Positions 1-40,073 of a stretch of DNA of 40,073 nucleotides are shown here, piece by piece. Numbering within the stretch: position 1 is the stretch's first letter; every line of letters starts with the position of its first letter. The position numbers and the translations under genes are program-made. The notes beneath the pieces are model-generated. The model did no database searches and was not told the DNA's origin. It worked only from the letters and a program-made list of their open reading frames with translations. Source of the stretch: Treponema sp. (GTDB lineage Bacteria; Spirochaetota; Spirochaetia; Treponematales; Breznakiellaceae); NCBI GenBank assembly GCA_031256635.1, contig JAIRQF010000012.1, positions 1 through 40,073 on the forward strand. The letters are read 5' to 3'.

Positions 1-3000
1 CAAGCGCCGATTTTGCCGTGTTTTTATCAAACACGGCGCATGATGTTATAATTTCTTTCAGCTTCTCATAAAGAAAGTCCTTGTCCTGTGCGGTCATTTC
101 TGCATTATTATTATTTTCCGCGGGTTTAAATTTTTCTATCAAAGACTTAAGCGTATTTATAAACTCAGGCGTTTCATTTGTGATTTGCGTCAAATCATTT
201 TCTTCGCCTGCCTGTTCCAGTTTTTTCGCAAAGGCTGAAGCTTCTGTTTCGCCTGTGTTCGCAAGGGCGCTTTTTATTCCGTGTACGGTTGTTATGTACA
301 ACTCTTTTTCTTCATTGTCAATTTCCGGTAATTTTTTGATTATGGTTTCAAGTATTTTTAACGCGTTTTCTGCGTCATATATAAAAAATTTTTCTTTTTC
401 GGAGTTTAAAATAATGGGAGTAATTTTTATATTTTTTTCGCTCTGTTCCTTCCGCGCTTTTTCTACAATTTCAGGCGGTTTTTTGCTTTTTATATAATCA
501 TTCAAAACAAGATTTAATTCGCGCGAATCTATCGGCTTTGATATAAATCCGTCGAATCCGTTTTTCATAAACATTTCCGCTCTTCCTATTAACGCGTTTG
601 CAGTTAACGCGATAATAGTGTTACTGTATCCCATGCCGCGAATTATTTTTACCGCCGCGATACCGTCCATTTTCGGCATCATGTGATCCATGAATATAAT
701 ATCATATGATTTGCCGCTTTTTATTTTTTCAATTGCTTCTAAACCGCTGGATGCGGTTTCAACATTTATACCGTAAGGCAGCAGCATTCCCTTTGTAACG
801 TATATGTTTGAATCCATGTCGTCGACTATAAGAACGCTTCCGTACGGCATATATTCGCGCAGGAACTGTAGTTTTTTTGTTATTGTTGTACTCTGAAAAT
901 TGAAATTTTGTAATTTATTAACAAGCGCAGATCCGCATACGGCGGAACCTGTCTGTTTTTGCGGAATGCGTACCGTAAATACAGAGCCGCTGCCTGGTTC
1001 GCTATCAACAGTGATTGTTCCGTTCATTTCATTTACAAGCCGCATTGTAATGCTCATACCCAGACCTGTGCCGATAATAGCGCGGTTTGTATTTAAATTA
1101 AAACGGGTATATTCATCAAAAAGCGTTTCAATTTGCTTTTTTGTCATGCCCTGCCCGGTATCGCTGACGCGGAAAATAAGAGTAACGTCTTTATCAGGCA
1201 AGGATTCCGCGGACGGTTCAACAGAGACAGAAAGTTCTACCTTGCCTTGATCTGTATATTTAAACGCGTTGGATAAGATGTTATTCAAAATCTGTTTTAT
1301 ACGAAGCTCATCACCGAAAAGTTCAAGCGGAGTGTTCTCGTCCATATTGAGAATAAACTCAACCGGATTGCTGTCATAACGCAGGCGGTTTAATAACGCG
1401 GTGTCGTTAATTAGGCTTGAAATATCGTACTTTGCGGGATTAATCTCAAATTTTCCGGCTTCGATCTTTGACAGGTCAAGCAAATCGTTAATAATATTTA
1501 ACAGTATATCGCCTGATTCATATATTTTAGAAAACGCTTCCTGCGTTTCCGGCCCGTGTGTTTTTTCCTGCAGTTGTATTTCAGCGATTCCAAGAATTGT
1601 GTTCATGGGTGTGCGAATTTCATGGCTCATGTTCGCAAGAAATGAGCTTTTGTAGCGGCTGCTCCTCTCGGCGAATTCTTTTGCCGCGACCAGTTCTGTA
1701 GTATCAACTGAATGTTGGACATGAACAGTCTGTCCGTTAGGCCAGTCTATATATCTGTCCGCGTTACGGTAAATTCTGTTTGTTATTGTGTTGTGTTCAT
1801 CCCAGACTATTACCCTGTCAGGTTCGTTATCAAGCTGGAAACAGGGACAAAAACTGCATCTATTAAAAACATCTTTTTGTAAAACTTCATAACAGAGCCT
1901 TCCGGTACAGTCTCCTGTTATATCGTAGTGTTTCTTCATGCTGTCATTAATAAAAAGAATTTTGTTGGTTTGCGGGTTGGTAACATAGATCATCGCGTCA
2001 ATGCTGTTCAATATTGTTTCCATTGATTTTATGGAAACAATCTTTAATTTGTTTGCTTCATTTGCCTTATTTACCATCTGGGCAAGGCTTCTTCTTTCAT
2101 CGCTGCTTCTGTAGAACATTACCAGCAAAAGGAAAAGCACGACAGCGGACATGGAAATTGCGCCAAGCAGCCACGGCAGACGCGCTTCCGCTATATTTGC
2201 GCGGTAATCAAAGGTTCTCTGAGACCATTGAACAGTAACTGCGTCGACATTAATCAGATTAAGAGATTTATCAATAATTGAGCGCAGAACGGTTTCATTT
2301 TTATTAAATCCGAATCTGGTTTCTACCGGCTGGCTGAATAACAGGTTAATTTTGAAGCCTGTATGTTCCAGATAATGAGTCTGCTGCATAAGCCTTCTTT
2401 GGGTTGTCATAACGAGGTCTACTTCGCTTTTCTGCATTGCTTCGAAAGCAAGTTCAATTGTTTCATATTCAATTGAGTGCTTATGATTGGGGAACCATTG
2501 TCTGAACATTTCGGCATGAATTGTGTTAGCGGCAAAGCCTACTTTTTCAAGCAGAATCTCATTAAGCGTGACATTGTGATGTTCCAGTTTAGAGACAAGC
2601 GCGTAATGATCTGTCATTATAAGCACATCAGACCAGATGAAAAGAGCTTCGCGTTCTTTTGTTTTTACCATTTCCGGAATAAGGACGGCATCTCCTTTTC
2701 TCAGCATTTCCTGAATGGCCGGAAATAACGCCTTATCATCATTTACTACATGGAATTTAATCCCTGTAAGCGATGTTATTTCATTTAACAAATCAAAAAA
2801 TATTCCCTGCCATTCCTTTTCACGCGAGTTGTAAAATGAGAGCGGATAATTATTTGAGTGCGCACCTGTAGGAATTACCGGATTGTTTTTTATGTATTCG
2901 CGTTCTTCATCGCTGAGCAAAATGGACAGTTTATATTTTTTATAATCCATGTTTCCCTGATTGTACAAATTTATAAGATGGTACATGGCGCCGTTTCTTA

Positions 3001-3778
3001 ACGCCATGTTAACAACAGAAATGATTGGCGTCAGTTCAGGGTTAGCCGTTGCCATGGATACAGGATTGAAAATCAGGGGAAAAAAATCTTCTATGACAAT
3101 ATTGTCATAATTAATTAACGCCGCGTCTGTTGTACTTGTCGCGATATACGCGTCGGCCTCATCATTTTCAAGCAGGCGGTACGCGCCTGAAAATCCGTTC
3201 ACGTGTATTACTTCAAATGTGCTGGTCTCCATCACAGACGCCACGGAATCTTCCAGAGGAGTGTAAGCCGCAAACGCGAACCTGAGCGGGCGTTCTTCCA
3301 GTATTTTATCAATGGAGCGGCTTCCTTTAAGCCTCACCATTACAAACTGTCTTTCGGCGATTGTGTCGGTTAAAAAATGCGTTCTTAAGCGCTCCTCGTT
3401 CGGCATTATATTTCCCGAAAAATCAATTTCCCTGTTGTTTAATCCCCGGATTAATTCATTGGCTGCGTAAATTTTTGGAATAAAGGGAATGTCAAAAAGC
3501 TGCGTCAGCCATTCGCAGAAAAGCGCGGCGTATCCGCCCATTTCGCCGTTTTCTTTTTCAAATGCCTCTGTTGAAAGAATCATTCCGTAAGAAAATGATC
3601 CGTATTTTTCCCGAAGCGCGTTTATTTCCGCAGTTTCCTGTTCTGTTACTCCGGGAATATCGCGAAATGTCTTAAATTGCGCATAATCATGAGTGTGTTC
3701 AATTGAATCGTTCGTACAGGCAGTAAGGGCGTAAGCGCATAACAGTATTGAAATAATTCGGTATGTATTCCATCTCAT
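1..3778 (-). CDS. Hybrid sensor histidine kinase with two periplasmic solute-binding-like domains, PAS, HisKA, HATPase, REC and Hpt (3' end outside window)
   Basis: The frame is open from an ATG at 3778 to the window edge, about 1259 residues so far. The N-terminus is a signal segment with a lipobox-like LTAC (Cys21). Two extracytoplasmic domains follow (about 30-290 and 290-520) that read like tandem family-3 solute-binding domains. One membrane helix lies near 533-557. A PAS domain (about 585-690) carries a Cys-rich patch near 621-646. The HisKA H-box MSHEIRTPM is near 717-726, the ATPase G-box GTGLGM near 905, a receiver with IVDDMDSN and phospho-Asp in FMDHMMPKMDG near 1030, and an Hpt motif HGIKSALANTG near 1166. 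The ATG overlaps the stop of the upstream HD-GYP regulator (ATGA, 3775-3778), so the two are co-translated. The family role is ligand-triggered phosphorelay; the ligand is not known. Domain identities come from reading motifs. Confidence 0.88.
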   Translation of the reverse strand, partial: MRWNTYRIISILLCAYALTACTNDSIEHTHDYAQFKTFRDIPGVTEQETAEINALREKYGSFSYGMILSTEAFEKENGEMGGYAALFCEWLTQLFDIPFIPKIYAANELIRGLNNREIDFSGNIMPNEERLRTHFLTDTIAERQFVMVRLKGSRSIDKILEERPLRFAFAAYTPLEDSVASVMETSTFEVIHVNGFSGAYRLLENDEADAYIATSTTDAALINYDNIVIEDFFPLIFNPVSMATANPELTPIISVVNMALRNGAMYHLINLYNQGNMDYKKYKLSILLSDEEREYIKNNPVIPTGAHSNNYPLSFYNSREKEWQGIFFDLLNEITSLTGIKFHVVNDDKALFPAIQEMLRKGDAVLIPEMVKTKEREALFIWSDVLIMTDHYALVSKLEHHNVTLNEILLEKVGFAANTIHAEMFRQWFPNHKHSIEYETIELAFEAMQKSEVDLVMTTQRRLMQQTHYLEHTGFKINLLFSQPVETRFGFNKNETVLRSIIDKSLNLINVDAVTVQWSQRTFDYRANIAEARLPWLLGAISMSAVVLFLLLVMFYRSSDERRSLAQMVNKANEANKLKIVSIKSMETILNSIDAMIYVTNPQTNKILFINDSMKKHYDITGDCTGRLCYEVLQKDVFNRCSFCPCFQLDNEPDRVIVWDEHNTITNRIYRNADRYIDWPNGQTVHVQHSVDTTELVAAKEFAERSSRYKSSFLANMSHEIRTPMNTILGIAEIQLQEKTHGPETQEAFSKIYESGDILLNIINDLLDLSKIEAGKFEINPAKYDISSLINDTALLNRLRYDSNPVEFILNMDENTPLELFGDELRIKQILNNILSNAFKYTDQGKVELSVSVEPSAESLPDKDVTLIFRVSDTGQGMTKKQIETLFDEYTRFNLNTNRAIIGTGLGMSITMRLVNEMNGTITVDSEPGSGSVFTVRIPQKQTGSAVCGSALVNKLQNFNFQSTTITKKLQFLREYMPYGSVLIVDDMDSNIYVTKGMLLPYGINVETASSGLEAIEKIKSGKSYDIIFMDHMMPKMDGIAAVKIIRGMGYSNTIIALTANALIGRAEMFMKNGFDGFISKPIDSRELNLVLNDYIKSKKPPEIVEKARKEQSEKNIKITPIILNSEKEKFFIYDAENALKILETIIKKLPEIDNEEKELYITTVHGIKSALANTGETEASAFAKKLEQAGEENDLTQITNETPEFINTLKSLIEKFKPAENNNNAEMTAQDKDFLYEKLKEIITSCAVFDKNTAKSAL

Positions 3779-4791
3779 TCAGTGCTTGCTCTTTCTATTT
3801 CATTTTCACATTCAAGAAAAACATCAACAAGTTTTGGATCAAGATGAGATCCGCGGCTTTTTTTTATTACTTCCATCGCTTCTTTATGCGAAAACGCGTT
3901 TTTGTATGATCGCTTTGAAACAAGCGCATCGTAAACATCGGCGATAGCCATTATACGGCCCTGAAGAGGAATTTCCTCTCCTTTTAATTTGTGCGGATAA
4001 CCATTGCCGTCCCATCTTTCATGGTGGTAACCGGCGAAAAGTTTTGCGTACTGAAGAAATATCTCATCTCCGGATTCTTCAATAATGGTGTCAATTATTT
4101 TTTCGCCTTCCGCGGCGTGGGTTTTTATTATTTCAAACTCTTCCACGCTCAGGCTTCCGGCTTTGTTCAAAATTGAATCAGAAATAATGATTTTTCCGAC
4201 ATCATGCAGACGCGCGGAGGATATGGCAATTTCCAAATCCCACTGCTTAATTTCACCGGCATAAACGCCAAGCTCCAGCATTTTATCAAGAATTAACCTG
4301 ATGTACCTGGTTGTGCGTTCAATATGACTGCCCGTTATTGTGTCGCGGTTTTCAACCATATTGGCCAGAACCGACACAATGCTGTTTTTCATTTTTTTTA
4401 GTTTTTCTGTCCGCTCGCTGATAATGTCTTCAATATCAAGATGTGTTTTTATGCGGTGAATCAGCACCGGCCCTGAAAACGGTTTTGAAATAAAATCAAT
4501 CGCGCCTATTTCAAAACCCAGCGATTCTGTTAATGGATCATTTCTGCTTGTAACAAAAATTACGGGAATATCGGAATATTTGCCGCAGGATTTCAGTTTT
4601 TTTAAAGTTTCAAATCCGTCCATCTCGGGCATTAAGATATCCAGAAGAATTATATCCGGTCTGACATCTTCCAGCAGCTCAAACATGCCCGAAGCCGAAG
4701 GCATTGTAAACACCCTGTAATATTTTGACAGTACCTCATCAGCTGACAGTAAATTTACATTATTATCATCAACCACAAAAACCGTTTTCAA
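3775..4791 (-). CDS. Response regulator with HD-GYP c-di-GMP phosphodiesterase domain
   Basis: The protein has 338 residues. The receiver (1-120) has Asp8-Asp9, phospho-acceptor Asp51 in LLDILMPEMDG, Thr81 and Lys103. A short helix leads into an HD-GYP domain (about 140-330) with His196-Asp197 (LHDVGK), the intact His256-His257-Glu258 pair and Gly264-Tyr265-Pro266. All expected metal ligands are present, so it should hydrolyse cyclic di-GMP when phosphorylated. The start is a TTG at 4791, chosen because GAGAGG lies about 7 nt before it. Its stop overlaps the start of the hybrid kinase, whose Hpt domain is the obvious phosphodonor candidate (inference). Confidence 0.92.
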   Translation of the reverse strand: MKTVFVVDDNNVNLLSADEVLSKYYRVFTMPSASGMFELLEDVRPDIILLDILMPEMDGFETLKKLKSCGKYSDIPVIFVTSRNDPLTESLGFEIGAIDFISKPFSGPVLIHRIKTHLDIEDIISERTEKLKKMKNSIVSVLANMVENRDTITGSHIERTTRYIRLILDKMLELGVYAGEIKQWDLEIAISSARLHDVGKIIISDSILNKAGSLSVEEFEIIKTHAAEGEKIIDTIIEESGDEIFLQYAKLFAGYHHERWDGNGYPHKLKGEEIPLQGRIMAIADVYDALVSKRSYKNAFSHKEAMEVIKKSRGSHLDPKLVDVFLECENEIERASTE

Positions 4792-4903
4792 GCAGGGCCT
4801 CTCTCTTGGTTTTATAATACGTTATTAAAAAATTTCTTTCAATATAAAAAGGCGGATCAATTTTTTGTTTGTTTAATATTTCTGCGGTAATTGCTTGTTT
4901 TTT

Positions 4904-5566
4904 TTATCTGAAAAAATGAAATTTTCCGAATTTATGAAGCTTGCCGTTTGAGCCTTTTTTTATTTCTTCCAGCGACTTGAATATATATGCCGCAAAGGCC
5001 GCTTCATTGCCGGCGTCTGTTGTGTAGAATCCCATGGTTATATACGGCTCATTGCCGGCGGCCGCCAGAAGGCCGCCTGTAAATGCGCGGAATGACGCAA
5101 GCGCTGAAGGGCCGAGTATATCGATTATGTCATCCTTTCCGGTACCCGCGATATCGGGATATACAAGCGCTAAAGTCCCGTGTTTGCGTATTCTGAAAAG
5201 AACGGCCAATTCCTTTACAAGGAAAAACCACCCTTTTATCTGGTCGTTAATCATCAAATCCACATCAGACAGGGAGAGGTCTGCCGCGCTGTTTCGGATT
5301 GAAGGAGGCGAGCAAATTAGAATCGCTTCGTCAATGCGTTCAAGCCGGTTTTCTGCGGCAATCGCAAGCGTCCGCGCTGAAATAGGGCTTGACGGATTCC
5401 ACTCCAGAGGAAGCCGCCCTGTCTCCTGAGACTGATTTTTTGCCGTACCGGAAATTCTGTTCGGTATTATCGCGGAAGCGAACTGCTCCACTCTTTTAAT
5501 CGTCTCGGTTTCAATTGCCCGGCTGAGAGCGCAGTCATTTCCCGCTATAAGGATTCCCCTTGTCAT
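4904..5566 (-). CDS. Degenerate short-chain-dehydrogenase-like protein, 220 aa
   Basis: The start is set at the ATG at 5566; a longer open frame runs into the divergent YmdB gene and is not likely real. The order of segments follows an SDR Rossmann fold: a first strand ILIAGNDCALSR in place of the glycine-rich loop, a middle strand DEAILICSPPS where NNAG would be, a helix IKGWFFLVKELAVLF, then GTLALVYPD. The catalytic Tyr-x3-Lys motif is not evident where expected, and the glycine motif is weak. Enzymatic activity is therefore doubtful and the function is unknown. It is divergent from the YmdB-like gene, and both appear to start at their first transcribed base. Confidence 0.6.
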   Translation of the reverse strand: MTRGILIAGNDCALSRAIETETIKRVEQFASAIIPNRISGTAKNQSQETGRLPLEWNPSSPISARTLAIAAENRLERIDEAILICSPPSIRNSAADLSLSDVDLMINDQIKGWFFLVKELAVLFRIRKHGTLALVYPDIAGTGKDDIIDILGPSALASFRAFTGGLLAAAGNEPYITMGFYTTDAGNEAAFAAYIFKSLEEIKKGSNGKLHKFGKFHFFR

Positions 5567-5572
5567 AAATTT

Positions 5573-5601
5573 AGTGTATATGCAAAGTCTGTTTCTATCA
5601 A
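5573..5601 (-). promoter_or_regulatory. Promoter for the SDR-like gene, +1 at the ATG
   Basis: TTGATA, 17-nt spacer, TACACT. The -10 ends 6 nt before the ATG at 5566. Confidence 0.6.
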
Positions 5602-5606
5602 TACTA

Positions 5607-5635
5607 ATGACAGGCGTCTTATTACTTGTTATATT
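5607..5635 (+). promoter_or_regulatory. Promoter for the YmdB-like gene, +1 at the ATG
   Basis: ATGACA, 17-nt spacer, TATATT, then 6 nt to the ATG at 5642. No Shine-Dalgarno. Confidence 0.6.
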
Positions 5636-5641
5636 TTTTAA

Positions 5642-6448
5642 ATGAATATAGTAAAAATAGCGATGATTGGCGACGTAGTGGGATCTTTCGGACTTGAAAC
5701 ACTGGAAGCCAAACTGCCCGCCATGATAAAAGATCACGGCATCGATTTTGTTACCGTTAACGGAGAGAACGCGGCGCAGGGTTTTGGCATGTCGGAGAGC
5801 GATTATAAACGCATCATCGCGGCCGGAGCCGATGTTGTTACTTCCGGCAATCATGTCTGGGAAAAACGCGAATTCTGGACCGTTCTTGATAACGAAAAAA
5901 ACATGCTGCGCCCCGCGAATTATTCTTCCGGCTCACAGGTTTCAGGAAAGGGATTTATCAGTTTAATTAAAAAAGGAATTAACTGGGCAGTTATAAATCT
6001 TCAGGGACGTGAATCCATGAACGCCATTGACTGCCCTTTTAAATGTTTCGATAATTTTTTTAATGAATTTAAGGAAAACTCACCGGATGCTTTTCCCGTC
6101 TCACCTGTTATTTTGATCGACTTCCATGCTGAATCCGGCCGTGAAAAAGAAGCTCTTGCCTATTTCGCGGACGGCCGCGCTTCTGTAATAGCTGGTACGC
6201 ACACTCACGTACAAACCGCGGATGAAAGATTACTGCCGGGAGGCAGCGCTTATATTACCGACCTTGGTATGACCGGAAATATAGACAGCGTAATAGGGAT
6301 GGAACCGCAAATCTGTCTGGATCGTGTCCATAAACAGGTACTGTATCACATGGAAACAGCGGTTCCCAAAAACCCCGGTCATATGCAGGGAATAATCGCA
6401 GAAATTGATGCAGACACTGGAAAGGCGGTTTCGATTAATCGTATTTAA
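5642..6448 (+). CDS. TIGR00282-family metallophosphoesterase (YmdB-like)
   Basis: The protein has 268 residues, the usual length for the family. The metal-binding motifs are in order: GDVVGSFG (8-15 region), NGENAAQGFG, SGNHVWEK, a DFHAE segment and AGTHTHVQTADE. The family are dinuclear-metal phosphodiesterases; Bacillus YmdB hydrolyses 2',3'-cyclic nucleotides. The spirochaete substrate is not known. No Shine-Dalgarno sequence precedes the ATG, and a promoter places +1 on the ATG itself. It converges with the GerMN gene, with only 28 nt between the stops. Confidence 0.93.
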   Translation: MNIVKIAMIGDVVGSFGLETLEAKLPAMIKDHGIDFVTVNGENAAQGFGMSESDYKRIIAAGADVVTSGNHVWEKREFWTVLDNEKNMLRPANYSSGSQVSGKGFISLIKKGINWAVINLQGRESMNAIDCPFKCFDNFFNEFKENSPDAFPVSPVILIDFHAESGREKEALAYFADGRASVIAGTHTHVQTADERLLPGGSAYITDLGMTGNIDSVIGMEPQICLDRVHKQVLYHMETAVPKNPGHMQGIIAEIDADTGKAVSINRI

Positions 6449-6476
6449 TGTCCGCACTAAACCGCGTCTTTTATTA

Positions 6477-7259
6477 TTAAAATAACTGTCTGTTTATCGG
6501 GCTGCCGATCCATATACCTTCGGCAAGGTAATCAACTCTCCTGCTTTCGATCAGTACCTGCACATCACTTACATTTGAAAACTCTGTTACAGTCCATACA
6601 ATTTGCCGCAACTGCGCGACATAACCTTCAACGCCGAAAGTGTTAAACATAAAATCTTCGCTGAAATTAATATAAGCTGTGTTTCCGCGGACTGTCGCCG
6701 ATATTATTCTTGTATTCCGGGGAATGAGGTTGATTATTCCCTTTGCAAGTTCATCTGCGGAAGGGCCTGTAAGCAGGGCGTTCAGGGCGTCCATCATCGG
6801 CGATTCTGAAACAGGGAGCCTGCGCGTTACGCTGGACTGAAGAATTTGTCCGTCACTGCTGATATGAGTAAAGTAGATTGTTCTGTCCCTTGTTTGTACA
6901 GGAGCAGGTGTTTGCGGCTGAGGTTGTGTCTGTGAACCTGGCTGTGATTCAATCCGCGTATCAGGTGAAGATTCCGGTGTTTGTGTTCTTGTCTGCGGTT
7001 CTGCCGCAATTACTTCAGGCTGCTTTTCATTCTGATCTCCGACAATTGTTACAATCAGCTCTTCATCAGTCATCAGCAATTCTTCCTGCGCGCCGGACGC
7101 GGATGTTAGTCGATTTTTAAACAGATTGAAATTTGTCTGAATGGTTTGCGCGTTAAACATAAAAACGCTGATAATCACAATTATAAAAATAAGCCAGAAG
7201 ATGACTGTCGCCTGGGATCCTTTGTCGCTGTTATTTTTGTTTTTATTTCTGACTGCCAC
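6477..7259 (-). CDS. Membrane-anchored GerMN-domain protein
   Basis: The protein has 260 residues: a short basic N-terminus, one membrane helix (about 18-37), a low-complexity Gln/Pro/Thr-rich linker (about 80-125), and a C-terminal GerMN domain (about 125-260) with ALLTGPSADELAKG and TAYINFSEDFMF. GerMN domains occur in envelope proteins linked to the cell wall, but the spirochaete role is not defined. The linker would place the domain away from the membrane in the periplasm. The start is a GTG at 7259. A near-consensus promoter puts +1 on that G, and no Shine-Dalgarno sequence is visible. Confidence 0.85.
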   Translation of the reverse strand: MAVRNKNKNNSDKGSQATVIFWLIFIIVIISVFMFNAQTIQTNFNLFKNRLTSASGAQEELLMTDEELIVTIVGDQNEKQPEVIAAEPQTRTQTPESSPDTRIESQPGSQTQPQPQTPAPVQTRDRTIYFTHISSDGQILQSSVTRRLPVSESPMMDALNALLTGPSADELAKGIINLIPRNTRIISATVRGNTAYINFSEDFMFNTFGVEGYVAQLRQIVWTVTEFSNVSDVQVLIESRRVDYLAEGIWIGSPINRQLF

Positions 7260-7265
7260 AAAAAC

Positions 7266-7294
7266 ATGATACAGCCTATGTATGCCAATGTCAA
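7266..7294 (-). promoter_or_regulatory. Promoter for the GerMN gene, +1 at a GTG start
   Basis: Exact TTGACA, 17-nt spacer, TATCAT, then 6 nt to the GTG at 7259. Confidence 0.7.
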
Positions 7295-7344
7295 ATAATC
7301 ACTATAATCACGGAAGTATGTACAACCGCGTTTTTAATATTTCT

Positions 7345-8901
7345 TTACCTGCTGAATAATTTCAATAAATCCGCGAACTTCTTCGCTAACTTTTCATCTG
7401 GCATTTCACATAACCGCCATGACCAGTTATCACTGGTACATGTCGACGGAATATTGAACCTTGCTTCTGCGCCAAGACCCAGTAAGTCCTGCATCGGGAA
7501 AATAGCGTACTGCGCATGAGATGAGACAACAGCGCGAATCATTGCCCAGGCGATACCGGAAGGTGTAGTACTTTCGGCGCAGTTTAAGTAAGAGGCGGCA
7601 AGCTGCCTGTCTTCATTTTTCATGCTGACGTACCATCCTGCGGCAGTGTTGTTGTCGTGAGTGCCTGAGTAGGCAACCCATGGGTAACTGTAATTATGAG
7701 GGAGAAACAAATGCCTTGCGTCAAGAACGCCGTTTTTCATATCTTCGAAACCGAACTGGCAAACTTTCATTCCGGGAAAGCCAAGGTCATTTCTCAGCTT
7801 GATTACGCTCTCTGTTAAAAATCCCAAATCTTCGGCAAGAACGGGGAGTTTACCGAGTTTTTTTTCAAGCGCGTTAAATAAGTCAACGCCCGGGCCTTTT
7901 TCCCATGTACCGTGTTCCGCCGTAGGATTACCGGCCGGAATTGACCAGTATTCGTCAAAGCCGCGGAAATGATCGATGCGGAATAAATCAACCTGCGAAA
8001 GAAGCCGCTTAATTCGATCTACCCACCAGCTGTAACCATCTGCTTTCATTTTATCCCAGTCATATACAGGATTACCCCAAAGTTGGCCTGTCGCGCTGAA
8101 GTAATCAGGCGGCACTCCGGAGACAAATGTATAATTACCGCTTTTATCTGTTTTAAAAAGGTCAATCCGGCTCCATGAATCAGCGCTGTCCTGGGAGGCG
8201 AAAATCGGGATATCTCCGATAATACGAATCCCCTTGCTGTTCACATAAGCCTTTAATTCCTGCCACTGACATTCAAAAAAATACTGGAATATTTTCCAGT
8301 CAAGTACTTCCGCCGTGTATTCCCTGTTGATTTTATCAAGCGCTTCTTTTTCACGTTTTGAAATTGCCTTGTCCCAGACGGTATGCCAGCGCGCGTCGTA
8401 GTATTTTTCGCACATAACTTGAAAAATCGCGTAATCATCCAGCCAATGGGATTCCTTGCTACAGAAAGTTTTAAAACCGGAATTATTCGATCCCTTTACT
8501 GCGAATCTGCGCGCCGCTTTTTTTAACAGCGGATACTTTACTTTTTCCGTAAGGCCAAAATCCACGCGGTTAATACCGTTCTCTTTTGTTTGTCCGGCTT
8601 GCGATACTTCCGCTTCCTCAAGTAATCCTTCCCTGACCAGAATATCCGGAGATATTAATAATTCATTCCCGGCAAATGATGAACGGGCGGCATACGGAGA
8701 GTTTCCGTATCCTGTCGGTCCGAGAGGAAGTATCTGCCACAGTTTAACTCCGGCATTTTCAAGGAAATCCGCGAATGAGTGAGCCTCTTTTCCAAGGTCT
8801 CCGATTCCGTAAGGGCCCGGTAAGGAAGTAAGATGGAGGAGTATGCCCGCATAACGGGGACGGTATTCGTACATCGGATTTTGTACTGTTGTATCGCTCA
8901 T
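7345..8901 (-). CDS. malQ: 4-alpha-glucanotransferase (amylomaltase)
   Basis: This is a GH77 enzyme of 518 residues that transfers alpha-1,4-glucan segments between malto-oligosaccharides in the cytoplasm. Recognised motifs are LTSLPGPYGIGDLG near the N-terminus, WGNPVYDW, the nucleophile region FRIDHFRGFDEYW, the acid/base region AEDLGF and SGTHDNNTAAGW. The start is set at the ATG at 8901 rather than a longer frame from 8937, because a promoter overlapping this spot ends one base from it and the extra residues would run into the divergent methyltransferase gene. Only 28 nt separate the two start codons. Confidence 0.95.
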   Translation of the reverse strand: MSDTTVQNPMYEYRPRYAGILLHLTSLPGPYGIGDLGKEAHSFADFLENAGVKLWQILPLGPTGYGNSPYAARSSFAGNELLISPDILVREGLLEEAEVSQAGQTKENGINRVDFGLTEKVKYPLLKKAARRFAVKGSNNSGFKTFCSKESHWLDDYAIFQVMCEKYYDARWHTVWDKAISKREKEALDKINREYTAEVLDWKIFQYFFECQWQELKAYVNSKGIRIIGDIPIFASQDSADSWSRIDLFKTDKSGNYTFVSGVPPDYFSATGQLWGNPVYDWDKMKADGYSWWVDRIKRLLSQVDLFRIDHFRGFDEYWSIPAGNPTAEHGTWEKGPGVDLFNALEKKLGKLPVLAEDLGFLTESVIKLRNDLGFPGMKVCQFGFEDMKNGVLDARHLFLPHNYSYPWVAYSGTHDNNTAAGWYVSMKNEDRQLAASYLNCAESTTPSGIAWAMIRAVVSSHAQYAIFPMQDLLGLGAEARFNIPSTCTSDNWSWRLCEMPDEKLAKKFADLLKLFSR

Positions 8902-8918
8902 TTTTATTATTGTATACT
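8889..8918 (+). promoter_or_regulatory. Promoter for the SPOUT methyltransferase, leader about 5 nt
   Basis: TTGTAT, 18-nt spacer, TATACT (8913-8918). Its -10 overlaps the -10 of malQ on the other strand at a shared GTATAC. Confidence 0.55.
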
Positions 8919-8937
8919 GACTTGATACCATGCGCAA
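8909..8937 (-). promoter_or_regulatory. Promoter for malQ, near-leaderless
   Basis: TTGCGC, 17-nt spacer, TACAAT ending 7 nt before the ATG at 8901. Its -35 lies inside the first codons of the divergent gene. Confidence 0.5.
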
Positions 8938-9724
8938 TAAATTAACCGATGAACTTGCTGTCTGCGGAATGAACGCAGTGCTGGCTGCCAGCGAGCATCA
9001 TCCATTAACGATCAACCGGCTTTTTCTTCGCGAAGATCGTCTTAATTCCTTTACAGGAATCTGCAAACAGCTCGCCGAACGAAAGCGTCCATATAAAATC
9101 TGCGAAGATGAAGAGCTTGAGCGTATCTGTAAAAGCGTGCACCATCAGGGTGTTGTCGCGATGATAGAAGAGCCTATTATTGATCCGCTGAGTCTTGATG
9201 ATTTTGATCTTTGGGCAGCTGAAGGAAAGACCGGCGTTATTCTACATTCTGTAGGAAACGATCACAATCTCGGCGCTATCGCAAGAGCGGCCGCTTTCTT
9301 TGATGTTTCTTTTATCGTGCTGAATGAAAAGGATTCTTTATTTGACGAGGAAATGCGCCTTACTACCAGCGCCTACCGTGTCGCGGAAGGCGCGTTTGAA
9401 CATTTAACAGTCCGGCGTATCAAAAGTACAGCGTCTTTTTTAAGAGATGCGGTAAAACGGATTGTTACGATAGGCACAGATACAAGAGCAAGAATGCGCA
9501 TCGGTGATTTGGAAGGTATCGTTAATTCTCCTAAAATGAAGAAGTTAAGGCAGACAGGCCGGCCCGGTATCGCCCTTGTTCTTGGCAGCGAAGAAACCGG
9601 CCTGCCCAAAGAGGTTAAAGATCAATGCTCATGCCTTTTGCGTATTCCCGGCACCGGCAACATAGACAGCCTGAATGTGTCGCAGGCGGCGGCTTTATTC
9701 TTACACGCGGTTTACGAATTATAG
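8930..9724 (+). CDS. SPOUT-family TrmH/RlmB-type RNA 2'-O-methyltransferase
   Basis: The protein has 264 residues. The N-terminal 90 or so form a substrate-binding domain, followed by the knotted SpoU domain with the three family motifs: NDHNLGAIARAA, LVLGSEETGLPKEV and RIPGTGNIDSLNVSQAAALFL. The family methylates a ribose 2'-OH in tRNA or rRNA using S-adenosylmethionine; which position is modified cannot be read from the sequence. The gene is divergent from malQ and converges with the phosphofructokinase gene, with 9 nt between stops. Confidence 0.92.
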   Translation: MRNKLTDELAVCGMNAVLAASEHHPLTINRLFLREDRLNSFTGICKQLAERKRPYKICEDEELERICKSVHHQGVVAMIEEPIIDPLSLDDFDLWAAEGKTGVILHSVGNDHNLGAIARAAAFFDVSFIVLNEKDSLFDEEMRLTTSAYRVAEGAFEHLTVRRIKSTASFLRDAVKRIVTIGTDTRARMRIGDLEGIVNSPKMKKLRQTGRPGIALVLGSEETGLPKEVKDQCSCLLRIPGTGNIDSLNVSQAAALFLHAVYEL

Positions 9725-9733
9725 CGCGTTCTG

Positions 9734-11068
9734 TTAAAATCCCCCGAATGTATTTACCATTAGCGGCGGCTGATGGGTTGCGTCCAATGTATCGCGCCAT
9801 AAGCTGCTTTCCGGGTTAACCTTATTGCGGTGTGAAATAACCATTTTGATCGGAAGGTGAACAAATCTGTTGTTTACAAGACCGATGATTATCTTTGTCT
9901 TTCCGGCCATTGCAGCATGGACTGCCGCATTACCCAAGCGTTCGCAGTAAATAGAATCATCGGGGTTTGCAGGAGCGGAGCGTACCGCATAACTTGGGTC
10001 GATATATTTCAGGTTGATTTCCATTCCCTTCTCTTCAAAGTGCTTTATAATCCTGCTGCGGATATAGACACCGACATCGACCATTTTTACGTTTCCTCCG
10101 GCGTCAAATTTTTTCTCTTTAAGCAGTTGATCCTGCAGTGCGCCTTCTGCAACAACAATTACCGCGTGCCTGCGTTTTCTTATCCTGTCTTCAAGGTGGG
10201 TTAAAAAGCCGTTATAACCTTCCAGATTAAAAGGTACTTCAGGAATTAAAACGAAGTTAACTTCATGGCTTGCAAGAGCGGTATGCGCCGCGATAAATCC
10301 TGAATCACGCCCCATAACTTTTACAAGGCCAATACCGTTAATCGCCGATACCGCTTCCACATGCGCCGCCGACACTACCTTGACGGCTTCCGCTACTGCG
10401 GTGTTAAAACCAAACGAACGGTCGATTAATGCAAAATCATTATCAACGGTTTTTGGAATGCCAATCAGCGCGATCTTTAAATTTCTTTTTCCGACTTCTT
10501 CGGCGATATCCAGTGTGCCGCGCTGAGTTCCGTCTCCTCCGACAACAAAGAGCATGTTCAGGTTAAGTTTTTCCATTGTGTCGACAATTTGTACGACTTC
10601 CCTGCCTCCGCCGCGCGCGCTTCCAAGGAAGGTGCCTCCCAATTTATGGATATCATCGACAACATCGGCATCAAGCTCTTTTACTCCGTACTGGTACTCA
10701 GGCAAAAAGCCCAGATATCCGTAACGAATGCCCGTGATCCTTGATACGCCGTAACGCGTTGAAAGACAGCGCACTATCGATCTGATAACATCATTGATTC
10801 CGGGGCAAAGGCCGCCGCATGTTACAATTCCTGCATGCACATGAGCAGGCGTGAAATAGATGTATTCCCTGGGACCCGCGCGTTCCAGAACCTGTGTTCT
10901 GTCAACAGCCGGCTGTTCGCCCGGCACTATAAACGAGCTCAAGCGCACAAACCTGTCATTGGTGACATAATTTGCGGCTTTATCGCCAAGTGTCTTGGAC
11001 ATTAGTATCGGCGATTTCACGGCCGCTTTTCCCAGCTCTTCAATGGTAAAATCGAAATTAAATTCCAT
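9734..11068 (-). CDS. 6-phosphofructokinase of the PPi-PFK-like (trypanosome/plant) group
   Basis: The protein has 444 residues and phosphorylates fructose 6-phosphate in glycolysis. Visible motifs are GIVTCGGLCPGIN, VVGGDGTQRG, GIPKTVDND and MGRDSGFIA. Two positions decide the phosphodonor in this family. Here the first is Gly (GGDG, as in ATP enzymes) and the second is Lys (PKTVDND, as in PPi enzymes). The same pair occurs in the ATP-using trypanosome enzyme, so ATP use is the more likely reading although spirochaete homologues are often labelled PPi-dependent. A Shine-Dalgarno AGGAG lies upstream of the ATG. Confidence 0.93.
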   Translation of the reverse strand: MEFNFDFTIEELGKAAVKSPILMSKTLGDKAANYVTNDRFVRLSSFIVPGEQPAVDRTQVLERAGPREYIYFTPAHVHAGIVTCGGLCPGINDVIRSIVRCLSTRYGVSRITGIRYGYLGFLPEYQYGVKELDADVVDDIHKLGGTFLGSARGGGREVVQIVDTMEKLNLNMLFVVGGDGTQRGTLDIAEEVGKRNLKIALIGIPKTVDNDFALIDRSFGFNTAVAEAVKVVSAAHVEAVSAINGIGLVKVMGRDSGFIAAHTALASHEVNFVLIPEVPFNLEGYNGFLTHLEDRIRKRRHAVIVVAEGALQDQLLKEKKFDAGGNVKMVDVGVYIRSRIIKHFEEKGMEINLKYIDPSYAVRSAPANPDDSIYCERLGNAAVHAAMAGKTKIIIGLVNNRFVHLPIKMVISHRNKVNPESSLWRDTLDATHQPPLMVNTFGGF

Positions 11069-11161
11069 ATGTATTTATTCTCCTGTTTTTTCAGTTATTT
11101 TAATTATAATGCCATACTGGTAAATTTGTACATAATTTTTAATAAATCCTGCTTCATGAAT

Positions 11162-11198
11162 AAAAAAAAGCCTGATCACTGTTGTAAATGATCAGGCT
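11162..11198 (-). terminator. Rho-independent terminator of flgM
   Basis: A perfect 10-bp stem AGCCTGATCA / TGATCAGGCT with a 10-nt loop, followed on the minus strand by seven or more T. It lies 40 nt after the flgM stop. Confidence 0.9.
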
Positions 11199-11238
11199 GA
11201 ATTTCCTTTTTAATAATGATTATTGCGCCGTCAGTCTC

Positions 11239-11529
11239 CTACGCAAACCATGCGCTTAAAATATTATCCGCTGTCGCATTGATGACTTTTTCGTTCAGAT
11301 ATGAAGGATCATCAATCTTCTGCCTGAGTTCGGCAATCCGGGCTTCGTCAAGTTCCGGGGCGGATCTAATTATTTCTAAAACCTGATATTTTTCAGCCTG
11401 TTCCTTGGCTTGTGCAGAAAGACTGATAGTATCGGATTTGTCGTTCCCCCCCAAAGGTTCACTCCTGCCCGGTTTTTTACCGGACGGAATGGGTTCTACA
11501 TAACCTACCCTGTTTACTGTCATACTCAT
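11239..11529 (-). CDS. flgM: Anti-sigma-28 factor FlgM
   Basis: The protein has 96 residues with the usual FlgM layout: a disordered polar N-terminus, then DTISLSAQAKEQAEK and a C-terminal helical part with IRSAPELDEARIAELRQKI and a DPSYLN segment. It would bind and hold FliA until the flagellar hook-basal body is built. It is preceded by a FliA-type promoter and followed by a strong terminator, so it forms a one-gene unit. A second in-frame ATG at 11523 is possible. Confidence 0.9.
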   Translation of the reverse strand: MSMTVNRVGYVEPIPSGKKPGRSEPLGGNDKSDTISLSAQAKEQAEKYQVLEIIRSAPELDEARIAELRQKIDDPSYLNEKVINATADNILSAWFA

Positions 11530-11546
11530 ACCCTACCTATACCCTA

Positions 11547-11574
11547 TTATCGGCAAACGTATACTATAAGTTTA
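11547..11574 (-). promoter_or_regulatory. FliA (sigma-28) type promoter for flgM
   Basis: On the minus strand TAAA, a 16-nt spacer, then GCCGATAA, an exact match to the known FliA -10. Spacing is one base more than the usual 15. The +1 would be about 11 nt before the flgM ATG. Confidence 0.7.
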
Positions 11575-11578
11575 CTAA

Positions 11579-12259
11579 CTATTTAGAATAATTACTAGAT
11601 ATAAACACAGAAAATTCACCGATTTGTTCGTTTTTTTTCCCAATTTCTTCAAGCACTTCCGCCGCGCTGCCCCTTAAATATTCCTCATGAATCTTGGTCA
11701 TTTCCCGCCCAAGACATATATAACGCTCTCTGTCAATTTCGGCAATGTCGCCCAGCAGCTTTAGAATCCGGAAAGGCGATTCGTAAAGAACAAAGGCGGC
11801 GTCCATAGCCATTAATTCGCGAAGCCGGCTCTTTCTCCTGCCCGGTTTTGGGGACAGAAAACCTTCAAAAATAACGGTTTTATCCCTGCCGCCTGAAACG
11901 CTTAAAAGGGAAGCAAAAGCCGAAGGCCCCGGAATTGGAATTACGTCATGTCCGGCTTTTGCGGCTGCTCTTACAAGTACGGCGCCGGGATCGCTTAGGG
12001 AAGGAGTGCCGGCATCGCTTGCATAAGCGACAATTTTCCCCTGATTAAGAATATTTATCACTTTTTCCGCCGCAATTTGCTCATTTTGGGAGCGGCAGGA
12101 AAGCATTTTAACGCGAATACCCAAATGGGAAAGAAGCTTCATTGTACGGCGGGTATCTTCGCATGCTACAAGATCGGCGTTTTTTAAAATTTCAACCGCG
12201 CGGAAACTTATGTCGCCTAAATTGCCAATCGGTGTAGCAATGATATAAAGAGTGGACAT
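11579..12259 (-). CDS. rsmI: 16S rRNA (cytidine-1402 2'-O)-methyltransferase
   Basis: The protein has 226 residues, a little shorter than the E. coli enzyme, and belongs to the tetrapyrrole-methylase-like fold. Family motifs are ATPIGNLGDISFRAVE, the ACEDTRRT segment, ASDAGTPSLSDPG and IPGPSAF. It modifies C1402 in the ribosomal decoding centre. Its own promoter has TATTAT placed 6 nt before the ATG, so a leaderless message is predicted. Confidence 0.96.
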   Translation of the reverse strand: MSTLYIIATPIGNLGDISFRAVEILKNADLVACEDTRRTMKLLSHLGIRVKMLSCRSQNEQIAAEKVINILNQGKIVAYASDAGTPSLSDPGAVLVRAAAKAGHDVIPIPGPSAFASLLSVSGGRDKTVIFEGFLSPKPGRRKSRLRELMAMDAAFVLYESPFRILKLLGDIAEIDRERYICLGREMTKIHEEYLRGSAAEVLEEIGKKNEQIGEFSVFISSNYSK

Positions 12260-12265
12260 TTCTCA

Positions 12266-12271
12266 ATAATA
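12266..12271 (-). promoter_or_regulatory. -10 box for rsmI, +1 at the ATG
   Basis: TATTAT with 6 nt to the ATG at 12259. The -35 (TAGTAT at 17 nt) is weak. Confidence 0.45.
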
Positions 12272-12395
12272 CATACTCTGTATTAAAAATACTATCTAAT
12301 ATAATAATGTCCGCTAAAAAAATTTATAAAAATTTATTTACAAATAACGGTAACAGGGTAGTATTACAAATGGTTATTACGTAAAATGGTTATTT

Positions 12396-12812
12396 ATGGG
12401 AGATATTTTTCAGACTGTAATATTTGTAATAATCGGTGTTATTCTGATATCGCTTGGATATTTTTTATTTTTGGGGCCTCCTTCGCCTTTTTATCCGAAC
12501 CTTCCGTGGAACAAAAAAAAGATACCCAAAGGCAAACCTGGCGATCCCCAGATTTGCCCGGTTTGTTCAATGAAAATGTTCAGGGGAGAAACATTAAGAA
12601 CGATAGCCCTTACTTCGGGCGAATACAGTATAGATCGCATTGTGCATATCAAGGGATGCGTAAGCTGCCTTGAGAACGGTCTTCCAAGAAAGTGTCCGAT
12701 TTGCGGAACAAAGCTGACTGTGGACGATTACCTTATTTCACGCATGTTTGAACGCAAATATCAGAAAAACCATATTCATGTACTTGGGTGTAATTTGTGC
12801 AGAAAGAGGTGA
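12396..12812 (+). CDS. Membrane-anchored zinc-ribbon protein, uncharacterised
   Basis: The protein has 138 residues: an N-terminal membrane helix (about 5-26), a Pro-rich stretch, then four Cys pairs in two repeats of the form CPxC ... H-x3-GCxxC (CPVC with HIKGCVSC; CPICG with HVLGCNLC). This suggests two zinc ribbons facing the cytoplasm. The function is not recognised. An overlapping frame from 12386 encodes an unlikely peptide and was discarded. No Shine-Dalgarno sequence precedes the ATG; a TAAAAT box ends 8 nt upstream. Confidence 0.75.
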   Translation: MGDIFQTVIFVIIGVILISLGYFLFLGPPSPFYPNLPWNKKKIPKGKPGDPQICPVCSMKMFRGETLRTIALTSGEYSIDRIVHIKGCVSCLENGLPRKCPICGTKLTVDDYLISRMFERKYQKNHIHVLGCNLCRKR

Positions 12813-12878
12813 CGGTTTAATTATTCATGCCGCTGACATTGTTGTTATATGTAAATAATTTTAAACAATTTTGATTTA

Positions 12879-13862
12879 TCAAGTCATATAAAGAATAACC
12901 ATGTAAACCGTAAAAATTGACAGCATTATACCGCCTTCCCAGCGGTTTATTTTTCCCTTCGACAGCGGGATCATGACGAGTAACAGTACGATCGTTATTC
13001 CGAAAAGCCATAACATGTCGGTAATAAACATTGAGCTGTTGACAACTTTTACAGGACTGACAATTGTTGTTACTCCCAAAACACCCGCAATATTGAAAAA
13101 ATTTGACCCGATTATATTCCCGATTGAAAGATCCGCCTCTTTCCTGAAAGCGGCAATCAGCGATGATATCAATTCCGGCGTGCTTGTTCCGACCGCTACA
13201 ATGGAAACCGCGATAACGCGTTCGCTTACTCCCCACTGAAGCGCGATTTCCTTCGCGCCTTTAACAAACCATCCTGAGCTGAAATACAACCCAACGACAG
13301 CGGCGGCAATCAGTAATATTGCAAATAACGGTTTCATTGTCGCTGGTTCTATTTTTTCTGCGTTAATGTTTTTTCTCGATTTTGCGACAGACCATACGGT
13401 GTAAGCGATTAAAATGATCACGAAACAGATGCCTTCAAATCGTCCGATAACGCCGTTTAATCCAAAAACGAGAACCAGAACTGTCACAAAAAGCATTATT
13501 AGATAATCAATGCCGATTGCTTTATTGCGGATTGGAATAGGCGAAATCACAACAACAATAGCCAATATACATCCTATGTTCGCGATGTTTGATCCTATAA
13601 CATTCCCCAGCGCGATATCGTGTGAGTTTTCAAGAGCTGCGCCGATGCTTATAAACATTTCCGGCGCGGAAGTCACATACGCGACAATCGTAAGGCCGAC
13701 AACAAGCGTGCTGATTTTAAAATGCCGCGCTATCTGAACGCTGCCTGTCACAAGCCAGTTGCCGCACAGTATTAACACAAGCAGTCCTGCCGCCAGATAA
13801 ATATAAGGTATAGCCGCGGCGATTCTTGTTCCTGCTAATAATTGTTCCAGAATATTTTCCAT
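12879..13862 (-). CDS. Calcium/sodium antiporter of the CaCA family (YrbG-like)
   Basis: The protein has 327 residues with about ten membrane helices and two inverted alpha repeats. Repeat 1 has TSAPEMFIS and GNVIGSNIANI; repeat 2 has GTSTPELISS and GNIIGSNFFNI. The Glu residues that bind the cation are present in both. The Gly normally before TS/PE is Val in repeat 1. The gene starts 24 nt after the HydA-like gene with an AAGGA Shine-Dalgarno, so it may share that operon and export Ca2+ using the ion gradient (inference). Confidence 0.92.
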   Translation of the reverse strand: MENILEQLLAGTRIAAAIPYIYLAAGLLVLILCGNWLVTGSVQIARHFKISTLVVGLTIVAYVTSAPEMFISIGAALENSHDIALGNVIGSNIANIGCILAIVVVISPIPIRNKAIGIDYLIMLFVTVLVLVFGLNGVIGRFEGICFVIILIAYTVWSVAKSRKNINAEKIEPATMKPLFAILLIAAAVVGLYFSSGWFVKGAKEIALQWGVSERVIAVSIVAVGTSTPELISSLIAAFRKEADLSIGNIIGSNFFNIAGVLGVTTIVSPVKVVNSSMFITDMLWLFGITIVLLLVMIPLSKGKINRWEGGIMLSIFTVYMVILYMT

Positions 13863-13886
13863 TTCAATTTCCTTATTTTATATATA

Positions 13887-15302
13887 TCAGGAACAATTAC
13901 CGCAAGGACAATCACTGCCCGGGCAGCTTAAAATTTCGATCCAGTCCGCGCCGCATTCGTTTTTCTGGATTGATTCCATTACTTTTCTTGCTTTGGCAAA
14001 ACCGTTTATCGTTTCTTTTTTAATTGATGATTGATCCTCTTTATCATTTGTAAAATTAATATTATTAATGTCAAACTGCTCTTCTGGAAGCGTTTCGATC
14101 ATAATGCCTGCAAGGCGGATCATTTTCGCGAGTTCTTCCGCGGTCAGCGCGAAATCATTTTTGTCGCTCTTGATTACGTATTTCTGCGCAAGGCAGGGCA
14201 CAAATGAAACTGATGTGATATCAGCCGGAGTTAATCCCGCTTCTTTGGCGTAATTATTTTTTATATCGGAAGCGAACAGCTTGCGCGGATTTTTACCGAT
14301 AGACATATGGCTCTCCAATTCAGGATAGAAATTCCTTATAAAACGCGTAACACCCTGCGAGCATCCGCTAATTACAGGCAGGCTGTAACCTGAATTGTTT
14401 TTCCGCTGTTTTACTTCGCTGCAAATACCGGCACTGGTAATGTTAGCTGCAATTGAAGCGTCGTAAACTTTGTCAAAGCCAAGCAGCCTGATTAAAGCCG
14501 CGAGTTTTCCTTTTGTCACGCTTCCTGCGGGAAGAGAGAACGCTGTTTCAAGGATGGAAGAGAGAGCCGGCGAAACCTGCGCTATTGTTTTGTTACCTGC
14601 TGCTTTGGCATCACAGCTTTTATTAAGAGCTTCCCAAACATCCGCACTTTGATCATTCCCGTAAATTGCGCTTACAGGACATACCTTTGCGCATTGACCG
14701 CAGAAGACGCACGATACGTCTTCCAGCGGCTGTTTGTACGCGGTGGAAATCTCGAATTCATGACTGCGATTGGAAGTATTAATCGCCCTTATTGTCTGCA
14801 CTTCCTGGCATGTTTCAACACAGCGCGCGCATTTAACGCATTTGTCCATGTCGCGTACAATAGTTTCGCTTTCAATTACTGCTTCGTGTTTTCCTGATTC
14901 GTTCTCAAAAGACGAAGACACAACGCCGTATTTTACAGCTAACGACTGCAGCTCGCAGTTTTTGTTTCGCGCGCATTTTAAACAGTCATACGGGTGATTT
15001 GCGAGTATCATCTCTATTATTGTCCTGCGTATATTTACAAGGCGTTTGTTGATGGTGACAATATTCACGCCTTCCCACACATCATTCGCGCAGGCCGCAA
15101 CCAGCTTTCCGCGCCCGTCACATTCAACCACACAAATCCTGCACAATGCGCGCTCGTGAAGATCCGGATGATCACATAAAACAGGAATATTGAAATTAAC
15201 AGTTTTTGCCGCGTCAAGAATGCTGGTACCTTCGGGAACTGTCACAGGTTTTCCGTCAATTATCAAATTAACATTTTTATTTGGATCGGGTTTATGACTC
15301 AT
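13887..15302 (-). CDS. HydA-like iron-sulfur subunit with a degenerate hydrogenase H-cluster domain
   Basis: The protein has 471 residues. From the N-terminus: a [2Fe-2S] domain (Cys in VLCDHPDLHERALCRICVVE), a His-Cys cluster motif HPYDCLKCARNKNC, two [4Fe-4S] motifs (CVKCARCVETC, CVFCGQCAKVC), then an [FeFe]-hydrogenase-like domain. That domain is altered. Motif L1 reads SGCSQG (usual TSCCPxW), L2 reads VPCLAQKY (usual MPCxAKK), the FGATGGVMEAA block between L2 and L3 is missing, and the chain ends just after SCPGSDCPCG. A full H-cluster is therefore unlikely. The start at 15302 overlaps the NuoF-like stop as ATGA, with GAGG upstream. The role is probably electron transfer with NuoE/NuoF-like partners. 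Confidence 0.85.
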   Translation of the reverse strand: MSHKPDPNKNVNLIIDGKPVTVPEGTSILDAAKTVNFNIPVLCDHPDLHERALCRICVVECDGRGKLVAACANDVWEGVNIVTINKRLVNIRRTIIEMILANHPYDCLKCARNKNCELQSLAVKYGVVSSSFENESGKHEAVIESETIVRDMDKCVKCARCVETCQEVQTIRAINTSNRSHEFEISTAYKQPLEDVSCVFCGQCAKVCPVSAIYGNDQSADVWEALNKSCDAKAAGNKTIAQVSPALSSILETAFSLPAGSVTKGKLAALIRLLGFDKVYDASIAANITSAGICSEVKQRKNNSGYSLPVISGCSQGVTRFIRNFYPELESHMSIGKNPRKLFASDIKNNYAKEAGLTPADITSVSFVPCLAQKYVIKSDKNDFALTAEELAKMIRLAGIMIETLPEEQFDINNINFTNDKEDQSSIKKETINGFAKARKVMESIQKNECGADWIEILSCPGSDCPCGNCS

Positions 15303-16558
15303 GATAACCTCGTTCCTTCGAATTCCGCAGGGAAAAGTTTCCATGCGCTGTTCAACGCGACAGCGGCGCTTTGGCCAAGTCCGCAGAAGGAAGCGTCTGT
15401 CATTGTCCGGATAAGGCGGCGCATTGTGTCAAGGTCGCCGGTTTTTGCGGTACCTTCTGATATTTTATTCAGGATTTTTAAAAGCTGACGGTTTCCCTCG
15501 CGGCAGGGCATACACTTGCCGCAGGATTCGTGAATAAAGAATTCTGTAACGCCTTTTAAATAATTGATAACAGAGACGCTTTCATCCATCACAACGATGG
15601 CTCCCGATCCGACAGCAAGACCGGCTTTTTTTAAATCCGTGTAGCTGTAAACTGTATCAAGCTGATCGACGCTTCCGATTGGGCCGCTCTGCCCTCCAAG
15701 ATGATAAAACTTGAGTTTTTTGTTAGCTGCAATTCCGCCGCCGATTTCCGGATCATAAATCGCCTCCCGAAGCGTAACGCTTCCAAGCGGCACTTCGTAA
15801 ACACCCTTTTTTTTACAATGTCCCGAAAGGCAGATAAGCTTGCTTCCTCCTGAATCAGGATGCCCTGCCCGCAGGTAAGCGTCCCCTCCCATGTTAATGA
15901 TGAGCGGAATATTGGCGAATGATTCTACATTGTTCACCAGAGTCGGATGCAGGAAAAGACCCACTTCCGCAAGATGCGGCGGTTTAATGCGCGGGCGTCC
16001 TACTTTACCCTCTGTTGAGTTTAAAAGAGCGGAGTTCTCGCCGCAGACATACGCGCCTGCTCCCGATATTACATGGATATCAAAATCGAAACCGGAGCCC
16101 GCTATATTTTTACCGAGGTATCCCGCGGCATGTAGGTTTTCAATCGCCAAACCAAGACGGCGCTGCAGCTTGCGATATTCGCCGCGGACATAAATGTGGC
16201 CTGAGTCCGCGTGGAAAACAAACCCCGCAATGATAATGCCTTCCAGTAATTTAAGTGGCAGCAAATCCATAATAAGCCGGTCTTTAAAAGTGCCGGGCTC
16301 CCCCTCATCGGCATTGCAGACAATGTATTTTGGAGTTTCGCTTATGTGTAAAAGATGCTCCCATTTTTTTCCGGCAGGGTAAGCGGCTCCTCCGCGTCCG
16401 AGAAGCTGCGCTTTTTTAATTTCCACGATTATTTCCTCAGGAGAGCTTGCGATTGTTTTTCTAAGCGCGGTAAAACCGCCGTTTTTTTCATATTCGCTTG
16501 CAATGAGCGAGTATGCGCGGTCAGCTCCGCCTGTAAGCATATTTGTTAGTTTTGACAT
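15299..16558 (-). CDS. nuoF: NuoF/HydB-type NADH-binding flavin iron-sulfur subunit
   Basis: The protein has 419 residues, the length of a plain NuoF, without the N-terminal thioredoxin-like and C-terminal ferredoxin extensions of bifurcating HydB. The NADH/FMN motifs are GRGGAAYPAGKKW, CNADEGEPGTFKDR and GAGAYVCGENSALL. The [4Fe-4S] site is ESCGKCMPCREG plus a later Cys in ASFCGLG. It would pass electrons from NADH through FMN to the HydA-like subunit. It overlaps the NuoE-like gene by 13 nt and has AAGGG before its ATG. It lies outside any complex I cluster. Confidence 0.93.
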   Translation of the reverse strand: MSKLTNMLTGGADRAYSLIASEYEKNGGFTALRKTIASSPEEIIVEIKKAQLLGRGGAAYPAGKKWEHLLHISETPKYIVCNADEGEPGTFKDRLIMDLLPLKLLEGIIIAGFVFHADSGHIYVRGEYRKLQRRLGLAIENLHAAGYLGKNIAGSGFDFDIHVISGAGAYVCGENSALLNSTEGKVGRPRIKPPHLAEVGLFLHPTLVNNVESFANIPLIINMGGDAYLRAGHPDSGGSKLICLSGHCKKKGVYEVPLGSVTLREAIYDPEIGGGIAANKKLKFYHLGGQSGPIGSVDQLDTVYSYTDLKKAGLAVGSGAIVVMDESVSVINYLKGVTEFFIHESCGKCMPCREGNRQLLKILNKISEGTAKTGDLDTMRRLIRTMTDASFCGLGQSAAVALNSAWKLFPAEFEGTRLS

Positions 16559-17076
16559 AACGCCCTTAACTCATATCTGTTGCCGGTAAGACAGTGTTTA
16601 ACCAGCGTTTTTGCTTTTTCTTCGTTCAAACTACCGAACACGTCATCGCCGATTTTCGCAACCGGGCCTATATCGCACATACCTACACAGCTTGTATATA
16701 AAATTGATAATTTTCCGTCGGCTGTTGTTTCGCCGATTTTAATGCCTGCCGCATCTTCAAACCAGCGTACAACTTCCTGAGTGCCGTGACAGCCTTCCTC
16801 ATTTTGACACGCAAACCAGCAGGGAGTGCTGCGGCAAATTTCGATGATAAACTCGCCGTGCGGCTCAGTTTTAAACATGGAATAAAAAGTCAGTACATCA
16901 TAAATTTTCGACAGCGGAACGCCCAAAACTTCCGAGGTAAGCTCAGCCCAATGCTGCTCAACGCAGAATTTTCCCGACGCGGCCTGTATATCCAGCAAAA
17001 CAGCTATTAACTGCTGAGGATCGTTGCCGTATCTTTCCATTATTCTAAGCATTTGATTTTTGTTCAGACTTTGCAT
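16546..17076 (-). CDS. nuoE: NuoE/HydC-type [2Fe-2S] subunit
   Basis: The protein has 176 residues with a thioredoxin-like fold. It carries the four-Cys [2Fe-2S] pattern: Cys in CRSTPC, later TSCVGMC. It is the first gene of the minus-strand operon NuoE - NuoF - HydA-like - antiporter. A promoter TTGTAA-N17-TAAACT puts +1 on its ATG. Such a three-subunit set resembles NADH-linked [FeFe]-hydrogenases in gut treponemes and clostridia, but see the HydA-like entry for the missing active-site residues. Confidence 0.92.
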   Translation of the reverse strand: MQSLNKNQMLRIMERYGNDPQQLIAVLLDIQAASGKFCVEQHWAELTSEVLGVPLSKIYDVLTFYSMFKTEPHGEFIIEICRSTPCWFACQNEEGCHGTQEVVRWFEDAAGIKIGETTADGKLSILYTSCVGMCDIGPVAKIGDDVFGSLNEEKAKTLVKHCLTGNRYELRALCQN

Positions 17077-17082
17077 TATTTT

Positions 17083-17111
17083 AGTTTACGGGGATTTTTG
17101 TCTTTTTACAA
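17083..17111 (-). promoter_or_regulatory. Promoter of the NuoE-NuoF-HydA-like operon, +1 at the ATG
   Basis: TTGTAA, 17-nt spacer, TAAACT, then 6 nt to the ATG at 17076. Confidence 0.55.
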
Positions 17112-17146
17112 GGCAATAGAGACAGCCGTGTTTTTTAAACAGCATA

Positions 17147-17175
17147 TTGACCTTATTTCCTGTTTCGACTAATCT
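17147..17175 (+). promoter_or_regulatory. Promoter of the AAA/DUF4143 ATPase gene
   Basis: TTGACC, 17-nt spacer, TAATCT. The -10 lies inside the left arm of an inverted repeat; +1 is near 17182. Confidence 0.55.
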
Positions 17176-17198
17176 GGGATCAGAAACCGGATTAGTCG
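17166..17198. promoter_or_regulatory. Inverted repeat, probable operator
   Basis: CGACTAATC (17166-17174) and GATTAGTCG (17190-17198) are perfect 9-bp arms with a 15-nt gap. The left arm covers the -10 and the right arm touches the Shine-Dalgarno GGAG (17198-17201). Confidence 0.55.
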
Positions 17199-17206
17199 GA
17201 GTTAAA

Positions 17207-18418
17207 ATGTATATTCAAAGAACACTGGAAGATGTAATAAAACGGGCCAGTAAATTTTTCCCCGTTGTACTTGTTACAGGTCCAAGACAAGTAGGTAAAA
17301 CGACTATTTTTAAAAACTGTGATTCCGGCAGCAGAAATTATGTCTCACTGGACAATATGGAAATTCAGGAAATGGCAAAACAGGATCCGCAAAGATTTCT
17401 TGAACGATACAGGGCGCCTCTTGTTATTGATGAAATACAATACGCTCCTCAGCTTCTTCCCTATATAAAAACCATTGTAGACAAAGAAAAGAAAAAAGGA
17501 ATGTACTGGCTCACCGGCTCTCAGCAATTTAACCTAATGGCCAATGTAACCGAAAGTCTTGCCGGCAGAGCCGGTATTCTAAACTTGCAGGGTTTTTCAC
17601 AATCAGAAAAAGATAAAATCTCTGAAACAGATCCTTTTTTACCTGATAAAAAATTATTCGCGCAAAAAGAAAAAACAGGCAGGAAAAAGTCTGTCTTTCA
17701 TCGTATCTGGAAAGGCTCTTATCCTGAAATATATAAAGGTAAAGATAATGACTGGAATCTTTTTTATGATTCATATCTGCGAACATATATTGAAAGAGAC
17801 ATTAAAAAAATTATTAATATATCAAAAGAAACATTATTCCTGAATTTTATAAGGGTACTGGCTGCAAGAACATCTCAATTAATTAATTTCGCAAATATTG
17901 CAGGTGAAATAGGCGTAAATGAAACTACAGTAAAGTCCTGGCTGTCCATACTACAGACATCCGGGCTTATATATTTATTATACCCGTATTCAAATAACAT
18001 GAAGAACAGGATAATAAAAACTCCGAAAATGTATTTTTTGGATACAGGGCTTGCATGCTTTCTGACAAAATGGAATACAAGCGAAACACTGGAAAACGGA
18101 GCGTTTTCAGGAGCTATTCTGGAAACATACGCGGTTTCTGAAATTTTAAAGAGCTATTGGCATAACGGTAAAACGCCTGCGATTTATTTCTACAGGGATA
18201 AAGACAAACGGGAAGTTGATATAATTCTGGAAGAAAACGGAAAATTATTTCCATTGGAAATAAAACAAAAGTCAAACCCAAATACTGATGATATTAAAAA
18301 TTTTTCAGTCCTTTCTCAATTTAAAAAAGAAGTTGCTCCGGGAGGCGTCCTGTGTCTGTCTCCGACATGGCTTCCGCTTGGAAGAAATGATTACGTTATT
18401 CCAATAACGTACATTTGA
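17207..18418 (+). CDS. AAA_14/DUF4143 family ATPase
   Basis: The protein has 403 residues. The P-loop is GPRQVGKTT, Walker B is LVIDEIQYAP, and the sensor is WLTGSQQF. The C-terminal DUF4143 part ends in a nuclease-like strand pattern (REVDIILEENG, then EIKQK). These ATPases are common, often in accessory DNA, and their role is not settled. The start is the ATG with GGAG 5 nt upstream; a longer frame from a TTG at 17147 would overlap the promoter. An inverted repeat surrounds the promoter -10 and the Shine-Dalgarno. It converges with the XRE gene. Confidence 0.88.
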   Translation: MYIQRTLEDVIKRASKFFPVVLVTGPRQVGKTTIFKNCDSGSRNYVSLDNMEIQEMAKQDPQRFLERYRAPLVIDEIQYAPQLLPYIKTIVDKEKKKGMYWLTGSQQFNLMANVTESLAGRAGILNLQGFSQSEKDKISETDPFLPDKKLFAQKEKTGRKKSVFHRIWKGSYPEIYKGKDNDWNLFYDSYLRTYIERDIKKIINISKETLFLNFIRVLAARTSQLINFANIAGEIGVNETTVKSWLSILQTSGLIYLLYPYSNNMKNRIIKTPKMYFLDTGLACFLTKWNTSETLENGAFSGAILETYAVSEILKSYWHNGKTPAIYFYRDKDKREVDIILEENGKLFPLEIKQKSNPNTDDIKNFSVLSQFKKEVAPGGVLCLSPTWLPLGRNDYVIPITYI

Positions 18419-18435
18419 AAGAATTGAATTTTAAT

Positions 18436-18738
18436 TTACTCCCCTTCAAGCAATCTAATAGTTAAAATGTGGTCAATATCCGCTAAAATAGCCTCTTTTA
18501 TGTTCTTTTTCTCGTTCAATTTAATTGTTTCTATTGAAAACAGCTCAAGAACATCGATTTCCAGAGCTTTTGCAAGCAGTACAAGCATACTCAATGAAGC
18601 AAAACGCCTGCCTGTTTCTATCAGGGCAATGTGATTGTCGGAAACATCAACCATTTCTGCCAGTTTAGCTTGCGACAAACCCAATTTTTTCCGGTGCTGT
18701 TTCATATTGAAAGCCAGCACTTTCCTTAAATCAGTCAT
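18436..18738 (-). CDS. XRE-family helix-turn-helix transcriptional regulator
   Basis: The protein has 100 residues. A lambda-repressor-like HTH covers residues 7-65 (LGLSQAKLAEMVDVSDNHIALIE marks helices 2 and 3), followed by a helical tail likely for dimerisation. It reads away from the lipoprotein gene. The 222-nt region between them holds three copies of GTTATGTT that overlap both promoter areas, so it probably regulates itself and the lipoprotein (inference). Confidence 0.9.
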   Translation of the reverse strand: MTDLRKVLAFNMKQHRKKLGLSQAKLAEMVDVSDNHIALIETGRRFASLSMLVLLAKALEIDVLELFSIETIKLNEKKNIKEAILADIDHILTIRLLEGE

Positions 18739-18752
18739 TTTCTACCCTAATA

Positions 18753-18853
18753 GTTATGTTTTTTACAGTTTACCTATGTTAAAGTTATGTTATCAATAAC
18801 AATAAGTAAAGTTTTAGTATTTTTATCGTTAAACATTGACAAATAGTTATGTT
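18753..18853. repeat. Three GTTATGTT repeats between the XRE and lipoprotein genes
   Basis: Copies at 18753-18760, 18784-18791 and 18846-18853, at steps of 31 and 62 nt, plus a partial CTATGTT at 18774. The last copy lies in the spacer of the lipoprotein promoter. They are likely binding sites of the XRE regulator. Confidence 0.55.
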
Positions 18854-18864
18854 TTCTATATATT
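18836..18864 (+). promoter_or_regulatory. Promoter of the lipoprotein gene
   Basis: Exact TTGACA, 17-nt spacer holding one GTTATGTT repeat, TATATT. The leader is about 90 nt. Confidence 0.7.
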
Positions 18865-18879
18865 GGAATTATATTTATT

Positions 18880-18938
18880 CCTGCTCTTGAGAGCAGGCTA
18901 ATTTAACATGATTAACCCTACTTTATTTATGGGTTAAT
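18880..18938 (+). promoter_or_regulatory. Two hairpins in the lipoprotein leader
   Basis: Hairpin 1 is CCTGCTC-TTGA-GAGCAGG (18880-18897). Hairpin 2 is ATTAACCC / GGGTTAAT (18911-18918, 18931-18938). The Shine-Dalgarno follows 11 nt later, so it stays free in this fold. Confidence 0.5.
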
Positions 18939-18960
18939 TATGGAAAAAAGGAGTTCTATT

Positions 18961-19425
18961 ATGAAGAACAATTTCAAATTTCTTGGACTTATTACGTTTA
19001 TTACAGTGATGGGGTTTTTAACGATGAGCTGCGCAGGCTTATTCGGCATTAATGACGGTTCCTCTGGTACTTCCAGCGCATCCAGTAGTTCCAGAACTTC
19101 GTTAAATGGTGTTTGGCGAAATAATTATCTTGGCATTACTATTACAATTAATGGTGAAACCGGCGTTTTCACAGTAATAGATTCCGATGTTGCCTGGAAC
19201 AGAGTAATGCAAAATGGCTTAATCAAAATTGGCGATCCAAAAGTCAGAGATATTACCAGAACGGGTGATAATGAATGGATTGCTCAAGAACTGTTTTATA
19301 CTGATGGTTTCAATGATACTATCTGGCGTAGTATTGGTATAATGATGCATGATGAAGGACAAACTATGCATTTAGGTGCTGCTGGAAAAACTATTGACGA
19401 AGCGCGTTTTACCAGAGTAAGGTAA
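18961..19425 (+). CDS. Small secreted lipoprotein, uncharacterised
   Basis: The protein has 154 residues with a lipoprotein signal (hydrophobic stretch 7-21, TMSC with Cys24), a Ser/Gly-rich linker (about 31-47), then a compact beta-rich domain beginning LNGVWRNNYLGITITING. The start at 18961 is preferred to an in-frame ATG at 18940 because GGAG lies 7 nt before it. The leader is about 90 nt and contains two hairpins. The domain resembles a small beta-barrel or lipocalin-like unit, but no family is claimed. Confidence 0.8.
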   Translation: MKNNFKFLGLITFITVMGFLTMSCAGLFGINDGSSGTSSASSSSRTSLNGVWRNNYLGITITINGETGVFTVIDSDVAWNRVMQNGLIKIGDPKVRDITRTGDNEWIAQELFYTDGFNDTIWRSIGIMMHDEGQTMHLGAAGKTIDEARFTRVR

Positions 19426-19479
19426 TTATTCATAGAACAGACATCTCGTCTAAAATTTTTTATTGAAATTATTAATTAA

Positions 19480-19512
19480 ATACCGGCGCTGTTGCAGGCG
19501 CTGGTATTTATA
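19480..19512 (+). terminator. Terminator after the lipoprotein gene, possibly two-way
   Basis: A 10-bp stem ATACCGGCGC / GCGCTGGTAT with one G-T pair, followed by TTATATT. On the other strand AT-rich sequence also follows, so it may stop the toxin operon too. Confidence 0.6.
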
Positions 19513-19545
19513 TTATTGGATAACACTATAACATAAATTAAATTC

Positions 19546-19878
19546 TCAAGAAGAAATAATTGCAATAATAGAATTAATAATTTCGTGAACTTTATTTTCG
19601 CAAAGATGACCTGCGACAGAAATGATCATATTTTTATTAGCGGTGAATATTTTATTTGGGCGTATAAAACTGTCTATTGGCAGATTGCCTGATATGAATT
19701 CATCAGCTGTAATTGGCAGAGCAAAATCATCTGATTTAAATTTGCTGGTTATTTGGCATATTAAAATGTCCTCACCGGGTAAATCGGTAACAACAAAAGC
19801 GGGTCGTTTTTTACTGCCGGATAGATTGGTGAACGGAAAAGGAATAATAACAATATCACCTTTTACAAATTGGCCCAT
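19546..19878 (-). CDS. MazF/PemK-like toxin of a type II toxin-antitoxin pair
   Basis: The protein has 110 residues and starts GQFVKGDIVIIPFPFTNLSGSKKRPAFVV, the typical opening of the MazF/PemK fold: a beta-barrel with conserved Pro-Phe and an Arg-Pro after a Lys pair. Members cut mRNA at short sequence motifs. It overlaps the upstream antitoxin gene by 16 nt and has GAGG before its ATG inside that gene. Confidence 0.87.
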   Translation of the reverse strand: MGQFVKGDIVIIPFPFTNLSGSKKRPAFVVTDLPGEDILICQITSKFKSDDFALPITADEFISGNLPIDSFIRPNKIFTANKNMIISVAGHLCENKVHEIINSIIAIISS

Positions 19879-20069
19879 GCTTCATCCTCTTCCGGTGTAT
19901 CCCAGTCTTTTGACAGGGATTTCTCGCTCATTAACATTGTCAGCGGAGGAAAAACATTGTCCGTTTGGAATTTGCGATGTTTTAACCATGTGACAAAATC
20001 TATAACTTCACCCAAATAGTCTGAAGGAAGAGTCTTTATTTCCTCTAACAAAACAGCACGGTTTGTCAT
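19863..20069 (-). CDS. Antitoxin of the MazF-type pair (DUF2281-like)
   Basis: The protein has 68 residues. The start is placed at the ATG at 20069 because GGAG lies 6 nt upstream; the longer frame from 20138 adds an implausible hydrophobic start. It has a helical N-terminus (LLEEIKTLPSDYLGEVIDFVTWLKHR) and an acidic C-terminal tail (DWDTPEEDEAW), as in DUF2281 antitoxins whose tails wrap the toxin. It is the first gene of the pair, as usual. Confidence 0.82.
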   Translation of the reverse strand: MTNRAVLLEEIKTLPSDYLGEVIDFVTWLKHRKFQTDNVFPPLTMLMSEKSLSKDWDTPEEDEAWANL

Positions 20070-20131
20070 TATTTTCTCCATATTGATAAAGTATAACGAT
20101 AGGAATAAATTCGAGCAAGAGAAAATAACGC

Positions 20132-20161
20132 CTGTCACCCTGTCTAATTATCTGCTATACT
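20132..20161 (+). promoter_or_regulatory. Extended -10 promoter of pepT, +1 at the ATG
   Basis: CTGTCA, 18-nt spacer, TGC-TATACT, then 6 nt to the ATG at 20168. No Shine-Dalgarno. Confidence 0.6.
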
Positions 20162-20167
20162 ATCCCA

Positions 20168-21406
20168 ATGGAAAACCAACAACTGGAAAAATTGATTGTT
20201 CCGCGGTTTATGAATTATGTCCGTTATGACACAGAAAGCAACCGCCATATTGAAAAAACTCCTTCAACGCCAGGGCAGCGGGTGCTTGCGGACGCTTTAC
20301 GCGATGAGCTGTTTGCGCTGGGACTTGAGGATGTAAATGTAGTTGAGCCATGTTATGTGACAGCCCGCCTGCCCGCAAGCCCCGGAAAAGAAAATAAACA
20401 GTGTATCGGGTTTCTTGCCCATCTTGATACGGCAAGCGATGTTTCGGGAAAAGATGTAAAGCCGCAGCTTGTGCAGAATTACAACGGCGGAAAAATCGAG
20501 CTTGCGGGCAGTTTATGCCTTGACCCGGCGGCGGAGCCTGATTTGGCAGCTCATAAAGGAAAGTCTATTATTCACAGCGACGGGACGACTTTGCTTGGAG
20601 CGGATAATAAAGCGGGTATTGCCGAGATTATGGGTGCGGTTGAATACCTCATCGCCAATCCGCAAATTACACACGGGCCTGTAGAAATTATTTTTACTCC
20701 CGATGAGGAAACCGGAAAAGGACTGCCTGATTTTCCCCTTGAATGGCTTAAGTCCGCCTATTGCTACACAGTGGACGGCGGCCCTGCGGGTGAGATTGAA
20801 AGCGAGTGTTTTAACGCATGGCAGGCAAGTATTGATTTTCTTGGTAAGGTTATACATGTCGGGCGGGCTAGGGGAATCCTCGCGAATGCGGCACTTATGG
20901 CATCCACATTTGCCACTCTTCTACCGCGCAGCGAGAGCCCGGAAGCTACAGATGGCTATTACGGTTACTACTGCCCGATGGAAATATCAGGCGATTTGGA
21001 AAAAGCTTCGCTTGATATCTTTCTGCGCGACTTTGACTCGGACAGCATGGAAAAGAGAATTACAGCGCTGAAACATTTCGCGAAAACAGTGGAAGCCCAG
21101 TTTCCGGGCGGGAAAGTAATTGTTAATTTACAGCCGCAATATTATAATATGAAACTTAAGATAGATGAAAAACCTGAAGTTTTAAATCAGCTTAAGAAAG
21201 CGGCGCAGAACATCGGTATTGAATGGAGTCTAAAGCCGATACGCGGCGGAACTGACGGTTCCCGCTTAACTGAGCTTGGCATACCGACGCCGAACATTTT
21301 TACAGGCGGACGCAATTTTCACAGCCGTCTTGAATGGGTCAGCGTAAGCGAAATGTGCATTGCCTGTGAATTGATCATAGAGTTAATCAGGCTTTGCGGA
21401 GAATAA
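20168..21406 (+). CDS. pepT: Peptidase T (tripeptide aminopeptidase)
   Basis: The protein has 412 residues, the standard length, and is an M20B zinc aminopeptidase that removes the N-terminal residue of tripeptides in the cytoplasm. Seen are YDTES near the start, the zinc ligand region LAHLDTASDV, GADNKAGIAEIM, TPDEETGKG with the catalytic Glu, VDGGPAGEIE, and GGTDGSRLTELGIPTPNIFTGG. The extended -10 TGCTATACT ends so that +1 is the A of the ATG. The acyltransferase gene follows after 1 nt. Confidence 0.96.
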   Translation: MENQQLEKLIVPRFMNYVRYDTESNRHIEKTPSTPGQRVLADALRDELFALGLEDVNVVEPCYVTARLPASPGKENKQCIGFLAHLDTASDVSGKDVKPQLVQNYNGGKIELAGSLCLDPAAEPDLAAHKGKSIIHSDGTTLLGADNKAGIAEIMGAVEYLIANPQITHGPVEIIFTPDEETGKGLPDFPLEWLKSAYCYTVDGGPAGEIESECFNAWQASIDFLGKVIHVGRARGILANAALMASTFATLLPRSESPEATDGYYGYYCPMEISGDLEKASLDIFLRDFDSDSMEKRITALKHFAKTVEAQFPGGKVIVNLQPQYYNMKLKIDEKPEVLNQLKKAAQNIGIEWSLKPIRGGTDGSRLTELGIPTPNIFTGGRNFHSRLEWVSVSEMCIACELIIELIRLCGE

Positions 21407-21407
21407 T

Positions 21408-22298
21408 ATGGATACATTATCAACTGCTTTCGGCGATCAAATTAAAAGAGCTTTAAAAGTTTCAAAAGTTCCTACAGTCGTCAATGAAAACAATGTTTAT
21501 CAGGAAGGCGATCCAAATATCCTGTCAATTATTGATGAAATGGTGGAATCATTAATTCTTCCGGGAAGCGGTCTTGATGGATATGAAAACCTTGAAGACC
21601 TTTTACAAAAAGCAAATTCCGGAAAAGCCTGCCTTCTCCTTGTTGAACACTACAGCAATATGGACCTTTCAATAGTCTCTCTTTTTGCCCGTAAAGCGGG
21701 AGGCCGCGATAAAGATATCAACGACGCGCTTGTCGCCATTGGAGGTATTAAACTGAACGAAGATAATCCCATGGTTGCGGCTTTTACCGGAGCTTACACA
21801 AAGCTTGTAATTTATCCCAGCCGCTCCATACAGGAACTTGATCCTGAAAAAGACAAGGAAGAAATAACGCGCGCCAATGCCATCAATCATGCCGCGATGA
21901 AGGCGCTTATCAGGTGTAAATATAAAGGCAAGCTTGTGCTTGTATTCCCGTCGGGAACACGCTACCGCCCGTGGGAACCTGATTCCAAAAAAGGCGTTCG
22001 GGAGATTGATTCATACATCCGTTCCTTTGAATACATGTGCTTTGTAACCATTAACGGCGAAATTTTACATGTTCAGAAAACCGATATGTTAAATGACGCT
22101 GTAAGCAAGGACATTGTCCGCGTTACGGTGAGCCCGGTTGTTAATTGCAAGGAGTTCCGCGACAAAGTACTGTCACAAGTCTGTAACGAGGAAGATAAAA
22201 AGCAGGCTGTTGCTGACGCGATTATGGACGTACTTGAAAAAATGCACGTAACCGCGGAAACGGAACGGTTAAAACTGTTCAGTGATAATAAAATTTAA
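21408..22298 (+). CDS. PlsB/PlsC-like glycerophosphate acyltransferase
   Basis: The protein has 296 residues. The acyltransferase box HYSNMD (His-x4-Asp) is near residue 81, and FPSGTRYRPWE stands for the FPEGTRS box, with Ser in place of Glu. These point to transfer of an acyl chain to glycerol 3-phosphate or its lyso form in phospholipid synthesis. No clear membrane helix is present, so it may be a soluble or peripheral enzyme. GGAG lies about 7 nt before the ATG, and the gene is in an operon with pepT. Confidence 0.72.
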   Translation: MDTLSTAFGDQIKRALKVSKVPTVVNENNVYQEGDPNILSIIDEMVESLILPGSGLDGYENLEDLLQKANSGKACLLLVEHYSNMDLSIVSLFARKAGGRDKDINDALVAIGGIKLNEDNPMVAAFTGAYTKLVIYPSRSIQELDPEKDKEEITRANAINHAAMKALIRCKYKGKLVLVFPSGTRYRPWEPDSKKGVREIDSYIRSFEYMCFVTINGEILHVQKTDMLNDAVSKDIVRVTVSPVVNCKEFRDKVLSQVCNEEDKKQAVADAIMDVLEKMHVTAETERLKLFSDNKI

Positions 22299-22322
22299 TG
22301 TGAGTTCGTAAATTAAAACCGC

Positions 22323-22360
22323 AAGGACAGCGCAGCTTCAGAATAGCCGCTGCGCCGCCT
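22323..22360 (-). terminator. Terminator of the RRM gene
   Basis: A stem around GCGCAGC / GCTGCGC (22330-22336, 22349-22355), extended by AAGG/CCTT with small mismatches. T-rich sequence follows on the minus strand. It may also stop the acyltransferase transcript. Confidence 0.65.
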
Positions 22361-22367
22361 TATTGGT

Positions 22368-22649
22368 TTACCAGTTTCCGCCGCCGGAGCGTTCACGTCG
22401 TGGTTTGTCCATCGCTTCGTTTACGCGCAATTGGCGTCCTTCAAATTCACGGCCGTTTGTTCCTGTGATAGCTGCTGCTGCTTCGTCATCACTGCCCATT
22501 TCGATAAATCCGAACCCTTTTGAGTTGCCGGTTTCACGATCGAAAATGATCTTGGCTGATGCGACACTGCCAAACCCTGAAAACAGGTTTTTGAGTCCAT
22601 CTTCGGTGGTGTTGTAGGAGAGGTTACCGACATACAATTTCTTCGCCAT
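22368..22649 (-). CDS. RRM-type RNA-binding protein
   Basis: The protein has 93 residues and one RNA recognition motif: RNP2 KLYVGNLSY at residues 4-12 and RNP1 KGFGFIEM near 44-51. A short basic Gly-rich tail (RRERSGGGNW) follows. Bacterial single-RRM proteins of this kind are often cold-induced. The AAGGA Shine-Dalgarno lies about 9 nt before the ATG. A consensus promoter lies about 350 nt upstream, giving a long structured leader, and a terminator lies just after the stop. Confidence 0.95.
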   Translation of the reverse strand: MAKKLYVGNLSYNTTEDGLKNLFSGFGSVASAKIIFDRETGNSKGFGFIEMGSDDEAAAAITGTNGREFEGRQLRVNEAMDKPRRERSGGGNW

Positions 22650-23001
22650 TGAGAAAAATCCTTCACCCGGAACAGACTGATTGCTTTATGAGGCAACCGG
22701 TATGCAATTACGTCCGGGCACGCAGGTCCCGTAATTGCTTACGAGCCCCAGTGGACTTACGTCCAAGTATTCACACCCGCGAAAGCGGGCGACTCATAAT
22801 CTTTCCGCCGTATTATCAAACGGAAAGAAAAAGATGCACATAACTTACATCTTAATCTGTTTTAAGAGACAAGATGTATAATTATTGTTAAGGGAGAAAA
22901 GTGAAAGGCGAAAGACAAGAACAGAACCAACCCCTAAACCGCGCGGCTTTTTAAAAAGTCCGCAAAAATAATCTTTGTTCAACCTGAAATATTACCTATT
23001 T
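22650..23001 (-). promoter_or_regulatory. Long structured leader of the RRM mRNA (463-nt gene-free stretch)
   Basis: The region between the RRM and radA genes holds no gene. Its half nearest the RRM start has four hairpins in a row: CTTTCCG/CGGAAAG (22801-22827), CCCGC/GCGGG with a 4-nt loop (22776-22789), TGGAC-GTAA-GTCCA on the minus strand (22752-22765) and GCAATTACG/CGTAATTGC (22704-22738). Together with the promoter 350 nt upstream this looks like a regulatory leader. Confidence 0.6.
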
Positions 23002-23007
23002 ATTGAA

Positions 23008-23036
23008 AATATAGTAGGTTATTGAACTGTTGTCAA
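23008..23036 (-). promoter_or_regulatory. Promoter of the RRM gene
   Basis: On the minus strand exact TTGACA (23036-23031), a 17-nt spacer and TATATT (23013-23008). +1 is near 23001, about 350 nt before the ATG. Confidence 0.7.
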
Positions 23037-23112
23037 TAGTTTTTATTAATTTTAACCATTTATTCCTATATTCCTAATCAAAAACTTATCCATATGTGAA
23101 ATAATAAAATCC

Positions 23113-24576
23113 TTAATTTGCATATACCAATTTAATGGCGGATTTAATATCGGACGCGGCATGCAATTTTCCCGGCCATTCTTTCCTGCCTGTTTTTAAA
23201 TTTTCAAATTGATTATTCTGATTTGCCTCGGCTTGTTCCACTGCAGGCCCAAGAAAAGAACCAAAACCAAGGCTTACTGCTGTTTTAATGCGCCCTGACA
23301 GGCGGCGTACGGGGCGAATCTCTCCTGTAAGGGAAAGTTCTCCCGCAATCGCCAGATTTGCCGGCAGAGCAAGTCCCATACGCGCAGAATACAGCGCGCA
23401 GGCAAGAGCAAGCTCTACGCCCACTTCCGTTATTCGAATACCCCCCGCGGCGTTTACATAAAGATCCTGATCAGAGAATCTCAAACCCGGCTTATTATTC
23501 AAACCCAAATATTTTTCCAGTACGGCTGATACGCGTGAAACCCTGCTTGAATCAATTTTATCCGAAAAAACGCGGCTTATCGTACTTTTTGCCGGAATGC
23601 AGAGCGCCTGAATTTCAACAAGGATGGTTCTTGTACCCTCCAATACAGCGGCGGTTGCCACTCCCGGCGGCAGATCGCCTTCGCGTCTTACCAAAAACAT
23701 TCTGCCGGTATCCTCAACCGGAGAGAGGCCCTGTTCTCCCATTGTAAAAATTCCGATTTCATCGATTGAACCGAACCTATTTTTTGCCGCTCTTAAAAAA
23801 CGGCAGTCGGCGGTTCCGCTTAAGCCGGAAGTCTTATCGTTTTGTTCAAAGTACAAAACAGTGTCCACCATGTGTTCCAATGTTTTCGGCCCGGAAATTA
23901 CTCCTTCCTTTGTTACATGCGCTGTCAGAAAAAGAGCCGCGTCATGTTCCTTTGCCCACGAGATCAGCTCAAACGCGCAGTACTTCATCTGGCTTACACT
24001 GCCCAAAACAAGACGGGCCTGCATGGAAGCCTCTTCAGAAAATAGCGTCTGAGCGGAATCTACCAGCACCAGAACAGGTTTTACATTGTTTAACACTGTT
24101 TCTATTTCCGTGAGGTTTCCGGTACAAAGAATTTCGATCCGGTCCATTATATTTTTTTCAGTGCTTAAGCCAAGCCGGTCGGCTCTCAATCTGATTTGCC
24201 CGGCCGATTCTTCTCCCGAAATGTACAGAATTCTCCCCTTTGTAAGAGCGGCGGCGGCTATCTGCAATAACAAAGTTGACTTGCCAATTCCCGGCTCTCC
24301 TCCGACAAGAATTGAAGATCGTTTCATTATGCCGCCGCCAAGCACACGATCAAGTTCTCCGATACCGCTGCCGACGCGGCTGCCTTCCATTGGATCTACG
24401 GCAGAAAGCGGAAGAGTCGCCGTTTCGCTTTTAGCCTTTACCTGTTTGCTCCCGCTTTTTGAGTGTACTGTCTCAATAAGGGTGTTCCATTCTCCGCAGT
24501 CCGGGCAGCGTCCAAGCCACTTTGGCTCTTCATGACCGCAGGAGGAACATTTATAAACGAAGGATTTTTGTTTCAT
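23113..24576 (-). CDS. radA: DNA repair protein RadA (Sms)
   Basis: The protein has 487 residues: an N-terminal C4 zinc finger (CSSCGHEEPKWLGRCPDCGEWN), a RecA-like ATPase with Walker A GGEPGIGKST near 92-101 and Walker B LVLVDSAQT, the RadA-specific KNRFG motif, and a Lon-like C-terminal domain. It acts in branch migration during homologous recombination. It lies 22 nt after the outer-membrane-like gene and is probably co-transcribed with it. Confidence 0.96.
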   Translation of the reverse strand: MKQKSFVYKCSSCGHEEPKWLGRCPDCGEWNTLIETVHSKSGSKQVKAKSETATLPLSAVDPMEGSRVGSGIGELDRVLGGGIMKRSSILVGGEPGIGKSTLLLQIAAAALTKGRILYISGEESAGQIRLRADRLGLSTEKNIMDRIEILCTGNLTEIETVLNNVKPVLVLVDSAQTLFSEEASMQARLVLGSVSQMKYCAFELISWAKEHDAALFLTAHVTKEGVISGPKTLEHMVDTVLYFEQNDKTSGLSGTADCRFLRAAKNRFGSIDEIGIFTMGEQGLSPVEDTGRMFLVRREGDLPPGVATAAVLEGTRTILVEIQALCIPAKSTISRVFSDKIDSSRVSRVSAVLEKYLGLNNKPGLRFSDQDLYVNAAGGIRITEVGVELALACALYSARMGLALPANLAIAGELSLTGEIRPVRRLSGRIKTAVSLGFGSFLGPAVEQAEANQNNQFENLKTGRKEWPGKLHAASDIKSAIKLVYAN

Positions 24577-24598
24577 TCAGAGAAATGCCTCAGCTTAT

Positions 24599-25333
24599 TC
24601 AAGGGTTTGCAGGAGAAGGGGTTTTTCGCGGTGTTATGCGAAAACCAAGTCCGAAACGCCATCCGTCAATTTTAATGAATTCTTCATTTGTCCATAATTT
24701 GTAAACGGGAACCCATACACGGAAATCAAAACCGAGTGAAAATTTACGGTTTACAGGAAAATCCGCGCCAATACCGGCTGTCGGAATAAACCAGCGCCCT
24801 TTACTCCAGAAATATTTTCGAATGGCGTCTGTCTGTATCTGCGCGTCTCTTTCATCACCCTGAAAATCCGCAGGATGTTTTAAGCCGAAAGCAAGAGTTA
24901 CGACGCGGAGATCAATGGCCGGGCCTATGCTAAAACGCCCGGCGAAACCGGCGCTGCCAATGGGAATAAACGCTGTTAGCTGAATCCCTGTTAAAAAACC
25001 CAGTACAAACGCGGAGCGGTTTTCCGGATTACAGGCCATTGGATAACCCAGTTCTGTATTATACTCATAATTTGTAAAATAGATATCTTCGGTTATTTCA
25101 ATCCGTAAAGGGCCCCAAAACTGCCATGCAAACGACGCTCCCAATGAAGGCAGTATGGGAGCGGGATCCGAGTCTACGCCGTTATTTGCGGCGATATGGA
25201 AAAGGCTGCCCATAACCGCCCAATGAAAGTTATCTTTGAATGATTGCGCGTTAAGCGTTAAAAAAGGGATAATAAAAAGCAAAACAAGAACAGCCGGTTT
25301 AATGCCTTTTTTTCGCAGACAAACAGCATGCAT
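24599..25333 (-). CDS. Putative secreted outer-membrane beta-barrel-like protein
   Basis: The protein has 244 residues with an N-terminal signal (basic residues, hydrophobic stretch about 12-28, LNAQ cleavage-like end). The rest has alternating aromatic/glycine strands (LGASFAWQFWGPLRIEI, RFSIGPAIDLRVV, FSLGFDFRVWVPVYKLW, WRFGLGFRI), as in outer-membrane barrels. No family is recognised. Its promoter TTGCTT-N17-TATAAT puts +1 on the ATG. Confidence 0.7.
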   Translation of the reverse strand: MHAVCLRKKGIKPAVLVLLFIIPFLTLNAQSFKDNFHWAVMGSLFHIAANNGVDSDPAPILPSLGASFAWQFWGPLRIEITEDIYFTNYEYNTELGYPMACNPENRSAFVLGFLTGIQLTAFIPIGSAGFAGRFSIGPAIDLRVVTLAFGLKHPADFQGDERDAQIQTDAIRKYFWSKGRWFIPTAGIGADFPVNRKFSLGFDFRVWVPVYKLWTNEEFIKIDGWRFGLGFRITPRKTPSPANP

Positions 25334-25339
25334 ACATCA

Positions 25340-25368
25340 ATTATATCCCAATAAAGACAGCGAAGCAA
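25340..25368 (-). promoter_or_regulatory. Promoter of the outer-membrane-like gene and radA, +1 at the ATG
   Basis: TTGCTT, 17-nt spacer, exact TATAAT, then 6 nt to the ATG at 25333. Confidence 0.65.
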
Positions 25369-25389
25369 TAACCGGACTTTAAATATGAA

Positions 25390-25417
25390 TTGACATTAAT
25401 TTTTATTCATTGATACT
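25390..25417 (+). promoter_or_regulatory. Promoter of the membrane HD-GYP gene, leader 0-5 nt
   Basis: Exact TTGACA with GATACT after 16 nt; +1 falls at 25424-25426, at or just before the TTG-ATG start. No Shine-Dalgarno. Confidence 0.55.
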
Positions 25418-25428
25418 TAATAACATTG

Positions 25429-26748
25429 ATGAAAAATAAATTATTTTTCCGTTCCTTAATCGAAACCGTTCCTCCGGAATTACAGGAAAAATTTGACGAA
25501 ATACAACTGAAAAACAGCATCCGAAATATCAGAATATTGACCGCTATAGCGGTTATCGCAAAATTAATAAATCCGGTTTTTATATTACTTACAAATCAAC
25601 ACATTGAAGAAGGTTTTTTCGATTTAGTTGATTACAGCGAACTGGGCATTATTGCCCTGTTTAATCTCGCCGTTTTGTTTTTTCATAAAAGAAATAAAAA
25701 ATTATTATGGTTTATCTGTTATTTTCTGATAGCGGGTTTTTACATTATTTATGAATTTTCAATTAATTTTTCCGGAACGGCAAGCCAGATTCCGCAGATG
25801 TTTTTTATTACAATCTTTTTATTTTCATTTTTACCGGATTTTAAACCAAAGATATTTATTACATTCGCGGCAATTTATTTTATTGCTACCGTATATATAC
25901 TGATGCTCAAAAATCAGTTTGTTTATGAATATTTCGGAGTACAATCACATATTATTAATATATTTCTTATAATTATTGTTACAAAAATTCTGCTTTATAA
26001 CGGCAAAGTAAGAACATTTGTTAATACATACAGGATTAATAAATTAAATGAAAACCTTGTTGCGGCAAATGAAGAAATAGAAAAACAAAAAGAAGAGCTT
26101 AGTAAGTACAATAATAACCTTGAAAAAATGGTTCAGGAAAAAACCAAAAGAATTGTCGAGCTTAAAAACGCCGTTATGGAAACCATCGCGGAGCTTGTTG
26201 AACGCCGCGATGACGCGACAGGCGGGCATATAACCCGGACAAGTAAATTATTGAAAAATTTTATAAACGCGATTCTCGCAAACGGCGTATACAAAGAGCA
26301 GGTTTCTTCATGGAACATTGAAGAAATGATTTTATCCGCGCAGCTTCATGATGTCGGTAAAATCGCTATTGACGACAGCATCCTGCGAAAACCCGGAAAA
26401 TTGACTGACGAAGAATTTGAAAAGATGAAAAAACATACCGTGCTTGGCGGAGAAATCATAAAAGAGATACAGGCAAAAACGGGAGAGCAGGAATTCCTCG
26501 ATTACGCGTATATCTTTGCGGTTTATCGTCATGAAAAGTGGGACGGAAGCGGGTATCCCTACAGAAAAGCCGGCGAAGATATTCCTCTTCCGGCGCGCAT
26601 TATGGCGATAATTGATGTTTATGACGCGCTGATTTCCGAAAGACCGTATAAAAAGCCGCTCTCACATGATGAGGCAATCAGGGTAATTAAGGAAGGAAAA
26701 GGAACTCACTTTGATCCGGTGTTAACCGATCTGTTTATATCAATTTGA
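25429..26748 (+). CDS. Membrane HD-GYP domain protein with a substituted active-site residue
   Basis: The protein has 439 residues. Six membrane helices (about 35-55, 71-86, 93-113, 122-138, 142-160, 173-190) form an N-terminal sensor. A coiled coil (about 200-245) and an HD-GYP domain (about 250-439) follow. His307-Asp308 (LHDVGK) and GYP 375-377 are present, but the usual HHE is Arg367-His368-Glu369. Since both His of HHE bind metal in characterised enzymes, activity may be altered. A TTG at 25426 directly before the ATG is an alternative start. The next gene lies 17 nt downstream. Confidence 0.9.
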   Translation: MKNKLFFRSLIETVPPELQEKFDEIQLKNSIRNIRILTAIAVIAKLINPVFILLTNQHIEEGFFDLVDYSELGIIALFNLAVLFFHKRNKKLLWFICYFLIAGFYIIYEFSINFSGTASQIPQMFFITIFLFSFLPDFKPKIFITFAAIYFIATVYILMLKNQFVYEYFGVQSHIINIFLIIIVTKILLYNGKVRTFVNTYRINKLNENLVAANEEIEKQKEELSKYNNNLEKMVQEKTKRIVELKNAVMETIAELVERRDDATGGHITRTSKLLKNFINAILANGVYKEQVSSWNIEEMILSAQLHDVGKIAIDDSILRKPGKLTDEEFEKMKKHTVLGGEIIKEIQAKTGEQEFLDYAYIFAVYRHEKWDGSGYPYRKAGEDIPLPARIMAIIDVYDALISERPYKKPLSHDEAIRVIKEGKGTHFDPVLTDLFISI

Positions 26749-26753
26749 TATAG

Positions 26754-26759
26754 TATAAT
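26754..26759 (+). promoter_or_regulatory. -10 box of the THUMP methyltransferase gene, +1 at the ATG
   Basis: Exact TATAAT with 6 nt to the ATG at 26766, in the 17-nt gap after the HD-GYP gene. No good -35. Confidence 0.45.
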
Positions 26760-26765
26760 GAATAT

Positions 26766-28013
26766 ATGGAAAATCTTTTTACCGCAGCCGCTCTTTGCGC
26801 GGTTGGTGCTGAAAAAGCTGTATCAAATGAACTGCGAAAACTGGCTGATCCTAAAAATGAAGCTCCGGATATAAAAATTGAAGAGTCTTTGTATGGCAGG
26901 GTGCGTTTTAAAACAAATATCCGCGGTCTTTATAAAGCGTTAATTGGTTTACGCGCGGCTGATCGTGTTCTTCTGGAAGCCGCGGTATTCAAAGCGGATA
27001 ATTTTGACGATCTTTTTGAAGGGACAGCGGCAACTGCCTGGGAGCGAATTATTCCGAAAGGCATGGGTTTGAAAATCGCCAAGGTTCGTTCAAACCGGTC
27101 TTTGCTTAAGGCGGAAACCAGTATTCAGGCAATTGTTCATAAAGCCGCGGCTCAGCGGCTTTGCGATAAATATAAAATGAACCGTCTTCCGGAACCTGTG
27201 ATGATACCGCGAGGCAAAGACGATGTTAAAGCTGACCCTGTTAAAATTGCTGAAGTGCGCGTATACATTGAAAAAGACATCGTTTCACTGCTTGTGGATT
27301 TAAGCGGTGATCCGCTGTTCAAGCGCGGTTACCGCAGCGAGGGCGGCGCGGCGCCGTTACGCGAAACAACCGCCGCGTCATTGCTGCTTCTTTCAGGCTG
27401 GAAGCGCAAGTTTCCCCTTTACGATCCTTTCTGCGGATCGGGTACCATTCTTATTGAAGCCGCCATGTATGCGTGGGATATTGCGCCCGGCCTTGGCAGG
27501 CGTTTTGCGCTTGAGCATTTGCTTATAGCAGACAGTAAAACCGAACAAACAGTAAGGGATAAATTCCGCGGTAAAATTGATTTTAGCCGCCTTGTTCGAA
27601 TTACAGGAAGCGATGAAGACCTTCGCTCTGTTTCCATCGCTTCTTCCAATGTTGCGCGCCTTCATGATATCGCCGAAGGAAGGGAGCCGCAGCGTGGAAT
27701 ACGTTCATTAAACCCTGATTCTGCGGGAATTGATTTAAAAGTTCTTTCAATGAAGGAAGCCGCTGCTCCGTTTTCCGAAGCGGGATTTTTAGTGACAAAT
27801 CCGCCGTATGGAAAAAGACTCGGAGATCAAATCAAGGCGGAAGAGATTTACAGGGAAATGGCAGGTTTTACCCTGCGCTTTCCGGGCTGGAAACTTGTTT
27901 TGATTACGGATCACAGCGGATTTGAATCTTTTTTCGGTAAAAAAGCGGATTCCTGCCGTGAAATAAGTAATGGCGCTGTTCCCTCCTGTTTTTTTCAATA
28001 TGAATTTTTATAA
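26766..28013 (+). CDS. THUMP-domain class I RNA methyltransferase (RlmL N-terminal/YpsC type)
   Basis: The protein has 415 residues: an N-terminal ferredoxin-like plus THUMP domain (about 1-165) and a Rossmann methyltransferase domain with DPFCGSGTILIEAA for S-adenosylmethionine and TNPPYGKRL as the N6/N2 methylation motif. Relatives make m2G in 23S rRNA. TATAAT ends 6 nt before the ATG, so the message may be leaderless, although the -35 is weak. Confidence 0.92.
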   Translation: MENLFTAAALCAVGAEKAVSNELRKLADPKNEAPDIKIEESLYGRVRFKTNIRGLYKALIGLRAADRVLLEAAVFKADNFDDLFEGTAATAWERIIPKGMGLKIAKVRSNRSLLKAETSIQAIVHKAAAQRLCDKYKMNRLPEPVMIPRGKDDVKADPVKIAEVRVYIEKDIVSLLVDLSGDPLFKRGYRSEGGAAPLRETTAASLLLLSGWKRKFPLYDPFCGSGTILIEAAMYAWDIAPGLGRRFALEHLLIADSKTEQTVRDKFRGKIDFSRLVRITGSDEDLRSVSIASSNVARLHDIAEGREPQRGIRSLNPDSAGIDLKVLSMKEAAAPFSEAGFLVTNPPYGKRLGDQIKAEEIYREMAGFTLRFPGWKLVLITDHSGFESFFGKKADSCREISNGAVPSCFFQYEFL

Positions 28014-28059
28014 AAATAAGGTATTATTATCAGAAAGGAATTTTAAAAGAGGTGTTAAA

Positions 28060-28653
28060 ATGGCTGTTGCTGTAGAGCATGATAAAAGACGGCAAAAAAT
28101 TCTTGAAAAAGCCCTTGTTGTTTTTATGGATGACGGATTTGAGGCGGCTACCTTTCAAAAAATAGCTGATCGATGCGGAATAACAAGAACGATATTATAC
28201 CTGTATTTTAAGAATAAAAGAGAAATTTTTACATTCAGCATTAAACAGCTTTTATCGACCGGCGAAGAAAATATCAAGGTAATTTGCGCTGACACATCCC
28301 TTAGCAGTATTGAAAAAATTACCAGCGTGCTTTTGTCCATTTTTAAGCTTTTGGAACAAAACCGGCAGCTGCTTTCTGTTGTTTTGGATTATCTTTTACA
28401 TATTTCCAAAAGCGATGTAAATCCCGAAGAGCGCGTGCGGCGCAGGACGGTAAGGCTCAGGCACATTTTATCCTCTGTAGTGATCGAAGGCGTTAAAAAA
28501 GGCGAACTTAAAAAATCAAAAATAAAAACCATACATGATTATCTGTACAGTTTTATTGAGTCCGCGATATTCCAGCTTACGGTTCTTAAACGTAAAAATC
28601 TTGATGAATTGAAAGAAACAATCGCATATGCGGCAAAACAGCTTGCTGCATGA
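28060..28653 (+). CDS. TetR/AcrR-family transcriptional regulator
   Basis: The protein has 197 residues. A TetR HTH covers about 12-58 (ALVVFMDDGFEAATFQKIADRCGITRTILYLYFKNKREIF spans the three helices), then an all-helical ligand domain. The start at 28060 has AGAGG about 6 nt upstream; the earlier in-frame start at 27970 lies inside the methyltransferase gene. Its target is not known. It may be co-transcribed with the upstream gene (46 nt gap). Confidence 0.92.
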   Translation: MAVAVEHDKRRQKILEKALVVFMDDGFEAATFQKIADRCGITRTILYLYFKNKREIFTFSIKQLLSTGEENIKVICADTSLSSIEKITSVLLSIFKLLEQNRQLLSVVLDYLLHISKSDVNPEERVRRRTVRLRHILSSVVIEGVKKGELKKSKIKTIHDYLYSFIESAIFQLTVLKRKNLDELKETIAYAAKQLAA

Positions 28654-28699
28654 TTTTTCCTGATAATATAGACCATGGATCGTTATTCGAAACAAGCGG

Positions 28700-31600
28700 T
28701 TAGGCGTGAGAAAGTTTATTTTCCTTATTTGAAATATAATAGCGTAATTTTTCCAGAATTATTTCAAAATCAAGCGGTTTCCCGACATGATCATCCATGC
28801 CTGCTTCAAGACAATTTTTTATATCTTCCTTAAAAACATTTGCGGTCATTGCGACTATTGGTATTCGCTTTCTCGCGTTTGAATCGGATAATTTCTTTTC
28901 TTCGAATGAACGGATTTGCCTTGTTGCTTCATAGCCGTCCATTCCCGGCATATGAACGTCCATAAAAATTATATCGTATCTTTGCGGCTCTTCGATATAC
29001 ATTTCAACCGCCTGTAAACCGTGCACCGCGCAGTCAATCTCCAAATGAGTAGGCTCAAGCAGCATCATTACAATTTCGCGGTTTATTTCCATGTCCTCTA
29101 CCAGCAGAATTCTGCGGCCTGTAAAATTATTCGCTTCTTTCGCTTCCGGGCTTTCCGGCTGTATCTGCGCCTTGTATTCCTTACCACGCCTGACTTTTAT
29201 TGTGAAAGCAAAAGTAGAACCTTTATTGTACTCCGATTCCACCCAGATTTCTCCGCCCATCATCTGAACAAAATTTTTGGAGATGGAAAGGCCAAGTCCT
29301 GTTCCGCCGTAATTACGCGCCGTGCTTGATTCCGCCTGCTGGAAAGATTCAAACAGATGTTTTTGATGCTCTTTGCTGATTCCAATCCCTGTATCGGTTA
29401 TACTGATCTGTATCGTACAAATATCGTCTTTCTCTCCCAAAAACTGCGTGTTAAGATTGATATAACCGTTTTCCGGAGTGAACTTTACGGCGTTGCCCAG
29501 AAGGTTTGTTATTATCTGCGAAATTCTTTGGTCATCGCCGATTAGTATTTTTGGAATATTTTCGTCAATTTGAACAATAAACCTCTGATGTTTTTCCTCT
29601 ACGCGGAAATTTACGACATTCACAACACGGCCGAGCATTTTTTCAAAATTAAACTCAACAGGAAATAATTCGAATTTTTTTGCCTCAATTTTTGACATGT
29701 CCAGAATATCGTTTATTACACCCAAAAGATGCGTTGACGCTTCTCCTATTTTTTCCAGCGCGTAATTTTTCCTTTCCATGTCTGTAGTTTTTTGCGCAAT
29801 TACTGTCATGTTAATAATGGCGTTCATCGGAGTGCGCATTTCATGGCTCATGTTTGAAAGGAACTCGCTCTTTGCCTTGCTTGCGGCGGTTACTTTTGTT
29901 ACAGCGTCCTTTAGTTTAGTATTGTAAATATCAAGCATGATGGCGCCGGCAATTGTGCTTGCAGTTGCTGCCAGAAAGTTTTTTTCGCTGTCTGTCCATT
30001 GGCGCGGTTTGTTATTCTGTTCAACCGCCATAAATCCCCACATGCGGCCCTCGACATAAAGGGGAGCGTATACAAACGCGTATATATTTGCAGCTAACAG
30101 GTCCATGAAAACTTCATTGCTGTTTACCTCTGTGTTGGAGCATGAAAGAATTGGAACCGTAACGCAGTCATAAAGCCTTTCGGGGAAACTTGCTTTTATT
30201 AAATCCCTTGTATTGATTTTTTTTCTTTTTGTCGATTCCGGATCGGAAGACCAATGCCAGGTTATGCTTGCTTCTCCGCTATTGTAATCAAGTTTGTAAA
30301 TGACAACGCTGGATACTTTAAAATAATGTCCAAGCCTTGTAATTGCTTCCTTTACAAGCGTTTTTGTTTCACTTGATGAAACAAAACTCCGTGAAATTTC
30401 TGATATCAGTTCCTGCTGTTCAAGGCGCGCTTTTAGCAGTTCGCTTTGATTTTTCAACTCTGCCGTAATTTTTTTTATGCTTCGGAGATCATATTGATAA
30501 CACAGCGCAAAATACTTTTCCATGTATTTTGTCCGCGTTAGTGTTACTTCAAACGGAATAAGATTTCCCTGCGGCGTGTGGTGCGTCCATTCCACTTTAA
30601 AATTTTCTCCGTTTAAGGTTCTTTTTATTATTTCGATTGATTTCTCAAGCGAGTTGTCTCCGTTCGGCTGGTATTCCGGAGCATATTCATAAAAATGTTC
30701 GGTATAATCTTTTATGCCGCATCCAAACGCTTCCAGCGTGGCGTTATTCGCGTCAATAACCTGCAGATTTTCATCAATAATTGTAAAACCGATTGGAGCG
30801 GCGTCCAGGGTAGCGCGGTTAAATTTATAAACATTTGATATTTTCTGCTCCATATCTTCGCGTATGACCGTATTCGCGCACAGGAATGCCGCCGAACGCA
30901 TTATTTCCGCAATGTCATCTTCAAAGTAGCGTTCGTTTATCCGGTCTTCAAAAAGCACGAACCCCCAGAAATCATTACTGACAAAAATAGGCGTAACAAA
31001 CAGCGAAACAACGCCGAATGATTTTAACACTGCCGCTTCGTTTTCCGGCAGCATACTCACGGGGCTGTTTATCGTTTTATTATTCAGTAATATTTCTTCC
31101 CAGCTTGGCGCAAGCTGCGAATAGGTTACATCTTCAAAAAAAGCGGTTGGAACTGTAGTGCCTCCGGATTCCCTGTCCCACCTGTAAATCTGCGATACGT
31201 GCATGCCGTCGGGTTTTTCAAGATTGCGCCATACCGATACCCTGCCCAGATTTATCATGTCGGCAATAATCATGATACTGTCTGTCATCATCGCTTCGAA
31301 TGATTTCTGGCTCTGAGACAGGAATTTTACCGCTACCTCGTTCAGCGTTTTCGCCATTTTTTCGCGGCGCTTTTCTTCATTAATCGCCTTGTTTGCGCTG
31401 TCGGACATTTCCGCTCTTATAATCGCGTTGACGCATATTTTAGCCGAGGAGAAAAGCAAATCAATGCAGCCATCATCAAAATAGCTGTCATTTGTGTGAT
31501 CCTGAAGTGAAACCGCTCCCCAAATGCTGCCATGCGAAAAAACCGGAATGATAAGGATCGATTTTACGCCGAACTCCCGCAGAAAAGCCATTTCGTCCCC

Positions 31601-31957
31601 GGACATTTCGCTTTCACGAATTTTTACAATGTTGTTTTCTGATAAAGTCTGAATCCATTGTTCCAATACCGGAATATTCGGCAGGATTCGCAATTTTTCA
31701 TCAAGGGAAACAAGACCGTTTTTCGTTTTATCCCACCGGTATAATTGCCTGAAACGCGCTTTTTCTTCAATATTGAATCTCCGGTATATTACAATGCGAT
31801 CCAATCCCGCGCCTTGCGCGATTGTCTTTAAACCTCTGTTTATAACATCATCGAATTCTTTTTCATTGTGGGTTGTAAATATATCTACAGCTAAATTTAA
31901 TGAATCAACAATATCTGCGCGGCGTTTAGACAAGTTCCCTGTATTTCTCTTTCTCAT
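28700..31957 (-). CDS. Soluble hybrid histidine kinase: GAF-GAF-PAS-GAF-HisKA-HATPase-REC
   Basis: The protein has 1085 residues with no membrane helix. Two similar GAF domains (about 20-185 and 205-370; both have a YRWD segment and end in a F/Y-DD motif), a PAS (about 380-495) and a third GAF (about 520-690) feed a kinase core: H-box His705 in MSHEMRTPMN, GIGISKEHQ and GGTGLGLSIS (884-892). The receiver has Asp1000 in IIFMDVHMPGMDG, Thr1038 and Lys1060. It likely senses a cytoplasmic small molecule. No Hpt is fused, so a partner Hpt is needed. No promoter of the leaderless type is seen; a TATAAT lies about 55 nt upstream. Confidence 0.94.
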   Translation of the reverse strand: MRKRNTGNLSKRRADIVDSLNLAVDIFTTHNEKEFDDVINRGLKTIAQGAGLDRIVIYRRFNIEEKARFRQLYRWDKTKNGLVSLDEKLRILPNIPVLEQWIQTLSENNIVKIRESEMSGDEMAFLREFGVKSILIIPVFSHGSIWGAVSLQDHTNDSYFDDGCIDLLFSSAKICVNAIIRAEMSDSANKAINEEKRREKMAKTLNEVAVKFLSQSQKSFEAMMTDSIMIIADMINLGRVSVWRNLEKPDGMHVSQIYRWDRESGGTTVPTAFFEDVTYSQLAPSWEEILLNNKTINSPVSMLPENEAAVLKSFGVVSLFVTPIFVSNDFWGFVLFEDRINERYFEDDIAEIMRSAAFLCANTVIREDMEQKISNVYKFNRATLDAAPIGFTIIDENLQVIDANNATLEAFGCGIKDYTEHFYEYAPEYQPNGDNSLEKSIEIIKRTLNGENFKVEWTHHTPQGNLIPFEVTLTRTKYMEKYFALCYQYDLRSIKKITAELKNQSELLKARLEQQELISEISRSFVSSSETKTLVKEAITRLGHYFKVSSVVIYKLDYNSGEASITWHWSSDPESTKRKKINTRDLIKASFPERLYDCVTVPILSCSNTEVNSNEVFMDLLAANIYAFVYAPLYVEGRMWGFMAVEQNNKPRQWTDSEKNFLAATASTIAGAIMLDIYNTKLKDAVTKVTAASKAKSEFLSNMSHEMRTPMNAIINMTVIAQKTTDMERKNYALEKIGEASTHLLGVINDILDMSKIEAKKFELFPVEFNFEKMLGRVVNVVNFRVEEKHQRFIVQIDENIPKILIGDDQRISQIITNLLGNAVKFTPENGYINLNTQFLGEKDDICTIQISITDTGIGISKEHQKHLFESFQQAESSTARNYGGTGLGLSISKNFVQMMGGEIWVESEYNKGSTFAFTIKVRRGKEYKAQIQPESPEAKEANNFTGRRILLVEDMEINREIVMMLLEPTHLEIDCAVHGLQAVEMYIEEPQRYDIIFMDVHMPGMDGYEATRQIRSFEEKKLSDSNARKRIPIVAMTANVFKEDIKNCLEAGMDDHVGKPLDFEIILEKLRYYISNKENKLSHA

Positions 31958-32134
31958 ATTCTTTTTCAGCCGGCGGCAGCGGAGCGCTAAAAATCAAATC
32001 CTTTTTAATTATAACATAAAAAAATCAAAATTGTAATTATAACGGTTTATTCCAAAATCAGGCGAAACTGAAGATTCGAAACAACAAGCCATTAATTTTA
32101 TATCTATATAAAATACGCGGTTTTTAATTATCAC

Positions 32135-32163
32135 TTGAATTTTTCTGTTTTAAAGATAATACT
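32135..32163 (+). promoter_or_regulatory. Weak promoter of the small membrane protein pair
   Basis: TTGAAT, 17-nt spacer, AATACT, 6 nt to the ATG at 32170. GATAAT at 32155-32160 is an alternative -10. Confidence 0.35.
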
Positions 32164-32169
32164 GTTTTC

Positions 32170-32472
32170 ATGGATGCGGGACAGGCCGTATTAATTTCCA
32201 GCCATCTTGTTTTTGGCGCTGCCGCCGCGTTTTTGGCCATATTATTATGGCCAAAAATCAGAGACAGCGCGTGGATGCTGATTATTTTTGGAGTTATCGT
32301 CGCTTACATTGAAACAGTATATTCTGTTTTAAAAATATTTGGCATTGCCGGCAATGAATTGATTATATTCAGCACTGTTTCTTTGGTATCGTTTATTCTG
32401 CCAGTGGTGCGGATGTCATTTTTTATCGCCGCGCTGGCGATTATGGTATATAGACAATCCCGGCTGAAATAA
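32170..32472 (+). CDS. Small three-helix membrane protein, uncharacterised
   Basis: The protein has 100 residues with three or four hydrophobic segments (about 6-26, 34-54, 63-93) and a short basic C-terminus. No family is recognised. It lies 27 nt upstream of another small membrane protein in the same direction, and an internal Glu-Thr-Val-Tyr in helix 2 is its only polar spot. A weak promoter TTGAAT-N17-AATACT puts +1 at the ATG. Confidence 0.65.
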   Translation: MDAGQAVLISSHLVFGAAAAFLAILLWPKIRDSAWMLIIFGVIVAYIETVYSVLKIFGIAGNELIIFSTVSLVSFILPVVRMSFFIAALAIMVYRQSRLK

Positions 32473-32499
32473 TCTGCCGGTGAAATTAGGAGAAGAAAA

Positions 32500-32742
32500 A
32501 TGAAAGCAACGATTATCGGTCTAATTATTATTGCAGCCGCGGTTTTCGCGATTTTACCTGCGGACACAGTTGGTTTTGGACTTGGCTGGGGAGATGATGT
32601 TCTGGCTTTCCTGCGGGGAGGAGTACCTGTTATTGCGATTCTGATTGGCATTGTCGCCGTTTTCATCGGCATTGCAGACATGAAAGACCGCGCGGAAGCA
32701 AAGAAGGAAGAAGCCAAAGAAAAGAACAGCGAAGCTGCATAG
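32500..32742 (+). CDS. Small membrane protein with charged helical tail
   Basis: The protein has 80 residues: an N-terminal hydrophobic helix (about 4-20), a Gly-rich loop, a second helix (about 41-59), then a strongly charged Lys/Glu/Ala tail (about 60-80). AGGAG lies upstream of the ATG. It likely pairs with the preceding small membrane protein. The function is unknown. Confidence 0.7.
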   Translation: MKATIIGLIIIAAAVFAILPADTVGFGLGWGDDVLAFLRGGVPVIAILIGIVAVFIGIADMKDRAEAKKEEAKEKNSEAA

Positions 32743-32744
32743 TC

Positions 32745-32781
32745 GAAAAAAAATACGCGGTGTTTTAGGCACCTGTCCGCG
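32745..32781 (-). terminator. Terminator of the pfkB-proA-proB operon
   Basis: On the minus strand CGCGG...CCGCG pairs, with a possible inner CACC/GGTG, followed by TATTTTTTTT. It lies just after the proB stop. Confidence 0.6.
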
Positions 32782-32804
32782 CGCAATTTATTCAGGTAAC
32801 AATC

Positions 32805-33593
32805 TTAAATAAGAAAAACCGTCCCTTTCTGGTTCCCGGCTGCGAGCGCTTCAATACAGCGCGGTTTACTTCCGTCCGCAAGAATTGCCGGAATACCGTA
32901 AGATTGGACAAGAGCCGCGGCGTCAAGCTTTGTCGCTATTCCTCCCGTGCCAAAACTGTTGGACTCTCCTATAATAATATTTTTACGCACTTCCTCAATA
33001 TCCCGCACTTCTTCAAGCAGTTTTGCCTGAGGATCATCTTTCGGGTTTTTATCATACAACCCGCCGATGTCACTGAGAAGAATTAAAAGATCCGCGCTCC
33101 ATAAAATCGCAGAGCGCGCCGCTAATGTGTCATTGTCGCCGATTTTTATTTCTTCAACAGATACGGTATCATTCTCATTGATAATTGGTATGATACCCTC
33201 ATCTACCAGAGTAAACAGCGTGTTGCGCATGTTTAAAGTTCTTTTGGAGTCATTAAAATCATCGCGCGTTAAAAGAATTTGCGCGATGTGCAGGTTAAAC
33301 CTGCTAAACGCGCGGCGCCATGCGTCCATTAACTCAACCTGCCCGACTGCGCACAATGCCTGCCTGTAATGAATGTCTTTTTTTCGCGCCCATTTATCCA
33401 TGGTAGAAAGGCCTGCAATCTGCGCGCCTGATGAGACAAGGATAACTTGTTTTCCTTTTTTTATAAGCGAAGAAGACTGCTGCGCAAACTCATCAAGAAA
33501 ATTAAAATTGATTTTTCCGTCTTTGCCGGCAAGAGTGTTTGATCCAATCTTGATTACTATTTTCCGCGATTCTTCAATTAACTGTGCAATCAT
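32805..33593 (-). CDS. proB: Glutamate 5-kinase (no PUA domain)
   Basis: The protein has 262 residues and makes gamma-glutamyl phosphate in proline synthesis. Amino-acid-kinase motifs are KIGSNTL near the start, LVSSGA, NENDTVS, LLILLSDIGGLYDKNP and GTGGIATKLDAA. It ends before the C-terminal PUA domain found in E. coli ProB, as in many short bacterial forms. Its ATG overlaps the proA stop (ATGA, 33590-33593). A terminator follows. Confidence 0.96.
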   Translation of the reverse strand: MIAQLIEESRKIVIKIGSNTLAGKDGKINFNFLDEFAQQSSSLIKKGKQVILVSSGAQIAGLSTMDKWARKKDIHYRQALCAVGQVELMDAWRRAFSRFNLHIAQILLTRDDFNDSKRTLNMRNTLFTLVDEGIIPIINENDTVSVEEIKIGDNDTLAARSAILWSADLLILLSDIGGLYDKNPKDDPQAKLLEEVRDIEEVRKNIIIGESNSFGTGGIATKLDAAALVQSYGIPAILADGSKPRCIEALAAGNQKGTVFLI

Positions 33594-34855
33594 TCTCTTA
33601 TCTGACCATTGCCTGTTATAAGATACTTTATTGTTGTAAGCGCCTGAAGTCCCATCGGCCCTCTTGCGTGAAATTTTTGGGTGCTGATTCCAAGCTCCGC
33701 GCCGAATCCAAACTGACCGCCGTCTGTAAAACGCGTCGATGTGTTAACATAAACGCAGGCTGCGTCCACGCGGGAACGGAATTCCTGTGCCGCCTTAAGA
33801 TCATTTGTAAGTATTGCCTCCGAGTGTTTTGTTCCGTATTTGTTGATGTGAGCGATTGCCTCATCGCGGGAAGATACTGTCTTTACCGCGAGGATATAAT
33901 CAAGAAATTCAGTTTCCCAGTCTTCTTCAGCCGCGTCTTTTAAAACAAGCGCGGAAGGAAGTTTACCTGTCGCCGCCTTTGAGTCAGAGTCGCATCGCAG
34001 CTCGGATTTTCCGGCAATTTTTTCCGCCAGCAAAGGCATCAGTTTATTTACAATATCTTTATGCACGAGTATTGTTTCCACCGCGTTGCATGCTCCGGGT
34101 TTTTGCAATTTTGCGTTTAAAATAATTTCGATTGCGTTATCAATATCAGCGGTTGGTTCAATATAAATATGACAGTTTCCTTCGCCTGTTTCGATGACAG
34201 GAACCCGCGCGTTTTCAACCACACGGCGTATCAATTCATGTCCTCCGCGCGGAAGCACAGCGTCAATGTAGCCGCGCGCTTTGAGTATTTCATCAACTTC
34301 GTCTCTGCTGCCGGACTGCGCCAGTTCAACGGCGTCCGCTGTTCCGCCGCTGTTTGAAAGCCCAGTCTTGATCGCTTTTACCAGCGCAATGTTTGATTTA
34401 AGCGCGGATGAAGAGCCGCGTAAAAGAATTGAGCAGCCGGCTTTGTAAGCAAGAGCGGCGCAGTCCGCTGTAACATTCGGGCGTGATTCATAAATGATTG
34501 CCGTAACTCCGACAGGCACAGTTATCTTTTCTATATGTAAACCGTTCGCAAGCGTCCAGCCGGCTTGTACACTGCCGATTGGGTCTTCCTGCCTGATTAC
34601 GATTTTAATTCCTTCGATTATTTCGTCTATTCTTTTATCATTCAATAGCAAACGATCTATCAGGCTTTCTTTCATTCCGTTTTTACGCGCCTGCTCCACA
34701 TCGCTCAAGTTCGCTTCAAGAATTGCAATTCTGTCTTTATCAATTTCAGCGGCCGCGGCGGCAAGAGCTTTGTCCTTGTCAGCGCGGTTCTGCAACGCTA
34801 GCTTCGCCTGTGCTTCTTTTAATGAGATGAAAATTTTTTCTAATGAGGCGGACAT
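33590..34855 (-). CDS. proA: Glutamate-5-semialdehyde dehydrogenase
   Basis: The protein has 421 residues, the full length for the family, and reduces gamma-glutamyl phosphate with NADPH to the semialdehyde. Motifs are PVGVTAIIYESRPNVTAD, RGSSSALKSN, VIETGEGNCHIY with KPGACNAVET around the catalytic Cys, and DGGQFGFGAELGISTQK. It follows the PfkB gene by 9 nt and overlaps proB. Confidence 0.97.
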   Translation of the reverse strand: MSASLEKIFISLKEAQAKLALQNRADKDKALAAAAAEIDKDRIAILEANLSDVEQARKNGMKESLIDRLLLNDKRIDEIIEGIKIVIRQEDPIGSVQAGWTLANGLHIEKITVPVGVTAIIYESRPNVTADCAALAYKAGCSILLRGSSSALKSNIALVKAIKTGLSNSGGTADAVELAQSGSRDEVDEILKARGYIDAVLPRGGHELIRRVVENARVPVIETGEGNCHIYIEPTADIDNAIEIILNAKLQKPGACNAVETILVHKDIVNKLMPLLAEKIAGKSELRCDSDSKAATGKLPSALVLKDAAEEDWETEFLDYILAVKTVSSRDEAIAHINKYGTKHSEAILTNDLKAAQEFRSRVDAACVYVNTSTRFTDGGQFGFGAELGISTQKFHARGPMGLQALTTIKYLITGNGQIRE

Positions 34856-34864
34856 ATGATTACT

Positions 34865-35731
34865 TTAATAAATAACTCCCGGTTTTTCCAGTCCCGCGTT
34901 CAGCGCGCCGCAGCGAATTCCTTCGTTTATCGCAGTGTTAAAATCGACGCCGTTTTCTAAAGCAGCTGCAAGTCCTGCCGTAAACGCGTCTCCGCAACCT
35001 GTTGTGTTAACCGCTTTTACAGCCGGAACAGCTGTTTCAAAATATTTATTTTCAGCGGCAGTGATTATATTTTTGCTGCCATTTGTTAATATTATACGGC
35101 ATTTGTATTTTCGCGAAATTTCAATCAACATTTCTTTTTCAGGTTCAGTTTTAAAAGTTGCGGTAAACTCTTCAAGGTTCGGCTTTATTACATCAGGCTC
35201 ATATTTTAAACATTCCATTAAATCATTGCCTTTTATATCCAATATAACGCGTATGCCTTTTTCTTTAGCTTTTTCGGTCATGCCGGGAAAAATCATACCG
35301 GAAAAACCTGCCGCCTTTGTGCCTGATATAATTAAACACTTTACATCCGCAAGAAGCGCATCGAATTTTTCAAGCAGCCGCATTTCGGTTTCAGAGGCAA
35401 CCGGCTCTGATTCTTCAACCAGCTCTGTAACGCTATTGTCATGCTCATTTAATATCGTATAACAAAAACGGATTTGACTTCCGCTTTCCGCCCAATGGAC
35501 AGAAAGTTTATCCTTCTCACATAACGACAGAAACAGCGGCTTCATGTCACCGCCAAGCTGCGTTAGGTGCGCAGCTTTTTTTTCAAGCTGAGTTAAAACG
35601 CGGGTAACATTAATCCCTTTACCGCTTACATCAAGGCGGTGAAAAGCGGTGCGGTTTACCGCCCCGGAAATAATTGACGGAAAGCGGAGCGTTTTTTGAA
35701 TAGTAGGGTTAAGGCAGACGGTAAGGAACAT
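34865..35731 (-). CDS. PfkB-family hexose-phosphate kinase (1-phosphofructokinase/tagatose-6-phosphate kinase type)
   Basis: The protein has 288 residues. Motifs are VCLNPTIQKTLRF, GKGINVTRVL, VIKPNLEEF and the C-terminal NTTGCGDAFTAGLAAA with the catalytic Asp. The family phosphorylates fructose 1-phosphate or tagatose 6-phosphate; the substrate is not decided. No fructose PTS gene is next to it. It sits between two tiny membrane ORFs and proA in one apparent operon. Confidence 0.87.
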   Translation of the reverse strand: MFLTVCLNPTIQKTLRFPSIISGAVNRTAFHRLDVSGKGINVTRVLTQLEKKAAHLTQLGGDMKPLFLSLCEKDKLSVHWAESGSQIRFCYTILNEHDNSVTELVEESEPVASETEMRLLEKFDALLADVKCLIISGTKAAGFSGMIFPGMTEKAKEKGIRVILDIKGNDLMECLKYEPDVIKPNLEEFTATFKTEPEKEMLIEISRKYKCRIILTNGSKNIITAAENKYFETAVPAVKAVNTTGCGDAFTAGLAAALENGVDFNTAINEGIRCGALNAGLEKPGVIY

Positions 35732-35754
35732 AATTTTAAAAAAAGTTATAAATA

Positions 35755-35853
35755 TTAACGATCCTTAAGCTTTCTTCCAATATAAAAAAGTAAACCGCTG
35801 CAAAATAATAAAGCAATAGATAAAACAAGTCTCCAAATTATATTTTCATCCAT
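35755..35853 (-). CDS. Tiny single-helix membrane protein, 32 aa
   Basis: The peptide begins MDENIIWRLVLSIALLF and ends in GRKLKDR: one hydrophobic helix with a basic tail. An AGGAGG Shine-Dalgarno lies 9 nt before the ATG, inside the last codons of the 56-aa ORF. A nearer ATG at 35858 leads to a very short peptide. The gene falls 5 nt after that ORF and 23 nt before the PfkB gene. Confidence 0.55.
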   Translation of the reverse strand: MDENIIWRLVLSIALLFCSGLLFYIGRKLKDR

Positions 35854-35858
35854 GGCAT

Positions 35859-36029
35859 TTATCCTCCTAACCATGTTCTGATTGTCTCAATAATTGCAAT
35901 GATACCTAAAATACCAACTCCTGTTGCTGAACCATCCACAATTCTTTTTATCAATGACGGTTCCTTATTAGCTCTTTCCAAAAGCATAATAATCCTGTCA
36001 AGCTTCTCATATAGAACCTTCTCGTCCAT
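35859..36029 (-). CDS. Small membrane protein, 56 aa, first gene of a pfkB-proA-proB operon
   Basis: The ORF has a charged amphipathic N-terminal helix (KVLYEKLDRIIMLLERANKE), a short basic linker, then a hydrophobic helix (about 36-53). Its promoter TTGAAA-N17-TATTAT puts +1 on the ATG. No family is recognised; the layout recalls small holin-like or regulatory membrane peptides, which is only a guess. Confidence 0.6.
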   Translation of the reverse strand: MDEKVLYEKLDRIIMLLERANKEPSLIKRIVDGSATGVGILGIIAIIETIRTWLGG

Positions 36030-36035
36030 ACATTT

Positions 36036-36064
36036 ATAATACTACTCCAACTTCTGTCTTTCAA
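36036..36064 (-). promoter_or_regulatory. Promoter of the 56-aa ORF and pfkB-proA-proB, +1 at the ATG
   Basis: TTGAAA, 17-nt spacer, TATTAT, then 6 nt to the ATG at 36029. Confidence 0.65.
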
Positions 36065-36066
36065 GT

Positions 36067-37455
36067 TTATTTAATACGCTTATACGACTTTATCTCCTGC
36101 CGCAGCCTTACTGCCAGTTCCGCTCTTGGCACTCTTACCTGTTCCATTGAGTCGCGGAAACGTAATGTTACAGTACCGTCTTCTTTTGACTGGTAATCCA
36201 CAGTGATACAGAATGGAGTGCCGGCTTCATCCTGCCTGCGGTAGCGCCGTCCAATCGCTCCTGATTGATCGTAGTCTGTTGCATAATCGTCCTGCAGCTC
36301 CTTGCGGATATCCTGCGCCATTTCCGCAAGACCGTCTTTTTTCATCAGCGGCAAAATCGCGGCGGTTACAGGCGCGAGATCGGGATGAAAACGGAGAACG
36401 GTTCTCCAATCATCTGCGGAACCTTCGGTTCCGGCATTGCCTTTTTCGGCGACCTGTTCTTCATCGTAGGCGTCGCAGAGGATCATTAATACGTTACGCG
36501 TAAGACCAGCGGATGTTTCGATGATATAGGGAATGTAGCGTTCGTTATTGTTATCCTGATCAATGTACTGCATGTCCTTGCCGGAGAATTGCGCGTGACG
36601 GCCGAGATCGTAGTCGGTGCGGTTGTGTACGCCTTCAAGTTCGCGCCAGCCCATCGGGAAAAGGTACTCAATATCGTAGGCGTCTTTGGCGTAATGCGCG
36701 AGTTCGTCTTTCCCGTGCTGATGCCAGCGCAGGTGATCCATTTTAACGCCCAGTTTTTTATAATATGCCCAGCGCTGTCTGCGCCACTCATTAAACCATT
36801 CTTCGTCAGTTCCCGGTTTTACAAAGTACTGCATTTCCATCTGCTCAAATTCGCATGTGCGGAAAATAAAATTTTTGGTAACAATTTCGTTACGGAAAGC
36901 CTTGCCAATCTGCGCGATGCCGAACGGGATTTTCATTCTGTTGGATTGGATTATGTTTTTATAATTTACATATATTCCCTGAGCGGTTTCAGGGCGAAGG
37001 TAGATAACGCTCGCTGTATCTTCGGCAGGGCCGATGTGGCTTTTGAACATCAAATTAAATTTGCGCGTATCGGTAAGTTCACCGCCGCAGTCCGGGCATT
37101 TTTTTGCGGAAAGATTTTCCTCTGGGATCATGTCCGCGCGGAAACGGGACTTGCACTTTTTGCAATAGACGAGCGGGTCGGTACAATTTTCCACATGCCA
37201 TGACGCTTCCCATGTTCTGGGATGCATTAAAATTGCCGCGTCCAAACCGGCGATATTATCGTGAAGGCGAGTCATCTCCTTCCACCACGCGCCTGCGATA
37301 CGGTTCTTTAATTCTATACCCAGAGGGCCGTAATCCCACGCGCCGTTCTGACCTCCGTAAATTTCCGATGACTGAAAAACAAAACCTCTCCTTTTTGCAA
37401 GCGAGGTAATTTTTTCCATTGTAGCTTTTCCGCCATATTCCTGTAATTCTGACAT
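36067..37455 (-). CDS. glyS: Glycyl-tRNA synthetase, single-chain (alpha2) type
   Basis: The protein has 462 residues of the eukaryote/archaeal-like class II form rather than the alpha2beta2 form. It starts RRGFVFQSSEIYGGQNGAWDYGPLG, has a zinc-like CKKC...CPDC pair near 100-120, motif 2 around FGIAQIGKAFRNEI and motif 3 at the C-terminal catalytic part. The first ATG (37455) lies at the predicted +1 of TTAACA-N16-TACAAT. An internal ATG at residue 13 begins the part usual for homologues and may be an alternative start. Confidence 0.96.
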   Translation of the reverse strand: MSELQEYGGKATMEKITSLAKRRGFVFQSSEIYGGQNGAWDYGPLGIELKNRIAGAWWKEMTRLHDNIAGLDAAILMHPRTWEASWHVENCTDPLVYCKKCKSRFRADMIPEENLSAKKCPDCGGELTDTRKFNLMFKSHIGPAEDTASVIYLRPETAQGIYVNYKNIIQSNRMKIPFGIAQIGKAFRNEIVTKNFIFRTCEFEQMEMQYFVKPGTDEEWFNEWRRQRWAYYKKLGVKMDHLRWHQHGKDELAHYAKDAYDIEYLFPMGWRELEGVHNRTDYDLGRHAQFSGKDMQYIDQDNNNERYIPYIIETSAGLTRNVLMILCDAYDEEQVAEKGNAGTEGSADDWRTVLRFHPDLAPVTAAILPLMKKDGLAEMAQDIRKELQDDYATDYDQSGAIGRRYRRQDEAGTPFCITVDYQSKEDGTVTLRFRDSMEQVRVPRAELAVRLRQEIKSYKRIK

Positions 37456-37461
37456 GCGGAA

Positions 37462-37489
37462 ATTGTACAGTAAGATAAAGAAATGTTAA
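37462..37489 (-). promoter_or_regulatory. Promoter of glyS, +1 at the first ATG
   Basis: TTAACA, 16-nt spacer, TACAAT, then 6 nt to the ATG at 37455. Confidence 0.55.
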
Positions 37490-37514
37490 AGGTATCGTGT
37501 ATAGTTGAAACCGC

Positions 37515-38000
37515 TTACACTAAATCCGCCGGATATTCCAGATTTTCCTTTTTGGCATTTTTTATTAGAGAATGGTATTTACGGCATTCCAGCTTTGCCA
37601 TGTCGATGTTCTGATCGCGCCAGTTTCCGCACTCACCGGCGGTTGCGCCCGGTATCGATCCTTCGAATTGATCGATCCATTCAAACATTTCTATAAGCAA
37701 ATGAACAATGTCACCGGAACTATAATCTCCTTCCATTATCACATAAAAACCCGTGCGGCAGCCCATTGGGCCGAAATAGATTACTTTGCCGCTCCAGTCT
37801 TTATGAGACCGCAGGAAAGTAGCGCACAGATGTTCAATGGTATGCAATGCCGGCTGATCCATTACCGGTTCTTTATTCGGCTCTTTGACCCGTAAATCGA
37901 AGGTGGTAATTACCACATCTCCGTACTTGTCCTTACGCGAAACATATACCCCCGGTTTTAAACGGAGATGATCAACCTGAAAACTTGATATTTTTTCCAT
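37515..38000 (-). CDS. luxS: S-ribosylhomocysteine lyase
   Basis: The protein has 161 residues. The metal ligands are HTIEHLCATFLR (His-x3-His) and Cys in ECGNWRD; GCRTGFY is also conserved. It cleaves S-ribosylhomocysteine to homocysteine and DPD, the AI-2 precursor. AAGGAG lies 6 nt before the ATG. It is divergent from the transketolase genes, and the two promoters are back to back in a palindrome. Confidence 0.97.
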   Translation of the reverse strand: MEKISSFQVDHLRLKPGVYVSRKDKYGDVVITTFDLRVKEPNKEPVMDQPALHTIEHLCATFLRSHKDWSGKVIYFGPMGCRTGFYVIMEGDYSSGDIVHLLIEMFEWIDQFEGSIPGATAGECGNWRDQNIDMAKLECRKYHSLIKNAKKENLEYPADLV

Positions 38001-38018
38001 ACGCTGCTCCTTATGAAT

Positions 38019-38047
38019 ACTTTAACGGTAAATGTGGTAAAAATCAA
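38019..38047 (-). promoter_or_regulatory. Promoter of luxS
   Basis: TTGATT, 17-nt spacer, TAAAGT. +1 is near 38012, exactly where the Shine-Dalgarno AAGGAG begins, so the leader is about 12 nt. Confidence 0.55.
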
Positions 38048-38057
38048 GTTTTGATTT
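38041..38057. promoter_or_regulatory. Palindrome holding both -35 boxes of luxS and tkt
   Basis: AAATCAA-GTT-TTGATTT is a perfect 7-bp inverted repeat. Each arm holds the TTGATT -35 of one of the two divergent promoters. Confidence 0.55.
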
Positions 38058-38079
38058 TATTTATTATATATGCTATTAT
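38051..38079 (+). promoter_or_regulatory. Promoter of the transketolase genes
   Basis: TTGATT, 17-nt spacer, TATTAT; +1 near 38086. An overlapping TATAAT at 38077-38082 is an alternative -10. Confidence 0.55.
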
Positions 38080-38104
38080 AATCCTTTACCACTGAGGAGT
38101 TGAC

Positions 38105-38923
38105 ATGAACAAGGAAACGGAAGATTTTTTAAAAAATCAGGCAAAAGAAATAAGAAAAATGACCATTGAGGAAATCGGAACTCTGGGGACCGGACATATC
38201 GGCGGAGCTATGTCGATTGTAGACCTTTTGGCCTTGCTTTATTTTCACCGCATGAAGGTTGATCCCAAAAATCCGCGGTGGGAAGAGCGCGATCAGCTGA
38301 TTGTTTCCAAGGGACATTCGGGCCCCGCAGTTTACGCGACATTGGCGCTTAAGGGATATTTTCCAAAGGACTGGCTTACAACGTTAAATAAAGGCGGAAC
38401 AAGCCTTCCGAGCCATTGTGATCGCAATAAAACTCCGGGCATCGATATGACAACCGGCTCTCTTGGGCAGGGTTTTTCCGCGGCTATCGGAATCGCTCTC
38501 GGTTTAAAGATGGATAAAAAAAGTTCGAATGTTTATACAATTATCGGAGACGGCGAATCAAACGAGGGGCAGATTTGGGAAGGAGCGCTTTTTGCCGCTT
38601 TTCAAAAACTCCCCAATTTAATTGCTTTCACTGATCATAACAAACAGCAGCTAGACGGTTTTACAAAAGACATTCTTGATATGGGCAGCATTGCCGCGAA
38701 ATGGGAAAGCTTCGGCTGGTTTACGCAGGAAGTTGACGGTCACGATATAGCGGCTCTTGACGCCGCTGTTGAAAAAGCGCTCGCCGAAAGGGAAAAACCT
38801 TCGATGATTGTAATGCACACAATCAAGGGAAAAGGCTGCAATTTCGCGGAAGGCATCGAGAAAAATCACAGCATGGCTTTTGACATGGAAAAAGCAAAAG
38901 CGGCAATTGCGGCTTTGGGATAA
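38105..38923 (+). CDS. Transketolase, N-terminal subunit
   Basis: The protein has 272 residues. Thiamine-diphosphate and metal motifs are GTGHIGGAMSIVDLLALLYF, SKGHSGPAVYATLAL, TGSLGQGFSAAIGIALG and GDGESNEGQIWEGALFAA. It needs the C-terminal partner encoded after 81 nt. Together they interconvert pentose and hexose phosphates. GGAG lies 5 nt before the ATG. Confidence 0.95.
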   Translation: MNKETEDFLKNQAKEIRKMTIEEIGTLGTGHIGGAMSIVDLLALLYFHRMKVDPKNPRWEERDQLIVSKGHSGPAVYATLALKGYFPKDWLTTLNKGGTSLPSHCDRNKTPGIDMTTGSLGQGFSAAIGIALGLKMDKKSSNVYTIIGDGESNEGQIWEGALFAAFQKLPNLIAFTDHNKQQLDGFTKDILDMGSIAAKWESFGWFTQEVDGHDIAALDAAVEKALAEREKPSMIVMHTIKGKGCNFAEGIEKNHSMAFDMEKAKAAIAALG

Positions 38924-38931
38924 TGAGAAAT

Positions 38932-38980
38932 CATGAAACGTTGTTTCATGTTCGAATATAATGCGCGGTTATTCAACCGC
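38932..38980 (+). repeat. Two hairpins between the transketolase halves
   Basis: CATGAAAC-GTT-GTTTCATG (38932-38950) and GCGGTT-ATTC-AACCGC (38965-38980), both perfect, lie in the 81-nt gap before the second gene. No T-run follows, so they are not a standard terminator. They may set mRNA stability or subunit ratio. Confidence 0.5.
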
Positions 38981-39004
38981 ATCAATATAGAGTAGAGGTT
39001 AATA

Positions 39005-39961
39005 ATGGCTGAGCAACAGAAAGAAATGAGAATGGCGTACGTCGATACTTTGATGGCGTTAGCTGAAAAAAACAGGGATATTGTCGTGCTGGAAGCGGAT
39101 TTAATGAGCTGTACCAATACGGGCATTTTTAAAAAAACCTATCCTGACCGGTTTTTTAACTGCGGCGTCGCGGAAGCGAACATGGTCGGCATAGCGGCAG
39201 GACTTTCCACACTCGGGAAAATTCCTTTTGCTTCCGGCTTTGGCTGTTTTTCATCAAGGCGCGTTTACGATCAATTTTTCCTGTCGGCAAATTATGCCAG
39301 GCTGAATGTAAAATTGACAGGAACAGACCCTGGAGTAACCGCCGCATTTAACGGCGGCACGCACATGCCTTTTGAAGAACTCGCTCTGATGCGCGTTATT
39401 CCAAAACTCACGATGATTGAACCGTCAGACCCTGTATCCTGCGCCGCGTTTGTCCGTCTTATGGCCGATGAATACGGATGCCACTATCTGCGCATCCCGC
39501 GTAAACCTGTGCCGTATTTATATAACGAAAATGAAACTTTCAAATTCGGACAGGCAAAGGTTTTAAAAGAGGGGAAGGATGTATGTTTTATCGCTCTTGG
39601 CAGTCTCATGGTAAATCAGTCATTAAAAGCCTGCGAAGAACTTGCAAAAGACGGAATTAGCGCAGGTGTTCTGGATGTTCTTACTTTAAAACCAATCGAT
39701 AAAGACGCGGTATTAAATCAAGCCGGCAAAGTACGCGCAATCATCAGCGCGGAGAACGCGCAGAAAATGAGCGGACTTGGAAGCGCAGTTGCGGAAATAC
39801 TTGCAGAAGAAGGCTGCTGCGCAGCAAGCTGCGGGTGTAAATTCGCGCGCATCGGCATCAACGATGAGTTCGGCGAAGTCGGCACTCAGGATTACCTTGT
39901 GGATCGCTTCGGACTGGACGTTGGCAACCTGGTGAAAAAAGCGAAGGTGTTATTAGGTTAA
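39005..39961 (+). CDS. Transketolase, C-terminal subunit
   Basis: The protein has 318 residues and has the pyrimidine-binding and C-terminal domains: FFNCGVAEANMVGIAAGLS, the FASGFGCFSSRRVYDQF region, FNGGTHMPFEELALMR, and the domain starting CFIALGSLMVNQSL. The Glu in VAEANM activates the thiamine ring. GAGG lies 6 nt before the ATG. Confidence 0.95.
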   Translation: MAEQQKEMRMAYVDTLMALAEKNRDIVVLEADLMSCTNTGIFKKTYPDRFFNCGVAEANMVGIAAGLSTLGKIPFASGFGCFSSRRVYDQFFLSANYARLNVKLTGTDPGVTAAFNGGTHMPFEELALMRVIPKLTMIEPSDPVSCAAFVRLMADEYGCHYLRIPRKPVPYLYNENETFKFGQAKVLKEGKDVCFIALGSLMVNQSLKACEELAKDGISAGVLDVLTLKPIDKDAVLNQAGKVRAIISAENAQKMSGLGSAVAEILAEEGCCAASCGCKFARIGINDEFGEVGTQDYLVDRFGLDVGNLVKKAKVLLG

Positions 39962-39994
39962 TCAATATTCTACTAACAGTTATCCTATCAATAA

Positions 39995-40035
39995 AGCGGC
40001 CGACGGGAGTCGAACCCGCGTCACGAGCTTGGGAA
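39995..40035 (-). tRNA. 3' fragment of tRNA-Gly(CCC), probable attachment site
   Basis: Read on the minus strand, the anticodon loop TTCCCAA, a 3' anticodon stem GCTCG, a TGAC variable loop, a T-arm with TTCGACT and the 3' acceptor strand CGGCCGC with discriminator T are all in place. The 5' half is absent: no D-arm or 5' acceptor GCGGCCG precedes it on that strand up to the window edge. The break falls at the anticodon loop, where integrases often recombine. Confidence 0.75.
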
Positions 40036-40047
40036 CCAAACAATTTT

Positions 40048-40065
40048 TTGTATCAAGTTGTATCA
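40048..40065. repeat. Two direct TTGTATCA repeats, 10-nt period
   Basis: TTGTATCA occurs at 40048-40055 and 40058-40065, one helical turn apart, next to the tRNA-Gly fragment. Such phased repeats can be arm sites for an integrase; this is inference. Confidence 0.5.
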
Positions 40066-40073
40066 CGCTATAT

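Follow-up and report, generated by a model that had tools for sequence, protein, structure and literature searches.

In many transcription units of a Treponema contig, the -10 box had been reported to end exactly 6 nt upstream of the start codon, and the question that this locus raises is whether such genes are regularly transcribed as leaderless mRNAs. The window, i.e. the whole stretch of DNA analysed (40,073 nt; contig JAIRQF010000012.1), belongs to a genome of 2.48 Mb with a GC content of 0.42, whose nearest relatives are Treponema MAGs.

Promoters abutting start codons in the window

Direct reading of the sequence placed the end of the -10 box 6 nt upstream of the start codon in all 8 strong cases, as an earlier note on this DNA had claimed (Table 1). 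The hexamers and 17-nt spacers that the note gave for six of these promoters were recovered exactly, as were the 16- and 18-nt spacers given for glyS and pepT. The promoter at 5642 is divergent from that at 5566 and the two overlap, while the small ORF at 36029 has 56 codons (stop included in the coordinates) and falls below the 60-aa cut of the ORF list. For the three weaker cases the -10 boxes were borne out, one of them preceding a gene (26766) that begins 17 nt past its neighbour. The near cases at 8901 (-), 8930 (+) and 25429 (+) do have -10-like boxes, but these lie farther from the start, with an 11-nt spacer at 8930.

Table 1 Promoter elements adjoining start codons in the window (genes of strong cases are predicted to be leaderless).
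Feature	Positions	Strand	-35	Spacer (nt)	-10	Remarks
Promoter of gene 4904-5566	5566..5601	-	TTGATA 5596-5601	17	TACACT 5573-5578	Expected +1 = A of ATG 5566
Promoter of TIGR00282-type metallophosphoesterase gene 5642-6448	5607..5642	+	ATGACA 5607-5612	17	TATATT 5630-5635	ymdB-like
Promoter of gene 6477-7259	7259..7294	-	TTGACA 7289-7294	17	TATCAT 7266-7271	GTG start
Promoter of NuoE-like subunit gene 16546-17076	17076..17111	-	TTGTAA 17106-17111	17	TAAACT 17083-17088	
Promoter of pepT 20168-21406	20132..20168	+	CTGTCA 20132-20137	18	TATACT 20156-20161	
Promoter of gene 24599-25333	25333..25368	-	TTGCTT 25363-25368	17	TATAAT 25340-25345	
Promoter of small ORF 35859-36029	36029..36064	-	TTGAAA 36059-36064	17	TATTAT 36036-36041	
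Promoter of glyS (glycyl-tRNA synthetase) 36067-37455	37455..37489	-	TTAACA 37484-37489	16	TACAAT 37462-37467	
16S rRNA methyltransferase (TIGR00096) gene 11579-12259	12259..12271	-			TATTAT 12266-12271	Weaker case
RlmL-like methyltransferase gene 26766-28013	26754..26766	+			TATAAT 26754-26759	Weaker case
100-aa ORF 32170-32472	32158..32170	+			AATACT 32158-32163	Weaker case

Enrichment at gene starts across the genome

Genome-wide counts cover 61 of the 189 contigs of the window's genome (714 kb), with gene starts taken from a home-made coding model and genes classed as non-operon when their neighbour was divergent or lay at least 40 nt away on the same strand, or when they stood at a contig edge. 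A TANNNT box beginning at -12 was counted upstream of 37 of the 483 genes, compared with an average of 15.4 per offset. When a -35 with 4 or more of 6 matches was also required, a -10 lay at exactly -12 in 26 of the 320 non-operon genes, compared with 5.4 per offset elsewhere (range 2–9; Poisson tail 1e-10). The -35 is also best at -12, with a mean of 4.08/6 matches compared with 2.0–3.6 at the nine other offsets examined, and 20 mononucleotide shuffles (score 5) gave 0.25 against 20 observed. The enrichment of -10 boxes at -12 is real and not due to chance; a genome-wide excess at this spacing, which the earlier note had set as its own test, is present in the 61 contigs.

Unconstrained EM kept TATAAT/TTGACA in the window's own genome (pi 0.105) and gave TACAAT/TTGACA in relatives' loci chosen for leaderless genes, and it drifted into the Shine-Dalgarno sequence in G002, T. 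putidum and E. coli, so a fixed promoter model trained on the window's own genome was used. Among the 319 non-operon genes this model placed 10.1% in the leaderless class, where the null reached at most 2.0%; the estimate is in-sample because the training genome is the same. Operon-internal genes gave 1.9% of 163. Leaderless-type sites make up 29 of the 86 genes with strong promoter sites no more than 92 nt from the start, about one-third. The 31 assigned genes start with ATG (29) or GTG (2) and none with TTG, compared with 248 ATG, 15 GTG and 16 TTG among 279 clear non-members, and 15 of 20 assigned genes scanned with Pfam match known families. None of the 31 has a Shine-Dalgarno match, which is in part a matter of position: a box at -12 to -7 takes up the Shine-Dalgarno site and largely bars one. 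Such promoters had been called widespread, which is appropriate for some 10% of non-operon genes, but they are not dominant; the window holds proportionally more of them than the remaining sequence (5/20 versus 27/301 genes) and so overstates their frequency in the genome by a factor of 2–3. The idea that the window is a special island was rejected, as the genome signal is independent of it.

Could AT-rich upstream sequence and an A/T preference at the start site together yield TANNNT-N6-ATG with no link to translation? The genome is AT-rich, and relatives do show an initiator effect at spacer 7 (19 short-frame ATGs), but at spacer 6 the peak is confined to ATGs of long frames (16 in the own genome, against 0–6 at 24 other spacers; 15 in relatives), those of short frames remaining at 4 (within their own range of 0–11) and 6, respectively. 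Because short-frame ATGs are unenriched at spacer 6, initiator preference (A/T at +1/+2) was discarded as the cause, and AT-richness is ruled out by the exact position and the accompanying -35 match. E. coli K-12 presented a -10 plus -35 at -12 in 0 of 147 genes, with 0% of the 147 assigned by the fixed model. These data, and the spacing kept by orthologues at several genes (see below), already contradict a statistical artefact, which we consider scarcely credible.

Among sets outside model training, the fixed-model share was 11.1% of 113 genes in G002 (null maximum 4.1%), 14.0% of 65 in the loci around glyS of 15 relatives, glyS itself being excluded (5.1%), 6.7% of 327 in the glyS loci of 65 other relatives (1.9%) and 5.6% of 187 in T. 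putidum (3.2%). In these smaller sets -12 exceeds the highest other offset narrowly (G002, 7 versus 6; T. putidum, 12 versus 9; 15 relatives, 6 versus 5; others, 13 versus 11), and the loci of the 15 relatives offer no contrast with operon-internal genes, which reach 7.9% of 42 (null maximum 9.0%). For the TTGAC-promoter pattern at spacer 6, the null was the same pattern with spacer 9, a backward-pattern control having been set aside because it lacks position matching. Spacer 6 prevailed by 461:154 and 462:178 and was higher in all 34 genomes, own included. Outside the order the excess is weaker, at 77:51 in the class (2 of 6 genomes opposite) and 2029:1223 in the rest of the phylum (16 of 95 opposite), and both ratios may include a contribution from initiator preference.

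Conservation of the spacing and the two states of glyS

The spacing is kept in diverged relatives at several genes, not all. In addition to glyS (below), a -10 at -12 was found in 10 of 12 relatives for the gene at 5566, 9 of 11 for 7259, 10 of 13 usable for 25333 (L274, L277 and L278 dropped) and 12 of 21 for pepT, with 4 more at -13 or -11; the one relative found for the 36029 ORF (L006, 73% identity) has it too, as do two of three for 26766 (one also with a Shine-Dalgarno-like core), the third being at -11. Exact spacing is not kept by the counting rule at the ymdB-like gene (-12 in 2 of 23 relatives, -13 in 2, -11 in 2), at nuoE (-12 in 1 of 7, -13 in 3), at the 32170 ORF (1 of 5, at -11), at 8930 (-12 in 1 of 5) or at 25429 (0 of 1), and the 12259 gene had no relative among the loci examined. 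Rows left out before counting were L017 and L041 for glyS, the distant paralogues L212 and L213 for ymdB, the weak matches L245-L262 for nuoE and, for 5566, 7259, 36029 and the weak and near cases, matches beginning after residue 25. In some ymdB relatives CAATAT is visible by eye at -12; this lies outside the counting rule and nothing is claimed from it.

At 17076, 20168 and 7259 the coding model preferred other, downstream ATGs, as expected if the true start codons lay downstream and the boxes fed ordinary leaders beginning in the apparent coding region. However, protein alignments extend to the first residue for all 12 relatives of 5566, 8 of 11 of 7259 and 11 of 21 of pepT, and among the 9 relatives of 7259 that have the box, 8 also start with GTG, making misplaced starts highly implausible. 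Real promoters could instead initiate 1–5 nt upstream of the start codon or slightly inside it, leaving at most a very short leader, which would suit the small excesses at -13 and -11 (1.6% and 2.4% of 319), the T. putidum share at -13 (4.7%, almost equal to that at -12), nuoE with its -13 boxes, the long-frame ATGs of relatives that are also raised at spacer 7 (11), and the spacer at 8930. Against this, the -12 peak in the own genome is sharp, and glyS, 5566, 7259 and 25333 mostly hold exactly -12 despite diverged upstream sequence; we regard near-leaderless initiation as unlikely.

The glyS gene occurs in two states, with the -12 layout in 15 relatives and a Shine-Dalgarno sequence in 61 of 63 usable others; the 15 were grouped by the trait itself and are therefore circular as a group. 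The best tree (a quick protein tree) needs two changes, one for the window and 14 relatives, whose fork (SH-aLRT 86%) also includes the Shine-Dalgarno-led L014, and one for L065 alone. The strong branches force only one change, and leaderless glyS may have a single origin; from Shine-Dalgarno leader to leaderless start is the direction that we infer.

The explanation that we consider very likely is that ordinary sigma-70-type promoters, spaced so that +1 would coincide with the start codon's first base, give rise to leaderless mRNAs at about one in ten non-operon genes. This was also the reading of the earlier note, and the genome enrichment, the negative E. coli control and the spacing kept at several genes support it. 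The 5' ends are predicted from promoters, and translation would begin at the start codon without a Shine-Dalgarno sequence, presumably by ribosomes binding the 5'-terminal AUG or GUG, alongside the Shine-Dalgarno route of many other genes. Selection would maintain the promoter-to-start distance at several genes, and glyS appears to have switched between the two kinds of start within Treponema relatives. With less assurance, we lean towards a broader view, in which Treponema relatives regularly use leaderless initiation as a second route and purifying selection acts on the distance from promoter to start. On this view the route takes about one-third of strong promoter sites within 92 nt of the start, serves central genes (among them glyS, a gene of the topoisomerase IV/gyrase A family and formate-tetrahydrofolate ligase) and was gained when a Shine-Dalgarno leader was replaced, which by the best tree happened twice for glyS.

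Relation to known leaderless systems

The earlier note knew of no description for this group; no Treponema paper dealing with leaderless transcripts or with mapped starts was found by title or abstract opening in a search that took in few subscription journals, but the phylum does have precedent, mapped in Leptospira and predicted at low frequency in spirochaetes. Leptospira is a more distant lineage from the window genome. In Leptospira interrogans, leaderless mRNAs were mapped by dRNA-seq, with ~440 transcripts having leaders <10 nt, half of them <2 nt, and the accessible text reports sigma-54 elements and no other promoter motif (PMC5243855). The phylum is common to both, but 5' ends were mapped there and are predicted from promoters here, and the window genome has TATAAT/TTGACA boxes. 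The accessible text of a Borrelia transcript-end paper does not use the word 'leaderless' (PMC10319736). A survey of genes with TANNNT ~12 bp upstream of the start (TA-led), read as leaderless, scored 6 of its 18 spirochaete genomes as positive, with a spirochaete mean of 3.9% of genes (range 1.8–6.9); the name Treponema is absent from its main text (Zheng et al. 2011, PMC3160421). Compared with that mean, the window genome presents the layout in ~10% of non-operon genes, together with conservation and two glyS states.

These results add a lineage where initiation with and without a leader appears to occur side by side. The change can be traced at an essential gene, glyS, which is Shine-Dalgarno-led in nearly all usable outside relatives and leaderless in the window's group. 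The evolution of leaderless starts thereby becomes testable gene by gene among close relatives, and a promoter model is advisable for start calling in spirochaete genome annotation.

Mycobacterium tuberculosis has reportedly been the subject of a leaderless transcriptome study. In Deinococcus-Thermus, TA-led genes account for 39.4% of genes, and the TANNNT of high-GC groups has an uninformative middle according to the accessible text (PMC3160421), whereas the window genome has a fuller TATAAT with a -35. The -10 box adjoins the start codon in M. tuberculosis and Deinococcus-Thermus as it does here, with a larger share of genes there. Leaderless starts are known from other bacteria, and the Treponema relatives are probably a new lineage in which they are regular too.

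Promoter geometry in the window

A sigma-70-type promoter whose -10 element ends six bases ahead of a start codon would place +1 on that codon's first base. The earlier note had described this layout for the window, and direct reading bears it out: the -10 lies six bases upstream of the start in all eight strong cases (spacers 16–18 nt), the hexamers given for six of them match the sequence, and a -10-like box occupies the same place in the three weaker cases. From this geometry we infer that transcription would most likely begin on the start codon's first base and that ribosomes would bind the 5'-terminal start codon of the leaderless mRNA and translate it. The divergent genes starting at 5566 and 5642, 75 bp apart, each have a predicted leaderless promoter, so the two promoters interlock; a comparable pair occurs at a further locus, L119.

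Features compared, with the number of relatives having a -10 box starting 12 nt before the start codon (-12)
Feature	Position	Strand	Case	-12 box in relatives
g5566	5566 (start)	-	strong	10/12
ymdB	5642–6448	+	strong	2/23
g7259 (GTG start)	7259 (start)	-	strong	9/11
Stretch upstream of g7259	7259–7294
8930	8930 (start)	+	near	1/5
12259 gene	12259 (start)	-	weaker	no relative among loci compared
nuoE	16546–17076	-	strong	1/7
pepT	20168–21406	+	strong	12/21; at -13 or -11 in 4 further
g25333	25333 (start)	-	strong	10/13; three dropped
25429	25429 (start)	+	near	0/1
26766	26766 (start)	+	weaker
32170 ORF	32170 (start)	+	weaker	box in 1/5, at -11
56-codon frame, predicted leaderless; small protein with hydrophobic stretch	35859–36029	-	strong	single relative among loci compared (L006, 73% identity), identical promoter–start spacing
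glyS	36067–37455	-	strong	see text
L119 divergent pair	7304–8674; 8739–9440	-; +

Enrichment at gene starts across the genome

The window's genome comprises 189 contigs and 2,479,563 bases, of which the window and 60 further contigs were sampled, with genes called by a coding-potential model using no upstream signals. The genome-wide -10 peak expected by the earlier note was found, TANNNT having its maximum at exactly -12 (37 of 483 genes versus 15.4 per offset). Of 268 genes whose neighbour is divergent or distant, 25 had the motif at -12 (versus 10.8), with a -35 match of 4.08 of 6 positions versus 2.0–3.6 at nine other offsets examined. When alternative starts were allowed and a -35 match of at least 4/6 was required, 26 of 320 non-operon genes (divergent neighbour, same-strand gap of at least 40 nt, or contig edge) had the box at -12, versus 5.4 per offset (range 2–9). 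A strong site lay within 92 nt of the start in 86 genes, 29 of them at -13 to -11; in shuffled sequences the total was about 23 genes, with 0.25 at -12. Under a fixed promoter model, 10.1% of 319 non-operon genes fell in the class (maximum 2.0% at 76 other offsets), as did 1.9% of 163 operon-internal genes; the window was richer than the remaining sample (5/20 versus 27/301 genes). In the same pipeline, 300 kb of E. coli K-12 gave 0/147 at -12 (background 0.96). At 16 promoter-like sites a six-base spacer led to an ATG that begins a long frame (0–6 at other spacers), whereas short-frame ATGs showed no excess at this spacer (4, inside the range 0–11), which ties the preference to gene starts.

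The 31 genes assigned in the sample start with ATG (29) or GTG (2) and appear to be ordinary genes, not a distinct class. Known Pfam families were found in 15 of 20 scanned, including gyrase/topoisomerase IV subunit A, formate-tetrahydrofolate ligase, a penicillin-binding protein and HPr kinase; the five with no Pfam match include two window genes. The window itself encodes, among others, a TIGR00282 metallophosphoesterase, a NuoE-like subunit, PepT, GlyS, ProA and ProB. A GGAG/GAGG/AGGA/AAGG core lies upstream of only about 44% of the 483 called genes, so many are neither Shine-Dalgarno-led nor leaderless by these tests; some called starts may be wrong.

Conservation of spacing and two states of glyS

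Orthologue upstream regions were aligned on start codons. The spacing is conserved at several genes (Table) and, among the relatives aligned, is not kept at ymdB, nuoE, the 32170 ORF, 8930 or 25429. For pepT, three relatives, T. putidum and T. vincentii included, have a Shine-Dalgarno. Upstream of the conserved GTG of g7259, TATCATnTTTTT is near-identical in several relatives, beyond promoter needs, and is possibly an operator or start-region signal.

The closest GlyRS matches of glyS come from MAGs bearing the title Treponema sp. (of 80 loci retained, the first twelve are 88–93% identical); their isolate names suggest a termite-gut origin. One of these genomes, G003, holds two different GlyRS genes (L004 and L013; 92% and 90% identity) and may be a mixed bin or carry two copies. 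Among the glyS relatives selected on the trait itself, 15/15 carry the -12 box and 0/15 a Shine-Dalgarno, at a mean pairwise upstream identity of 48%; the remaining relatives, with L017 and L041 left out, have the -12 box in 0/63 and a Shine-Dalgarno in 61/63. A quick GlyRS protein tree needs two state changes (shuffled mean 14.8), its strongly supported branches forcing only one. Within the leaderless fork, one Shine-Dalgarno-led relative (L014) has TATAAT 19 bases upstream of its ATG, so removing about 13 bases from the leader would yield the leaderless layout; this step is only a suggestion.

Breadth and relation to known leaderless transcription

The pattern TTGAC-N16..19-TANNNT-N6-ATG outnumbered its N9 counterpart in all 34 genomes searched (the window's own and 33 relatives; 923 versus 332). 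In a phylum sample of 110 genomes, with the window's own set aside, the N6:N9 ratio was 208:63 within the order (8 genomes), 77:51 in the class beyond it (6 genomes, two reversed) and 2029:1223 in 95 other phylum genomes (76 higher, 16 lower, 3 equal). The ratios are uncorrected for initiator preference, and little is drawn from the latter two. Counts at -12 were also in excess in genome G002 (7 versus 2.4; highest other offset 6), T. putidum stretches (12 versus 3.6; 9) and the glyS loci of 15 (6 versus 0.9; 5) and 65 other relatives (13 versus 5.0; 11), in each set leading the highest other offset by a narrow margin. The fixed model placed 5.6% of 187 T. putidum genes at -12 and, nearly equal, 4.7% at -13.

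Zheng et al. (PMC3160421) took a TANNNT located about 12 bp upstream to mark leaderless genes, reporting 6 of 18 spirochaete genomes positive (mean 3.9%), and differential RNA-seq of Leptospira interrogans gave about 440 transcripts with leaders below 10 nt (PMC5243855). A gene-start paper (PMC9581028) quotes a prediction of leaderless transcription for 21.6% of bacterial species. In a 2017 survey (PMC5397173), six spirochaetes averaged -3.25 on a component interpreted as leaderless mRNA or ribosomal protein S1; going by that negative mean, the survey missed the signal in this phylum. Given these earlier reports, spirochaetes included, the mechanism is known and has precedent in the phylum; what is added here is evidence in Treponema relatives, conservation of the layout and the two states of glyS.
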